DNA of 64,000 bases from Symbiodinium sp. CCMP2592 (taxonomy: Eukaryota > Sar > Dinophyceae > Suessiales > Symbiodiniaceae). Position 1 is the first letter of the stretch, and each line of letters starts with the position of its first letter. The position numbers were made by a program, and so were the translations under genes. Shown piece by piece: positions 1 through 64,000 of the stretch. The DNA lies in contig CAJNDT010000494.1 in NCBI GenBank assembly GCA_905221615.1, positions 130,001 to 194,000 of the forward strand, read 5' to 3'. The notes below the pieces were generated by a model. It searched no databases and was not told where the DNA came from. It saw only the letters and a list, made by a program, of their open reading frames with translations.

Positions 1-3000
1 TGGGACTACCTGAATCTGCGACGAAACACCTACAGTTCGCAGACCTAAGGAGCTAGATACACCGACCGAAAACTGTACAAAAACTCTACTTCATCTACAC
101 CCAAACAATGAAAGAAGTTCACCGAAGGCCCCTAAACCCTAAACCCCTAAGTTCAGCCTTGCAGAAAAGACATGGGCCCCAGTCTACGCACCCCCAAGTT
201 GTAGGATCGTTCATGCTTGAAGGTTGATTTTGTCGGGCTCGCCGGTTGATGGTATAAATTCTGCATTAATAACATATTGGGCAAAAAATATCTTTCCCCC
301 AACGTGTTAGTGTAATAAGGAATATATACCCATAGTTCCCATAGTTTAGGGTCATTCGGGTAATGCAGGATTTTTGTCATCAGCCGTAGGAGCCCTAAAC
401 TTGAGGGTTCGGTCCAAACCATAAACCATGAAGCCCGTAAGTCTTCCATAAACTAACCAGTGGTTTGGGGGGTTCCATGGCTCTTTAGCTCCTTATTTAA
501 TAGGGATTATCATCATCCCTGGCTCCTTAGCTCCTCCAATATCAATGGTTAGTAAAGCCCCGCTTCAAAAGTCAAGGATGTCCCAGAGCAGAAGATACGA
601 GCTTGCATGTGCTGAAGTTCAGGGTATAGTGAGAGGTCGGGCTCTCTTCGGGTTCACAGCTGAGGGTCTGCCTTAAGCCCGGATAACCTATCTGTTTCAG
701 GATTTAGTTGACGAAATAATACAGTAAGAGCCCAACCAAGTCGGTTTCTTAGGGTCCGGGTAGGTTTTAGGTTGGGGTTTGGATATAGAGTTGGGGATCT
801 CGGCCTCCGAGATCTCGAGCTTACGGATTTGGACTTATTTCTGCTCTTGTTGAGCTCCTGTGGAAGCTTTTGCCACCTGTTGAAGACATCTTTACTGGGG
901 TTGTTCGTCGGAGTGGGGAGAACTCGGAGTTCGAGCCTGTTTATGTTTCTGGAAGTTTTTGGAACGGTGGTCCAGGGGGTACCCAGTTATGGGAGCAGTT
1001 ATGGGTCTTGGTATCTCCTTCCTCTTTGGGATCTCCTGAGCCTCAGAAGGCCGGCCCTGAAGCGTAAAGCCTAAGCCCTAAACCAGCCCAAATCGGAACC
1101 ACAGCGAAGCCTACCGTGTAAAGCCACTGTTGGCCCCCTCCGTAGTTAAGCACCGAGCTCGGAGACACCCTCAAGACTCCGTGAACTTAAACTTAAAACC
1201 ATTAAAACCCTAACTGCAACACCGAATAGCCACTGTTGCAACCACCAAAGAACCTGAACCTAGAGTGGTGCCTCATGGCGACAAGCTTTGTCCGCTTTGT
1301 AGGATGCCTAAACGCTGGACCCTGAACCTAAACTCTAAACTCTAACCTCAACTCCTAAACCCTATAATGCCATAATGCCTTTACGGTCTAACCTGTATAG
1401 TAACCCTTACTTGTACCCTTAATTATCCTTATATAAGCCCAGAACCCGACGGTTTCGGAGCCAGGTGTCCATGGCTTGATCTATCTCGGTGAGCTTTTCC
1501 TAGCCACGCGGCTTGGGATTCAGGGCGCTTGGGGTTTTAGGGTTTTAGGGTTCAGAACTTCTTGTCTGAGCTCGTTTTTGCCTCTGCTTATAGAAGACTC
1601 AGGGTTCTCGGGGCTTCGGGTTTAAGGGTTTAGGGTTGCAGGGTTTAGGGGCTTGCCTCGGTCCTAAAGCAAAAACCAAAGTTTATGGCTCGTTTATGGG
1701 ATATGTAGAAAGCTTGCTGATTTGACTGAGGCTTTGGGAGTTATTATACTATACTTCATTCATCAACCTAAGGAATCGAACTAACTACTGGTTAGTTAGG
1801 CTTCGATATCGCGCCCTCGGCAGCCAAAAAGGCGGAACAATGCATCCTCCTGAATCATCTCACTTGCATAAATTGAAACGGAGGCCCGAACTTCAATTAA
1901 GGTTTAGGTTTAGGGTTTAGAGATTGACCCCGTGAATCAGTACTTGGAGCATGTCCAATTTCAACAGCCCGGGAAGTCTCCAAAAGAATGACTATTTCAA
2001 CATGGACCTAAAAGAACGTCTGATCGTGAAGGCAGCAGAGGTGCTTTGAGGTTCTGGTTCCAGGATTAAATGAAAAGTTGGTGCCGAAACGGCTCAGTTT
2101 TGACGATCTTTGTCTGGAATATACCAATATCCCCAAACTCTTGCTTCAAACGCTCCCCAAAACATTTCGGAGAGATGTGCCTCAAGCCGAGAAATCTCCT
2201 TCTCCAGTCTCACCATTTCCCTGCCAAGGGAAAGACGTAAGTTCAGTGAAAGAGCTCTCGGCTCTGTGAAGACTGTAAATTCAGGATGTAGCCTTTGGGG
2301 GTCTGCAGTTGGGCTCTTGACATAATAACTTTCGTATGCATGTGGCTCTTGAAACACCTATGCTTGGCAGTTGAAATACTGATGCAAATTTACCTTCTGA
2401 GATATTGATTTTGTTCCAAACACTGGGGTTTACGGTCACCTGCCTCAGGAGTATGGGCCGATAGAACTAACCTAGGGCCTAGGGTCTTGGTTGAGGCTGA
2501 CTCTTGCGATAAGGACCCCCAAGAAATAGACTATCTAAACCCGACCAGCCTGAATAGTAACTGCTTGGGGTTTTAAACTCTAAACCCTAAACTTCTAAAA
2601 CCCTAAACCCTAAGCAGCGTGCAAGGAACCGAAGACACTGAACCCTAAACCGCCCTAAACCCGCCTAAAGTCTTTCCTGCTGGACAGCCAGTACCAAACT
2701 TCAACGAGGAAGGGCATGGCATTGCCAAACTAATCACAACAGCAGGAAGAGAGCAACCTGAGGAGTTCTTGTTCTGAGCCGTCGCAAAAGCCCCTGAACC
2801 TCATGTTAAACTCTAACCATAGGGCTAGCGGTTTTTTGGGGATTAGGGTTTAGGCGTTGTTCTCAGGTGGTTTGTTACCGTGAGTGGCCCTTCTTGAGAT
2901 CACGTGTGTGTTCTCTTGGAATGGCTCTTGCTACCGCGGCTAATGTGGCTGCGCATACTCGGAGCCAGGGGGCCTGAATGTTTGACCGGGGTTTCACGGG

Positions 3001-3560
3001 CAAGCGATAATGAACATATTGTTTACAGGGACGTTTAGGGGATATAGCCAGTCCTGGCTGGGTCCTTTCTATTAAGTTGTATACGGATTCTGGGTCCAGT
3101 CTTGTAAAGTAGCAAAAACTCTTGATAAGTAGACAATCAATGGTTAGAATAGGGTTTGAGCTGGAGTCTACTATGTTTATCTGTTTATAGAAGAGATATG
3201 GCGGCTATCAATCTAGTTCATGGTTGGGATAGGATTGTAAATGTACATTTTTATTCCCTATTGGGTTTAAGTACCCATAAACATGTAAAAATGTTATCCA
3301 GGTATGGCAAAGCAATACTGTTGCTAATTTCGGGGATTCCGGTGTCGACGGGCTTGACTCCGTAACTTTTCCCGGGGGCCTCTCGGCCTTCTTGTCCGAC
3401 TTCTGCTTGGACTGCTTTGGGCTGGACGAGGGCCTCTCATGAACAGACGAACCTGGACCTGAAATCGTACGTCTACAGCTAGGATTTAAGGTATAATTAC
3501 CAGGAACCCCCAAGTGCCCTTTCATGGAGCCCTTATGGTCCTTAATAGTGGGTATTTAGG
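1..3560. other. Gene-poor stretch with scattered TTTAGGG-like repeats
   Basis: I see no convincing exon here. The sequence is a mixture of degenerate TTTAGGG/CCCTAAA units on both strands (for example near 1531-1655 and 2575-2660), one inverted-repeat element (244-385) and unassigned low-information DNA. Short open frames, such as the two overlapping ones near 2,080-2,360, have no motif and no clear splice context. It lies downstream of the C-terminal exons of the minus-strand ABC-F gene, so it may be 3' flank or a further intron. Confidence 0.4.
244..385. repeat. Inverted-repeat element, family G, copy 1
   Basis: The left end reads GGTTGATGGTATAAATTCTGC and the right end is its imperfect reverse complement (GCAGGATTTTTGTCATCAGCC). 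A second, better-preserved copy is at 17,554-17,653. It is a non-coding MITE-like element; any transposase is elsewhere. Confidence 0.55.
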
Positions 3561-4910
3561 GTATAGTAGAGGGGGTCTGGGTAGAGTCTGAGCTTTTCAA
3601 GGTGACCTGGCAGACGCACTCGCGGCGTGCAGTAGACTGCAAGTGTTGTGGCTTGTGGGCTTTGCGCGGTGTCCACTTCTGGCCAGGATCCTGGCAGGGC
3701 GAATGCGAGGAGGCGAAGCTCACCAATCAGCCAGTCGCTGGTCTTGATAATCAAAAGGGCTGCGGTCGGCAGGAGTGGCTCGGGGATTGCGGGCTTGCGG
3801 CATCCAGACGGTGCTGCTCCGGAGAAGGTCTGCTGGTTTGTTTTCTTGCGAACGGCTTTGCCGATTTTACTGCATCGCCGATGGTGTGGACATTCCCGCG
3901 CAACTCCTGCAGCGGCTTGACCTCGGTGCCGTCGTGCGCAACTGAGCTGCAGCCTGCGGCTCAAATTGAGCCGAGCTCGGGACTCAGGCGGTGGCCTCAT
4001 TCCAGCGTGTTGTCTGGCCAGAAGTCCTCGGCGGCGTCGTTGTTTCGGTGTTGTTGCTCGTTTGTTTATCTTCGGCTGTGTTGGAATTTCTAAGCTCGGG
4101 ACGTTGAAGTCGAGCCCGTGTTCTCGCGACCACCGGCGCCACCCCATCACAGCGGCTCCGTGGCAGACTTGTTCCTGCGCGTGGGGATGGGATGGTGATG
4201 TCGGGTATTCGTCGGGGCATTCTTTGGCGTTGTTGTGCAAACCTTGTGCACGTGCGTGTGCTGTGTCTGCGTGTGTGTGAGTGCGTGTGTGCTGCTGCCT
4301 GTCTTGCGGCTGAAACACACCCGTGTAGTGGTACCAGTTGCCGCTGTGGAACCACCACCACTCGCCGTTTGACCTGCTTCGTGTTTACTGAGCATCCTGG
4401 ATGGTGCATTTGTGATCTCGTTGCTGTACTGGCAGTCGTGGTCGCCTGAACGGTCTGCCGGTCTGGCGGTCGTCGTGTTCTGACATTGAGTGACCCATCT
4501 GGAGACAGTCCTTGGCTTTGGGAAGGCGTGTGGTTCTAGCTTACTTGATAGATTCGTTCAATCGTGCTCGCCTCGTCGAACGCTGGCACGGCAGTGGCGC
4601 TGAGAGATGGACTATGGAGCCGGATGTTCTGCGGGACCGGTGTCATGAGTTTGCTGCATGGGCTGTTAGCGTGTTACGACGCCGGTCTGGAGAGGGTGCA
4701 GTGCTTGCGGATCACCCGTTGCGTTTTTTGTCTTTTCTTGTCGGGTCGGGCGGTTCCGCGCAACGCTTGCAGCGGGCTGGCCTTGGCGAGGGTCGAGACA
4801 CGCAGACTGGGACTTCAATATGAATGGCCGTGCAGAGGCCATCTCAGCTGGTTCCGCTGTAGGTGCTGCCTAGCTGAGGTCGTGACCTTTGTTTACTCGT
4901 AGTTGCCGTT
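3561..4910 (-). other. GC-rich region with coding-like stretches, possible further 3' exons
   Basis: This block is clearly richer in G and C than its surroundings. On the minus strand, 3,871-3,941 reads as a 23-codon stretch (EVKPLQELRGNVHTIGDA) bounded by AG upstream and GTAAAA downstream. The segment 4,151-4,174 starts after AG|G and ends at GTGATG. A related phrase (SPLQALRG) recurs near 4,740-4,790. These could be the last exons of the ABC-F gene or fragments of another gene. I cannot join them in phase with confidence and do not recognise a family. Confidence 0.3.
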
Positions 4911-4985
4911 TTGCGTGCGATTTAAGCCTTGGTTAGAGGAGGCACCAACATGCGGAGAGGCTTTCAGTCTCTTGCGTCAAGCCAC

Positions 4986-5046
4986 CATGTTTTTCCACTG
5001 CAAAGCGGAAGCTGGCATAGTCCGGCGGGTAGAACTTCGCCACGTC
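4986..5046 (-). CDS. Probable C-terminal exon of the ABC-F gene
   Basis: After the acceptor CGACGCAG|G the frame reads DVAKFYPPDYASFRFAVEKH, in the phase expected from the preceding exon (phase 0), across an intron of only 174 bp. The 3' end at a possible GT donor (4,985) is uncertain, since the frame stays open for about 17 more codons. The composition is strongly coding-like, but I do not recognise the domain. It could be a C-terminal extension of the ABC-F protein or part of a neighbouring gene. Confidence 0.5.
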
Positions 5047-8000
5047 CTGCGTCGAAACTTTTGCAGGCGTAACGGTTGAAAGCAAGGCTCGTTATGTGGC
5101 CTGGTGGCTGTTGATGTGCAAGACACCGCTCCGGTCAGCCAAGTGGCGGCCGCGACTCACGATCAATCCTGACGAACGCAAGCCGGGTTTGTGCTAGCCG
5201 CGGCGTGCAAGGCGGCTCACCGTCGACATTGTGCCTTTGATGCACAAGTCGTCCGTGTAGTCGAAGACGTACTGCTCGCCCCCCTTGTGCCGGATCTCGC
5301 TAGGCTGGGCAGCAGTATCGCCTGTCAGATGTATGCGTGGCCACAAGAGCGTCATTGAGAAAACTAGTGCTGAATCGTTCAGGATCTAGGGTTTGAGCCT
5401 GGGGCCTTTCATTCCCACAGGCTCAGATCGTCGGGTGTAAGGGCTGTAAGGGTGTCCCGGTTTCGGGTGTAGAGTCCATAGTTTAGGGTTTACTTGAAGG
5501 TTCATGGGTAGCTGTAAGTAGGTTTATAGGTAGGGTAACTATACTTATAACCCATACTACGGGACTCATAACCCCGCTAGCAACTACTCATGAACCTCCA
5601 AGTAGGGCTTCAAAGGGTTTACGGTAATCCCAGCGTGAGAGGCTTTGAGCTGTGGGTGGTGGGGCCGGTGACATGTTGCTGCAATTTCCTAGGATGACTG
5701 CGTAATGTAGGGGCCTTAATTATAAGAATAGGGTTCTGGGGCCGATTATATTATATATAACTGTAGAAAAGAACCCCCGAAATAGTATTGGCAATTGTTT
5801 AGGCGCCTATATTACGTTTACGTTTCATCGAACAGCGGTATTGGTAACTATCAGTATGCGTAGGAGTCAGTATGGGTATAGCGCAAAAACTGACTGTTAT
5901 GATTAACAGTAGTTGATGTTGTTGTTGTTGTTGCTGCCGTTGTTGGGCCTAGATGTCGACCAACGCCAACAAACCACCACCACCGCCACCACCATCTCCA
6001 CCGCCACGGCCACAACAGTCACCACGGCAACGACACTACGCCCCTGAGCTCTGCCAAGGCCAAACCAGAATGCAACTCTTGAGCCCGAATATCGATCTAA
6101 TTCCCAAGCCGTGACACGCGGCCGAATCGGAGAAAACCAGGGCCCCTGCTTAGACGCAGTGCTCGCTGCGCTTGCGTCAGGCGTCCTGTGAGATTTGGAG
6201 GCTTCTTGTCTTCAGGCTCCAGGCTTTAAAGTTTAGGATTCACTGGTTGGTGTCTGGCTGTAGGAAGCGCGGAATGTCGGGTCTGCCAGCTTACGAAGGC
6301 CAGCTTCAACAGCAAATAATCTTTCAGAAGCGAACCTTAAGCACTGTGATCTATCGCACCACCCCGAAGGTAAACAATGCACGATACATCGCATCAGCCT
6401 GTCCGTTCTCTTGCTGATACTCTGATACTCCCGCGAATGGACCAAACTTCGCTATATTACAGGAGGCCCTATAAACCCTAAGCCACTTTTGTGGAGAAGC
6501 CCTACCTACTTAGAGGATCATGGGACTTAGTAAGTAGGCTATAACTGGGGTTATAAGTCCCCTAAGTGGGGTTATCCTAATTATAACCTACTTATAACCC
6601 TACTTACTAAGTCCCATAAGCCTTCAAGTAATACCAAGACCGATCATCCTCCATGTCCGATGTCGGTCCTTTGGATATTGCCATGGTTCAGCATCTGAGG
6701 GTTTAGGGATTTAGGGATTTAGGGGTTTAGGGATTTAGGGGTTTAGGGGTTTAGGGTTTAGGGGTTTAGGGTTCAGCATCTTATAGGGTTTAGGGATTTA
6801 AGGCTTAGGGGTTTGGGGTTTCGGAGAAGGTTTGATAGCTGAAATTGTGTGGCTTGGCCACCTGTGACGGTGCAAGGCGGGACGCTGGGACGAGCTGAAC
6901 AAAACCATAGAAACCGCGAATCCCTAAACCCCTGTACTTCAAGACTTCTGGGAACAACTCTCAACCGTAAACCCCAAGGACCATCGATAAGAAGGCCTGC
7001 CGACCACACAAGTCGCTTAACTCAGAACAGTAGGTGTATTACGGTGTAACCTTAACCCGACATCCTAAGCAACCACCCTACCCAAAGAGCCCAATACCCC
7101 TTAATCCTTAAATGATTATAGGGGCTTGATATTACGATTTAGGCCATATTCCTTAATTAAGGGGTATTGGGCTCTCTGGGTAACACGTACAACCTTAAAC
7201 CTTAGCCCCCTGAACACCGATACGTAGAACCCTCCACCCTAACTTCACTACATCTACAAGTTCTGAGATCCCAAACCCTACACTAAACACTAACCCTCAA
7301 GCCCTACCCAGAGAGCCCAATACCCCTTAATTAAGGAATATAGCTTAAATTCTACTTTGAAGTCCCTAATGGTTTAAGGTATATTCCTTAATTAAGGGGT
7401 ATTACATCACCCCAATGGCCCAAGTCCCACAACCCCGCCTCTGCTGCCCTAACCTAACAACTAAGCTAGCCCCAGGACCTAGTATTAGACCCCTAAATGC
7501 CCCTTATTTGGGACCATATACCCCTATTTGAGGGTACAAGGTCTCACAACCCCGCCTCTGCTGCTTCTTCTGTGTCTCAAGAAGCTCAACGAAGGAGCCA
7601 GTCCAGAGTTGCGGCTGGCCTTCGCCCCAGCAACATTTGGGTGGTTGTCAAAATTAGGGTTTAGGGTTTAGGGTTTATGGGTACCTATTATCATAGGGCA
7701 TCTAATACTTATTATTTATGGTACCCAAAAAGGGACTATAATTTTGACAACCACCCATTTGGGAGTTCCGAAAAATGGGGGACCCTAGTAAAGCACCCGA
7801 AATACTAGGATCCTTATTAGAAGGACTCCAAATTGAGGCACCCGTAATTTTCGGAAACTCCCATGTAACAAACTGCAAAGGCTGAGGAGGGGTTAGGGCT
7901 GCCTTAAACTACCATAACCTACAAAAAGTAGGTTATGGTGGTTGAACGCCGGGTCCGCACAGAGACCCCAAGAGGGACGGGGGTTCAGGGTTTAGGGAAA

Positions 8001-11000
8001 ATTCCTTACATCGCTGCGGGCTTCGTCATGAAGTCAAGGCAAGGTTGCTGAACAAAGACACTTTCAGAGTGTCTGGGGTTATCATTGTATTGCCCGAAGC
8101 ATTTGGATCCCCAAATGCGAAACCCTAAACCCGACGAAAACCCTAAACCCTATAAACCCTGAACCCAAAATCCTAAACCCTACACCCAAACTCTTAACCC
8201 CTAAACCAAACCTCTGAACCCAAATACTGAACCCAAATCTCCGATACCTAAACACTATAAACCCCGAACCCTGAAGCCTGAACCCAAATCCTTAACCAAA
8301 GTTTACATCGTCCAAGTGGCTGCCATCCGCCTGCATCACGACGAAGGAATCACACACCTGGGCTTCAACCCTAAACCCTAAACCCCAAAACCCCAAAACC
8401 CAAAACCCTAAACCCCACTGAAAATAATACGATAAAATAAGGCTTTGGGGTTTAAGTACGGTTTAGGACTCCCGAGGTTCAGGGCTTTAGGGTTGAGTGT
8501 TTTAGGGTATGGGGCTTCAGAGGTCCAGGGTTTAGGGGGATTCTAGTGTTCGCGGTTTTAGGGTTTATGGCTTACGGCGCGTTTACGGTTTAGGGTTTAG
8601 GGGCCCCAATCATTAACATGTGCTTCTCCAGGCTCTTGAACATACTTATAGTGCTGAGCCATTATAGAAGGTGCAGCAACCAACATGTGCTTCAATCGCC
8701 TTTATTTGGGTGGTTGTCAAAATTATGGTCCCTTTTTGGGTACTCTAAATATTAGGTGCCGTATTATAATAAGGACCCAAGAATGGAGTTTGAAGGGTGC
8801 GAAGGATCTTGCACAGGCTCTACTGGAATATCCCGCAATTCATGGTCCCTGTAGGGTTTAGGGTTTGTAGGGTTTAGGGCCTGGTTCGGGATTTTCATGG
8901 TAGTTTAAGGAAGGTCTTAAATCTGAAACCAGAGCCACTACCATGACTTAAGGAATCCCACCCGGAACAGGGAGTCGCATGGAGTCGCTGGGACTTCGCG
9001 AAGCTCTGTTGAGTGTAAAGGATCCCGGTTATGGGGATGAGGGTTTCGGATTCAGGGTTTAGGCAGGGTTTGGCATGACTTCAAGAACAATCGCCCATAT
9101 GCGTAAGTATCTACATCTTGCAAAGCAAGGTCTCTGTCAACAAGAAGCCGGAAACACAAACGCTGTGACGATGACGATGATCATTGCTGTTACTGCTATT
9201 GAGTCCTATGCTGCTAGTAATGCATCAAGGCATAAAGATGATGATGATGATGACGATGATGTCGCTGCTGTTCTTGGTAGTGGTGGCGGCGTGATTCTCG
9301 CAAGCATCCTCCAGAGAGGTACCTGAATACCCTAAATCAAGCGTGTTGAGAGCCGGGCGCCATCCAACAGGGATCGATCGTGACCTGAATCGCCAGTTCA
9401 CAGCCAGAGGCACTCAGCAAGCATTACCCTCAACCCTAAACTGTTCGGGGTTTGGGATTAAGCTGGGAAGGAAATTAGTATAGGGGGCTGGCAAACTTTT
9501 CATTTCTCCCACCCCGCCGGGTTCAAAGCACTACGCACTTTAGGTTCACTCCGCACGTAGCCTGTATTTGGGAATAACATCTACATCTGTCGTGAGAAGA
9601 AGGTGCAAAGCACGTCAAGGGGTCTGAATTGTCCTTTGTTGTCGTTTTACTTAGATGGATAGATAGACAATTAAATAGGAACGTAGGTGGGTAGATGGGT
9701 AGATCGATATAAATTATACGGATAGTTGAATCAAAAGTTCCAGTACCTCAGGCCCCCTCCAACAGTTTGCAGTTTGAACGAATCTGGGCAAGCTTGGCTT
9801 TGCCGTGACGAGCAGATACACCACTTCAACCCGAATTTCCCCCAAAAACTCCCCGATGTAAGTATCCTCAACTACATTGACTTGAAGGTTTGTCTTGTCT
9901 AAATGGCTTCAGGGGATTGAACACTTAATTAGGGCTTAAGGTACCCTGAACCCTAAACCATGAACCCTAATCCTTGGGTACTGCCCTCATACAGCAACAG
10001 TCTATGATTGGGCTACTATTAAGTGCTTAACATATCCATTCTATGAACATAATCCAACTGTGACTGAGGTGAGCAGTACCCAACCTAAACCCTTAATCCT
10101 AAGCCCTAATGTCTAAACCCTAAACCATAACCTCTAAACCCTTAATCCTACGCCCTAATCCCTAAAAATAATTACACCCTAAACCGTCTTGAAGCTCATC
10201 CAAGCCAGGGGCTCACGAGGAGGAGCGTGCCCGTGTAGCGCTGGAGCATGAGCTCCAAAGAGTCCACGGTTACCTTTAGGGTTTAGGTAGGGGTTCCTTT
10301 TAGGGTTCCTTTGACGGTTTAAGGGCTTAGGGTTTAGGGTTTACGGGTTTAGGGTTCCTTCAAGGGGTACTGTAAGGGTACTCTAATCAAGGAAGCCACT
10401 TCCCATGCTCGCTCGAAGTCGGTGCTTCCAACGCGTTATCGTGTTCGCTCAAAGTCTGTTTCTCGCTCGCATGCCCCCTGCTACCTTCTGCTGATTCTCT
10501 GGTTCATGTGTGTGTGTTTTCAGTGCATTAAACTGAAGTTTTGCTTCATTCGCACACGACGACGTCACATGGCATCAGAACCCCACGTCAATCACGACGT
10601 TGGCGCTTGGCCGGTCTGTCACTCGCGGGCGAGATCGAGCGAGCACGTTAGGATGGAGCGAGCGCGCGAATGTCCAGGAGAACCACTCCGCCAGCTCGTG
10701 AAGTCTCGTGGTCAGCCAGCCGTCCTCAAATTCGGCGTGCATGCTTGCTCGGGTTCGGTGCTCGCTCGCTCCGCGTTCGCGGTCACCGTGCGAGACCTTG
10801 CGCGCACAGGATTTTTAGCGAGCGCGTAATCTTTTAGAGGCAGCAATTTCGAGCGAGCACGCAGGATGCTTCGAGAAACGTCCATTTAATGGCGCGGGCC
10901 CGGGTCTAGTAGGGAATCGTGCTCGCAAAAATTTGCGTGCCGAAATGCCGTGTGCACGTGACCGGAGCTGCGACGTTGGCGAGCACGCAGCACCGCGAGC

Positions 11001-14000
11001 GAGCACGCTAGGTGACGAGCGAGCACGCTGTGTTGAGAGAGCACGCTAGGTGTCGAGCGAGCACGCACGTGCAACCACCAATGTCGAGCGAGCACGCATG
11101 AGCGGCATGTGTGGTCTGATTCCCAGAAGCTCTCTTAAACACCTAGATAAAAGCCGAGGACCAGCCTTTCAATCTCTCTTTGGCAGCACCCGGCCAAACC
11201 CGCCCCCAACCGGGCACCGGAACCCAGGACCCACTCTCCCCTAACGTTCTCGTCGACAGAATCTGGTCTTCCCGGAGGCTGCACAGCACATCTGAGCAAG
11301 CACGTATTCATCTTGGGAGCACGCAGGTTGAGGGAGCACGGCATGCGCCACTCTTGATCTAAGGGATTTAGCCATCTTATGATATGCTCTTGTTTTGGTA
11401 CAGCTGCGATCTGAGTACTCTTGCTATTCAATCTTTGCTGCAGGTTATGGGGGTTGCTATATATTATGTGAATGCAAGACAATGGATGAGCCGCTGTGCT
11501 TATCTGTTTGGCACCGAAAGCTCAGGCTTGCGCGAACTTGGGGACTGGAACTGTGGAGTTACCCAGAGAGCCCCATACCCCTTCATTAAGGAATATACCT
11601 TAAATTACTACGGGCTTCATATTCTGATTTAAGCTATATTCCTTAATGAAAGGATATTGGGTTTTCTGGGTACAGTAAACCCATAAAGTTGGCAACCGGA
11701 CGAAGGCCAAATGGTGCTGGGATTCCCTATACATCACTCTGAAGGATTAAGGCTGTTGGGTTTCCAATTTCCGGGTTTCTACTGTAGGGGTTACACACGG
11801 CCCTTCGATTTGAGGCTTGAGATGTGGGGATTAGGCATTTGCCTCTAGGCTTTTTGCTTGGAGGGGGTAAGTGTTTCGGGATTGACATTTATTTGCATGT
11901 TGATGTGTATGCTGGCTGTTAAGTGCTCTAGGTAGTTGGTACTGGATACCCTTGACGTTGTCTGGAGTCTTAAGGGAATCGCCTTGCTAGACATGCTGCT
12001 ACAACACAGCAATGCAACCATCAGTTGAGTTTCGTGCACACCGGGAAGGTTTACGTGCAAACTCCATAGAAACTCTTTCAAAACCACTTGTTCTGATTAT
12101 TTTTCAGGCCCCTTTACTCGAATTAAGCTTTCCGTGGCTTGGGGCCGGCTGTTGCGGGCAGGCTGCTGCATCCAAGTCGTTCGTAGGCTCGTCCAGAATC
12201 AGGACATTCCTGGGGCATCGCGCTTTGGGCTTTAGGGTTTGGGGTTTAGGGTTTAGGGGTTTAGGGTTTCGTGTATAGGGTTTGGGGTTTAGGGACATTC
12301 CTGAGGCATCACGCATTAAGGTTTCGTCGGGTTCGAGACATCAGGGGACCTTCTCTAGACCACAGAGTAACCAGGGAACAAAAAGGCTGCCCTTTTTGGT
12401 TTAAAGGGCGTATCAGGGAACCTAAAGGACCTAAACCCTCAAGAAGGGAATAAGGGCCTACTCTGGGTCCTTCTAATTACGAAGCTCGAGGAAGCTCCCT
12501 GAAATCTGGAATCACCAAGGCCTAACCTACTTGTCGGGTATCATGCGGAACTAGAGGTTACCTTTTTGGTTATATAAGGAGTATATAGGGACTATACAAC
12601 CCAAAAAAGGTTAAAGGTTACCTACTCTACTACCAGGCTAAATTCAGCCCCTAATCGAAGTGCCCCGAACTTCACGCCCCGTTAACCTGGGCTTTGAGGG
12701 CTTGGGAATATCACTGAACCCTAAACCCTAAAGCCTAAACCCTAACCGGGGCCTGGTGGTCAGGGCCGATGGTTTGTAGTCAATGTGTGCTGGGGATTCG
12801 TGGGAAGCTTTCCCTTAGGGTCCATGTACCCATATAGAGATACATGGGCCCCAAAGTACCTATATAGGAACTACATTAAGGCCAATGTATATACTATAAT
12901 ATGAGTACATGGACCCTTAGGGTTTTGCATGCACTGCATCTTCGCCCTAGACTTCTCAGAGCGGCGGGAGGCGTCTGAACGTTCCGGCACATAGCTGGCT
13001 TCGCCTTTGCAGCCTCCACGGGCGCCGGGACGGACGAGGCCCCACAATCAGAGGCACAGGAGCAGCAGCAAAACTCGGCCGTGCAGCCACCGCCTTGGGC
13101 AGCGGAATCTTCTTCCCAGCCGGCTCCTCGAAGCCGGGACGCACTTGCACCTCGGAGCTCCAGAAAGAGGTCCGTCAAAGGTTCCATCCTTGATCCGGGA
13201 ATCGTCCACACCAGTGAACTCTGACACGCCTGTGGCTAAAAGGCTGGCTTTGACTCGCGAAAGAATGGTGAGCATACCATCCTATGTGCAACGCCCGAAC
13301 TTCTCAGAACACTGAGCCGACGGAAACCTTGCTTGGCTTGAAACCCTGGGCCCCATCAACGAATCAACGCAGAGTGCTACTCCTAAACCCTAAACCCTAA
13401 TCTTGCAGGGCAAGCTATGGCCCATAGAAGCGATTAGAAGAGCCGAAAGAAGCCTTTCAACCGCCTGCCAGAATCTTAAAACCGAAACCCTAAACCCGAA
13501 ACCTTAGACATTCCCTCAACGCCCAAGGATCCCCTATGCATAACTTATAGATCCCTTTATGGAGCTCTATGAGGATCCCTGTAAGGCCCCAGAATCCCAG
13601 AGCCACAAAGGTCTGGAGGTTTAGGGTTTAGGGTTCAGGAACCTTAATGTAAGGGCCTTACTGATGACCCTTTAAAAGGGCCCATAAGTTACTATAAGGG
13701 ATACCATAAGGGTACTATACTTTAGGGGCATCAATAATGACCCATACTGTGTCGGGGGTTCCTCATCATAATTATAGTACAATGTACCCCAAACCCTATT
13801 CTGATAAGGAAGGCCACTGTAGTAGGATCCCTGAAGCCTGAGTAGACCCTGAGGTGTAGGGTTTAGGGGCTTAGGCGTTTTGAGTTGAAGGTGCAGGGCT
13901 TGAGGGGTTTAGGGCCTAAGGCTTCATGCCGCTTGACAGACAAGAACCGCAACACATACTGTTACAGGCACATAAACTTGACGTCAGGCGCTGTTGCCTG

Positions 14001-17000
14001 GTCGACACCCTGAACCCTCAACTATACCCTAAGCCCCAGACTAAACTCTAAACCCTAAACTGAACCCTGAACCCTAAACTAAACCCCAATCCCTACACCC
14101 TGTTGCTAGGTCTACCCACAATTAAACCCAGATCTGGGCTCTTCAAACGTCCTGAGAAGCCTCGTGTATACCCCTCAGAACACCGAATAATACATCAATC
14201 CCTGATGTATTATCCCCTAAACTAAACCCTAAACCCCAAACTAAACTCTAAACCCTAAACCCTAAACTAAACTCTAAACCCTAAACCCTAAACTAAACTC
14301 TAATCCCAAACTAAACTCTAAACCCTAAACCAAACCCAAACTGAACTGCTTCACGTGAGAATCGGCTTCTGCACGAGCACTCGCAGCAGCTGAAGCCGCC
14401 GGTTTTCGCCGCCCGAGAGCATGCCAACCTGGGAGGCCCCTCAACGGTTTAAGGTTTAGGGTTTAGGGTTTAGGGTTTAGGGATTAGGGTTTAGGGTTTA
14501 GGGCTTAGGGATTAGGGTTTAGGGTTTAGGGTTTAGGGAATATTTTCAGAATGGTCATCACCTCAGCAGTGCTGGTTGCAGTTGTTCCAGCGATTCTTCT
14601 CGGTACCTACTAGCCTACTGAAAAATGGGGGACCCTAATATAGCACCCCAAATAGTAGGATCCTTATTGTAACCCGAAATCAAAGGATTTAGGGTTTAGG
14701 ATTTTTGCTTAATGTGTATGGGCCTTTTTGATCCAGGCCACCAGGATTTAGGGTTTAGGGTTTAGGAGTTAGCGTTTAGGATTTCGGGATTAGGGTTGAG
14801 GGTTTAGGATTTAGGGATTAGGGTGTAGGCTCGGGTCTCGCAAGGGTTGAGGAGCTTACATTTAAGTTGCCATTATGAGGCAGGCATAGATCCTTACTAT
14901 GGTAACCTAACGTAGATTCCTTGTTTAATTCACCAGAACCCAGAATCAGAAACCTTAAATCCTACAGCCTGTGGCACTGAGGTGTGGATTGCTCCGATCT
15001 TCCAAAACATGACCGAGGTTCGTAAAGTTAGGGTTTCTGCTTCGGTGTCTTTACAAGGAAGGCCCCCGCGTTTAGGATCGCCATTGTAAGAGACTCGGGG
15101 TCTTGGGGCTTCGGGAGCCAAGTACGACTTTGGCTCCTTGAACTCATTTGGATGCTTCCAGCGTAGAGCCAGCACGATCCTTGGGCAGCTCCTTTATTCT
15201 CCTTGCTTTCAAAGGCAGTACTGGGAGTCTCTTGGCGGGACTCCAGCCCTTGTGCGTTGACGATTGCCCAGCAATATTCGCGCTTCACCGTACCTTCTGT
15301 TGCTGCTGAGTGCCGGTTGCGACGGGTACGCTGGTTGAGCGGCTGCGATTCGTCTTCCCAACCACAACACAGGAGTACATACCATTATGTTGTCCCGGCG
15401 ATCCAGACCTGCCCACCTGCTGATGCGCTTATTTAGCACACAGCAGCAAGGTGCAGTGCTGGGCGGAGTAACCTCAACGCGGCTCAGTGGCATTGCGAGC
15501 AGAGAGGCTACACTCAAACGACGCAAGGGTTTTACAAGGTGTTTATGGGATGTGTCTGACAAGGTCAGACAAGGGTTTTGTAGGGTTGAGTGTGGAGGCC
15601 TTCGTACTTACTGTAGAATGAGCTTTTGCCGTCTATTCTAGTTTGCTATACACGGACTAGAATGGGATAAAGCGACGCAAGGATTCACGTGGATCCTTGT
15701 AGCGTACGTACTTGTCTACTGTGAATGTATCAGCCAGCACTCGTGCTGTAGCATCAGATGCGAATTGAAATCAGCCGATGGGTTGGTTCCCCGAGACCTA
15801 ATGTAGGGGCCTTAACAATTAGAACAAGGTGCAAAGGAAGCGAGCAAAGACGAGGAAGCAGCTAACGCAAAGGCAACCGAAACTGACTGAATCCTTCGGA
15901 GGCCTCAAAAGGTGGGATGAAGGTAGGTAGCTTCATCCCACCTTCGGAGCCGTTTGAATCCCGAAAGCTTCACCCCCAGGACCCAAAACCCGTAAACCTC
16001 TGTGCCCTCCCCTGATCTGGAATCTAGTCTTAGCAGGTGTAAGGTAGGGGCCTACATATTTGCTAGGTGCTGTTCTGGCTTTCTTATCATAATTATAGCG
16101 TACTTGGCACAAAAACCCTATTCTATCTACCAAGGCTCCTGCAGGCGAATCCTTATAGGAAGACTCCAAACTCCACAATCCCTGAGCCAAGAAATCTCCC
16201 TTTAATTCTCAAGGGAAACCATGATGTGATTGAAGAACAGTCAAGGTCTCTTTGGTAGTCATCACCACCCTCTACCGTAAAACCCCAAAAATTGGAAACC
16301 CCGCAGCCTCAATCCTTAAGAGTAAGGTATAAGGAATCCCAGCACTATTTGGCCTTAATCGGGTTTCCAACTTTCTGGGGTTTACTGTAAACCCCGAACC
16401 AGGGGGTCGAGTCTCTGGGCTCCTACGTAAACTTAACCTTCTCTGCGAAGAACGGTGATTTTAGGGCTTAGGGCATTATAGGGTTTAGGGTATATTGTTT
16501 ACGGCATTGTTTAGGGTTTAGAGGTTAAAAAAGCTCCTTGGCGCCGGGCCGGTGTGCTCCACCGACTCTGGGCAAAGTTAATGGCACGGAGCATCGCGGC
16601 ACGCTTGCCCCTGGGCTTAATGCGGTATATTCTTAAGTGAGGGAGCTCTTCTGGCAGCTCTCAGCCCAATCCTCGTGTACTGTTAGGGGCTGCAGCTTTG
16701 GTGTTCTGAGTTTGCCCACCCAGAAGCATACATTTGGAGAAACCTATATAAGAAAAAACATAGCACGGAGCCCTGAAAAGGCATGTCTCTTAGTTAATTG
16801 AGCCCAGCCCGGAAACTATCAACCCCAAGCAGGAAGACCCTGCCCGAAACCTCTGAAACACTTCAGCGCCCGAATCCCGAATCCCAGCCTTAACTACCAC
16901 GACTCCCAAACCCCTTCGTTAAGGAGAATCCTTCGGATTGTTGTGCCAGGCCAATGATGATATAAGGTCTCTTCCAGAGTATGTGTGAAGAATTTTTACT

Positions 17001-20000
17001 ATGGTTGGAGGCTTAGTCCCGAATGAAGGGGGAGCAGGCTCGCTGGGTATCTCGGGTTTAGGAAGTTAAAGCCTGAACCGACAAAACAGGTCGGCAAAAG
17101 TCATAATCGGATCCCATTATAGTCCGTGTAAAGCAATATCAGCACAGGCTGTAAAACCGTACTGAAAGCACGTTACCAATGTCTCCACACTCAACACTCA
17201 ACCCAACAAAACCCCCGACTGTCGGACCTTGCCAGACACACCCCATAAACACGTGTAAAACCCCTTAAAGACACCCTGATAAAAAAAATCCATTTTGGTA
17301 GCACTGATGCTTTCGCACAGGCTCTCCATGGACATCGAGGCATCGTTCTCGAGGATACCAGTGTCGCCCTGATGCACGGGGTTAGGGTGCAGGTTTTCAG
17401 CGTTTAGGATTCTGGGAATTAGTTTAGGGTTTAGGGGCTTATGGTTTATACAAAGGCCCCCTAAACTTAGAGATTCGGGTTTAGGGTTCCGGGGCACCCT
17501 GCAAACTGTGATGGTCCCCATTAGGACATCGGTGGAGCCACAGGTACTTGTACGGTTGATGATATAAAATCCTGCATTACCTTAAGGACCCTAAACTATG
17601 GGAATTATGGTATATTCCTTATTATGGGTCATGCAGGATTTATATCATCAACCAGTAGGAGTAGATGGTTGGCCACGGGAGTGTCGAGTTCAGGGCCTCG
17701 GGTTAAGTATGCTTTAACACCCCAGAACATGAACCCCTTAAACCTCAAAAAGCAAAACCTAAATACCTAAACCCCAAAAAACCCTAAACCCTCAACCACA
17801 ACTCCTGGACCTACATCCTCGGAATCCCTCTCGGTTCCCTTTAAAGGATCCCTAAATCTTAAACCCTTATAGGATGCCTTTAAAGGAACCTCTTAAATAG
17901 TAGAACCTACACCCCAGATGTCTCCTCCTGAAGCTCAACAGGTGCCCAGGTGGGCTTTCTTAGGCAATGTCTCTTGCTTAGGGTTTGGGGCTGCCTGAGT
18001 TTATAGGGTTTGGGTTTAGGGCTTAGGGTTTAGGGTTTAGGGTTTATAGGGTTTGGGTTTAGGGCTTAGGGTTTAGGGTTTATAGGGCTTGGGTTAAGGG
18101 CTTAGGGCTTAAGGTTTAGCATTTCTGAAACAGGCGGCTCGTAACCACTTCTCCTCGCCACCCTTGTGGCGTTCGATTTGCACTGTGCTCCTACATGCAA
18201 CGTTGTGTGGCTCCTGATCACTCTGACAAATGACCGACATCAAGTGTTGCTCGAGATTCGGAAAACGTAGGCATGCTGACTGCAAACCGAGGCCGGACGT
18301 AAGACCCCCTGAAGCAGTAAGTGTTCTGACACCAGTAAGTGTTCTCGCAATGCGGGCTTGCATACCTGAGACCCACTGTGCACACCCTCCTTGTTTCCCA
18401 ATATCCGCGAACTCCGTAACCCCAAATCGAAAACGCTAAGTCGAAACACCTATCCCCGACACCCTATGCCCTAAACCTGCGACCCTGAACCCTAAACCCT
18501 ATATCCTAAACCAAAAGCCCTAAAACGCCTAAAACACGTGTTTCAATCGCACCGCCTGGCTCGTGGCCGCGATCGCCATTTCCTCAAGCAGCGGAGAACC
18601 ACGTGCAAACTCCGGACCCAGGGTTCGGTGGCTCAGGAGTTTAGGGTTCAAGAGTCCAGAAGAGGAGGCTGTCTGAGAGTATCTGGCTTAGGGGAATAAG
18701 GTTCAGGGTTTATGGTTTAGGGTTTACAGGTTTGGGATTTCTGGCCCGATGCATGTAGCCAGATGAGACCACTGCTGCATGAACCGAAGACATGTCACGG
18801 TTTGGAAGGTTTCATGGGAGGCTGTACGGGAGTTTCCGATAATACGGCACCCTAATACAGTACCTAAGTAGTAGGATCGTTATAAGGACCCCATCGAAGG
18901 TATCCTTAAATTTCGGAAACTCCTGTATAGTTTCAGGGTTTTGGGCTCGGGGAGATGGGTCTTCCCGTCCGAATCATCTGCGATGGCATGTCCGGTTCAA
19001 GTAGACCGATACTCAGGCTTTAGCTGCGGGGCTGAGTAACCAAGCCCAAACAAGGTTAACCTGCTCACCCCAAAAAGGTGGCAAGTTACCTAGTCAGCTA
19101 CTGAGTTAGCAGTTTTAGTCAGGTTTAGGACTCTGCACTGTACTGCCTGCCGAGCTGACGGGACTACAACGAAACTTGCACTGCAGACGGTTTAGGGTTT
19201 AGCGTTTAGGGATCACCACAGCCGGGATAGTGAGTGTGTGTAGGTGCATATTCAACTATATCACAATCTGAAGCCGCAGTTGGAACACAAATCGTCTTGA
19301 CAATATCCTAAACCCTAAACCCTAAACCCTAAACCCTAAACCCTAAACCCTAAAGGTCCAGGTACCTAAGAACCATAGACTCTCCCAAATACGAACTTAC
19401 ATAATACAGGGGCCTTCATAATTAGAATAGGGGTTTGGGGCCCAATACACTATAATTAGAGTAAGGAAGCCCCCCAAAATAGTATACGATCCTAACGCCG
19501 AGTACCTAAACAAAGGGTCCTTTGGACCCTTAGTGATCTGGGCAATGGCACCGGGCGACCCTGACCTGTGAGTACGAAGGAAGAGCCAAATGAACAAGCA
19601 AACCCAAAACGACGCGCTTCCTGAACTCGATCTGGGGGTTTAGGGTTTAGGGGTTTTGGGCTTTAGGGTTCAGGGCAAGTGTCCTAGTCGAGGCCATGAT
19701 ATGGCCCTTAAAACAATCAGGCGCCGCCCGATGCTCTCAAGTGGGCTGTAGCTCCTTTCCCAAACCCTGCACCCTCAAACCCTCAAAACGAGCATTGCCA
19801 GAAACCCTAAACCCTAAACCTCAAAACGAACATTGCCAGAAACCCTGGAATCCTCAAGCCTGCAACCGAAAAGCCCCCAAAATCTTAAATGCGCACCCCG
19901 CTACGCCCTCAAGCCCCAAACAGAGGATATCCCGAAAGCACCACTGCGGACAATGCCAACGATGTTCACCAAACCACACTACTTGAAGGCTCATGGGACT

Positions 20001-23000
20001 TAGTAAGTAAGGTTATAAGTAGGTTATAATTAGGATAACTCCACTTCGGGGACTTATAACCCCAATTATAACCTACTTACTAAGTCCCATGATCCTCTAA
20101 GTAGATCTGGGGCTTCGGGTGACGATTTAGGGCTCAGGCTTTTGGTTCCAAAGCCAAGCTCGGTTTCCCCTAGAGCCGAGCATCCGCAACCACGTCAATG
20201 ACCCGCTGCCTGTGACAGCTTGCAGCTTTCTATGGCTTCTGATGGATTTTATGAAGCTTTTGCAACACCGTCCCCATACTGGATGGGAATTCTAGACGGA
20301 TATGGCGCAAACGGCTTCCCGGGTAAGGGGGGCACAGCAGTCAGTACGGCTCCTCCAAGTTTTCTAGCACTTTTTGACAGGGGTCGTATCATAGGGTCTT
20401 GAATAAGCAGAATAGGCTTTGGGGGATGTTATACTATACTCATAGTCAGGAACCCCCAAAAACCCTATTCAATGTTCTAATTGTCAAGACCCCTACATGG
20501 CATATTCGGGGTTTCAGGGCTTAGGATCAATGCCTCCTCGCGGTTTCAACCGAAGCTCAGGGTTCACGATTTACAGTAGAAGCCCAAAAGTTGGAAACCC
20601 CAGAACCTCCATCCTTAAGAGTAATATATAGGGAATCCCAGCACTATTTGGCCTTAATCCAGTTTCCAACTTTATGGGGTTTACTGTATACGACTTGTGG
20701 ATTCGGGCTTATGCCCAACCCATCTGTCCCTCATGGAACTCGAGATCAAAGCAGCCTGGCAGCCTACACTCTCACTCCCTAACCCCGAAACCTTAAAGGG
20801 ACCTAAAGCCCTAACCCTAAAGCCGAAACTCCTCTAAACTCCACAACCCAAAGAAACACCTGTTCTCGTAAACCCGAGCCGGGAACCCCCTGTCCCTCCA
20901 AAGCCAGTCAGCTGAGTTCTTGTTTGCGGTTTAGGGTTTCGGGTTTAGAGTGGCTTCATTCTATGCTTCCACATCTGGGGAACTGAAGTTCCCTGAACCC
21001 TAAAGTCCTAAAGTTTAGGCCTTGGGGAACTTCAGCTTCCAAGGTGCGGAATCATGCTTTTAATATTTTGTGTATAGATGCATATGGGGGGTTGTCAAAA
21101 TTAGGATCCCTCTTTGGGTACCCTAAATAATAGCTGCCGGATTGTAATGAAAACCCAAAGAGGGACTTTGAAATTGACAACTACCCATATACTGTAAGGA
21201 CTTCAGCTGACTCGCCGAAAGCCACGAGGCTTGCTGATTTCTATGTAGCGTATCACTGTTATGTGAACTTCAGCTTACAAGTCTTGCCCCAACAATCTAC
21301 CAAAGCCCCCTGAACCCTAAACCCTAAATCAGTGCAAAGCTGCTTCGGATCCGGCCACTGCGGCGGATCTTGCGAGAGGTAGCCCATGAGCACCTAATAT
21401 AGCAGCCTTAATTATTGAGATAATAAGATGGCGGGCATGTTGAAATACAACTATGTCTTCGGGGAATAGTATAGCCTAAGTATGCTGTTTGGAAAGTTTA
21501 CAGATCAAACATAGTCCTCCAACCATAGTTGTGGAATTTCTCGCTGTGCAATTATATCAGTGATTGCAGGGGTGTTGTTACTACGGACATTTGCTGACTA
21601 TTCCTATCGCTGTCTTCAGATGGGCTCTTACTCTACTGCCTGGGAATGTGGAACCCTAGATACCCGGATACCCTGTAACTTAAATTCAGGTCTTATGGGT
21701 GGCCGTGTGTTGCCTTTTCTGGGACCTGGACAGCTCCAAAACCCTGCAATGCATCCCTATACTATATAAACTACAGAGCTCATGCAAGCCCTCATATCAA
21801 ATCTTAGGGGGCCCTTTAAACTCTGAAGTAGACTGCCCTGGGCCTGGACTCAAAGTCATCCCAAAAAAACCCAACGCCTGTAGGCTCGGGGGCTTTAAAA
21901 ATCCGCAACTGTCCCCTCTTTTTGATGGCTTTGGGTTAGGGTGGTTTAGGGATCTTGAAGTATGGGAGGAGTGTCTAACGACGAACCCAGGCGCGCCGTC
22001 TCCGATGAAAACGTCGCCGCTGCTGGGCGAAATGTCGCCTACCAAGGTCCTAAGTCTGCAGGTTTAGAGTACAGTACAGGCATAGGGGGTTGGGAGTTTC
22101 CGAAAATAGTACCCTAAATGAAATAGGATCCTTTTAGAAGGACCTCCCGTTTAGGGCTTTAGGGTTTAGGGCTTGGCTCACCAATTCCTTGTGTCAGACC
22201 AAACCCCGAAACGAAACCAATCCAGACCCACAAACCTGTACACGAAACCCACCAAACAACTCCAAGCACGCGATGCCCGAAGACCCTAAACCCTAAACCC
22301 TAAACCCAACAGCGACATCCACAAAATCATTATTTTTGTTGTCAGCCCGTCTGCTTTCGTCTGCTATCATTCGCCTCCAGAAGGCCATGCTGGCTGAGGG
22401 AGGGGGATAGGGTTTAGGGTTTAGGGGTTTGGAGTTTAGGGTTCAGTAACTGCAACCGAAAACGAACGGCGGGATATCGCCACCTACCACCTGACGACGT
22501 CCACTACTGCGGTTTACGGTATTTTAGCATCGGTCGGCGTGTTTGAGGCAGGTCTACACTCAGAAGACCACTCTTCAAGCCATCCATATGCAGAAGCTTG
22601 AATGCACTACTGCAGCCCCTAAATAATTAGAATAGGGTTTTCGGGCCCATCATGCTGTACAGTACAGGGAATTATGAAGACGAGGGTCTGCGCCTAAAGT
22701 CTAAAGCAGATTTGCTACCCTCACCCTTAGGCTCTAAGGACTCATATTTAAGGCGTTTGGGCCCAAAGACCATACTACAAACGGTGTTTGGGGCTATTTC
22801 AAGCCTTAGGGTTATATGACGCAAGGGAAAGCCGAACCCTAAACCCTGAACCCCAAGACCCGAACGCCGTAAAACCCAACCGCCCCAAATCCAAAATCCC
22901 AAATCGGAAAACCCCAAAACCTAAAAAACTACCAACGGAAGCCCATAAACCCTAAACCCGTAAACCCTGAACCCATATGACCCAAGAAAAACCGAACCCT

Positions 23001-26000
23001 AAACCCTGAACCCCTAAGACCCGAAAACTGTAACTATCCAAAACCCGAAACCCCAAACCCAAAATCCCAAGTCAAAGTCGAAAAAAACAACAAACTCCAC
23101 AAAACTGCCAACTGCAACCCCTAAACCCTAAACCGATATGACCCAAGGCAAACCGACCCATAAACCCTGAACCCCAAGACCCGAAATCCGTAAAACCACC
23201 TTACTCTTTAGGGTACTTTTTACTGTATTAGGGTCCCACATTTTCGGAAACTCCCTTTATATGACCCAAGGAAAACCCGAACCCCAACCACGACACGAAA
23301 TCCGTAACTACCAAGGCCACCGGGGCTCTTGAGCAGCGTGCTTTTGCCAGCGCCATTCGGGCCAACGATGCCAACCTCAGGGTGTTTCTTCTTAAAGTCG
23401 AAGGGTCTGGGGTTTGGGGTTTGGGGATTAAGGTTTAGGGTCTAGGGATTTTTGTCCGCCTGCGCTAAACTCAGCTACTGCAGGGTTTCGGACTTTACCT
23501 CAGCTTATTGTTCAGAGCCTGGGATTTAGGCCAGAGTTCCAGCGAGCCTCGTGGAGGCACGAAGCAGACAATGATGTACGATACCGAGGGTATGGGTTTG
23601 GGAATGAGCCTTCATGTAGGGTTTAGGGTTTTAGGGTTTGGAGGTTCAGGGGTTTAGGGTTTAGGGGTTTAGGGGTTTAAGGTATATAGGGTTTAGGGGT
23701 TTAGGATTAAGGGGTCTAGAACCCAGGATTTAGGGGTTTAGGGCCTCCCTCCGAACCCCTGCCCACCTTCTCACCGTTGGTGAAGGCCAAGCTTATGTTG
23801 TTCAACACTCCTTAGAAGTTTTTTTGAGCGCCTTTTTCTGTCTGCCTAATGGCGTCCGGAGCTTAGAGGAGACGTACATAGAAGTTTAAGGCTCAAGGTC
23901 TTGAGTTCGTGCTTCCGCTTGAGTTGCTTCAGGAGAGTTTGCGTTTTTTGGGGGTACCGGGCTCAGCTGCTATATAGGTTATTGACTAAATCAGGTTGTG
24001 GACACTCAACGCGGCCGTTCTTGAAGTCAGGAGGTTTGTGGATTTAGATATGCTGCAGTAACAAGGCTGAGTTTATGAGTTGAGTCTTATCGGGAACTAA
24101 TGTAGTTCAGGACGGAGTGATGTCAAGAACAGTGTTTAACACATGTGGGGCTCACCGACCTCAACGATGGCGAACTGGTGTTCGGCACGTAGGAAGTCAT
24201 GTAGGATGGAACTTTCGGAGGTTTCCATATCTCTCTAGCCTGTAAACAGTTATACTTTCATACTCCAGACCACACGATGCGACGATGCTGGTACCCTGTG
24301 GTCACGTAACACAGCTGATTCAAACCACAGATCCGAGAGCATGAAGCACGGAATAAACGGCTGTTGGCCGATTCAACTCGCCTCTCTCTGCGGGTACGGG
24401 TTGTGGGTTTGGCCTTTTGGGATTTCGGATTTGGGGCTGTGGATCACGCTCGATTTGATTTTAGATTCAATGGAACTTCGGGATGTTGGAGCGTCAAGTA
24501 TGCTAAGGGTGGAGGCTGAGAAGTGCCGGTCAAGACATCACATGGCAAACCGTCCACTCCCTGAGTTTTTCCGTACAATCATCGCATGCGTAACATACGG
24601 GCCTACCTGTAACCTTCCCCGTTTAAGGACGGAACTTATAAACAGGCTGCCTGAGCATGCAGGCTTGGCCAGAGCTGAGGAAAAACAACAAGAGCAGCGC
24701 CTGGGTCTCCAAATCGGATATGTGTGCCCGGCTTCCCAAAGAATCGGAACATAGAAAATCTAAGGAACTGTGAAACCGCCAGCAGTACTCCCACTCGTGT
24801 TTTGCTTCAGTCTGCGACATGTTGTACACCGCACACTAAATGCCAAGAATGCCAAGGCCGTGTAAAGCTAGAAGGTGTGATTGCCCAAATTCTGTTGACA
24901 CCCCTAAACTTCCCTAAACACCTCAAACTGACCGGAACCTGTTTCTTCTTTGCCCAGCAGATGCCCAAAATCTATCCTCCGTCGAAACTCACACTTCGCG
25001 GGCAAGAGGCGACCTCGCCCGGGGACCTCAACCACGACGTTTGTCAAGAACATGTCGCCGATAGTGCTGGTCGACCTTCTGGAGATGGAATTTCGCGTGA
25101 AATATAGGGGCGTTAATCATTAGAATAGGGTTTCGGGGCATTTATAACTACACAATTAGGAACTACCACAACAGAACTGGCAATAATTATGTAGGCCCCG
25201 ATATTATAAACAAAATGCGAAAGCCCTGGACCCAAACCTTAAAGCTCGAAGGCATCTATCAGGGCTTGAGACGGGTGTTGCAAGAGTTTTGCACGGCCTT
25301 GTACTGGGGTTGTACATGGCGAGATAAGCTTCGAGGCTTAAAGGGTTTCAGGCGAAAGCGAATGTCTCACCCCAAACGCTGAATCGCCGTCTAAATCGAA
25401 CTCTTTTTCGCCGCATTCCTGTACAGCTTACGGGGTTTTATTGGCGTCAAGATTTCGGGGTTACAGGCTCGGCACTCCAAGCTTGAAGACCATGAACTCG
25501 AGAGCCCTCATCCTTGGCTGACTTTTGAAGCCCTCCAACAAGTTAAACATTTAGCCTACGTACTATAGTTCATAGAGAAACCCCAAAAAGTTTAAAGTCC
25601 TAAGAGTCAACCAGAAGAACGCCAATCAACGGAGTACTCGGTACCCAGAGACCCAATATCCCTTAATTAAGGAATATAGCTTAAATCACCATATGAAGCC
25701 CCTCATGATTTAAGGTATATTCCTTAATTAAGGGGTATTGGGCTCTCTGGATATCATGCTACCAACTTCCAGGGATTTTCAGCTTTTTCGGGCCATCGTT
25801 GGCTGAAGGGAAGCCATGACTCTCTAAAGCGCAGATATGGGAGTTTCGGAAAATAGGGGACCCTATTTTAATATTTAGTACCCTAAATACTAGGAGCCTT
25901 AGTGTAAGGACCCCAAAATAAGGTACCCGTAATTTTCGGAAAGTCAGATATGTAAGAATTTTGGAAGAACTCTGCGGACACACCGGGGACGATCTCCGGG

Positions 26001-29000
26001 ATGGGAGATTTTGAAATCCTGCAAAGGAATGGTTATTATATCACGCAACTGAAGACCCTAAATCCAACATTTATGCTTCGAACAGCCTAGCCGGGGAGTT
26101 GGGCCACTTTCGGCTCCAATATCCCTGAAATGTAAGAAATAAACTGATAAACCTTAAACCATGCTAGACTCAGAGACCCTACTATACTTGTAACGCTGGG
26201 AACCCTGAACCCTTCCTAAAGTGTGCCGGGTGCCCGGCGCAGCTTTGATGGACTTCGTCTGGGCAGGTGGTGTAGTACTAGTAACTGCAATGCGGACCGA
26301 CTATACATAGACATAGACTTGGACGTAAGCAGAAATGCAGAAACAGTTACATAGATGCAGGCGTTCCTGGAATCCTGCAGCGGATAGAGAGGCGAATCCC
26401 CTAGGGCGTAGGGCGCCTAGCATTCATAGGATTAGGATTCGAGGCTCCAGATGGTTTTTACGATGTTGGAGTTCGCGGCGTAAGGTTCACACTGAATCCT
26501 GAACGCGTAAACACCCGAAGCCCTGAACAATATAAGACCCAGACTCGAAACCTAAACTCCTCATCTGTATAGAACCCTAAAACCTACACCCCTACTTAAA
26601 CTCGAGACCCGGACCCCGAAGCCCTCTATCTGAACCTTCTCGGGCTGGCCGCATTGAGGGTTGTTAGATGTTGTGAATTAGGGTTTTGGGTTTAGGGTTT
26701 AGGGGAAGTCTACTGGAAGGATCGGGGAACTTAGCACGTAGGATAAGAAAGCAGGGTAGACTAGACTTCTAATTACTCACCCCAACTGGCCTACTTCTAT
26801 CCATATGTATAGCTACCATGAACAACATTGCATATACTGGTTCGGAGAATAGCCTCGGTAGACTCGAGGATAGTCTCGAGTTTCAACTCGCCCTGCTCTG
26901 CGGGAATTTACAAGCAGAAGAAGAAGGACATTTTTGCTCAGCCTGTACAGGTTTTGGTTCAGTTTCATATGTAAAAATGCGGCATGCACGTATAGTAGGG
27001 CTAACGGCCTGCAGCATCTTGTCCTCAAGGTCCGGGTTGCCATCGTTCGCGGCCACCACCTTCTGTGCTCGCTCGCGCAGATCATCCACTGCGTTCATCT
27101 GCGCCTTCGGCTCGAGGGGTTCCTTAAAGGGACCTATAAGGGTTGCTTAAAGGGATCTATAAGGGTTCCTTAAAGGGATCTATGGAGTTTAGGGTTTAGG
27201 GTCTACTTGGAGGGGCAGGGGACGTAGTAAGTAGGTTATAAGCAGGGTTATAATTGGGGTAACTCCATTTAGGGCACTTATAACTCTACCTATAACCTAC
27301 TTACTAAGTCCCCTGCCCTTGGGATAGAACAGGAATGAAGAATAACCGAACCTGCAGGAGAAACCCCAAAAGCTCAGATCCTAATTACAAGAGCACAGCG
27401 GTAAGATTCTTTTGGGGGTCTGGATCCGGATCTTGGTGGTCTCTAGGGTGTACGGCTTTTCAAGAAGTCCAATACTACGAGTGCAAGAACGACAAAATGA
27501 ACAAATGCGATGTAAGCACTGTATAGCCAAACATGACATTGCCGCACTAACGCACTAAACCCCAAAGCCTAAACCCTATAGACCCTACCTGTAGCCGAAA
27601 GGACCTACCTTTTTAAGGAACTGTATATATAGAAACCATAATAAGGAACCCTAAAAAGGTAGGTCTTTCCGGCTACAGGTAAACCGTACACCAAAAGCAA
27701 AGGAGGGCGGAAGAACGTTCAGAAGTCTGCCCTGGGCAGTGAGTCCCTTAGCCTGCGAACACCCGAAACCCTTATGTCCATCAACCCTTTATGGGAGTTT
27801 CCGAAAATAGAGGACACCGATATAGCACGGTGCTAAGCATCCTACTATTTAGGGTCCCTAAATAGTAGGATGCTTATTATAAGGATCCCCGAATAAGGTT
27901 CCCCTAATTTTCAGAAACTCACATATCGCAAACGCTAGATCCTTACACCTTGAACCATCTTAAGTCTCAAACCCGAAATTAAACCACACATCCGGTATCC
28001 TCAGTTCTAGATGCCCCGCATTCAAATCACCCGGGTGAGTAGACGGAACCGCCCAGAGAAATTCCAAGTCTCTGGGTATGTTACGATTCTTCAAAACCAT
28101 AGGGGGTGTCTTCGTATGATGACTGCAATCGAAACAAAGAAGCTTCATACCGTTTACAGGATCGAATAGTGGGATCCTGGAACAAGAGGTCTGGCGCATC
28201 TTAGCACATAATATGCCAGTGAAAGCGGTTGGTCCATCAAGTCAGAGAAGCTAGGGCTGGTCTGCCTTATGTCATAGGTTTAGAACTAATTAAGGGCCAA
28301 CCAGGACTGTCAGGGATAGCCTGACTTTCTGATGTCTACATAGGGCTTAGGGTTTAGGACGCTTAAGGTCGGGTTTCGGGTTCAGGATACGCGCTAGCTA
28401 CCACCGCCAACTCCAAATTCAGAACTTCAACAACGAGTACTATAAGGCATGGAGAACTCCACTTCCACCAACTTCACCTCCCCTACTTTAACCCACAGCC
28501 CGCAAACCCAGACCCTAAACCGACTTGACCCTTGCCAAGAATTCCGTAAACCTCAAACCCTAAACGCAACACTTGGGTGACTGCTTTGAAGGAGCCCTGC
28601 AAAAGGGAATCCTAACCCCTGACCTTGATGTACCCAGAGTTCTAACCTTCGTATGTATGTATGCATGTACGTATGTATGTATGTGACAACCCCCTTGCAA
28701 ACCCCAAAACCCTGAAGCGAACCCTCAACCCTAAAACCCCAAGCCCAAAAGACTCTAGGCCGCGCCCGATTCTTCGTGCCGCGGCCGCTGGCGCCACGAC
28801 TCGCCCACGCTTCGGCACGCCGAAGCTGCACCTGCGGTTTGGAGGTGAGAGCTGTCATAAGGGTTTAGGGGTTTTAGGGTTTAGGGCTTTTAAGTTTTAG
28901 GGTTTAGGGGTTTGGGGTTCTTCTAGGGTGTTCTCTACAGGGCTTTTGGTTATGTATAGGTAACTGTTTGGAAGTGAAGGCTTTTCGGCTTTAGGGGTCT

Positions 29001-32000
29001 AGGGTTTCTGTATAGTATTGTGTTTCTGCTATCTATAGGGCTTCTGGTATTCTACGACAAACTGAAGTCCCCTATATCAGGCTATTGCTCGGTATTAAGA
29101 GCGGCTTGATACGGTTGTCATCGGGTGTAGGGCTGGCTGTTCCAATATTGAAGGCATTTACAACTCTATGCAGGGCTCTGGTTGGGTGTCGCCGTCAGAC
29201 CTAGAGGCACACCCGAACCGGCTTGCGGCCTGGGTTAGTTACTGGTAATTATTTACGTTTGGTTCAGGGCTTTGGGACCTTTGCAATTACCACGAAGATC
29301 GGAGGCCGGTTTAGGATTTACGGCTTAAGCACCCGCTTGAGCACAAAGGTGTGCAAGCATAAAAGCTCCTCCTTTGCTCTTCCCCGGAGCCACTGGTCCA
29401 TGGACCTAGTGGGATACCTTCGTTCTAAAGCAGAAAAGTTTCATCGAAACTTTGAAGCTGGGTAGGATGCAAACGCCATGTGCCGCATCCGCCTCGTGCG
29501 CACCGCGGGGCTGCAACAACAACCGTCCAACCTCCTCAAGCCCTCCCAGACCTTAAACCCCCAAAATCCAGGAGTCGAAGCCTTCGGGAATAAATTCGTT
29601 CTTCTCAAGCACCACTTATTGTAACTCCATGATCCTCTAAGTGCTGTCTAGATTTCGGAGCTTCGGGCTCCTCCAAAGCCCAGCACCACGATCCCCAAGG
29701 CCTAGCCTTGAGCCGAAAATGAACCCAAAACCACGGACCACAACCAAATCCTACGATGTATAGGGTTTATTAGGGTCCAGGGTATGCAGCTCCCGCAAAG
29801 AATCAGTCCACCCAGCAAACGCCCAGAACCAAAAGCCTCAACCCTGAAAGACTACTTTCACCCAAACAAAACCAAAAGGAACGGTGCAACTAGAGCCTCA
29901 AATTCCAAAACCCTCCGTCACAACAACACACAGAAAACGGCAACATGAAACAACAGCAGAGAAACAACACTCAGCCCTCAAACAAAGCCCCAAATCCAAA
30001 ACGGCTCGGCACTTGGCCTTCGCATCTTGAACTTCGCTGGCACGGGCCTCCGACTAAACTAGAGAGTCAAATGTCCCTTATATAATCAGAAATTAAAAGA
30101 CTGAAGAGATACGATCACACTTTAGATGCCCCTATAGTTGAAGTGCTGTGGCTTACTTGTCTCTGGGAAGAAGGAACTTGCAGTAGGATTCGCTTTAGGG
30201 TCTGAAGGTCTGGAGCTTTAAGGTTGGGGGGCCTTTGGGGTGGAAGGGTGAAGGGCTGCAGGCTGCAGGATTGGAGTTGAAAGTTTTAGGGACTATTATG
30301 GACTATTTATTTGCGCTTGCAAGAATTGCTTCGGAAAGTATACACTCGGGGGGCTGCGCACGCGCAACTGTCGACATGCGGTATTTCACTCGTACCTAAA
30401 ACTTGCAACAAGCCGCACAGTTCCATCGATGTGGCGCACTCTTTTTGCCACTCGTTGCTTGTGGGAGCCACCTGTCTGCGGCCCGCGTCTTGCCCGACGC
30501 TGAGCGTCCGCTGCATCTGTGCAAGCGGCCATTGCCAGGATTGCCTTCCAACTGCGAGCCCAATCTGCAGCGCGGCTTACGTGCACAGGGTTTCGGACGG
30601 CAAACCTTCGCACGTCACCACCGTGCTGCGCAGCGGCTTCCGCTTTGCTTTGAGAGGATGCAGCCAAGGGAAATCTTTCGCTGGGTCTAAGCAGAAGTCG
30701 AGGGGTATCCTCCCGGCACTTCGAACTCTCGCCGCTTCTGCCGTTCACGGAGGCCTTCTTGTCGGCGTACTCGGTCTCCAGCCACTCTGCCGACCTGGGC
30801 TCGTCGTACCGTAGACCCAAGTTTCTCGAGTCTGTCTGTCCGTGCCTCTTTCTCACTGTCTCGATGCGCCTATCCGGTTTGTGAGCTCCGGGCTCCGCTG
30901 TTGGCATTAGACTGAAGCTGTCTACCTCATCTTGGCATTCTGCCGCATGACCCGTCCAGCTTCCATGTATTGGGGCGGGCCATGTCTCGTCCAGATCTGC
31001 CAGGGCAGTTGCTGCTTTCTCTACTTCGGACAACGGGTGCTGACCCCTGCAAGTGATACTCCACGGCAGCATCTGTGTGCCTTCGCCAAAGATTGAGGAC
31101 CACCTGCTCGACAACGCCTTAGCTGCATGGGCTCTAAGTTCCTCTCGCCTCCCCCCCTATACCCTTCCCTGTAACTCTTGCCTCGACGGCACTGCAGCCT
31201 AATCACCAGAGGTTCGGAGCACCAGCTTGCTGCGGGACACCCTGCCCGGTGAGGACGCGCTGTCGGTCAGGCCGTCCTGCGGACGCTGCTGCCTTTTCCT
31301 CTCTCGCTCTCTCTCCCTTGCCACTGGTAGTCCTGCAACAGGCGGAACAGATCCATTACGGCAGGCAGCTGGACGCAGATGGGCGGGCGAAATGCACGTG
31401 AGCCGAGAAGTCTTACTGCGTCCATGATGGCGTATGACATGGGAAGCTGCGTGCGTGTGGCTGCCGAAATACGGTAATGTGGGGGTCGGTTTAGGAATAT
31501 AGGCTCTTTTAATGCGTCGGCTCCGGTGCTAATTCCGAATCTGACAAAAAAAATTGGGTGTTCTAATTAATGCGTTTTTTTTTTGGCTGGGGTGATTTTT
31601 TGGTGGCGGGGCTGTGCTATTTGCTGATGGTCAATCTTAAGGCAGCCACGACCTAAACCCCCACCCAAACCCCCACCCAACCCTAAACCCCTGGCCCTGA
31701 AGCCCGAAAATCTCTTGCAGAATTGTTTCGCTTATTGGGGCGTCAGGAATGAAAATCTGTACTACTACTGTACTACTACTGTACTACTATTCTACTATAC
31801 CTTGATTATTGGGGGGGGCTGGGGGGCTGCTAGGGTGAACCGCCGAATCGGGGATTGGACCCTAGCTCAAAAGAGGCCTCTCCAGTACTAAAGTTTTTAT
31901 AAAAAATTAAGTTTTGGGTCGAATCTGGACCGACCCCCCTTTGGAAGGGTTTAGGGCTGAGGGTTTAGGGTTTGTTATAGGGTTTAGGAGTGTAGGATTC

Positions 32001-35000
32001 TTTAGGGTTTAGGGTTCGGGGTTTAGGGTTTCAGGCGCTGGCTTTATGCTTTGCTTATTGGGGGAATGTACTCACTGGCTTTATGCTTTGCTTATTGGTA
32101 CTATTTCTGTACTATTACTGTATTACTACTGTACTACTGTACTACTGTGGTACTACCACTGTACTACTAGTGTACTACTGTACTACTATTGTACTACTAC
32201 TGTACGATTACTGTACTACTATTGTACTACTGCACTGTTATCGTACTACTACTGTACTACTATTGTACTACCACTGTACTACTGTTGTATTACTATTGTA
32301 CTACTGCATTACTATTGTACTACTACTGTACTACTACTGTACTATTATTGTACTACGGTACTATAATCGTACTACTGCTGTACTACCACTGTACTACTAT
32401 TGTGCTACTATTGTACCTTGATTATTGGGGGGGGGGCTGCTAGGGTGAACCGCCGAATCGGGGATTGGACCCTAGCTCAAAAGAGGCCTCTCCAGTACTA
32501 AAGTTTGTATAAAAAATTAAGTTTTGGGTCGAATCTGGACCGACCCCCCTTTGGAAGGGTTTAGGGCTTAGGGTTCAGGGTTTGTTATAGGGTTTAGGAG
32601 TGTAGGATTCTTTAGGGTTTAAGGTTCGGGGTTTAAGGTTTCAGGCGCTGGCTTTATGCTTTGCCTATTGGTACTATTTCTGTACTATTACTGTATTACT
32701 ACTGTACTACTGTACTACTGTGGTACTACTACTGTACTACTAGTGTACTACTGTACTACTATTGTACTACTACTGTACGATTACTGTACTACTATTGTAC
32801 TACTGTACTGTTATCGTACTACTACTGTACTACTATTGTACTACCACTGTACTACTGTTGTATTACTATTGTACTACTGCACTATTATTGTACTACGGTA
32901 CTATAATCGTACTACTGCTGTACTACCACTGTACTACTATTGTGCTACTATTGTACTACTGTATTATTATTGTACTAATACTGTACTACTATTGTACTAC
33001 CACTGTACTACTGTTGTATTACTATTGTACTACTGCATTATTATTATACTACTACTGTACTACTACTGTACTACTATTCTACTATACCTTGATTGTTGGG
33101 GGGGGCTGCTAGGGTGAACCGCCGAATCGGGGATTGGACCCTAGCTCAAAAGAGGCCTCTCCAGTACTAAAGTTTGTATAAAAAATTAAGTTTTGGGTCG
33201 AATCTGGACCGACTCCCCTTTGGAAGGGTTTAGGGCTTAGGGTTTAGGGTTTGTTATAGGGTCTAGGAGTTTAGGATTCGTTAGGGTTTGGGGTTCAGGG
33301 TTTAGGGTTTCAAGCGCTGGCCCAGGCCCCCCCGACCCCCGACCGCGCAGTCGCGCAGAACCGCAAACCCTGCACCCAAGCCAGCCCCCAAACCCCGGCA
33401 CCTCCCAATTCCCTGCCACTCAGACCGACCCCTGACCCCTGTCCGGGGCGGTTCCAGATTAAAGAGAATTTTTTTTTTGGTCGGGGGGGGGGGTACCCCA
33501 CTATTAATCCGACCGCCACATTATTTCAAACCTACCAAGCTGCACACTTCCATTGGTGTCGCTCACTACTTTTGCCGGTCTCTGCATGTAGGAGCCGCCT
33601 GTCTGCGGCCCGCGTCTTGCCCGACGCTGAGCGTTCGCTGCATCTGTATGCAAGCGGCCAGCGCCAGGTGCGATTGCATTTCAAGTAAAATTATGGCTCC
33701 GAGACCCTCGGCCGTCCCCTGGGCACATCTTTGAGCGACCAGCAGATGTCTGCGAACTTGCTCCGGCGCCCTGCTGCGAAGCGTAGAACGCCAACACCTC
33801 CCTTGCGATGGCGAGCAGTTTGCCGATGAAGTCCCGGGCCTCGACATTGCCGAGGTTTTCTCCTGCGAGATTAAAGTCCAGGACCGAAGGAGGACGGATC
33901 TTTGGCGGGATCAGCGCAAGTGCGGTTTGCAATGGAGCAGCATCGAAGGTCCCTCCAGCCTCGGTGCCGATTTGACTCGTTCGCTTTCTTTTTTTTGTTG
34001 AACCCTCTTTTCCGTCGGCCCCGAAGGTTATCAAGAACACCAGGTTGGCGGAGGGAATGGGCAGGGAGGCCGGCCGACAATGGGGATTCACCACCACCAC
34101 CACATATGCATACCCCAAACTGGCTACTTTTCACAACGGCCTCCCATGCGTTCGGTTTCAGGTTCAGGATTCGAAGTTAGACGGGTCTTGGAGGTTCAAG
34201 GAAGCTGTATGCTTTAGGGTGCAGGGCTGTTGGGCTTCGGCAGTTGAGTTTTCATGCGTTTCGGGGTTTTCAGCCGTTCAGTTCGGGCTGGCAAACCCTA
34301 AAGGCTTGTTTAGGGTTTGTGGTCGAGGGATTTGGTGGTACGGACTTTCGGAGGCAACAATGATGTCTTCCGAATGCTGCAAGACAATTATTGTAAGAGC
34401 CTTGATCAGGTGCTTGATCGGGGTGCTGACAGGGTTTTGTTGGGCTGTTATATAGGGCTGCTTCCAGCGCCCTTAACCGATAGAATAGGGTACCCGGTTA
34501 AGTACGAGTTCTGCTGGTGATGTTGGTGATGACAGTACTGATCAAGACAGCAACGATACCTTCGACAATGACTCTCACCAGCAGTCTTCTGCCCCTGCTC
34601 CATGTTAGATCTGCACCCCACATGGCCTAAATCCTTCAGTTACGAAAACCCTACCCTTACCGGCCCTATCGTCCACAGTAGAGTCTTATGGTTGGCGTTC
34701 GACTTCTCTCATGGGATCTCTAAACAAACGAATCCGTAGAACGGCAACTGTGTTCATCAACCCTAAAACTTGATAAGGCCCTCTAGAACCCTCCAAGGCG
34801 CCCTGCAGAACTGTTCTGGAAGCTGTTTCATGTAGAGGCCTTAACAGTTAGAATAGGGTTTCGGGGCCCCCTGTACTGTAATCATAATAAGGAACCACCA
34901 AAATAGTATAGGTAATTATTAAGGCCCCTATATTCTATCCTTACAACATCCGTATAATAGCTCTTATAGTAACCCATATATAGACCCCTTTAAAGGAGCC

Positions 35001-38000
35001 CTAGGGACCCGCTAGCTAACTATTGAGCCCTAAACCTTGAACCCCTAAACCCAAATTAAGGCCCTTACAGTAGAACGGCGGCCTGGTACCTCTCTGCTCT
35101 TCTTTTCAGGAAAAGCTCCCAACTTCCTGCATCTTCGGAGTTCCTAGAGGCTTGTACCCTACCCAATTTTTAGGATACCTAGTTTTATGGTTAGGATCTG
35201 TTATCTTAAAAGAACAGGCGCCCTAAAAAGGGGTAGGGTATGAGCCTCTAGGTATGGGGGGTTTCCGAAAATAGGGGACCCTAGTATAGTACCCTAGATA
35301 GTAGAATCCTTATTATAAGGACACCAAAATAAGGTTCCTCTAATTTTCGCAAACTCTCGTATCGCCACAGGTGATGGGTCTCTATGAACGGGAAGACCCA
35401 AAACCCAAAGGGTCCTAGGTACTGTTCTGTTTGGGACTTACGGTTTAGGCTTAGGGTTTAGGATACTACCCGCCCCAAATCATAGTACGATTTCCTAATT
35501 CAGAAACCTTACATTCTACTAGATAGCTACTTAGGACCCTTTGAAGACTATACCGGTACCATGTTGAGAAAACGATGTCTGTGTATAATCCGGCAAAACC
35601 ACAGTAGGCCGTAGTCATGATTGGCTCTCCGGCCAGCGGGACCATAGAACCTAAACTCTAAACCTGGATCAGATAAGTGTGAACGTCTATAGCTCAAACA
35701 GAACATTCTCCGAGCCCTAAATCCTGAAGCTCTACGTTTTGGATTGCCTCATGCCTGACGAACTTATACCACTAGTTGATTTGTCAGGGGAAGGTGTCTA
35801 TGCATAGTATGTTCTCGGCGGCGCTGCTTGACCACAGCAAGCGCAGGGTTTAGGGTGACGGGTACAGTATTTTACACCACCACTAAACCCTCTAAAGAAA
35901 CCAAGCCAAGCGACCCCAGCGTGCGGTGGAATACCTCCAGAGGGGGTGTCACCGGCTGTCTCGGCCCCATAACGCTTGCCAGGCGCTGAGTGGGCGGGGT
36001 GTCCTTGGTCATCGACGTCGAGACCAACACCCACTGCCCCTGCCTCTTTACCCAGACTCCTGCCGCTTGCAATGCCTCATTCAGGCGGGTTGGGGTGGGC
36101 ATCGGATCGTTGCCAATGTCATAATCTTGGCCTTTCCACATATACCGGACGCGTTCGATATAGCGGTAGGGCACCCAGCCCCCAAAGCCCTCAGTGAGGA
36201 TCACTTGCACGTAACTGACTTGCGCGTAACTGACATCGCTTGGCGGCTTACTTAGGGCTGGGGGCTCAGGATTTAGCAGTCTAGTGCCTGAAACGCGGAT
36301 TTCGTAGGGTAGTTATATGGGGCAGCTGGACCTTCGAACACCAAACCCAAAATCCCACGTTGTAGGGGTACATTACAATATAGTTTACGTCGGGGTGACA
36401 AGGGAATCAATAGTAATTGCTCAATCCTCTCTATTAGTGCAAGACATCTTTGGCTTTTTCCCAAATCATTACCATCAGTTGTTCCAGACCTTCTCAACAT
36501 ACTGCAAGACATCAGGGGATGTTTCTCAAACAGTCCTGGATGGCTGAACGTCTCACCGTTGCCGTCGATCTCGAAGATTTCGTCGCCTCATGCCCGGTTG
36601 CGAGCTGATCTAAGCCAGGGTCCCTTACTAGATTTAGGGTTTAGAGTGTTGACCCTAAACCCTAAACCTTGAACCCCGAGCCTTAAACCCTAAACCTCAA
36701 ACCCTGAACCCTGAGCCCCAAACCTAAACCCTAAACCCTATAAAACTCTAAACACTAAGTGTTGAGGTTGAGGGTTCGGGTTCAGGGCCCCAGCTACTTT
36801 GCTGCACTATCCGGGCGCAGGGGCCCTAGGCACTCCATAGCAGAGAAGAGTTGAAAGGAACCATATATAGGGGCCTTAATAATTAGAGAGCTTGGGGCCC
36901 AATATATGGGGGTCTCGAATTAAAACAGGGAGAAATTTCTGAAATAGTATTGGTAATTGTGTAGGCCCCTAAATCACACGGCTAAAGACGGGTCCATAGG
37001 TCTCATGCGGTTCCGTGTTCAAGGGCCAAAGCTCTGGTGTTTGGGTCTTCAAACGCTAGACACCAAGCCTTAAGACGCAGGGCTTGGGGGCTTTGGTGGT
37101 GGCCAGCATCCAGGCGTTGCAAATCCAGAGCCCTTATAGCCTAAAGCTGTCAACCCTCAACTAAAGAAGCCACGAGTTTAAAACCCGACACACCCAAAAG
37201 CCCGGAGCCCGCAACCTTACACCTCTCCGTATGGCCCGGACAGACACGGTCCAAAAAGTAGCGATCGTGCGACCTCAGTCGGAAGCTCTGACTGCTTTCC
37301 GGTGTACTACAAAAGCCATTAGTACTACAATGGGGTGTTTGGGTACAGCATATCGTATAACTACAGTACTATTTACAATGGGAAGATAACGGAACACTAC
37401 AAGGACTGCAAGTGGAACCTACACTTCAACTGTGCTAAAGTATTGTCCCGCCCCATTGTTTAGGGTTTAGGGAATATCTACATCGTGTTGTACTACTACT
37501 GCTGAAGGTTTTTATCATACTCTCATCGTGCCAGAATAGGCGGAAGCTGCGGAACCGCCGTATGCGTCTATCGGGAGGCTAGCGGGCAAAGGCAAGACTA
37601 ATCTCGAGTTACCACATTGCCTGGAGACTTATGACTTATAACTACTGGCTTTCTGCAAAAGAGTGTCCAGACTGTGAAAGCTAAGCACCTGCCAACTCAC
37701 TCGTGCATGACATGCGAGTATGGCTTCTTGGGCATCCCTTTCGAGTTTATAAGCGTTTGCTGACTTTTGTCGCTAAGGGGTCCCTTCTGTCAGTCCACAC
37801 GCTGGGCCCAGTTGAGCTGGTAAGCCAGCCCTAAAATTGTAGTTTCACCCTGCTGCCGAGATCCTAAAGCCTTCAATCTATTTCTATACTCATTGTTCGA
37901 TAGCTTGATCAGCAACCCTGTAACCAAACAGTACTAACGATGCTCATGGCCACAGACAGAAGACTCCAACATCATACGTCCTACCAGAAATGAGTCATAT

Positions 38001-41000
38001 TCCTGTTCTGGAACTATAGTAAAGTGCGAGGGCCGTCGAAAAGAATGTCTTGCTACAGGATGTTGGCGTCACTGGGCCGCATTGAAACGAAATGCTCCCT
38101 CCGTTTCTCATGTTTCGTTGCTACAGTCCTGCAGAACCTCCGAACATCCGTGAAGGTAAAGGACACTGCTGCAAAACAGACCAGTACTACAGTTGGAAAA
38201 GTTCCCCAAACCACAAACCCATCATACTAAATCCTAAACCCCGAGCCGTGAACCCTAGATCCTACATCCTTAGCCCCGAGTGCCAAACAGATTTCCCAAG
38301 GCCAACCCAAATCCATCAATGCATTTACAAGCACACAGGTCAAGATACCCAAGCATTAGGGGGAGAATGGCGGTACCACGTCACGCTTCTGCTACCAAGC
38401 TAATGCAGATGCAAAACTACCAAGCTAATGCAAACCATACCATGGCACCCCAAACTGAAACCTCAAGGCTTTCCCCGTCAATTTCCATGTTTCGTCGAGG
38501 GGGCACTAGAATGAGACTGACATCGCGAGCAGAGGTGAGCGTTTCCTAGCCGCAGTTGCTTCAAGACTGAGGGTTTCATATGCCTCGGGTTTCGTTTACT
38601 GGGGTTTAATCTGTAGTTGAGAACCTCCAGGCAACCGGCACAAGAAACCATAACATATATATATATATATATATATATATGCAGGCACCCAAGACAACAT
38701 TAACCTCTACGGTCACTAAAGAGACCAGAGAAATACTCATCGCTGACCCAGAACCGACTTTCGTAGGTTTCACAGAGAGAACGATGCTTGGTCCATGAAC
38801 GGCACTATGAGAAGGTTTAGTGACGTTTAATTTAGTTCAGAACAAAGTCGAGCCCTAAACCTTAAACCCTAAACCCCCTGAACACCGAATCCTAAACCTT
38901 AAATCTGAAACCTTAAACCCGAAACCCTACCGCTTGAATCCTAAACCTTGTAAACTTATACCTTAAACCCCAAACCCTAAACCTTACCGTCGGTGGCTCA
39001 GTTCGGGACTGGGTTGCTCTGCGGCCTACCGTTTCCGATAGTTGGGTTTTGGAGTTTTGGGGTTTAGGGTTTACGGTTTAGGGTTTATGGGTTATGGGTT
39101 TAGGTTTGAGGGTTTAGGGTTTAGGGGTTTTGGAGTTTATGCGGCTGTGTATGCAGGACAAACAGGGGTGCAGGCTGTGGGCTACCAACTGGACCTTCGT
39201 CCGTTCTGATATAAACCGCAAGACTCAGAAGCACCCGAAACCGTCCGCATCCACGAACAGACATTGTAACGATACTGACAGTAATCACCGACTAATATAA
39301 CCATCGTTCCAACATTTGATAGCGATAAGACTACTAAATAAAGCACTACCAGGCACATGCTAAGGTCCGCCAAAAGCTGAAGCCCTAAAACCTTTAGCCC
39401 TAGAACCCGTGTAAAAACCATACAAACCCCCTAAACACTGAACCCCTAAAACCCCAAACAACCCTAAACCACAAAACCCGAAAGACTATACCCTAAAACC
39501 CCAGACCCTGAACCCCTAAACCCTAAAACGCTAAAGCATGTCGGTGATTCCTGGAGGAATTCGCAGCCTTCCGCAGAGAGGTGGTTGGTTGGCCTTGGAT
39601 ACATTCGCGAAGACCCCCGACATCCCAAAGCTTGTGAACTTTGGGGTTAGGGTTTGGGATTTAGGGTGTAAGGTCTACTGCTTGACTCTAAACCCTGAAC
39701 CCTAAACCCGAAATCGCCAACTAAACCACGAACCCTAGTGCCAAGACCTCAGACTCATGGCACACGTGCAATGCAAAGCCCACAGCCCTATACAACCCCG
39801 AATGCTGGAAAACCTGTGCCGTATCAGCAAGCTTCGAATACGCTTCTCCTGCTTTGCATCTCTATCTAGCTTGAGGGCTAGCCACCCATCACAAAATAGG
39901 TCAGGATGAACCCGATAAAGTTGTAACATGCGTCAACCTAAACTGGGTTCTTGTTGAGGAAATTAGCTTAATTTATCATATTATGGGTCTATAGTACAAT
40001 CAGTATGGTTTCTGTATTATGGTAAGCGGAGAAGGTCTGCATCCCCTGCGAAAAGCGCAAGCATCGGCAGCTCGCAGTGCTTCCATGCTGGAGGGTCGAG
40101 GAAAAAACATCATGCAGAACAAATGTGCGGTACAAGCACCTCTGTTGTAGTCTTCGGAGAGAGGGTGTGCAAGCAAAGCTGTGGTCCAGGCGGCGGACAA
40201 GTGCCGCCGTGCTTGGCACGCAGTCGCCGACGCGGGGACAAAAATTGAGCGCCCCACGCAAAGGCAAGCGCCTAGGCGCAAAGGCCGCAAGTTGATGGAC
40301 GAGAGTTCGCAGGCTTTCTTCGCCGCACTCACCGCCATTCTGTCTTCAGTGTCTTGGGCAAAAACTCGGGTTTAGGGTTTAGGGTCTAGAAGATTGATCC
40401 GTATCTTCGGTCGGACCAACTCCCCCTGAAAGCCCTAAATACCCTCAACCCCTACATAAAGCCTCGCACCGACAGATCCCTAAACGCCAGAAAGAAGCCG
40501 TAAATCCCAGGCAACACATCGTATACTCTTCTAAGATAGCATCTCCCCTTAACACTGAACCCTAAATCCCACACGGCAAACCCTCAACCCCAAACCCCTC
40601 CCCGTTGCAGCAGCAAGGGCTCATCCAAGATCAGCAAGTCGGTGCTTGGAAGGTCCACCTTCCAAGCGAAGCACGGTGTAATATTACTGTAGGGTTTAGG
40701 GTCTAGGGTTCGGGGAGCCTAGTCCTGACTTGAAGCAAGAGCCAGGGTTACTTGAAGTTGTCGTTGGCGGGTTTGGGGTTACGGAACCCAGAATCATAAT
40801 ATGTTTAGAGTTGAGAGTTGAAGGCTGTCGGAGCTTTGGTGGAGTGCAGGATTTGGCGTGCGAGCTTCATTGTATCTTCGGGTTAGGGTTTTGTCTGGCT
40901 TCGACATGGGTCTGATCATGTTTTACAGGGTGCGTTGCTGTAGTCTGCTTTATAAGTAAGCCCTAACCCTTACACCCCAACCAATCGTAAACCAAAGCTC

Positions 41001-44000
41001 TAAGCCCTAAACTCTAAGCCCTGGGCAGAGGGGTGCTGACGGACAGGGTACTATAGGGGCCGTAGTAATAGTTAGAATAGGGTGCTGGCTCTATTATACT
41101 GAAAATTCAATAAGGAACCCCCCAAACCCTGCTCTAACTATTAAGGCCCCTATATCAGGTGAAGCATTCGTGGCGCTGTAGGGCTTGGTTGTTTACGTCT
41201 TGGGGATTCCAGGTGGGGGGCTTCATTTCCGGGTGCAGGAGCAGGAGGTGATCGTTTAGGGTCGTGCAGGGCCGAGGCTGTGCCTTAATGCCCAAGACCA
41301 CCACCTCATAAACAACATCCATAAGGCTTTGTTTGAGGTTCAGGTAGTGCTCAGGGTAATTCTGCCGAAGGGTCTGGAGTCTGGAGTTCGGGTTTGTGGA
41401 AATTGGTGACAAGTACCACCCTGGGACCAGTTATTCATCCATCCTGTTCGGCTTAGGTAAAGCCAAGCCAGTGCAAGGATGCATACATAGCTACTTGAAG
41501 CACTTACGACGATGTAGTATGTATAAAGCTTGGAGTTCAAGGTTTTGCATGTAATCCCACTTTGCTTCCGCGCCGAAAACCGGGGTCGCTAGTTTGAGCC
41601 GTGAAGGGATCTACGATATAGGGTTGAGGCTGAGGCACCCAAATCTCTGGTAGGGTTATCACTAAATAAACATGCACCTTGGAAAGGAAGGTAGCTACCT
41701 CAGGCCGGACCCCTGTCTAAACAATCCTTCACCCAAAACCTTCAGTCTGAAACCCTGAAGCCCAAATTCTGATTCTTGTTTCAGAGCCATATCACCCTCT
41801 CCCCTGACCCCGCCAGCGCGGCAGCAAGCGCCACACGACGCTCCTCGCCACCACTCAAGGACCTCGCTCCGTGAGTTCAGGTAGTGTTTAAGGTTCCGGA
41901 GTTTAAAGCGGCTTGTGATTAAAATGATGTGCATGCAAGGCCTCATATATAGGCTTAGGGATAGGAGAGTTTGGGAATGCCTGTGTGTGGGGCTTAAAGG
42001 GTCTCACAAGGCTTTAGCAAGTTCACATGTAGGAACATGACGAAAAAAACCTACCTGCCTCTTGTTCGGATCCTAGTAGATTCTTGTGTTTTGTGGAATG
42101 GAACCAGGGGCTCTTCATCAGAAACCGACCCTGGGGTTTAACGGCTTAGGGGCATCTCATGCTTATTGAAACGGAGCCCAGCATCTACTCCTTAACCAGG
42201 GAACCTTCGGACCGAAGGATTCTTCATAAGATAACTACTTGGAGGTTCATGAGTAGTTAGAATTAGTGGGATTATAAGTGCCATCGTATGATTTATAAGT
42301 ATAGTTACCCTACTTATAACCCCACTTTTAACTAGCTATGAACCTCCAAGTAGATCTTGTTATAAGGACCCCGGTAAAAGGTGTTCCACAATTTGAAAGC
42401 CCCCTATGGTGTAACCCTCTCAAATGCGCTGAACTGGGTTACAAAATAACCCGTAAACCCCAAGGCCCTTGTCAAATCCTACCCCTACCTGTCAACCAAA
42501 AATATTTGCCCTTTGAAGAACTGTGTAAGGAACTCAAAATACGGGGCCAAGGTTACTAATTAAAGGTTCAGGCGCGCACTCAAACCGAAGTTCCTTAAGC
42601 CCATGAAGGAACCCCGAACCCTAGATCCCCAAAGATTACCCCACAAGTAGTTAAATAAAAGCCAGACACACCTTTGGGCGGCTGTCAATAGTAGGATCCC
42701 TTTTCGGGTCCTTATTGTAATACGGCATCTAGTATTTAGGGTAGCCAAACAGGGACCATAATTTGGACAATCACCCATATAAAAAGGCCATTATTCCGCA
42801 AACTTGTTTAGAGACCCTAAACCGTAGAATCATTCATCTGTTTTGGCTTGGCCAACCCTAAACCCTACGAATCTGCGTTCCCTGGGCCCATGAAGGAGAG
42901 CTGCCCGACTTGGCGATCGAGTAAAGGGCCGAGACCCAGCTCCTGCGAAAGGGTTGGTAAGGTAGGGGCGGCAATAATAAATAGTTAGGGTTTATAGGAT
43001 CCAGAGTTTATAAGGTTTAGGATTTAGGGTTTATAGGGTTTAGGATTTAGGTCTTACAGGGTTTAGGGTTTGAGGTTTAGGGGTTAGGGTTTAGGTTTTG
43101 GGGATTAGGCAGGGTTTAGGGTTTAGGATTTAGGCTAAGTTTAAAGGGTTAACATCCTGATTAGAAGATGTGTATAAAAAACCCTTACTGTTTAGGGTTT
43201 AGGGTTTATGCTTTTAAGGGTTTAGGGTTTAGGGGTTTAGGGTTTTGTATAGGGTTTAGGATTTAGGGTTTAGGGGTTAGGATTTAGGGTTTTAGAATAA
43301 GCTTCCTTGAAGATAGCAGGACTGTTATATAGTCTGGGAATAATGTTATCACAAACCTACTAAGGAAGCCGAAGCAATAGTATAAGCACATGTTCAGACG
43401 GCCGACGCACACTGGACCTTGATCCAAAAGCTAGCAAAATATGTCGTTGTCGCCTACGATCATCTATGAATCTATGAAACCCTACACCCTGTACCCTAAA
43501 CCTAAACCCCTATCCCAAGGCTTGTTTACTGGATGTTGGCTTTGGAGCAGATTTGGGGGGTATCGGGGAAGCCCCGCGGCACACTTTTCCAAGAATCCTT
43601 CAACGCCACCCCTCCTTGGTCGATCTTTCCATTTTCGTCCAGGTGGCCGCGTCTGCTGCTCGCGCCACTTGGGCCCTCGACCTTGGAGTTGTCCTGCTTC
43701 CCAGAGAAGTTGCACTTCATGGTCTTCCTTTCCGACGTGGCCGCCCGGGCCTTGGCCCACCTCCTGCTCTGTTGCCGCCTGGTGGGATGCCAGCGCAGTG
43801 GCATGCAAACGGATGCACCGCCGCATCTGCGTGGCCCGCCACTGCCACTGCACGCACGATCTGACCCGGAAGAGACGAAACGTACTTCGCCAAGTGGGCT
43901 GCGCAGAACGCCACCTGCATGCCTTGTCCATTTCTCTGCGGCCCCCCCCGGGAAGGGCACTGCGGATTGCGGCTTAGGGTTGAGGTTTGGGAAGAGGTGG

Positions 44001-46479
44001 TTAGGGTTTACGGTTGGGGTCTAAGTCAGGATTTAGGTGGGCGGTCGGGCGGATCGAAACATGAACTAAACGAAGGAAATATCAGGGCTGAGAACAGTTG
44101 GGTAGTTCTCTAAAATGAGGATTCCTTTTCTCCAGAATATTACGGCAATGTTGTAAACAGGACCCTACAATGAGAACTACCCAGTTGGAGGAGATCGAAG
44201 TCACTAAAAACGTAGACCCTTCAGCAGAATCGTGGCTCTCGGAAAGTTGCGCTATCAATCCCTACTTGGAGGTTCATGCGTAGTTAGAAGTGGGGTATAA
44301 GTCCCCTGATATGGGTTATAAGTATAGTTACCCTACTTATCACACTAATCACTACCCATGAACCTCCAAGTAGCCCTGGCGTTAGTTCAGGTAGGCCTGC
44401 TTATCTTCAGTCTGCCTACGGGTTTGCAAACACACAAAGAAGGGAGAGCGGCAATCGAGACGCCAATGGAGCGAGTCGAGCGTCCCACCGCAGCAGTTCG
44501 AACCTCAAGCCTGGTTTTCAAAATCCAAAACCTTAATGTTTGTAATTATGGGGAAGGTTGGGGTATAAAGATGCGGGGAACTCAACTACCTATCGAGAGT
44601 TCTATGGTAGTCGTGAAAAAACATCTGAAACCACCAGATAATGAATCCCAAGCCTGGCACATCAGCCAAGATGACAACCTTAGAACCATGCGAAAATTTA
44701 TCAAACCCTAAGGTTGCCCTGAGCCCAGACGGCAAAGAGGTGCCCTCATGATGTCACCAGGGATTTTGAAACGGATTCCTAGACCCACATGGATGTCTCA
44801 GTCATCCTCAACCCTGAGTTCGTTGCCGGAACTGTGTTTTAGGATAGAAACCTAGCACTATTTCTCCGCAAAAACTCGTCAGGGTGTCTTATTATGAGTA
44901 TACTATGAGAAGCAATACTCTGCTTATTAACGCCCCTGCCTTAGGATGTGATTGGATCTGTCCCGTTCGCCCGTGGACTATTCTAAGGCTTCTCTCAGCC
45001 CCCATAGACTCCAAGACATGCCTTCAACCCTTCACCCCCAAACCCTCACTACATGGGAGTTTCCGAAAATAGGGGACACGAATTCCGAATATAGCACCCC
45101 AAATAGTAGGATCCTTATTATAGAGACCCCAAAATAAGGTACCCCGGAATTTTGGGAAACTCCCGCATGCAGTAAAACTCAACAATCCCCAAACCTTTAA
45201 ACTCCACAGCACAAGCCCGATAGCCTCCCTGCTTTGAACAACGGTTTTTGGGTTTAGGGTTTAGGGGGTTTAGGGTTTAGGGTTTAAGGGAATCCTTACC
45301 AAGGTAAGCCCCTGAAACTAAGACCTCCCGAAATCCTATCAACGAAACCTGACAAAAAACACACATCCCTGAACCCTGAAACCCTACAGCCCTAAACCCT
45401 CAAGCCCTACGAAACCCTAAATCCAACCCGAAATCCCTGAAACCCTATAACTTATAACCCCTAAACCCCTGAAGTACCCTTATCGGAACCCTGCGAGATC
45501 CCGACAATAAACCCTACGCCTCAAAGCCCAGTGAACCGGCCAATGAGCCTCTGCTACGCGGCTGACTTGTTCGTCCCAGGTCCAGGCCTTCTTGGGTCTC
45601 CCAGGTAGAGCTTTTGGCTTTGCCAAGACCCCCCCAATGGCCCTTTAATGGAGCCCTTATGGTCCTTAGTAGTGGGTATTTAGGGCATATTAGAGGGTAG
45701 TTGGAGGGTTTGGGTAGGGCAGTTTAGGGTTTAGGGGCTTATTGTTCAGGGGTTTAAGGTTTCGGGGTTTTGGCTTTTGGCCCTTTGGCGTTTAGTTGTG
45801 AGGCTTTACGCCCTTTTAGGGCCTTCAGGGTGTGATTCGAGCCCTTTAAGGTTTAGGGGATTATTGTTTAAGACAAGACTAGGGGTTTCAGGCTTAGGCT
45901 TCAGGGTCTAGTGTTGAGGTGTAGAGTCAGTGTAGAGTTTACGGTTCAATAGTTTCAGGTTTAGGGTTTCACGGTGTTTCGCAACTGGTCTCCGCCACAC
46001 ATGCTGTAATTTTGACACCTCAAGCTTACAAGCTGCTCCAGTAAGTTGCTACCAGGTTCTCGTGGCATGCAACAGATATCAACGCTTGGAATCCTCCAGG
46101 TAGTCTGAATATCTCACGCTCCGTAGACTACATTGAAGAATGCCGAATTGAGTGTTAGACATTGCAGTGTCCCTTTCCAGGGTCCCTCTAATAGTAACCC
46201 CATAGTAAGATACATGCATGACACATACCCGAATTTCAAACAGCGTTCCTACGCTGCGGAACAGAAAAAGGACCCGAGATCTAGCTAAAACCCTCTCGTT
46301 CACTAGTAGCCACCACGCTGAAACCCAACCTCAAGACCGTAAAAAGCCTAACACCCCATAGTACCCTTGGAGTACCCCTTATACAGATCCGGGTAGACCC
46401 TCCCTGCAGCCATACACCCCATAACAAGCACCTCTGGCATGGCATCCATCTTCTCCAACGCTTTTGCCAGCTTTTCCTC
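4986..46479 (-). CDS. Uup-like ABC-F ATPase gene, about 28 short exons (5' end outside window)
   Basis: ABC-F proteins are soluble twin-cassette ATPases without membrane domains; most studied members bind the ribosome and act in translation. Read 5' to 3' on the minus strand, the exons give NBD1 signature (SLSGGEERRVALAAAL), Walker B (DLLILDEPTNHL) and H-loop (SHDRYFLDRV); a charged linker; then NBD2 Walker A (GIVGPNGAGKST), Q-loop (GYLSQ), signature (LSGGENRR), Walker B (NVLILDEPTNDLD) and H-loop (VSHDRSLLDG). EPTNH in NBD1 and EPTND in NBD2 is the Uup pattern. Reading phase matches across nearly every junction. Acceptors are AG|G in nearly all cases; donors are GT, GC or GA. NBD1 Walker A and the N terminus are missing and should lie to the right of the window. 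The boundaries are my reading, not transcript data. Confidence 0.8.
5221..5321 (-). CDS. Probable C-terminal extension exon of the ABC-F gene
   Basis: It is bounded by CTGACAG|G and a strong GTGAGC donor. Its frame reads GEQYVFDYTDDLCIKGTMST and similar coding-like sequence. It needs one base from the exon before it, and the exon at 7,551-7,614 ends with exactly one leftover base (G), so the phases agree. No family is recognised. The long intron before it (7,550-5,322) holds inverted-repeat families D, C and B and a TTTAGGG array. Confidence 0.5.
5491..5604. repeat. Inverted-repeat element, family C subtype 2, copy 1
   Basis: The ends read TACTTGAAGGTTCATGGGTA and, reversed, CATGAACCTCCAAGTA. 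The interior is rich in ACTTATAACCC-type sequence. Related copies lie at 42,236-42,352 and 44,263-44,372. Confidence 0.65.
5706..5811. repeat. Inverted-repeat element, family B, copy 1
   Basis: The left end TGTAGGGGCCTTAATTATAAG and right end ATTGTTTAGGCGCCTATA are the termini of a family seen about ten times in the introns of this window. The consensus starts TATAGGGGCCTTAATAATTAG. Confidence 0.6.
5917..6012. repeat. Trinucleotide-rich tract (GTT then CCA/CCG)
   Basis: A GTT run near 5,917-5,940 is followed by a CCA/CCG-rich run near 5,965-6,012. It is simple-sequence DNA without a supported gene. Confidence 0.6.
6507..6630. repeat. Inverted-repeat element, family C subtype 1, copy 1
   Basis: Long imperfect arms, TACTTAGAGGATCATGGGAC and its counterpart GTCCCATAAGCCTTCAAGTA, flank an ACTTATAACCC-rich core. 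Copies are also at 19,980-20,103 and 27,203-27,322. Confidence 0.65.
6699..6815. repeat. Degenerate TTTAGGG array
   Basis: A dense run of TTTAGGG, TTAGGGA and TTTAGGGG variants, interrupted once. It is interstitial telomere-like repeat DNA within an intron of the ABC-F gene. Confidence 0.75.
7079..7182. repeat. Inverted-repeat element, family D, copy 1
   Basis: It begins TACCCAAAGAGCCCAATACC and ends GGTATTGGGCTCTCTGGGTA, a near-perfect inverted pair flanked by TA. It belongs with copies at 7,305, 11,560 and 25,642. Confidence 0.7.
7305..7403. repeat. Inverted-repeat element, family D, copy 2 (right end truncated)
   Basis: The left arm TACCCAGAGAGCCCAATACC is intact. The right arm stops after AATTAAGGGGTATT, so the terminal GGGCTCTCTGGGTA is missing. 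Confidence 0.65.
7551..7614 (-). CDS. ABC-F exon: post-NBD2 helix (WTGSFVELLE)
   Basis: The frame PQLWTGSFVELLETQKKQQ follows directly in phase from the exon at 8,307-8,357. It matches the G-x-Y/F-xx-LL stretch that follows the H-loop strand in ABC-F NBD2. The acceptor is GCCAG|C, one of few not followed by G. The donor is GTTGTG, leaving one base. A near-copy of the exon 3' end and donor (23 of 24 bases) is 117 bp downstream at 7,424-7,447. Confidence 0.7.
7638..7759. repeat. Inverted-repeat element, family E, copy 1
   Basis: Arms are TGGGTGGTTGTCAAAATTA and AATTTTGACAACCACCCA. A TTTAGGG triplet has been inserted in or replaces part of the left inner arm. It abuts a family A copy on its right. 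Confidence 0.7.
7759..7864. repeat. Inverted-repeat element, family A, copy 1
   Basis: Arms are TGGGAGTTCCGAAAAATGGG and AATTTTCGGAAACTCCCAT. The interior carries the family hallmark TACTAGGATCCTTATTA. Nine full or partial copies occur in the window. Confidence 0.7.
7906..7943. repeat. Short near-perfect hairpin
   Basis: ACCATAACCTAC, a loop of five A, then GTAGGTTATGGT form a perfect 12-bp stem that extends further with one mismatch. It is intronic and its function is unknown. Confidence 0.7.
8307..8357 (-). CDS. ABC-F exon: last beta strands of NBD2
   Basis: Seventeen codons, VCDSFVVMQADGSHLDD, sit between CCCAG|G and a GTAAAC donor, phase 0 at both ends. They correspond to the VxDxxFVxxxDG segment that follows the H-loop in ABC-F proteins. 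With the previous exon the junction reads LLDG|VCD, as expected. The intron after it holds family E and A elements and the hairpin. Confidence 0.75.
8706..8775. repeat. Inverted-repeat element, family E, copy 2 (half)
   Basis: Only the left arm (TGGGTGGTTGTCAAAATTA) and core through TATAATAAGGACCC are present; the right arm is missing. Confidence 0.5.
9234..9263. repeat. (GAT)n microsatellite
   Basis: A GATGATGATGATGATGACGATGAT run lies in the intron between the H-loop exon and the 8,307-8,357 exon. Confidence 0.75.
9359..9384 (-). CDS. ABC-F micro-exon (26 bp): NBD2 H-loop
   Basis: The bases read GT then HDRSLLDG. The preceding exon ends in a single A, so the junction codon is AGT (Ser), giving LLLV-S-HDRSLLD, the ABC H-loop with its switch histidine. 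The acceptor is TTCAG|G and the donor GC. At 26 bp it is one of the shortest exons here and would be missed by ORF-based searching. Confidence 0.75.
10213..10273 (-). CDS. ABC-F exon: helix and strand before NBD2 H-loop
   Basis: The frame ends LELMLQRYTGTLLLV plus one base. It matches the helix and beta strand between the D-loop and the H-loop. The acceptor is AAAG|G and the donor GC (10,212). The previous exon ends LD in phase 0, giving NDLD|VTVDSLE. The following intron has GATA-like simple sequence near 9,652-9,710. Confidence 0.8.
10390..11360. repeat. GC-rich island with dispersed GAGCGAGCACGC motif
   Basis: The 12-mer GAGCGAGCACGC or a close variant occurs near 10,633, 10,850, 10,977, 10,996, 11,016, 11,038, 11,055, 11,084 and 11,323. 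Spacing tightens to about 20-30 bp between 10,977 and 11,100. Reverse-complement variants (GTGCTCGCTCGC) occur near 10,755. Open frames on both strands here probably follow from the repeat composition. The island sits in the intron between the Walker B and following exons of NBD2. Confidence 0.6.
11560..11672. repeat. Inverted-repeat element, family D, copy 3
   Basis: Arms are TACCCAGAGAGCCCCATACC and ATATTGGGTTTTCTGGGTA. Its right-hand TA is shared with the left TA of a family F copy that begins at 11,671. Confidence 0.7.
11671..11786. repeat. Inverted-repeat element, family F, copy 1
   Basis: It begins TACAGTAAACCCATAAAG and ends GGGTTTCTACTGTA. CAGT-type ends next to TA resemble Tc1/mariner-derived MITEs. 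Copies are also at 16,273 and 20,572. Confidence 0.7.
12170..12209 (-). CDS. ABC-F exon: NBD2 Walker B and D-loop
   Basis: One base then NVLILDEPTNDLD: Walker B with catalytic Glu and an intact D-loop Asp. The previous exon ends AC, so AC+G codes Thr and the join is seamless. The acceptor is CCCAG|G; the donor is GC (12,169). EPTNDLD is typical of the second cassette of Uup-like ABC-F proteins. Confidence 0.85.
12554..12623. repeat. Short inverted repeat (AGGTTACCTTTTTGG)
   Basis: AGGTTACCTTTTTGG and an imperfect reverse copy ending AAAGGTTACCT enclose about 30 bp. A related fragment without a partner arm lies near 12,385-12,420. Confidence 0.4.
12816..12919. repeat. Inverted-repeat element, single copy (TAGGGTCCATGTAC)
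   Basis: TAGGGTCCATGTAC and GTACATGGACCCTTA are inverted ends about 100 bp apart. I found no second copy in the window. Confidence 0.55.
12950..13170 (-). other. GC-rich coding-like fragment inside an intron
   Basis: On the minus strand a frame (VRPGFEEPAGKKIPLPKA and onward) is bounded by AG|G and a possible GTGGGG donor. The flanking ABC-F exons join perfectly without it, so it is unlikely to be an exon of that gene. It may be a captured gene fragment or an exon of an unseen transcript. Confidence 0.3.
14217..14345. repeat. CCCTAAA-type degenerate array
   Basis: Repeated CTAAACCCTAAA, CTAAACTCTAAA and similar units form a C-rich-strand telomere-like array. It ends just beside the NBD2 signature exon. 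Confidence 0.75.
14355..14428 (-). CDS. ABC-F exon: NBD2 signature motif
   Basis: The frame reads VGMLSGGENRRLQLLRVLV and continues to QKPIL plus two bases (AC). LSGGE is the ABC signature; VG before it and QKP after it are typical of Uup-like NBD2. The acceptor is TCCCAG|G, the donor GTGAAG. It joins in phase to the Walker B exon 2.1 kb away. Confidence 0.85.
14442..14539. repeat. TTTAGGG array
   Basis: About a dozen near-tandem TTTAGGG units, some changed to ATTAGGG or CTTAGGG, start within 15 bp of the signature exon acceptor. Confidence 0.8.
14620..14675. repeat. Inverted-repeat element, family A, copy 2 (half)
   Basis: It matches the left half of family A (GAAAAATGGGGGACCCTAATA to TAGGATCCTTATTG) and lacks the right arm. 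Confidence 0.5.
15200..15640. other. GC-rich island with open frames, part of a dispersed repeat
   Basis: Long frames are open on both strands, none with a recognised motif. The part from about 15,530 to 15,605 recurs in inverted orientation at 17,165-17,275, so at least this part is repetitive. A short truncated family B end is at 15,802-15,830, and a weak family B-like match spans about 16,044-16,142. Confidence 0.35.
16273..16389. repeat. Inverted-repeat element, family F, copy 2
   Basis: Arms are TACCGTAAAACCCCAAAAAT and TTTCTGGGGTTTACTGTA, with the shared core AATCCTTAAGAGTAA and GGGAATCCCAGCAC-type sequence. Confidence 0.7.
16550..16610 (-). CDS. ABC-F exon: NBD2 helical region before the signature
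   Basis: One base then GKR followed by AAMLRAINFAQSRWSTP. In Uup-like proteins this region has an A..LL..F.F pattern ending TPVG just before LSGG; the next exon starts VGMLSGG in phase. The acceptor is CCCAG|G and the donor GC (16,549). Confidence 0.75.
17165..17275 (-). repeat. Dispersed repeat, inverted relative of 15,530-15,605
   Basis: Read on the minus strand it shares the order GTTTTACA, GTGTTTATGGG, GTGTCTG, CAAGGTC and GGGTTGAGTGT with the plus-strand segment near 15,530-15,605, with small indels. Confidence 0.5.
17554..17653. repeat. Inverted-repeat element, family G, copy 2
   Basis: GGTTGATGATATAAAATCCTG and CAGGATTTATATCATCAACC form long, nearly perfect arms. It is the better copy of the family first seen at 244-385. 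Confidence 0.75.
18000..18118. repeat. TTTAGGG/TTTATAGGG array with higher-order period
   Basis: A block of GGGTTTAGGGCTTAGGGTTTA followed by TAGGGTTTATAGGG repeats itself two to three times with a period near 50 bp. Confidence 0.65.
18563..18609 (-). CDS. ABC-F exon: NBD2 helix after the Q-loop
   Basis: The frame includes SPLLEEMAIAA and ends AC at a GA donor (18,562); AC plus the next exon's G codes Thr. It fits the V..VVxEIA helix after the Q-loop. The start is uncertain: the acceptor may be GGAG|T at 18,610 (used here) or TGAG|G at 18,583, which would shorten the exon to 20 bp. Confidence 0.55.
18825..18927. repeat. Inverted-repeat element, family A, copy 3
   Basis: Arms are TACGGGAGTTTCCGATAATA and AATTTCGGAAACTCCTGTA, with AGTAGGATCGTTATAAGG between. 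Confidence 0.65.
19308..19353. repeat. Perfect CCCTAAA tandem array
   Basis: Six uninterrupted CCCTAAA units, the cleanest telomere-type array in the window. The orientation shows the C-rich strand on plus. Confidence 0.9.
19403..19488. repeat. Inverted-repeat element, family B, copy 2 (truncated)
   Basis: The left end TACAGGGGCCTTCATAATTAG and the core through CCCCCCAAAATAGTA are present. The right arm is lost. Confidence 0.55.
19980..20103. repeat. Inverted-repeat element, family C subtype 1, copy 2
   Basis: TACTTGAAGGCTCATGGGAC and GTCCCATGATCCTCTAAGTA are the inverted ends. The interior has ACTTAGTAAGTA and TTATAACC motifs as in the other copies. Confidence 0.7.
20390..20496. repeat. 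Inverted-repeat element, family B, copy 3
   Basis: CATAGGGTCTTGAATAAGCAG on the left pairs with CTAATTGTCAAGACCCCTACA on the right; the core has AACCCCCAAAAACCC. It is a diverged member. Confidence 0.5.
20572..20689. repeat. Inverted-repeat element, family F, copy 3
   Basis: TACAGTAGAAGCCCAAAAG and TATGGGGTTTACTGTA are the ends. The interior closely matches copy 2 at 16,273. Confidence 0.75.
21083..21190. repeat. Inverted-repeat element, family E, copy 3
   Basis: TATGGGGGGTTGTCAAAATTA and AAATTGACAACTACCCATA are the ends. The TA-flanked layout is clear in this copy. Confidence 0.75.
21352..21393 (-). CDS. ABC-F exon: NBD2 Q-loop
   Basis: Fourteen codons, VLMGYLSQDPPQWP, contain the Q-loop GYxxQ of an ABC cassette. 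The acceptor is ATTAG|G, and phase 0 agrees with the previous exon (GDG|VLMGY). The 3' limit at a GA donor (21,351) is inferred; the frame remains open for a few more codons. Confidence 0.7.
21995..22049 (-). CDS. ABC-F exon: strand after NBD2 Walker A
   Basis: One base then TLVGDISPSSGDVFIGDG, the L.G...P.SG.V segment that follows Walker A in ABC cassettes. The previous exon ends AA, so AA+G gives Lys in STLL-K-T. The acceptor is CTTAG|G; the donor is GC (21,994). Confidence 0.8.
22088..23268. repeat. Intron with partial family A and B elements and CCCTAAA runs
   Basis: A family A left half is at 22,088-22,148, a family B fragment at about 22,613-22,676 and a family A right half at about 23,203-23,268. 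Between them, 22,830-23,190 holds loosely repeated AACCCTAAACCC and GACCCAAGG-type units with a period near 170 bp. No exon is seen. Confidence 0.5.
23329..23406 (-). CDS. ABC-F exon: NBD2 Walker A (P-loop)
   Basis: The frame includes FDFKKKHPE followed by VGIVGPNGAGKSTLL. GPNGAGKST is a textbook Walker A motif. The exon ends AA|GA, a GA donor, and only this choice keeps phase with the exon at 21,995-22,049. The 5' limit (CCCAG|A at 23,407) is less sure; an internal AG|G would trim it to start at VGIV. Confidence 0.8.
23617..23745. repeat. TTTAGGG/TTTAGGGG array
   Basis: A run of degenerate TTTAGGG units, partly TTTAGGGG, in the intron before the Walker A exon. Confidence 0.75.
24995..25075 (-). 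CDS. ABC-F exon: first beta strands of NBD2
   Basis: One base then STSTI and GDMFLTNVVVEVPGRGRLL, ending two bases into a codon at a GT donor (24,994). It corresponds to the strand pair (LELxNVxxxxGxRxLL) that opens an ABC-F NBD2. The incoming phase matches the linker exon, giving EDK-M-STS, like the KMSRLG region of Uup relatives. The acceptor is AGAAG|G. Confidence 0.75.
25103..25203. repeat. Inverted-repeat element, family B, copy 4
   Basis: TATAGGGGCGTTAATCATTAG and ATAATTATGTAGGCCCCGATA are the ends; it starts 28 bp from an ABC-F exon. Confidence 0.65.
25642..25752. repeat. Inverted-repeat element, family D, copy 4
   Basis: TACCCAGAGACCCAATATCC and GGTATTGGGCTCTCTGGATA are the ends, with palindromic TTAATTAAGGAATATA near both arms. 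Confidence 0.75.
25836..25950. repeat. Inverted-repeat element, family A, copy 4
   Basis: TATGGGAGTTTCGGAAAATAG and AATTTTCGGAAAGTCAGATA are the ends, with an extra ATTTTAATATTTAGT insertion near the left. Confidence 0.7.
27016..27122 (-). CDS. ABC-F exon: inter-domain linker
   Basis: Thirty-five codons include PKAQMNAVDDLRERAQK, then NDGNPDLEDK, plus two bases. Charged helical sequence of the type PKAR..KAR.D....L+E+A is the linker between the two cassettes in Uup-like proteins. The acceptor is TTAAG|G and the donor GC (27,015). It is the longest exon found. The intron after it carries family A, D and B elements. Confidence 0.75.
27203..27322. repeat. Inverted-repeat element, family C subtype 1, copy 3
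   Basis: TACTTGGAGGGGCAGGGGAC and GTCCCCTGCCCTTGGGATA pair as arms around a TTATAACC-rich core. Just before it, 27,119-27,182 repeats TCCTTAAAGGGACCTATAAGG three times. Confidence 0.65.
27586..27681. repeat. Inverted-repeat element, family H
   Basis: CCTGTAGCCGAAAGGACCTAC and GTAGGTCTTTCCGGCTACAGG form a long palindromic pair about 95 bp across. Confidence 0.65.
27790..27925. repeat. Inverted-repeat element, family A, copy 5
   Basis: TATGGGAGTTTCCGAAAATAG and TAATTTTCAGAAACTCACATA are the ends. The centre carries a local palindrome around CATCCTACTATTTAGGG. Confidence 0.7.
28653..28684. repeat. (GTAT)n-like microsatellite
   Basis: A GTATGTATGTATGCATGTACG-type run within an intron. Confidence 0.7.
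28766..28831 (-). CDS. ABC-F exon: linker with W and TKNR motif
   Basis: Twenty-two codons, including LRRAEAWASRGASGRGTKNR, match the LRREL.W.RRG...R.TKN linker of Uup-type ABC-F proteins. The acceptor is CCGCAG|G and the donor GC (28,765). Phase 0 on both sides agrees with the exon at 27,016-27,122. The following intron holds a (GTAT)n run and family H, A and C elements. Confidence 0.7.
29484..29510 (-). CDS. Possible ABC-F micro-exon (27 bp) in the linker
   Basis: After TTGTTGCAG|C the frame reads PRGAHEADA in phase 0, ending at a GC donor. It would supply the short helix expected between RYQAA and LRRAEAW. Evidence is position, phase and composition only; the acceptor lacks the usual following G. 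Confidence 0.4.
30310..31440 (-). other. GC-rich island, coding-like, probable gene or retroelement remnant
   Basis: A 242-codon minus-strand frame (30,386-31,114) and a further coding-like stretch at about 31,265-31,434 (MDAVRLLGSRAFRPP) are open, with no recognised domain. A 19-residue phrase, AQRRARRGPQTGGS and neighbours, recurs at 33,590-33,660. It lies in the largest intron of the ABC-F gene, where no exon is expected. I treat it as inserted sequence, not part of that gene. Confidence 0.35.
31757..33330. repeat. 11-bp minisatellite (GTACTACTACT) with duplicated flank modules
   Basis: Three arrays of an 11-bp unit, GTACTACTACT with ATT and CCACT variants, lie at about 31,757-31,800, 32,096-32,416 and 32,670-33,087. 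Each is followed by a nearly identical module (starting 31,801, 32,417 and 33,088) that runs CTTGATTATTGGGG, then GCTAGGGTGAACCGCCGAATC, then TTTAGGG-like sequence. Module spacing is 616 and 671 bp. The 11-bp unit has no stop in any forward frame, so spurious overlapping proteins of 11-residue period appear in all three. Confidence 0.9.
33540..34130 (-). other. GC-rich island, coding-like, related to 30,310-31,440
   Basis: A 145-codon minus-strand frame (33,681-34,118) contains natural-looking sequence such as VLDFNLAGENLGNVEARD and ends before a segment (33,566-33,660) homologous to the island at 30.4 kb. No domain is recognised. It lies in the same ABC-F intron. Confidence 0.35.
34831..34932. 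repeat. Inverted-repeat element, family B, copy 5
   Basis: TGTAGAGGCCTTAACAGTTAG and TAATTATTAAGGCCCCTATA are the ends, with the core AGGAACCACCAAAATAGTAT. Confidence 0.7.
35077..35126 (-). CDS. ABC-F exon: helix after NBD1
   Basis: Two bases then SWELFLKRRAERYQAA. The previous exon leaves a single G, giving a Gly codon and the reading DGNG-SWELFLKRRAERY. This fits the G.Y..YLE.RAER helix leaving NBD1. The acceptor is TGCAG|G, the donor GTTCTA. The intron after it, up to 5.6 kb, carries the minisatellite and both related islands. Confidence 0.75.
35145..35250. repeat. Inverted-repeat element, family I
   Basis: TAGAGGCTTGTACCCTACCC and GGGTAGGGTATGAGCCTCTA are the ends. A family A copy starts three bases further right. 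Confidence 0.65.
35253..35362. repeat. Inverted-repeat element, family A, copy 6
   Basis: TATGGGGGGTTTCCGAAAATA and TAATTTTCGCAAACTCTCGTA are the ends, with TAGAATCCTTATTATAAGG in the core. Confidence 0.7.
35872..36232 (-). other. Orphan open reading frame inside an intron
   Basis: About 120 codons are open on the minus strand, with natural composition (for example GWVPYRYIERVRYMWKGQDY and TRLNEALQAAGVWVKRQGQW). Upstream it includes a tandem 15-mer (GTCAGTTACGCGCAA and GTCAGTTACGTGCAA, coding VSYAQ VSYVQ). The flanking ABC-F exons at 36,557 and 35,126 join in phase without it, so it is not needed by that gene. I do not recognise the family; a nested gene or captured fragment is possible. Confidence 0.4.
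36557..36586 (-). CDS. ABC-F exon (30 bp): strand after NBD1 H-loop
   Basis: Two bases, then DEIFEIDGN, then one base. The previous exon ends in T, so T+GC codes Cys and the join reads DRVC-DEIFEIDGN, the D.I.ELD.G strand of ABC-F cassettes. The acceptor is TGAG|G, the donor GTGAGA. Confidence 0.8.
36640..36760. repeat. CCCTAAA-type degenerate array
   Basis: Units CCCTAAACCCTAAACC, CCTTAAACCC and CCTGAACCC run through this part of the intron. Confidence 0.7.
36866..36972. repeat. Inverted-repeat element, family B, copy 6
   Basis: TATAGGGGCCTTAATAATTAG (the best left end of the family) and GGTAATTGTGTAGGCCCCTA are the ends. Confidence 0.7.
37242..37273 (-). CDS. ABC-F exon (32 bp): NBD1 H-loop
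   Basis: One base, then SHDRYFLDRV, then one base. It contains the switch histidine (SHDR). The previous exon ends GT, so GT+G codes Val in LILV-SHDR. The acceptor is CTGAG|G, the donor GTCCGG. Confidence 0.85.
38505..38545 (-). CDS. ABC-F exon: helix and strand before NBD1 H-loop
   Basis: Thirteen codons, ETLTSARDVSLIL, plus two bases. It fills exactly the gap between the D-loop helix and SHDR. The acceptor is GCTAG|G and the donor GC (38,504). The intron after it shows no recognised element. Confidence 0.75.
38655..38680. repeat. (AT)n microsatellite
   Basis: Thirteen uninterrupted AT units in an intron. Confidence 0.9.
38845..39140. repeat. CCCTAAA run followed by TTTAGGG run (opposed orientations)
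   Basis: From 38,845 to 38,990 the units are CCCTAAA-type; from 39,045 to 39,140 they are TTTAGGG-type. The two halves face each other as a loose inverted pair. Confidence 0.65.
39551..39593 (-). CDS. ABC-F exon: NBD1 D-loop region
   Basis: One base then PTNHLSAEGCEFLQ. With the previous exon (ending GA) it completes DE-PTNHL. The D-loop, normally HLD, reads HLS. The acceptor is CCAAG|G; the donor is GA (39,550), the only choice that keeps phase with the exon at 38,505-38,545. Confidence 0.8.
40000..40370 (+). other. Coding-like island on the opposite strand inside an intron
   Basis: On the plus strand 40,190-40,348 is a 53-codon frame between TCCAG|G and GTGTCT, phase 0 at both ends, reading for example KCRRAWHAVADAGTKIERP and ESSQAFFAALTAILSS. 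A minus-strand frame of about 112 codons also spans 40,000-40,338. No domain is recognised. It may be an exon of a nested opposite-strand gene or a captured fragment. Confidence 0.35.
40621..40658 (-). CDS. ABC-F exon: NBD1 Walker B
   Basis: Twelve codons, VDLPSTDLLILD, plus GA. The next exon's G completes the catalytic Glu, giving LLILDEP. The acceptor is GGAAG|G and the donor GC (40,620). Confidence 0.85.
41052..41154. repeat. Inverted-repeat element, family B, copy 7
   Basis: TATAGGGGCCGTAGTAATAG and TAACTATTAAGGCCCCTATA are the ends, with AAGGAACCCCCCAAACCC in the core. Confidence 0.7.
41814..41862 (-). CDS. ABC-F exon: NBD1 signature motif
   Basis: One base then SLSGGEERRVALAAAL, the ABC signature and following helix. 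The previous exon ends GG, so GG+G codes Gly in QVG-SLSGG. The acceptor is GCGAG|G, the donor GC (41,813). A good-looking plus-strand splice pair (TTTCAG to GTGAGT) overlaps it but encodes nothing recognisable. Confidence 0.85.
42236..42352. repeat. Inverted-repeat element, family C subtype 2, copy 2
   Basis: TACTTGGAGGTTCATGAGTAG and GCTATGAACCTCCAAGTA are the ends; the interior has TATAAGTATAGTTACCC. Confidence 0.75.
42674..42779. repeat. Inverted-repeat element, family E, copy 4
   Basis: TTGGGCGGCTGTCAATAGTAG and ATTTGGACAATCACCCATA are the ends. It is diverged from copy 3. Confidence 0.6.
42905..42942 (-). CDS. ABC-F exon: helix before NBD1 signature
   Basis: Twelve codons, ELGLGPLLDRQV, plus GG. 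It matches the LGL....V..LSGG approach to the signature. The acceptor is CGCAG|G, the donor GC (42,904). Phase agrees on both sides. Confidence 0.8.
43000..43300. repeat. TTTAGGG/TTTATAGGG degenerate array
   Basis: Nearly continuous TTTAGGG, ATTTAGGG and TTTATAGGG units, with a short unique insert near 43,140-43,190. Confidence 0.75.
43520..43970. other. GC-rich island with frames open on both strands
   Basis: Two minus-strand frames and three plus-strand frames longer than 100 codons overlap here. The minus-strand stretch MKCNFSGKQDNSKVEGPSG and the downstream frame look most coding-like. No motif is recognised and the ABC-F exons join without it. It is probably an inserted or captured fragment. 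Confidence 0.3.
44098..44185. repeat. Inverted-repeat element, single copy (GGGTAGTTCTC)
   Basis: GGGTAGTTCTC at 44,100 and GAGAACTACCC at 44,172 are perfect inverted ends. Confidence 0.55.
44263..44372. repeat. Inverted-repeat element, family C subtype 2, copy 3
   Basis: TACTTGGAGGTTCATGCGTAG and ACCCATGAACCTCCAAGTA are the ends. Confidence 0.75.
45051..45166. repeat. Inverted-repeat element, family A, copy 7
   Basis: ACATGGGAGTTTCCGAAAATA and GGAATTTTGGGAAACTCCCG are the ends, with the full TAGTAGGATCCTTATTATA core. Confidence 0.7.
45558..45587 (-). CDS. ABC-F exon (30 bp): NBD1 AWxWD motif
   Basis: Ten codons, AWTWDEQVSR, matching the AWDxE..... motif of the NBD1 helical subdomain that follows ALEKMD. 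The acceptor is AGAAG|G, the donor GTAGCA, phase 0 on both sides. The long intron after it carries families A, C and others and the 43.5-kb island. Confidence 0.8.
45637..45725. repeat. Dispersed repeat related to 3,519-3,590
   Basis: CCCTTTAATGGAGCCCTTATGGTCCTTAGTAGTGGGTATTTAGGG-type sequence recurs near 3,519-3,590 (CCCTTTCATGGAGCCC and onward) in the same orientation. No inverted ends are visible. Confidence 0.55.
46432..46479 (-). CDS. ABC-F exon: NBD1 helix (ALEKMD), first exon seen
   Basis: Sixteen codons, EEKLAKALEKMDAMPE, fit the helix preceding AWDxE in Uup-like NBD1. The acceptor is CCTCAG|G, the donor GTGCTT, phase 0 at both ends. The next exon upstream, expected to carry NBD1 Walker A, is not found between here and the retroelement at 46,787. 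It must be beyond the retroelements. Confidence 0.75.
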
Positions 46480-46731
46480 CTGAGGCCACATAGCTGCAAG
46501 CAAGTATGTAGGTCTACAAGCTTCTGTCGGCTTCGAGTTTCTTTAAGTCCGCCGAGGCCACAGGCCCAGGCGTTTTGGTGGTTACCTCAGGTACCTCCAC
46601 CTAATCCTCCTCCCTGCAGTCCAAATGTTTGGGGACACCCTGTTTTTGCGCTCGTTTGCCACCCCCTTGCCCGGCCTCCCCTCATTTTCTTTGATTTGCG
46701 GGCCTACCCGCCCCCTCCCAGGCCTCCTCCC

Positions 46732-46786
46732 CCTTTTTTTTTTCCTCCACCGTGCCCCCCCCTCCCCCTCCCCCCCCCCCTCCCCC
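46732..46786. repeat. T- and C-rich tract at the retroelement 3' junction
   Basis: Ten T residues, then a C-rich run broken by single T and ending CCCCC immediately before the LTR. The same kind of tract flanks the 5' LTR. Confidence 0.85.
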
Positions 46787-47034
46787 TGTGCCGATACACC
46801 CCCAAGGGATACTCCTTGTAAGGAGGTGTATGACCAGTTATTCCCTAAGGATCAAAGGGCAGCGCCCTGCACACGGACAGTAGTTGTTTTGTCTTGCTAC
46901 GCAAGGAGAGCTTGTCTTGTCTCAATATGGTAAAACCACTGTGAGCCAATGGGCAGCGGAATGTATATGTATGAGCATGCAGCCATTGCTGTAGGTACCT
47001 GTTAGAGCTACCCCTTTAGAGGTTTATGGTTTCA
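46787..47034 (-). repeat. 3' LTR of the giant copia element
   Basis: 248 bp; on the minus strand it begins TGAAACC and ends GGCACA (TG...CA). It differs from the 5' LTR at 62,482-62,730 by two substitutions and one single-base gap, indicating a fairly recent insertion. Confidence 0.9.
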
Positions 47035-47341
47035 AACAGACACTAATTTTCTTTTACCGGAAGCATGGCCGCACATTCACACATATACTGTTATGCCCAC
47101 TGTCACAGTTGCGGAGTTTGGACTCATTATAAAAACAGCATATTATTTATGCTAGGTATAGCACTGAAGTACACTGCTGAGGACACTCCACTCATTTTGC
47201 ACACACACTCATGCATGTTGGTCAGAGAGATCATCTGTACAAGATCATGTCTGGTGATGTTTTCTACATCGAATTATGCAGCCTTTCACCTTGCTCTTGT
47301 TAGAGCTTTGTGAGTCACTATTGTGAAACTCTGAGATTCTC
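47035..47341 (-). other. Non-coding 3' internal region of the copia element
   Basis: This follows the last ORF and precedes the 3' LTR. It is conserved in the second copy (63,045-63,354). A purine-rich run (AAAAGAAAA on the minus strand, about 47,049-47,057) is the best polypurine-tract candidate but lies about 14 bp from the LTR, farther than usual. Confidence 0.6.
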
Positions 47342-48766
47342 TTATCTCAGATTTGGATCCAGGTTTGGATCATAGGCTCGAGCGTAGACGTTCGGATGTG
47401 GCTCATCCGGGTCTGAGTGGTCTTCTTCGGAACTTGAAAAGATTCCGAGTAATCTGTTCTCAGCCCTGGTGAAGGCGGCGTCTGCAGTATCATATCCATG
47501 GTTGGATGTTGTCGCCTTTGGCTCGGCCTTTGGAGCAGCTTGTGAGCTGGCTGGAGTTGCCTTGGCTTTTGCCGGTTGCGGCTGCTTAGCCTTTGCCCGT
47601 TCAGCCCTTCTTCTTTCAAGCTGTCCGTCTGAGGACGCCCATGATCTTTCACTTTCATCTCCTGAAGGAGATAAGGCGTGGGCATAAAGGCTATTCCAGT
47701 ACTGTGGTGCAGAAGGAGTTAGGACTTCTTCATTGTCAGATTCTGATTGGTCTTCCTCAGAGCTTTGGTCGTCAAAGAGTGTCTCGAGGACATTTTTGAG
47801 ATTGTTATTTCTTCGCTCTATCTCTAGTGAGGAATGGACCAATTGGTTAAAGACTGTCCTTGAGTCCTTCAGTGCTGTTAGAAGGATTTCCACTCTGGAT
47901 AGAGTATCTTGGATGGTGTCAAGATGTTCCTTTCTTTCCTCCTTGTCTCTCTGGATAGAGCCTCGCAATGCTTGTGCGATTCTGAGGAGGTCTGTGTATT
48001 TCGCAAGAGGCATAGTTACCGTTTGATTGTCATGTATGACAGTTGTTTCGTCGCCGCTTAAGTTCCTGAATAGGACTTCCACGACTGGTAGGAACTCCGT
48101 GCTCCACGGTTCCTCTTCATCATATGTTTCTACGTGCTGTAGCACGCGTTGTGTAAACTGGCCGGCTGCTTCTACCGTTGCATCGATAGAGCTGACGTGT
48201 CTTGCTACTATGTTTCGGCACGTAACGTTAATTGCCTGGCCTTGATTGGCTTCGTCAAGTGCAGCGTCTGCATAGGTGCAGAGTCCACTGTTGTGGGCTT
48301 CTCTAGCTGCCTTTCGTTGAATGCGCCGATTTTGACCTCCTCTTCTGGTAGGACCTTTTGGTCTTGGAGGATCAGAAGGTACTGTTCCTTTCGCCTTTGG
48401 CGGAGGACTCTTAGGTGGAGGTGACATGTTTGCCTTGTTAGGCCCTGGTGGCATTGCCTTGGGCGCTGATGACGATGCGGCACTTGAGAGTGCAGATGTA
48501 CCTCTGGCTTTTGCCGAGGATCCCTTGGGGATCGATGTATAGGTAATCTGCATGGCTTCCTCGGCCATTTGTGCATGCAAGGCATCCTGGAATAATTGTG
48601 TCATGTGAGGAGTGTTACTTGCATCATCGTAGGTCTGGAAGCGCTCAATGTCTCTTTCGGTGCCACGTGGTCGTGTATCACCTCTTTGGAAAGGATCGTT
48701 CCTGCGAATCTCCGCAACTTGTACTGCATGGAGGCAGTTTTTGCACAGCACCTTCCTTGCAAACAT
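47342..48766 (-). CDS. Extra ORF 2 of the copia element (474 codons)
   Basis: The first residues read MFARKVLCKNCLHAVQVAE, which completes a zinc-binding-like H/C pattern begun at the end of the upstream ORF in another frame, so the two were probably one polyprotein. The middle is Pro/Lys-rich low complexity (about residues 85-150). A helical, likely coiled-coil region follows (about 270-355), then an acidic Ser/Glu-rich tail. No enzyme motif is seen. The last 215 or so residues are conserved in the neighbouring copy at 63,355-64,000, including reading frame, which argues for function. Its position between pol and the LTR is that of an env-like ORF. Confidence 0.7.
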   Translation of the reverse strand: MFARKVLCKNCLHAVQVAEIRRNDPFQRGDTRPRGTERDIERFQTYDDASNTPHMTQLFQDALHAQMAEEAMQITYTSIPKGSSAKARGTSALSSAASSSAPKAMPPGPNKANMSPPPKSPPPKAKGTVPSDPPRPKGPTRRGGQNRRIQRKAAREAHNSGLCTYADAALDEANQGQAINVTCRNIVARHVSSIDATVEAAGQFTQRVLQHVETYDEEEPWSTEFLPVVEVLFRNLSGDETTVIHDNQTVTMPLAKYTDLLRIAQALRGSIQRDKEERKEHLDTIQDTLSRVEILLTALKDSRTVFNQLVHSSLEIERRNNNLKNVLETLFDDQSSEEDQSESDNEEVLTPSAPQYWNSLYAHALSPSGDESERSWASSDGQLERRRAERAKAKQPQPAKAKATPASSQAAPKAEPKATTSNHGYDTADAAFTRAENRLLGIFSSSEEDHSDPDEPHPNVYARAYDPNLDPNLR

Positions 48767-51700
48767 CTCTTGCTTGCTTGAGCTGGTAACAGCTGTCTGA
48801 GAGATGGTAGACTTCGCTTCGGGAAGTATGCCAGATAGGTCGCAGATCAGTTGTTTCTCCGGAATTGACCCTGTTGGGTCCTAAAGGTTCACGCGTCTGC
48901 GGTTCATCCTCGGGTTCGAGGAATGGAACTCTTTGGTTCGCTGCTGCTCTTGATTTTGGTTGTTGGCGCTCCATACATCTGATAGGAGGCCTGGTAATCT
49001 GCTTCCACATCCAGTGTAAGCCCATTAGCAGCAGGAACACATTCCACGTGATGCTGAAGACGGAGAAGTCTTGCTCACTGGTTAGTGAGTCTGGAAGTGA
49101 AGTTTCATCAGTCTTGGTAGACTCTGCGTTTGCTCCACCTCGGTTGCGGTGTCCGAACCAGCCCGACAACCCCGCTGCTGTAGCAGCTGTTCTGAGTGCC
49201 TTGCCGCTCGGAGCAGACGGTGGACGCGATGCCTTCCTTCTTCTTCTCCGGCTGGAGGATTCGTCCTCTTGTTCCTCTTCATCTCTCTGAGCAGACATCA
49301 AGTTTGATGTTTCTCTTTCGTGTTCTTCGATGTCACTTTTTGTTGGTGACGGTTCTTCTTCTAGTCCATCCAGCTCTTCCAAAGACATGTTGAGCTTGTC
49401 AACAATATTGGTTCTTTGAGGCCTGGACCTTGATCTTGGTAGATCTTGTTGTGAAGAGGACGATGATTCCTGGTTCCTTCTTGGAGGAGGACCTTCAGGC
49501 TCGCTGGGACGTTCAGGCTGTGGCCACTCCCAGAATCTTCCATATCTGTGATGGCTACCTGATGGTTGCGATTTGTCGTACCAGCTGTTGCCGGATGAGT
49601 AAACGAATGAATCGTTGTAACCCCAGTATTCAGCATTACGCTGCTTGTAAGCCTTTCGCTTGTCAGCGATCTTTTGGACCTGGGCATCTGACCGGTTGTG
49701 TTTCCCTTTTGTAAGGATTGGTTGTATCGTGAAGCCCAAAGGGCTGTGCCAATCTTTGTCAGTGGGACTCAACCATAGGTCAAGGTTAGAAAAAGTTGAA
49801 TAGTACTGCTTGACTGAGACAAACAGACGGATATCAATATCCCTGTTGTTGTTCGTGTCCTGCCACATATCTGAGATTCGTTCCCAGTATGTTCTTTCGG
49901 CGGCAGGTGTGACCTCTCTTGGACTAGGTGACGCCGTGTGCGGCGTTTTACTCCAGTCAAGGATATAACTGTTGATACAGTCAAGGTCAGCAACTTTCTT
50001 CGCCGGGTCCGCCGGTAGACGATCTGCACGTGCCAGTCTGTGCTGGTCGGAGTTGTTCAAGCAAAGATGTCGCACTTGTGAGTGCCTTCCTGCTATTTTG
50101 TTGAATGCTGCAAGTTTCTTCTCCAGGTATAGAGAAAACAAACTGTTTCGCGGGTGAACGTCTCCACCTTTTAAGGTGAGCCTCGACGCAATATTATTGA
50201 GATCTCCCGCTATTACATCCGGTTTAAAAGGGAGAACCTCGTTGAGGAACGCGTTCACCAGTTCGCGTCTCTGTTCTTCCTTATGAGTCATGAACGAGTT
50301 GAAATGGACGATCGCAATGGTGATGACCTTGTAAGGCCCTTTTGTACACCACATCTCGTCAAGATCGTTCGATGCTTCTTGTGAGAAGATCTCTGCGTAT
50401 GACTCAAAGTCTTCCTCTGGTGGCTCATCACCCTCGACATGGCCGTTCCATTCACAGAGAATCGGCGAGGGGTCGAGGTTCGACAGTGTCAGGCACGCCT
50501 CTGGTGAGAGGTAAGAGCCATCAGTGGGTCCATCCTTGTCAGGATTTTTGCCCTTGAGTGGGTCATATCCGATAATCTGCATGAACTCGTCTCTCGTCAT
50601 CCTTTGGCCAGAATATGGGTGGACCCATTCTTTTGCCTCTGGTATGGTACTGTGGTACCCAAAGGTGAGGCGGCATACCGCACCGTGGCATGCCCACAGT
50701 CGCTTCTTGGGACCACCATTCTTAGGCTTCATTGTTCGATGACGGTAAAAGTGGTGGACGAGAGCGATGTCTGTTGTTGGGTCACCCTTGACTCCAATAT
50801 ACATTGAGGGTGCCTCAGGCTCCTTGGGAGGAGAATGGATTAGCATCCCCCTGTATTCATGTTGTCGCATGGTTGCGATCGAATACTCTGACGCAAGTGC
50901 TCCTGCCTCGAGTACGAGGGTAATATGAGCTGAATTGTTGAAGCACATGTCAATAAGAGGGTGATAATCGAATCCCTTCTCAGGTTTGAGCTTCTTTTTG
51001 GGATTCCCTGCGGGCACCGGCGCTCGATCCATATTTCCCCAGTTGAATACCACTAGGTTTAGCGATACGCTGTCTGGGTTTGAGCCTTCAATGTATTCTC
51101 TCTTCTCATTAACACCGGCCATCCTATTGCGAACTATCTCGTAATGTGCGTCGAGCACCAGTTTGTCTTCGTAGCCAGTAAGAGAGAGAAAAGAAGCCGG
51201 GTGGCTTGTTCTAGAGTCCTTGATATTGATGTGACTCTTGTTAATGCTCTTGTATTCCTCCAGGGTTGGAGCCTCTGTGGAGCTGTCATACGTATTCGGA
51301 GGATTGTTCCTAATATCATCAAGGCTGCATGGATCAACGCCTGGATGGTCCTTTTCGAACAGACTTCTTGCGTGTTCGCAATACATGTTGATTTTCTGGA
51401 CTGCCAAATCTACGTCCTCATGTGTGAGGATGGCCTCGTATAAAAACTGACGCTCTTCTGAGGTCATTCCTGCTCTCACTTTGGAGGTCTCAAGGCAATC
51501 GATTGGCAAGACGCACTCGCACATCCGTTGTTTACCCTGTGGGGTAAGTCGACAGTCTGCACATACAATCGTTCCACAGGAATAGCAAAAATAGCCTGTA
51601 GGCTGTTTGCAGAGATCGCAGAGAGGATTGTCTGGTCGAGGCAACATTCGTATCCTTTGGTTAAGGCTCATGGCTGTCCTGCGTACTCCTACAAATCTCT

Positions 51701-54266
51701 CCTTGTTAGGAGGCGCAGAGGAGGAAGATGCCGACTCTCTGGGTCTGTCCCACTCCTCTTCGTCAGGAGCCTCAGAATCTTTGATCATGAGTGGACTTCG
51801 GATTTTTCGATTCCATCGACTAACCCAGATTCTTTCTTGCATTTCCTGTTGCATAGCCGGGTTAGACGGTGACTTCGAGATTCGGTGCTTGGTATTTTCT
51901 CGAATTCGAGCGCTGATGCGCTCATGTTCTCTTACGAGATCTTCCTCATCAGCAGGCTCCTCGTATTCGAGGTTGAGCTTGCTTCTGTTGACTCGATAAT
52001 AGGTTTCTGTTTCAGGATCGAAGAGAACTAGGAATTTTTCCTTCTCCTTTTTAGGAGATTTTGGTTTCCTTGGCTCTTCGTCTGAACTCTGAACATATTC
52101 TGTTTCAGGCTTTGGTTGGTCAAGTTTGACCTTCTCAAGTTTCTCTGTGATCTCTTCCGTGGGAGATTCTTTCTTCTCCTCTGACGCTGCAGGTGCAGAG
52201 TTCGTCTTGTGAGACGGATTAACATCAACTCGGAGTTCTGAGGATGACGAAGATTTTGAGCTCTTTTCGCTCTTCTCGCTCTTTTCGCTTGATGCCGACT
52301 CAACGTCTGATTCTTCGTCACAATCCTGGTTAGGATCTGGTTCCTCAGGTTCCGTCTCTGTTCCAGAAGATTCTTCCTTGGGAGGAACTACGTTGGCAGA
52401 AGTATCCTGGACAGGTTCTGGAGGTTTGTGACCTGTCGTTATCTTAAGAACTTCAGTGGCGCTTCTGGTGCCGTCGGAGTTCCAGAGCTGTCCCATAAGA
52501 CTGTCCGGATCCTTGTCGGCCTCGGCCTGCCGGGCGAGCTTGGATCTCGGATGGATCTCCTTTGCAGTTGTCTCCGTTTTCGGAGGTACTTCACCTGCAG
52601 AAGCGGTTTGCTCCAGGTTTGGAGCTGTGTCAGCCTCTGTATTTGGAAGAGAGAAGGACTTCTTGTGAGAAGATCTAGCCTTGGGAGGCTCTGGAGGCAG
52701 ATTTCGCCTTGACATCTTGCGAAGTGTCGATTCGATCTCTTGGCCGTAATTTGAGCACCATTTCTTCGACTCGTAAGTCGCTGACGGCATCTGTTCGGAG
52801 CAGTGGTCTGCCCACCATGGTCCGATGCTCTTGAGCTCATCGTATTGCGATGATACCCAGAGTGTTTCAGAGGGTGCAAATACGGCGCTAAGAGTACGGG
52901 CATGCACTACCTCTGGTGTAGCAAACATCCCTGCTTGGGACTGCCACATGTTTGTGACTTCGTTCACTACGTTATTTGCGTCGAATACTAGGAGCAGTGC
53001 CTTGTTGGCACGCAACAAAGTCGGATTAGGATTCGCCAGGTTTAGCGTTGAAAACTGAACAGTGTCCCTATTGGAACGACTGTTTTCATTCACGAGAGCT
53101 TGAAGACCTGGTGAGGTAACCACCTGCGATAGGAGGTTTGATGGTACCAGACCATGCCTCAGGATTGAGGATAATGCCTGTAAGTCCGTGGCATGCATGA
53201 TGTAACAAGGGTTGTTCTGTCGAACAAAATCTTCCATGCCTACGGGCCTTGGCGCGTTAGTGGAGAGACGCTGTGCATGGGACTGCACAGGATTGCTCCC
53301 CGTTGCCATGAAGTCTGAGATGGTCATGTGTGACCTTGGCCTCTCTTCTTCAGGATCTGGTTCTTCAGCTCTTGGTAGAGTTCGTCGTGAACCGTGTCCT
53401 CCCACTGCCGAGAGGAAAAGTTTGGTCATGGTCATCACATTTGCATCCTGTGGGATGGTAATGGCGGCAACTGTTGTTTCGGCCTTGCCATCTTGGTCAT
53501 AAACCATAGTGACCACGAACCTGGACTTAGTGTTAAGGAGAACACCAAGCGCGATCTCTTGTGGTGAATATTGTGCGAGCTCTGCATCGGCCAACTTGGA
53601 CATGTCCAGAAGATAATTGTGTTGGCCAGCAAAGAGATCTTGGCGCTGATTCTGAAGGTGTCTTGTTGAGTGTGCCAACCACCTTCCGACCTTGTTGGTC
53701 TTGGAAAGAATGTGGAAGCACATCTCTGGTGAGAGACCTGTTACCTCTACCAGTCTTGGCACTGAGGAGGAATAGTCATATTCTCCAGATGCATCAAGAC
53801 TCACACATTGTTTTACCTCCTGTGGGAGGCCAGTCTGAAGGTGATGTGCAAGCATCGTACAAAACTGGCGTGGATCACGAGCGTGATTACCCACGTTGTT
53901 ATCCCAGTATAGAAGGGGACTGTTGTCCCATGGTCCTTGAAGGATTCCTTCGTAGAGCCTGACTCCATGTTTGGAGATTGGAGTGAGCCTTGCTCGACTC
54001 GCATGGCCACATCGTAAGATTAGGTCAGCAAGATCTCTTGGACGCGGATTGAACACCTGTTGGTGACCCATGTAAATGTATGGAGGCTCATTATTTTTCT
54101 CACGTTTGTGAAATCGATGTCCACCGTGTTCGGTGTGTCGACGTGATGCGTCCCGACGAGACTCCGGGTAAGAGCTATCCATGTGTGGATGTCGCTCATG
54201 GTACGCCTGTACTGCCCTTGGTAGGGCGTGTCCATCACGGCTACGGAAGTTTGATCGTGTGCTCAT
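48678..54266 (-). CDS. Extra ORF 1 of the copia element: ART/Tpt1-like, zinc-binding, EEP-like and membrane segments
   Basis: About 1,860 residues from the first ATG at 54,266 (the frame is open a little further upstream). Positions below count from 54,311. Residues 369-490 (MHATDLQALSSILRHGLVP, then VQFST) resemble the H...L..ILR.GL core of Tpt1/KptA-type ADP-ribosyltransferase folds. Residues 540-860 are acidic and low complexity. Residues 897-940 hold CDLC, CYSC and CADC pairs, a zinc-binding or B-box-like unit. Residues 1082-1526 carry EEP-nuclease landmarks: VVFNWG, a LEAG glutamate, VIAGDLN and a final DWHSPLG. Residues 1750-1769 are a hydrophobic membrane segment. The frame ends in an H..C motif that continues in the next ORF by a +1 shift. 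Domain calls are by eye. Confidence 0.65.
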   Translation of the reverse strand: MSTRSNFRSRDGHALPRAVQAYHERHPHMDSSYPESRRDASRRHTEHGGHRFHKREKNNEPPYIYMGHQQVFNPRPRDLADLILRCGHASRARLTPISKHGVRLYEGILQGPWDNSPLLYWDNNVGNHARDPRQFCTMLAHHLQTGLPQEVKQCVSLDASGEYDYSSSVPRLVEVTGLSPEMCFHILSKTNKVGRWLAHSTRHLQNQRQDLFAGQHNYLLDMSKLADAELAQYSPQEIALGVLLNTKSRFVVTMVYDQDGKAETTVAAITIPQDANVMTMTKLFLSAVGGHGSRRTLPRAEEPDPEEERPRSHMTISDFMATGSNPVQSHAQRLSTNAPRPVGMEDFVRQNNPCYIMHATDLQALSSILRHGLVPSNLLSQVVTSPGLQALVNENSRSNRDTVQFSTLNLANPNPTLLRANKALLLVFDANNVVNEVTNMWQSQAGMFATPEVVHARTLSAVFAPSETLWVSSQYDELKSIGPWWADHCSEQMPSATYESKKWCSNYGQEIESTLRKMSRRNLPPEPPKARSSHKKSFSLPNTEADTAPNLEQTASAGEVPPKTETTAKEIHPRSKLARQAEADKDPDSLMGQLWNSDGTRSATEVLKITTGHKPPEPVQDTSANVVPPKEESSGTETEPEEPDPNQDCDEESDVESASSEKSEKSEKSSKSSSSSELRVDVNPSHKTNSAPAASEEKKESPTEEITEKLEKVKLDQPKPETEYVQSSDEEPRKPKSPKKEKEKFLVLFDPETETYYRVNRSKLNLEYEEPADEEDLVREHERISARIRENTKHRISKSPSNPAMQQEMQERIWVSRWNRKIRSPLMIKDSEAPDEEEWDRPRESASSSSAPPNKERFVGVRRTAMSLNQRIRMLPRPDNPLCDLCKQPTGYFCYSCGTIVCADCRLTPQGKQRMCECVLPIDCLETSKVRAGMTSEERQFLYEAILTHEDVDLAVQKINMYCEHARSLFEKDHPGVDPCSLDDIRNNPPNTYDSSTEAPTLEEYKSINKSHINIKDSRTSHPASFLSLTGYEDKLVLDAHYEIVRNRMAGVNEKREYIEGSNPDSVSLNLVVFNWGNMDRAPVPAGNPKKKLKPEKGFDYHPLIDMCFNNSAHITLVLEAGALASEYSIATMRQHEYRGMLIHSPPKEPEAPSMYIGVKGDPTTDIALVHHFYRHRTMKPKNGGPKKRLWACHGAVCRLTFGYHSTIPEAKEWVHPYSGQRMTRDEFMQIIGYDPLKGKNPDKDGPTDGSYLSPEACLTLSNLDPSPILCEWNGHVEGDEPPEEDFESYAEIFSQEASNDLDEMWCTKGPYKVITIAIVHFNSFMTHKEEQRRELVNAFLNEVLPFKPDVIAGDLNNIASRLTLKGGDVHPRNSLFSLYLEKKLAAFNKIAGRHSQVRHLCLNNSDQHRLARADRLPADPAKKVADLDCINSYILDWSKTPHTASPSPREVTPAAERTYWERISDMWQDTNNNRDIDIRLFVSVKQYYSTFSNLDLWLSPTDKDWHSPLGFTIQPILTKGKHNRSDAQVQKIADKRKAYKQRNAEYWGYNDSFVYSSGNSWYDKSQPSGSHHRYGRFWEWPQPERPSEPEGPPPRRNQESSSSSQQDLPRSRSRPQRTNIVDKLNMSLEELDGLEEEPSPTKSDIEEHERETSNLMSAQRDEEEQEDESSSRRRRRKASRPPSAPSGKALRTAATAAGLSGWFGHRNRGGANAESTKTDETSLPDSLTSEQDFSVFSITWNVFLLLMGLHWMWKQITRPPIRCMERQQPKSRAAANQRVPFLEPEDEPQTREPLGPNRVNSGETTDLRPIWHTSRSEVYHLSDSCYQLKQARDVCKEGAVQKLPPCSTSCGDSQERSFPKR

Positions 54267-54489
54267 TACGGCACGATGACCAAACAGGATCAGGAATGCT
54301 TGGTAGCTCAAAAGGCTGATTGCTGTGAAGCTCGAGGCTGAAAGCGGCTGCGGATGATGCAGAACATATAGTTCTCATGAACATGTTTGATCTTGATGAA
54401 AACGCAGCTTGCAGACACAAATTTTCTTTTAGACGAAAAACAGTCTAAATAGAAAATCCAGCACATGGTTGTGCTGCCAGCAAACAAGA

Positions 54490-55020
54490 CTACCACCATG
54501 TTCCTTGGCAGTAAAATAATCGGTAAATCTCTGTTGAGACATCAATTCCAAGGAAAGCTACCGCTGTAGCGGCATTCCTAAGGTTGTCTATAATCCACCG
54601 AACAGTGAAAGCTTTATGTTGAAGGAGTTCACGGAAGGGTGGATGAATGTCTGTTTCTGGTAAGTTTCCTGTTTCCAGAGCCTTGATAAGCTCATCAGGT
54701 TGTGCCGAATGCTTTGTTAATGCATCAGCTAGGCAATACTTCGAGCTTACATGAGCTAGGTCATCTAAGATCCAGAGTTGGATTCTTTACGAAGCATCTG
54801 TATAAGATGGTGAGTTTCCTTCTGCTCTGGAAGGTGTGTCGTGCCTGCTGTTGTCACAAGATTGTTCGCATCTGTTCTGATATGTATAGGTACGGTCTCT
54901 GATGAGAGATCTGCCCAAAGTCCCTTGAGGAACAGGCAGGTACCAAAGCAACGCATCAGTGCGTTAAGCTCTGCCACTGTTGTGGACATTGTGGTTGTCG
55001 TAATCTTGTGAGACTCATAT
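54490..55020 (-). pseudogene. RNase H C-terminal part of pol, broken by two frameshifts
   Basis: The pol frame leaves its true path near 55,020. RNase H continues in another frame at 54,765-54,989 (STTVAELNALMRCFGT, with the conserved AEL), then shifts again near 54,793 into HVSSKYCLADALTK, the copia-type ADALTK hallmark, and stops at 54,490. Both shifts are one base. They could be mutations or assembly errors. Confidence 0.75.
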
Positions 55021-58000
55021 CCACCAGGCTACCTCTCGAGGATGTTTCCTTAATAGAGGATTCAGAGAAATCGTTCTTCTTGGAAGAAGCAGCTGCTGCT
55101 GATTGTTTCATTCCCTTTAGCTTTGGATTTCGATCTTCAGCAAGGAAAATAACATGTGCTCTCTGAGATGATTTGTCATCATTGTTCCTGTAGGAAGCAT
55201 CAGGGTAACCGAGGATTCTGAGATTTCCTTTCAGCGGCCAAAAACGCAGTTCTACTTCAGTAGACTTCAAAATCCTAACAAGCTTGTTCAATTCTCGAAT
55301 ATCACCGATAGTAGGCTTGGCAGCCTTACTCGCACACCGACTGAAGCGATAACAGATGTGAGCTTGAGTCCGGCTTTGTAGCCAGTTGATCTGTCCTAAA
55401 ACACTTCTGTAAGCAGTGTGCTGCTGTGGTGTGCATTGTTGCTCATTGTTGAGCTTCTTGTCAAAAACAATTTCTTCTAGAGCTTCAACAGCTAGGTTCT
55501 GATTTACTGAGATATGTGCTGGCACTGATGCTGTAGCATCCTTCCAGACTAATCTCTGTCCTACAAACATAATATCATTCGTATCTTCAGAACCTACTGC
55601 AAATTCCTTTTTGATCGATTCAATCACGGCCTTACGAAAGGTGTCATCACCGGCCATGCACAGGTCATCTACATGCAAACAGACTACTCCATGTACCTGT
55701 CTACCCTTGGCATTGTTGCCTGCTATGGGATCTAGGAGATAGTCAATCGCTGATTCCATGGTCTTTGGCTGAGACTTCTTAAGCTCAGCATCTGCTGTTG
55801 CAGACTTCTTACCATACAGAACATATGTACAGCGATCCGCACGGGTTGGCACCAGGCCATAAGACAGGAGTGCCTTATCAACGATGTTCCACCATCTTCG
55901 AGGTGCATCGTTAAGTCCATAAGCGGGTTTCTTCATCCTCGCTGCAATGTAGGGAGGATAACCTGCTTCAGGAGGAATCTGACAGATTATGTCTCTCGAC
56001 TCATCATAGGCTTCACCTTGCAGGAAAGCAGTCTTTAGGTCGATGTGTGTCAGATTCCACAGCTTGTTAGCTGCTAGTTGAATCGCTAAGCGGAAACCTG
56101 GGCGACTCGCAGCAGGACTATCAGTTTGCTGAATGTCCGTCTGTCGATCCTGGAAACCTCTCAGGACCCATCGGGCCTTGCACTTAAGGAAGTTTCCGTC
56201 CTTGTCTCTTTTTAGAGTCAGGACCCATCGACCAGTGACATATTTTCGGATGTTTCCGAGTTTCCGTGTATCGACGAGCTCAAAGACATCATTGTCTAGC
56301 CAGCTCTGATATTCTGCTGCTTTCGCTTCATCAAACTGTTTCTTCATCTCACGCTTTTCCTTGGCGGTTGCCTCCTTCCGCTGTGCCTTCTGGGTTAAAT
56401 TCGCTGAGTTCCTGAGGGAACTTAGAGATAAGGCCTTGTCCTCTTCCGTGAGAAGATCGTACTCTTCACGAATGTCAGATCGGAACCTTTTGGTGGGTTT
56501 ATACCGTGTTCGGTCTGACCTCACTCTTGATGTTACCTCTCTGATGTCTACGGGTCCGCCATGCATGTACCGAGGCAGGGAGAAAGAACCTGTGTTACTG
56601 CACAGTTTCTGTTCTTCTGTGAGAAGGATCCAGTCCTTCTCATCTACGACCAGGTCACCTTCCTCATCAGAGTAATACCTTGTGTCTTCTGACTCGGCAT
56701 CGCTCTCCGGTTCTGGTGAACAAGAGGTGTGAGGAGGAGCGGACGGTTGTCCGGGGTCGTCCGGGACCAGTTCTTCTTCAGAATCTTCTTCATCTTGTTG
56801 TAACGGAAGAATGGGTCCCTGTGGATGTGCCTTCGGTTTAGGTTTTGGTGTCGGCACCTGTGCAGGTGATTTCTGTTTGTGCGGCGAAACTTTCCTTTCC
56901 GATGAAGACCTTGGCGACACATCACCCCCCAGACGCCGAGGAGACGGAACGCGAGGAGGCGGATGCATGCGAGGCTTAGCCCGAGCAGGAGCCACGGGCT
57001 CATCGGAGGAAACGGCCGGTAGTCGCGGTGGAGGTATGGGAGGAGGAGGACGCGACGGCTGCGTGCCGGGAGGCATCGGCTGATCTGGTTCCGGCATAGA
57101 GACATCGTCAGATGTGATCCGTGAGCGATTAGTGCTCATGGGTTCTGACGGGTCTGACGGCGAAACCTCTTCGTCCGACATGATAACATCCGGCGGTGTT
57201 CGCACGGACGGTGAAGTCTTGCCGCCTGTCATCTGTAATAGCACCCCCGAGAAGGTTGATGGGTGTACCTTGTTCCAGGAAACCTGGTGCGGCAAGCAAC
57301 ACGTCATAGTCGAATTGGGCTTCTTCTTGTTCCAAAAGACAAGAACGCCATCAGTTACACTGGTGAGTGCTTTGACTGTTCCAAATGTACCTCTGTATAA
57401 AGTACACTGTTCGAAACCAGACCCTGGTAAGAGTCTTGATCTAAGGCGAGTAATGTCTGACACCAAGGCATCAAGGGACGGTGATGGTTTGGAATGATGC
57501 AATGGTAATTCAGTTTTACTCGATAAAGAATTTACTCTAGCCACAAATGATCTGATTTTCGGATCTTGCAGGAGTTTTGAATCCTTGAGAGGATTTGTTG
57601 TCAGAAGTGAATACTCCTGATCAAGAAGTTCCGAAAGTCCCTTGAGGCATTCGTCTCCAGAGTATTCTAGTATGTCTGTGACTAAAGACAGATGAGATGC
57701 ATACGCATCTCGTTTCAGGAATCTTGCCAAACACGAGGCAAAGGTCTCACAGAATTCATAAGGATACACTTGTGCGAGTTTCGTTTTAAGACCGTAGCCT
57801 TGAATACCCTTTTCGTCTCCTGGTGCAGATGTTGGAGATTTCGTTTTGGCAGAATGCCTCTGGAGAGGAATTAAAACTTGCGGTGGCAAGTTGTGCATAA
57901 AAATCGAGGATTTCGATTCATAGTATCCTGTTGGATCTTTCATGCCATAGGCCTGTATGTTACAGACCTCATAGCTGATCTTATGATTAGAAAACAGGCG

Positions 58001-60304
58001 TTTTGCTTCTGGTGAAGACCAGAGCCTGCTGTAGTATTGGTTCTCAAGAACAAAGTAACGTCCGAGCTTCATTTGGTGGTCTGCGACCGATTCACAGAAT
58101 TTTAAAACAGAAAGTCTCTTGGCAGAGCCTTTCTTCCACTGTGAGTACCAGCTAGACCACTTAGAATGGTCAGGTGACATAACAATAATAGTAGGTTCTT
58201 GTTCCTTGATGATCCTAAGAAGATTGGAGCGACCTTGCGGTTGCTCAAGATCTAGACCGCTACGCAAATCGACTGGCTGACCTACTCGCAGACCTGACAG
58301 GGCAGCTTTGTGACTCATGCGGGGAGATCCACCGTAGAGTTCTAGGAAGTCAATCTTCCCAGTGCTGGTGACCTGCCAGTGACACTCTTGATGTGGAATC
58401 GTTAGGTCTGTCGACTGCAGGGAAGCATCGAAGGTGACCATGCAGCTTGCGTGGTCAGAACCTTCTGACGTCAGAGTTTCCTCATCAGGCGCGAGAGGAA
58501 TCTCCACATCAGATGTTATGTCATAATTTTTCCTAAGTTTTGAGATATTGACACGGACGATGCGTGTTCCAAGATCCACACCTACCATGGATCCTCCGAG
58601 TTCGGAGATCACCTTACCTTTTAGCCAAGATCCATGTTTGGACCCAGTGGATCCAATCTTGGACTTATCTTCTGACCAGTAGAAAACCTTATCTCCCAAA
58701 GAGAAAGGTCCTTGGGTCATTGACAGTCTGGCTGCAAGATCTCTACGCAGATCATCAGATTGGCGTGCTTCTTGGTAAGCCCTGTTGGCAAGCTCCTTAA
58801 TGGCTCTCGCAGTGACTTCCGTATCAGTTGGATTACCTGTCAACTGATTGGGATCAGCGTTCTCTGGGGTTATAACATCTCGAGGACGCCTTCCAAAGGC
58901 CATTTCTAAAGGAGTAACTCCTCCGTAGGTAATCGAAGAGTTTCTTGCCAAACATGCTTGGCGAACGAGGTTGCCATACTTCATGGTGATTCCGTTATAC
59001 TGCTGGTCACCATCCTTCAGGATCTGAAGTATGAGCTTAATCTGATGCTTCAGCAATCTTACAGCAGCTTCGGCCCTGTTGGGCCATGGTGTTCCAGGTC
59101 CTGTTGTCACAGGCTTGATATTCTGCCGATTGTAATAAGCCTCCATTTTTGGAGTCATGAATGCTTGATCTCCAACTACAACCTTTGGGTTGATCTGAAA
59201 TTTCTCAAAGTAGTCATTCATAATCGACATTGTCGTATGTTCTTCTTTATCCTGGACTACTTCGGCAGTCAACAAGTTTGTTGCTGCATCATAGAGAATA
59301 AGAAATACTAAGCGACTATCCTTGCCGGGAATTGGAAGCTCACCGTGATCTACGAAGGTGAGATCACCGAAAGTCTCTGATCTTAAACCAGAAATCTTCG
59401 CTCTTGAAGGAGCTCTCACATGTTCCTGGCAGGCTGAACTCTTTTTGACCAGTTGGTCATATAGCTCGTATATCTCCTTTGGGATCTGTAAGGCTTTTGT
59501 GCGTCGCTTGAACTGATCCGTACTCATATGACGGTGCTTAAGGTGAAGCTTATAGAGTTCTACAGGGTCCTTAAGCTTCTCATGAATCCTGCGAAGAGCA
59601 ATGGGAAGAGATGGCGAAGGTTCTGCGACACTCTCTTCACCTGTAGGTGAGTCTGTACCAGGAGCCGGGTATTCTCTTGACTCAAGTGGTCTTACCTCCG
59701 TCCCGTCATCAGCTCCTGGGACCTTAGACTTCTCTTCAACAGGAGATTTAACCGCATATTTGCGGGATTTCTTCAGAAGGTTTATGAGACCCTTTGGAGT
59801 CTTTATCTTCGCAGGTGGAACCTCAAGTCTTACTTCTTCTGGAGGTTCATGTGGTGCAGAGGATTCTGCAGGTTTGTCCCTAGAGCCTGATGATGGTTCC
59901 GATGGTCCGGAAGGCTCAGGAACATCTCCAGATGATTCTGGTGGATCAGGTTTCTTGGCAGATGATTCTGCCGGATCAGATGAAAGAGGCTTCTTTTTGC
60001 CTGAAATCCTCTTCGGTGGTGGATCAGCTGCTCCCTCAGGTGCTCTGTCACAACCCTTGAGGTACGTGTGAGCCTTTTTCTGTCCGGCACAGGCTGGACA
60101 GCGACCTTCCGGTATCCTAGTATAAGGCTTATTGGCTCCTAGAGCAGTCTCCGTCGCACTGAACGACGTACCTGACTTAGGGAGGTACTTCCTGGTGGAA
60201 GTAAAGCCTAGAAGGTCCAATACCAAATGGTTATTGGTACTAATCGGAAGAGGGGTTTTATACAAACCGAAAGCCTCACACGTTGCTAGGTTCGCTGTTT
60301 GGAA
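54956..60304 (-). CDS. Copia pol: integrase, methyltransferase-like domain, reverse transcriptase, RNase H
   Basis: The frame is open from 60,304; positions count from 60,265. A Cys/His cluster (CPACAGQKKAHTYLKGC, residues 56-72) comes first. The integrase core has D306 (FVDHG), D366 (VVGDQAF) and E399 (PWPNRAE), followed by an SH3-like C-terminal part (VRVNISKLRK). Residues 637-745 (IDFLELYGGSPRMSHKAAL, IIVMSPDHSKW, YFVLENQY) follow the layout of a C5 cytosine methyltransferase but lack the PC catalytic motif. A long Pro/Ser-rich spacer precedes the reverse transcriptase (CKARWVLRG, DLKTAFLQGE, HVDD at 1531-1534) and RNase H (GYPDASY, D1689). Integrase before reverse transcriptase defines Ty1/copia. 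The final 25 residues are out of frame. Confidence 0.85.
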   Translation of the reverse strand, partial: FQTANLATCEAFGLYKTPLPISTNNHLVLDLLGFTSTRKYLPKSGTSFSATETALGANKPYTRIPEGRCPACAGQKKAHTYLKGCDRAPEGAADPPPKRISGKKKPLSSDPAESSAKKPDPPESSGDVPEPSGPSEPSSGSRDKPAESSAPHEPPEEVRLEVPPAKIKTPKGLINLLKKSRKYAVKSPVEEKSKVPGADDGTEVRPLESREYPAPGTDSPTGEESVAEPSPSLPIALRRIHEKLKDPVELYKLHLKHRHMSTDQFKRRTKALQIPKEIYELYDQLVKKSSACQEHVRAPSRAKISGLRSETFGDLTFVDHGELPIPGKDSRLVFLILYDAATNLLTAEVVQDKEEHTTMSIMNDYFEKFQINPKVVVGDQAFMTPKMEAYYNRQNIKPVTTGPGTPWPNRAEAAVRLLKHQIKLILQILKDGDQQYNGITMKYGNLVRQACLARNSSITYGGVTPLEMAFGRRPRDVITPENADPNQLTGNPTDTEVTARAIKELANRAYQEARQSDDLRRDLAARLSMTQGPFSLGDKVFYWSEDKSKIGSTGSKHGSWLKGKVISELGGSMVGVDLGTRIVRVNISKLRKNYDITSDVEIPLAPDEETLTSEGSDHASCMVTFDASLQSTDLTIPHQECHWQVTSTGKIDFLELYGGSPRMSHKAALSGLRVGQPVDLRSGLDLEQPQGRSNLLRIIKEQEPTIIVMSPDHSKWSSWYSQWKKGSAKRLSVLKFCESVADHQMKLGRYFVLENQYYSRLWSSPEAKRLFSNHKISYEVCNIQAYGMKDPTGYYESKSSIFMHNLPPQVLIPLQRHSAKTKSPTSAPGDEKGIQGYGLKTKLAQVYPYEFCETFASCLARFLKRDAYASHLSLVTDILEYSGDECLKGLSELLDQEYSLLTTNPLKDSKLLQDPKIRSFVARVNSLSSKTELPLHHSKPSPSLDALVSDITRLRSRLLPGSGFEQCTLYRGTFGTVKALTSVTDGVLVFWNKKKPNSTMTCCLPHQVSWNKVHPSTFSGVLLQMTGGKTSPSVRTPPDVIMSDEEVSPSDPSEPMSTNRSRITSDDVSMPEPDQPMPPGTQPSRPPPPIPPPRLPAVSSDEPVAPARAKPRMHPPPRVPSPRRLGGDVSPRSSSERKVSPHKQKSPAQVPTPKPKPKAHPQGPILPLQQDEEDSEEELVPDDPGQPSAPPHTSCSPEPESDAESEDTRYYSDEEGDLVVDEKDWILLTEEQKLCSNTGSFSLPRYMHGGPVDIREVTSRVRSDRTRYKPTKRFRSDIREEYDLLTEEDKALSLSSLRNSANLTQKAQRKEATAKEKREMKKQFDEAKAAEYQSWLDNDVFELVDTRKLGNIRKYVTGRWVLTLKRDKDGNFLKCKARWVLRGFQDRQTDIQQTDSPAASRPGFRLAIQLAANKLWNLTHIDLKTAFLQGEAYDESRDIICQIPPEAGYPPYIAARMKKPAYGLNDAPRRWWNIVDKALLSYGLVPTRADRCTYVLYGKKSATADAELKKSQPKTMESAIDYLLDPIAGNNAKGRQVHGVVCLHVDDLCMAGDDTFRKAVIESIKKEFAVGSEDTNDIMFVGQRLVWKDATASVPAHISVNQNLAVEALEEIVFDKKLNNEQQCTPQQHTAYRSVLGQINWLQSRTQAHICYRFSRCASKAAKPTIGDIRELNKLVRILKSTEVELRFWPLKGNLRILGYPDASYRNNDDKSSQRAHVIFLAEDRNPKLKGMKQSAAAASSKKNDFSESSIKETSSRGSLVDMSLTRLRQPQCPQQWQSLTH

Positions 60305-60307
60305 CTA

Positions 60308-60700
60308 CACTCTGATGGTCATTCGTTAGATTTCTCATCTGGTCACTGGAGAACAAAATGGGGACTCCTTCCCTGATCCAAAAACTTCTATGGTTGTATC
60401 TCTTCGGGGAGTGTTGTGTTTAAACCATAAGGTTACACGCTTCCCGTGATAAGAGCTTTTCACTGTCCTGCGAAAGAACTTCGTGTTCGAAGTGAAAAAA
60501 GAAGTTAACATCAATCATGCCTGGTGCATTTGGCTTTCACGGCCATTGATAAGCCTGTCCCGCAATAGCGGAACCCCAATAGCCCTAGTACAACCAGAGT
60601 CAGAATGCAAAGTTAGTGGCTCTTATCAGATTGAATCCGCTCGTGAGAGCAGCATAGGACGGTGTGCTGCAAACGGAAACACGGCATGTTTGCAGTCTCA
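60308..60700 (-). pseudogene. Copia aspartic protease region, disrupted
   Basis: On the minus strand 60,601-60,590 reads DSGC within HSDSGCTRAIG, the active-site motif of retroelement proteases (D-S/T-G). The surrounding frame has several stops, and protease-like segments (TIEVFGSGK, then SSDQMRNL) appear in different frames, so the domain is broken here. The DSGC frame is the same as both the displaced gag tail and pol, which suggests an original single gag-pol frame. Confidence 0.6.
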
Positions 60701-60750
60701 CACCTTGCCCCTTGCCCCTCGGATGTTTCCAAAAGACCTGGGCACGTAAC

Positions 60751-62379
60751 TCACTGATGAGTTGTACACGGGTTCTTGGTGCGCGCTCGGATCCGTGCCT
60801 CTACCTGATGATCCTGCTTGATTTCTTCTCTTCTTTTTCCGTGTCTTTCTTCGTGAGGCTTGCGATGCATAGTATGTATAAGACGTTTGATCGTCATAAG
60901 CGGCATAATTCCAACTGGAGTCAGTATAATAACTGTCCTCATACCATGAATGCCAGCTCGGTGCGGTGGAACTCTCATAGGCCTGTGGAGATCCAGTTTG
61001 GTCTCCTTGTAAGGAGGCAGACTTAGCTGTATCCTTACCTTTGCCTTTTGCTTTTGTACCTTTGAAGGAGCTTCCTTTATCTCCTTTGTCCTTTCCTTTT
61101 CCTTGCCTTTTCCACCTTTTCCTTTTTCCTTTCCTTTGCCTTTACCGAAATAGCTGGAATCAGTTGGATCATTTTCTGCCTGGTTGGCTCTCCCTTTTCC
61201 GCGGTATGACCTAAAACGGCCACGTCCTTTTCGCTTGCCACCCTTTGCTCTTCCCGGTGATCCGGGACTCATTCTTGGTCTTCTTCCCTTTTTGAATCTC
61301 CTTGCAACGAAGGCCTCATGGTCGTCAACTGTCCAGAAGACAGCTTCTTCATCCTCGGCGGCAAGAAAGCCTTCCTCAAGGGTGTCTTCGTCTTGAAGCC
61401 AGAATCCATCGCCTCCGTCGTATTCACCCTGATCGAGGATGAGGAAGTTTCGACCTCCGCGTTTGCGGCGTTGATCTCTCCTTCCATGGCGGTCCTTCTT
61501 GTGAGAAGTGTGCCGAATATTGGGATCCTGCATACCAGTTCTGGTCGTTGAGAACTGATCGAACATGGTCTGCCGTACTATAGGGTACGTGTAGGTCTCA
61601 ATTCGGTAACCTTGGTTGGTCAATGCTGTTACCAACCTCTCACGTTGCATCTCATTTAGGTCGGACTGCACTAGGAAGAGGAGAGCTAGGAGATTATCAT
61701 TTAGAGGAAACGCTCTTCTGTGATTATCAAGGCGTTCCTTGTTCCATGTTTCGAAGAAACGTGCGGCGTATGTGTCTCTCTCGGTTGCATCCTGTAGGCG
61801 CATGAAGGTTTGATCTGCTTGCACAGCCTGCATGAAATCCGGATGTGCATCTTCCAGAATTATCTCTGGTAAGAGATCCATCCATGAGTTTCTCACGCGC
61901 TGTAGCACGATCTCAAACTTAGCAATCCAAGTCACAAAGTCTTGGTTGCCCTTCCATGCCTTAAATAGGCCGAGGAAACGCCACAGGAAAACGTACTGTT
62001 CTCCTTTCACGAAAAATGGACGCATCTTTTTCTTGAAGTAATCTACTCCATCTGGGGCTGCAAGCCTTTCTCGGTTGAGTGATTCTTTTTGTACTGCGGC
62101 CAATCCGGAGAGCCTCGTCTTGAGAGACGGACCTCGTTTGGTGTCATCCAGCGTTGTTATGTCGCACCAGTCGTCAATCAACTGTTCATACTCAAACCAC
62201 GAGGTGGTGCCATCATAGGCAGGCGCGATCTTGGGCGTTATGCCTAATGATGCAAGCATGCGGTCAGATGTTGCATATGACTGTGCGACATAAGTGGCTG
62301 GACCTTGGGGGGTCTCTTCGTTCTCATATCCCCCGGAGGATTGGGAACTGCCGTCGGCTTCGCTATGCGAGCTCGACAT
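60751..62379 (-). CDS. Copia gag (3' end frameshifted)
   Basis: ATG at 62,379 begins MSSSHSEADGSSQSS. A helical gag-type region (about residues 45-270, WFEYEQLIDDWCDI, FFVKGEQYVFLWRFLGLFKAW) is followed by a basic RNA-binding-like tail with GKGKGKEKGKGGKGKEK. There is no CCHC knuckle in this frame; a Cys/His cluster lies at the start of the pol frame. Within a purine-only run near 61,085-61,110 the natural frame changes. The frame after it, reading KGSSFKGTKAKGKGKD and then a Tyr/Ser-rich stretch, is the one shared with protease and pol. As annotated, the last 110 or so residues are probably out of frame. Confidence 0.75.
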   Translation of the reverse strand: MSSSHSEADGSSQSSGGYENEETPQGPATYVAQSYATSDRMLASLGITPKIAPAYDGTTSWFEYEQLIDDWCDITTLDDTKRGPSLKTRLSGLAAVQKESLNRERLAAPDGVDYFKKKMRPFFVKGEQYVFLWRFLGLFKAWKGNQDFVTWIAKFEIVLQRVRNSWMDLLPEIILEDAHPDFMQAVQADQTFMRLQDATERDTYAARFFETWNKERLDNHRRAFPLNDNLLALLFLVQSDLNEMQRERLVTALTNQGYRIETYTYPIVRQTMFDQFSTTRTGMQDPNIRHTSHKKDRHGRRDQRRKRGGRNFLILDQGEYDGGDGFWLQDEDTLEEGFLAAEDEEAVFWTVDDHEAFVARRFKKGRRPRMSPGSPGRAKGGKRKGRGRFRSYRGKGRANQAENDPTDSSYFGKGKGKEKGKGGKGKEKERTKEIKEAPSKVQKQKAKVRIQLSLPPYKETKLDLHRPMRVPPHRAGIHGMRTVIILTPVGIMPLMTIKRLIHTMHRKPHEERHGKRREEIKQDHQVEARIRARTKNPCTTHQ

Positions 62380-62460
62380 TGTGCTGCCTCTTATCCGCTT
62401 GGTCAAGCGTTCGGCGAGGCCGACCGCTGGAGCGGACTTTGTGAGGCGGGCGGCCCTTTC
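62380..62460 (-). other. 5' untranslated leader of the copia element
   Basis: A short region between the primer binding site and the gag ATG. No other signal is seen. Confidence 0.5.
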
Positions 62461-62475
62461 CGGGCTCCGCTACCA
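62461..62475 (-). promoter_or_regulatory. Primer binding site, initiator-tRNA type
   Basis: Six bases inside the 5' LTR, the minus strand reads TGGTAGCGGAGCCCG. It would pair with a tRNA ending CTCCGCTACCA, whose acceptor stem would start A1:U72, the mark of eukaryotic initiator Met-tRNA. Most copia elements use initiator tRNA primers. Confidence 0.6.
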
Positions 62476-62481
62476 GAAAAC

Positions 62482-62730
62482 TGTGCCGATACACCCCCAA
62501 GGGATACTCCTTGTGAGGAGGTGTATGACCAGTTATTCCCTAAGGATCAAAGGGCAGCGCCCTGCACACGGACAGTAATTGTTTTGTCTTGCTACGCAAG
62601 GAGAGCTTGTCTTGTCTCAATATGGTAAAAACCACTGTGAGCCAATGGGCAGCGGAATGTATATGTATGAGCATGCAGCCATTGCTGTAGGTACCTGTTA
62701 GAGCTACCCCTTTAGAGGTTTATGGTTTCA
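62482..62730 (-). repeat. 5' LTR of the giant copia element
   Basis: 249 bp with TG...CA ends on the minus strand. It lacks the 3' internal region found beside the other two LTR copies and ends exactly at the C-rich tract, which fixes the LTR boundary. Confidence 0.9.
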
Positions 62731-62795
62731 CCCCCCCCTCCCTCCCCCCCTCCCCCCCTCCCCCCCCTCCCGCCCCCCCCACCCCCCCTCCCCCC
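62731..62795. repeat. C/T-rich tract between two copia copies
   Basis: About 65 bp of C runs broken by single T, G or A. It begins with CCCCC, matching the CCCCC at the other end of the element, and separates the 5' LTR of one copy from the 3' LTR of the next. Confidence 0.85.
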
Positions 62796-63044
62796 TGTGC
62801 CGATACACCCCCAAGGGATACTCCTTGTAAGGAGGTGTATGACCAGTTTATTCCCTAAGGATCAAAGGGCAGCGCCCTGCACACGGACAGTAGTTGTTTT
62901 GTCTTGCTACGCAAGGAGAGCTTGTCTTTTCTCAATATGGTAAAACCACTGTGAGCCAATGGGCAGCGGAATGTATATGTATGAGCATGCAGCCATTGCT
63001 GTAGGTACCTGTTAGAGCTACCCCTTTAGAGGTTTATGGTTTCA
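62796..63044 (-). repeat. 3' LTR of a second copia copy
   Basis: 249 bp, differing from the 46,787 LTR by one single-base gap and one substitution. It is followed (to the right) by the element's 3' internal region and last ORF. Confidence 0.9.
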
Positions 63045-63354
63045 AACAGACACTAATTTTATTTTACCGGAAGCATGGCCGCACATTCACACATATACTG
63101 TTATGCCCACTGTCACAGTTGCGGAGTTTTGGACTCATTATAAAAACAGCATATTAGGTATGCTAGGTATAGCACTGAAGTACACTGCTGAGGACACTCC
63201 ACTCATTTTGCACACACACTCATGCATGTTGGTCAGAGAGATCATCTGTACAAGATCATGTCTGGTGATGTTTTCTACATTGAATTATGCAGCCTTTCAC
63301 TTTGCTCTTGTTAGAGCTTTGTGAGTCACTGTTGTGAAACTCTGAGAATTTTTC

Positions 63355-64000
63355 TTATCTCAGATTCGGATCCAGGGTTGGATCATAGGCGCGAGCATAG
63401 ACGTTCGGATGTGGCTCATCCGGGTCTGAGTGGTCTTCTTCGGAACTTGAAAAGATTCCGAGTAATCTATTCTCAGCCCTGGTGAAGGCGGCGTCTGCAG
63501 TATCATATCCATGGTTGGATGTTGTCGCCTTTGGCTCGGCCTTTGGAGCAGCTTGTGAGCTGACTGGAGTTGCCTTGGCTTTAGCCGGTTGTGGCTGCTT
63601 AGCCTTTGCCCGTTCAGCCCTTCTTCTTTCAAGCTGTCCGTCTGAGGACTCCCATGATCTTTCACTTTCATCTCCTGAAGGAGATAAGGCGTGGGCATAA
63701 AGGCTATTCCAGTACTGTGCTGCAGAAGGAGTTAGGACTTCTTCATTGTCAGATTCTGACTGGTCTTCCTCAGAGCTTTGGTCGTCAAAGAGTGTCTCGA
63801 GGACATTTTTTTTTTTTTTATTTCTTCGCTCTATCTCTAGTGAGGAATGGACCAATTGGTTAAAGACTGTCCTTGAGTCCTTCAGTGCTGTTAGAAGGAT
63901 TTCCACTCTGGATAGAGTATCTTGGATGGTGTCAAGATGTTCCTTTCTTTCCTCCTTGTCTCTCTGGATAGAGCCTCGCAGTGCTTGTGCGATTCTGAGG
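63355..64000 (-). CDS. Extra ORF 2 of the second copia copy (partial)
   Basis: About 215 C-terminal codons of the same protein as 47,342-48,766. The frame is open to the window edge. A poly-T tract replaces part of the first copy's sequence near 63,808-63,822, changing NNNL to KKKK without shifting the frame. Confidence 0.8.
   Translation of the reverse strand, partial: LRIAQALRGSIQRDKEERKEHLDTIQDTLSRVEILLTALKDSRTVFNQLVHSSLEIERRNKKKKNVLETLFDDQSSEEDQSESDNEEVLTPSAAQYWNSLYAHALSPSGDESERSWESSDGQLERRRAERAKAKQPQPAKAKATPVSSQAAPKAEPKATTSNHGYDTADAAFTRAENRLLGIFSSSEEDHSDPDEPHPNVYARAYDPTLDPNLR

Follow-up and report, generated by a model that had tools for sequence, protein, structure and literature searches.

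Background

By binding near the E site of the ribosome and acting through their linker near the peptidyl-transferase centre, bacterial ABC-F proteins are thought to relieve translational stalls. ATPase-deficient mutants of the four E. coli ABC-F proteins inhibit protein synthesis (PMC6723617), and B. subtilis YfmR works together with EF-P and, when overexpressed, relieves stalls at Asp-Pro (PMC11381351). In the Symbiodiniaceae, introns of the GC/GA-AG type have been reported at 25–74% (PMC11453091, PMC7789003), and introners with terminal inverted repeats and 4-bp target-site duplications are known in S. microadriaticum (PMC9860276).

The locus described here lies within a 64-kb window, which is the whole stretch of DNA that was analysed. 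It is virtually certain that an ABC-F gene is present, and we take the locus, at a probability of roughly 0.9, to be a conserved nuclear gene of dinoflagellates, represented here by its larger, 3' part, that codes for a Uup/EttA-like (bacterial-like algal) ABC-F ATPase; the gene is very probably functional. Its exons in the window cover the final portion of the first cassette, then the linker, the complete second cassette and the first part of the C-terminal coiled coil. The gene as such is ordinary. Homology supports the borders given here for its 32 introns, of which 29 have GC or GA donors. An earlier note on this DNA had called the gene cryptic and hidden in apparently empty sequence. The empty sequence is intron, and "cryptic" does not apply to a gene whose orthologues have existing predictions in Breviolum minutum, Effrenium voratum and Durusdinium trenchii. 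This case shows that a reader without tools can recover a dinoflagellate gene broken into many small pieces.

Exon structure of the gene

A custom spliced protein-to-genome aligner, allowing GT, GC or GA donors and AG acceptors with AG|G favoured, was run over the window with P0121 as guide. P0121 is a 662-aa frame on a 2,150-nt JGI contig, and this contig and that of P0002 are presumably cDNA. The alignment places 33 exons between 46479 and 1470, all on the minus strand, and they total 1,509 bp against 43,501 bp of intron. When joined they give a single frame of 503 residues with zero stops, and 493 of the 503 are identical to P0121 residues 123–625, gap-free. Short minus-strand segments with splice-type borders that join in frame, as the earlier note had proposed, thus exist. 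Its count of 26 was too low, with 29 exons inside 7551..46479 and four more below (6185–6150, 3433–3380, 2220–2181 and 1499–1470), and its segment lengths of 26–107 bp are replaced by an exon range of 20–96 bp (median 44 bp). With the distant E. coli Uup as guide, several true exons were recovered with false ones mixed in.

All exons that follow are on the minus strand and come from the spliced alignment to P0121. Exon 1 in the window (EEKLAKALEKMDAMPE, 46432–46479; acceptor AG|G, donor GT) covers the stretch of the first cassette that precedes the signature and follows the Walker A, the latter not found in the window. It is followed by exon 2 (AWTWDEQVSRVAE, 45549–45587) and exon 3 (ELGLGPLLDRQV and then a split G, 42905–42942), after which exon 4 carries the first ABC signature SLSGGEERRVALAAAL (41814–41862) and exon 5 the first Walker B VDLPSTDLLILD with a split E (40621–40658). 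Exon 6 (PTNHLSAEGCEFLQ, 39551–39593) has Ser in place of the D-loop Asp. Exon 7 (ETLTSARDVSLIL, split V, 38505–38545) leads to the first H-loop, SHDRYFLDRV with a split C, in exon 8 (37242–37273), and this in turn to exons 9 (DEIFEIDGNGETFSHP, split G, 36536–36586), 10 (SWELFLKRRAERYQ, 35083–35126) and 11 (ARASEVQDAK, 30018–30047). The inter-cassette linker VQLRRAEAWASRGASGRGTKNR is in exon 12 (28766–28831), and exon 13 (AQMNAVDDLRERAQKVVAANDGNPDLEDKMLQ, 27009–27104) comes next. Exon 14 (TKSIKA, split A, 26239–26258), of 20 bp and with an AG|A acceptor, is the least certain of the set.

Exons 15 (STSTIGDMFLTNVVVEVPGRG, split R, 25011–25075) and 16 (VLNNISLAFTNGEK, 23767–23810) precede the second Walker A, VGIVGPNGAGKSTLL with a split K, in exon 17 (23329–23375). 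Exon 18 (TLVGDISPSSGDVFIGDG, 21995–22049) is followed by the Q-loop exon 19 (VLMGYLSQDPPQWPDP, split K, 21344–21393) and by exons 20 (QRVIDVVA, 20185–20209), 21 (EMAIAATSQ, 18556–18582), 22 (GDTGILENDASMSM, split E, 17325–17368) and 23 (GKRAAMLRAINFAQSRWSTP, 16550–16610). The second signature, VGMLSGGENRRLQLLRVLVQK with a split P, lies in exon 24 (14364–14428), which ends at a GA donor, and the second Walker B NVLILDEPTNDLDA in exon 25 (12167–12209). Exon 26 (VTVDSLELMLQRYTGTLLLV, 10213–10273) ends in the split S of the second H-loop, (S)HDRSLLDG, which continues in exon 27 (9359–9384). Exons 28 (VCDSFVVMQADG, split S, 8321–8357) and 29 (QPQLWTGSFVELLETQKKQQ, split R, 7556–7619) are the last within the span of the earlier note. 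Beyond it lie exons 30 (TPDASAASTAS, split K, 6150–6185), 31 (PSSSPKQSKQKSDKKAE, split R, 3380–3433), 32 (EMVRLEKEISRLE, 2181–2220) and 33 (EKLTEIDQAM, 1470–1499), the low end of the last having been placed manually at a GA donor.

In a six-frame scan the minus strand yields, at successively lower coordinates, SLSGGE, LLILDEP, PTNHL, SHDRYFLD, GPNGAGKST, GYLSQ, LSGGENRR and DEPTNDLD. TKNR and VSHDRSLLD, the latter split across two exons, are present in the joined product, where all ten motifs named in the earlier note stand in the order it gave. The coding sequence has 59% GC (72% at third positions) and the introns 49%. Each minus-strand ORF of at least 100 aa holds at most one exon; three overlap one exon apiece, two of them in frame. 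The remark that no long ORF reveals the gene is correct in that none of these ORFs spans more than one exon. The window has no Rfam match at gathering scores, and the ORFs in intronic regions at 30386–31111, 3542–4315 and 43441–43974 have no Pfam match.

Protein family and predicted role

A protein search with a provisional spliced product gave the Breviolum minutum gene model symbB.v1.2.011371 (P0001) as the best match; in a second search P0121 is 96% identical over the entire 405-aa query (among the best 120 of 7,986 matches). Pfam finds two PF00005 (ABC_tran) stretches in P0121 and two in the window product, there a partial first and a complete second domain. The proposal of a twin-cassette Uup-like ABC-F therefore stands as to family, strand and tiny exons, with the first cassette represented in the window by its C-terminal part only. 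ABC_tran_Xtn (PF12848), the other Pfam family that had been expected, is unmatched at E 0.001, for P0121 as for the window product, yet it is listed for P0001; the linker can be aligned to the E. coli Uup linker at RRAEAWARRGASGRGTKN. PF16326 (ABC_tran_CTD) matches P0121 at 37.0 bits (cut-off 32) and is not matched in the window product, where just its start is present. The LSGGE signature, the Walker B with its catalytic Glu and the SHDR H-loop are intact in both cassettes, and none of the 24 Pfam families matching P0121 is a membrane-domain family.

NCBIfam ranks ABC-F models first, every one below its cut-off: NF000355 scores 352 against 380, the Uup model NF050005 (cut-off 900) gives 344 for P0121 and 282 for the window product, and the EttA model NF008775 (cut-off 599) gives 336 and 271. 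Because ABC-F models come out on top yet remain below their cut-offs, and because among solved structures EttA and Uup are nearest in sequence, the protein is classed from its sequence as Uup/EttA-like and not as a bacterial equivalog.

In a tree of 21 rows, which contained no named Polarella or Symbiodinium protein, the window product and P0121 group at 100/99 inside a set of six rows at 100/100; the other four rows, from Effrenium, Durusdinium, P0122 and Breviolum, stand together at 87/80 with the window outside. From the tree we infer that P0003 and P0125–P0130 are dinoflagellate proteins as well. In 11 motif-matching proteins of the dinoflagellate group, and in P0124 too by alignment, the D-loop of the first cassette is NHLS or NHMS in place of NHLD. 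Of 236 proteins fetched, 226 had the motif searched for, and of these 209 carry Asp and 17 Ser; besides the 11 in the dinoflagellate group, six carry Ser (two elsewhere in the tree, four unplaced), which rules out Ser at this site as a dinoflagellate-only trait.

The protein is probably a ribosome factor, judging by its likeness to characterised families. It would bind the ribosome near the E site, where the two cassettes as a pair would bind and hydrolyse ATP and so let the linker act near the peptidyl-transferase centre and relieve stalled translation. The plastid ribosome would be the likely target, because two named orthologues, P0123 and P0124, have hydrophobic N-terminal extensions that by eye resemble signal plus transit peptides, a segment absent from the window; we give a role in plastid translation about an even chance. 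A real gene whose protein serves cytosolic or mitochondrial ribosomes, or ribosome assembly, is a possibility that we hold more tentatively. The secretory-plus-transit appearance of the two extensions speaks against it, while the window lacks the N-terminus of the protein, targeting signals are described as mixed or absent in several of the bacterial-like ABC-F groups of algae, and E. coli Uup acts as a suppressor of the assembly defect in a bipA strain (both PMC6723617).

Ends of the gene and the upstream retroelement

For residues 1–122 of P0121, the segment with the first Walker A, tblastn of three N-terminal queries against the 64-kb window gave second-cassette cross-matches and otherwise only noise. 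The first Walker A reads GANGCGKST in P0121, and tblastn does not find its exon in the window. For the last 37 residues (626–662) no exon was found in the window either. Directly upstream of the gene, and in the same orientation, is a copia-type LTR retroelement (RVT_2) at 46755..64000 on the minus strand, ending about 275 bp from exon 1. Its end repeats, 46755–47987 and 62760–64000, are 97% identical over 1,241 bp, and RVT_2 is matched at 64.2 bits in its ORF 54956–60265 (Pfam). Some alignments had placed N-terminal exons inside this element; these are noise, without tblastn support.

Several further features of the element were observed. It is at least 17 kb long and has two very long ORFs of 1,877 and 1,769 aa, the former (48678–54308, minus) with a weak B-box zinc-finger match of 23.3 bits against a cut-off of 24.1. 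A stretch of about 250 bp occurs twice, once just below the upper end repeat (62481–62730) and once within it (62795–63044), and the window ends inside or at the edge of that repeat.

The element probably sits in an intron of the ABC-F gene, in which case the upstream exons would lie past it and the intron would be a large one. It could instead have severed the 5' part of the gene and left the remainder to decay as a pseudogene, with the first 122 residues and their Walker A lost from the genome. The closeness of the element to the first exon and the failure to find the N-terminal exon in the window fit such a history, which we nevertheless consider very improbable: frame and splice-type borders are kept in 33 exons, the product still matches P0121 at 493 of 503 residues, and an intron of 26 kb has been reported in a dinoflagellate (PMC11453091).

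That the motifs were hand-picked from 39 kb of noise, as very short segments and a large search space might suggest, is refuted by the alignment score of 1974 for the real minus strand against 113–163 in 12 controls (plus strand 117, reversed sequence 163, six dinucleotide shuffles 113–142, four shuffled proteins 133–162), the real score including some N-terminal noise exons and the controls likewise. The earlier judgement that coincidence is very unlikely is upheld by the same figures. A bacterial or contaminant gene is ruled out by the 33 exons with dinoflagellate-type borders, and a processed retrocopy by the presence of introns.

Splice sites and intron sizes

The 32 introns (1500..46431, minus strand) have 23 GC, 6 GA and 3 GT donors, and 31 of the 32 acceptors are AG|G, a split conditional on an aligner that admits only GT, GC and GA donors and favours AG|G. 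When each intron was slid, a GT-AG reading without change to the mRNA was possible for 3 of the 32 only. Exon 24 (14428–14364) is illustrative: its homologues read QKPNVL, in agreement with the GA donor. The GT nine bases downstream does not fit, as its use would insert three residues absent from P0121, P0001 and P0002. Exon borders at this locus cannot be derived from GT alone, and the spectrum of GC, GA and GT donors is normal for dinoflagellates.

Intron length has a median of 1,161 bp and a mean of 1,359 bp (range 391–5,035 bp, n=32). The mean agrees with the values of 1,408 and 1,296 bp given for Polarella glacialis in the intron table of PMC7245778, and not with the 388–658 bp of its four other columns, the column order of that table being inferred. 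For Effrenium, a peak of intron lengths at about 1 kb is reported (PMC11114475). Taken with the position of the window in the tree, intron size suggests Polarella or one of its near relatives as the source, and the Symbiodiniaceae assignment of the earlier note may be slightly off.

Telomere-like repeats at intron ends

The 46.6 kb of the gene region contain 658 TTTAGGG-type and 978 CCCTAAA-type heptamers, against means of 45 and 42 in 20 shuffles. None is in an exon, and the LTR region has 0 and 5 respectively. The heptamers show a polarity: 24 of the 32 introns lean to the TTTAGGG type after the donor and the CCCTAAA type before the acceptor, 6 to the reverse and 2 to neither (first and last 200 bp combined; one-sided sign-flip p 0.0007, for an idea that arose from the very introns tested, in one gene). 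It persists for windows of 60–300 bp (p 0.0006–0.015) and for pentamers (p 0.00005–0.00045). Of 23 introns whose interiors served as a control, 5 followed the polarity, 12 ran against it and 6 showed neither. Scored singly, the donor side is 17 to 7 and the acceptor side 20 to 5, with both in only 11 of the 32 introns.

The two ends of an intron pair no better with each other than with the ends of other introns, which speaks against a role in pairing: mean duplex energy is −68.2 for own partners and −67.9 for foreign ones, and the own partner has a mean rank of 14.6 among 32. Two 5' ends pair equally well (−67.7), so that no hairpin between the partners of one intron is shown. Direct repeats at the borders, of the kind left by target-site duplication, average 2.66 bp against 2.43 bp in permuted pairs, which is not significant (p 0.08). 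If introns of this lineage are framed in this way more generally, the telomeric-type frames may be terminal inverted repeats from intron gain based on telomere repeats, or a structure uniting the non-canonical GC/GA donors with their acceptors, both of which we think unlikely. Among the open-licence papers listed in literature searches, none deals with telomere-like intron ends by its title or abstract opening; in Arabidopsis and rice introns, plant telomere motifs are described as slightly below expectation (PMC3022908). The polarity is relevant to the question of how dinoflagellates came by their many introns.

Short repeats within the introns

A self-comparison of matches above 150 bp had suggested that the introns share no repeat families, which a finer comparison corrected: 81 match pairs with less than 40% telomere-like sequence are common to different introns. 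Five seed stretches match 2–6 places each in the window, several in both orientations, with long hairpin folds and a MITE-like appearance. These MITE-like palindromic repeats, of about 100–240 bp and in several small families, lie inside introns, for example at 42228–42359, 44262–44373 and 5491–5605, at 11557–11796, 25641–25753 and 7305–7403, and at 19979–20116, 6491–6635 and 27203–27315. A separate family occurs at six places (45049–45173 and 25837–25945 among them) in one orientation. The longest intron holds GTACTACTACT minisatellite blocks at 31757–33084, arrays and flanks being repeated at 86–94% identity.

Introners are whole introns present as near-identical copies. The shared repeats at this locus, about 100–240 bp within introns of at least 391 bp, are not of that kind, because they are located in intron interiors. 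It is possible that they are former introners or MITEs.

Comparison with known systems

The introners described from Symbiodinium microadriaticum and other dinoflagellates (PMC9860276, PMC11453091) have terminal inverted repeats, and the introns of this gene hold short palindromic ones. Unlike those introners, the repeats here do not form whole introns, and direct repeats at the junctions are not significant.

With bacterial Uup and YfmR the protein has in common two cassettes, a linker and a C-terminal coiled coil, the last seen as PF16326 in P0121. Identity between P0121 and E. coli Uup is 30%, and the Asp of the first D-loop is Ser on the dinoflagellate side. EttA is the best-scoring solved structure by sequence and differs in that P0121 has the C-terminal PF16326. 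The algUup subfamily (PMC6723617), a bacterial-like ABC-F group of diverse algae, is likened here by its description only.

Closest are the dinoflagellate orthologues P0001, P0123 (Effrenium voratum) and P0124 (Durusdinium trenchii, named YfmR), with 65–77% identity across the 405-aa query among the best 120 of 7,986 matches. P0124 has an extra block inside its first Walker B, probably a mis-predicted exon, which is a caution for gene models with GC/GA donors. Unlike these orthologues the copy in the window is cut short at either end, and P0001 itself starts at the first signature; the orthologues share with the window copy the order of the motifs, the linker and the Ser of the first D-loop.
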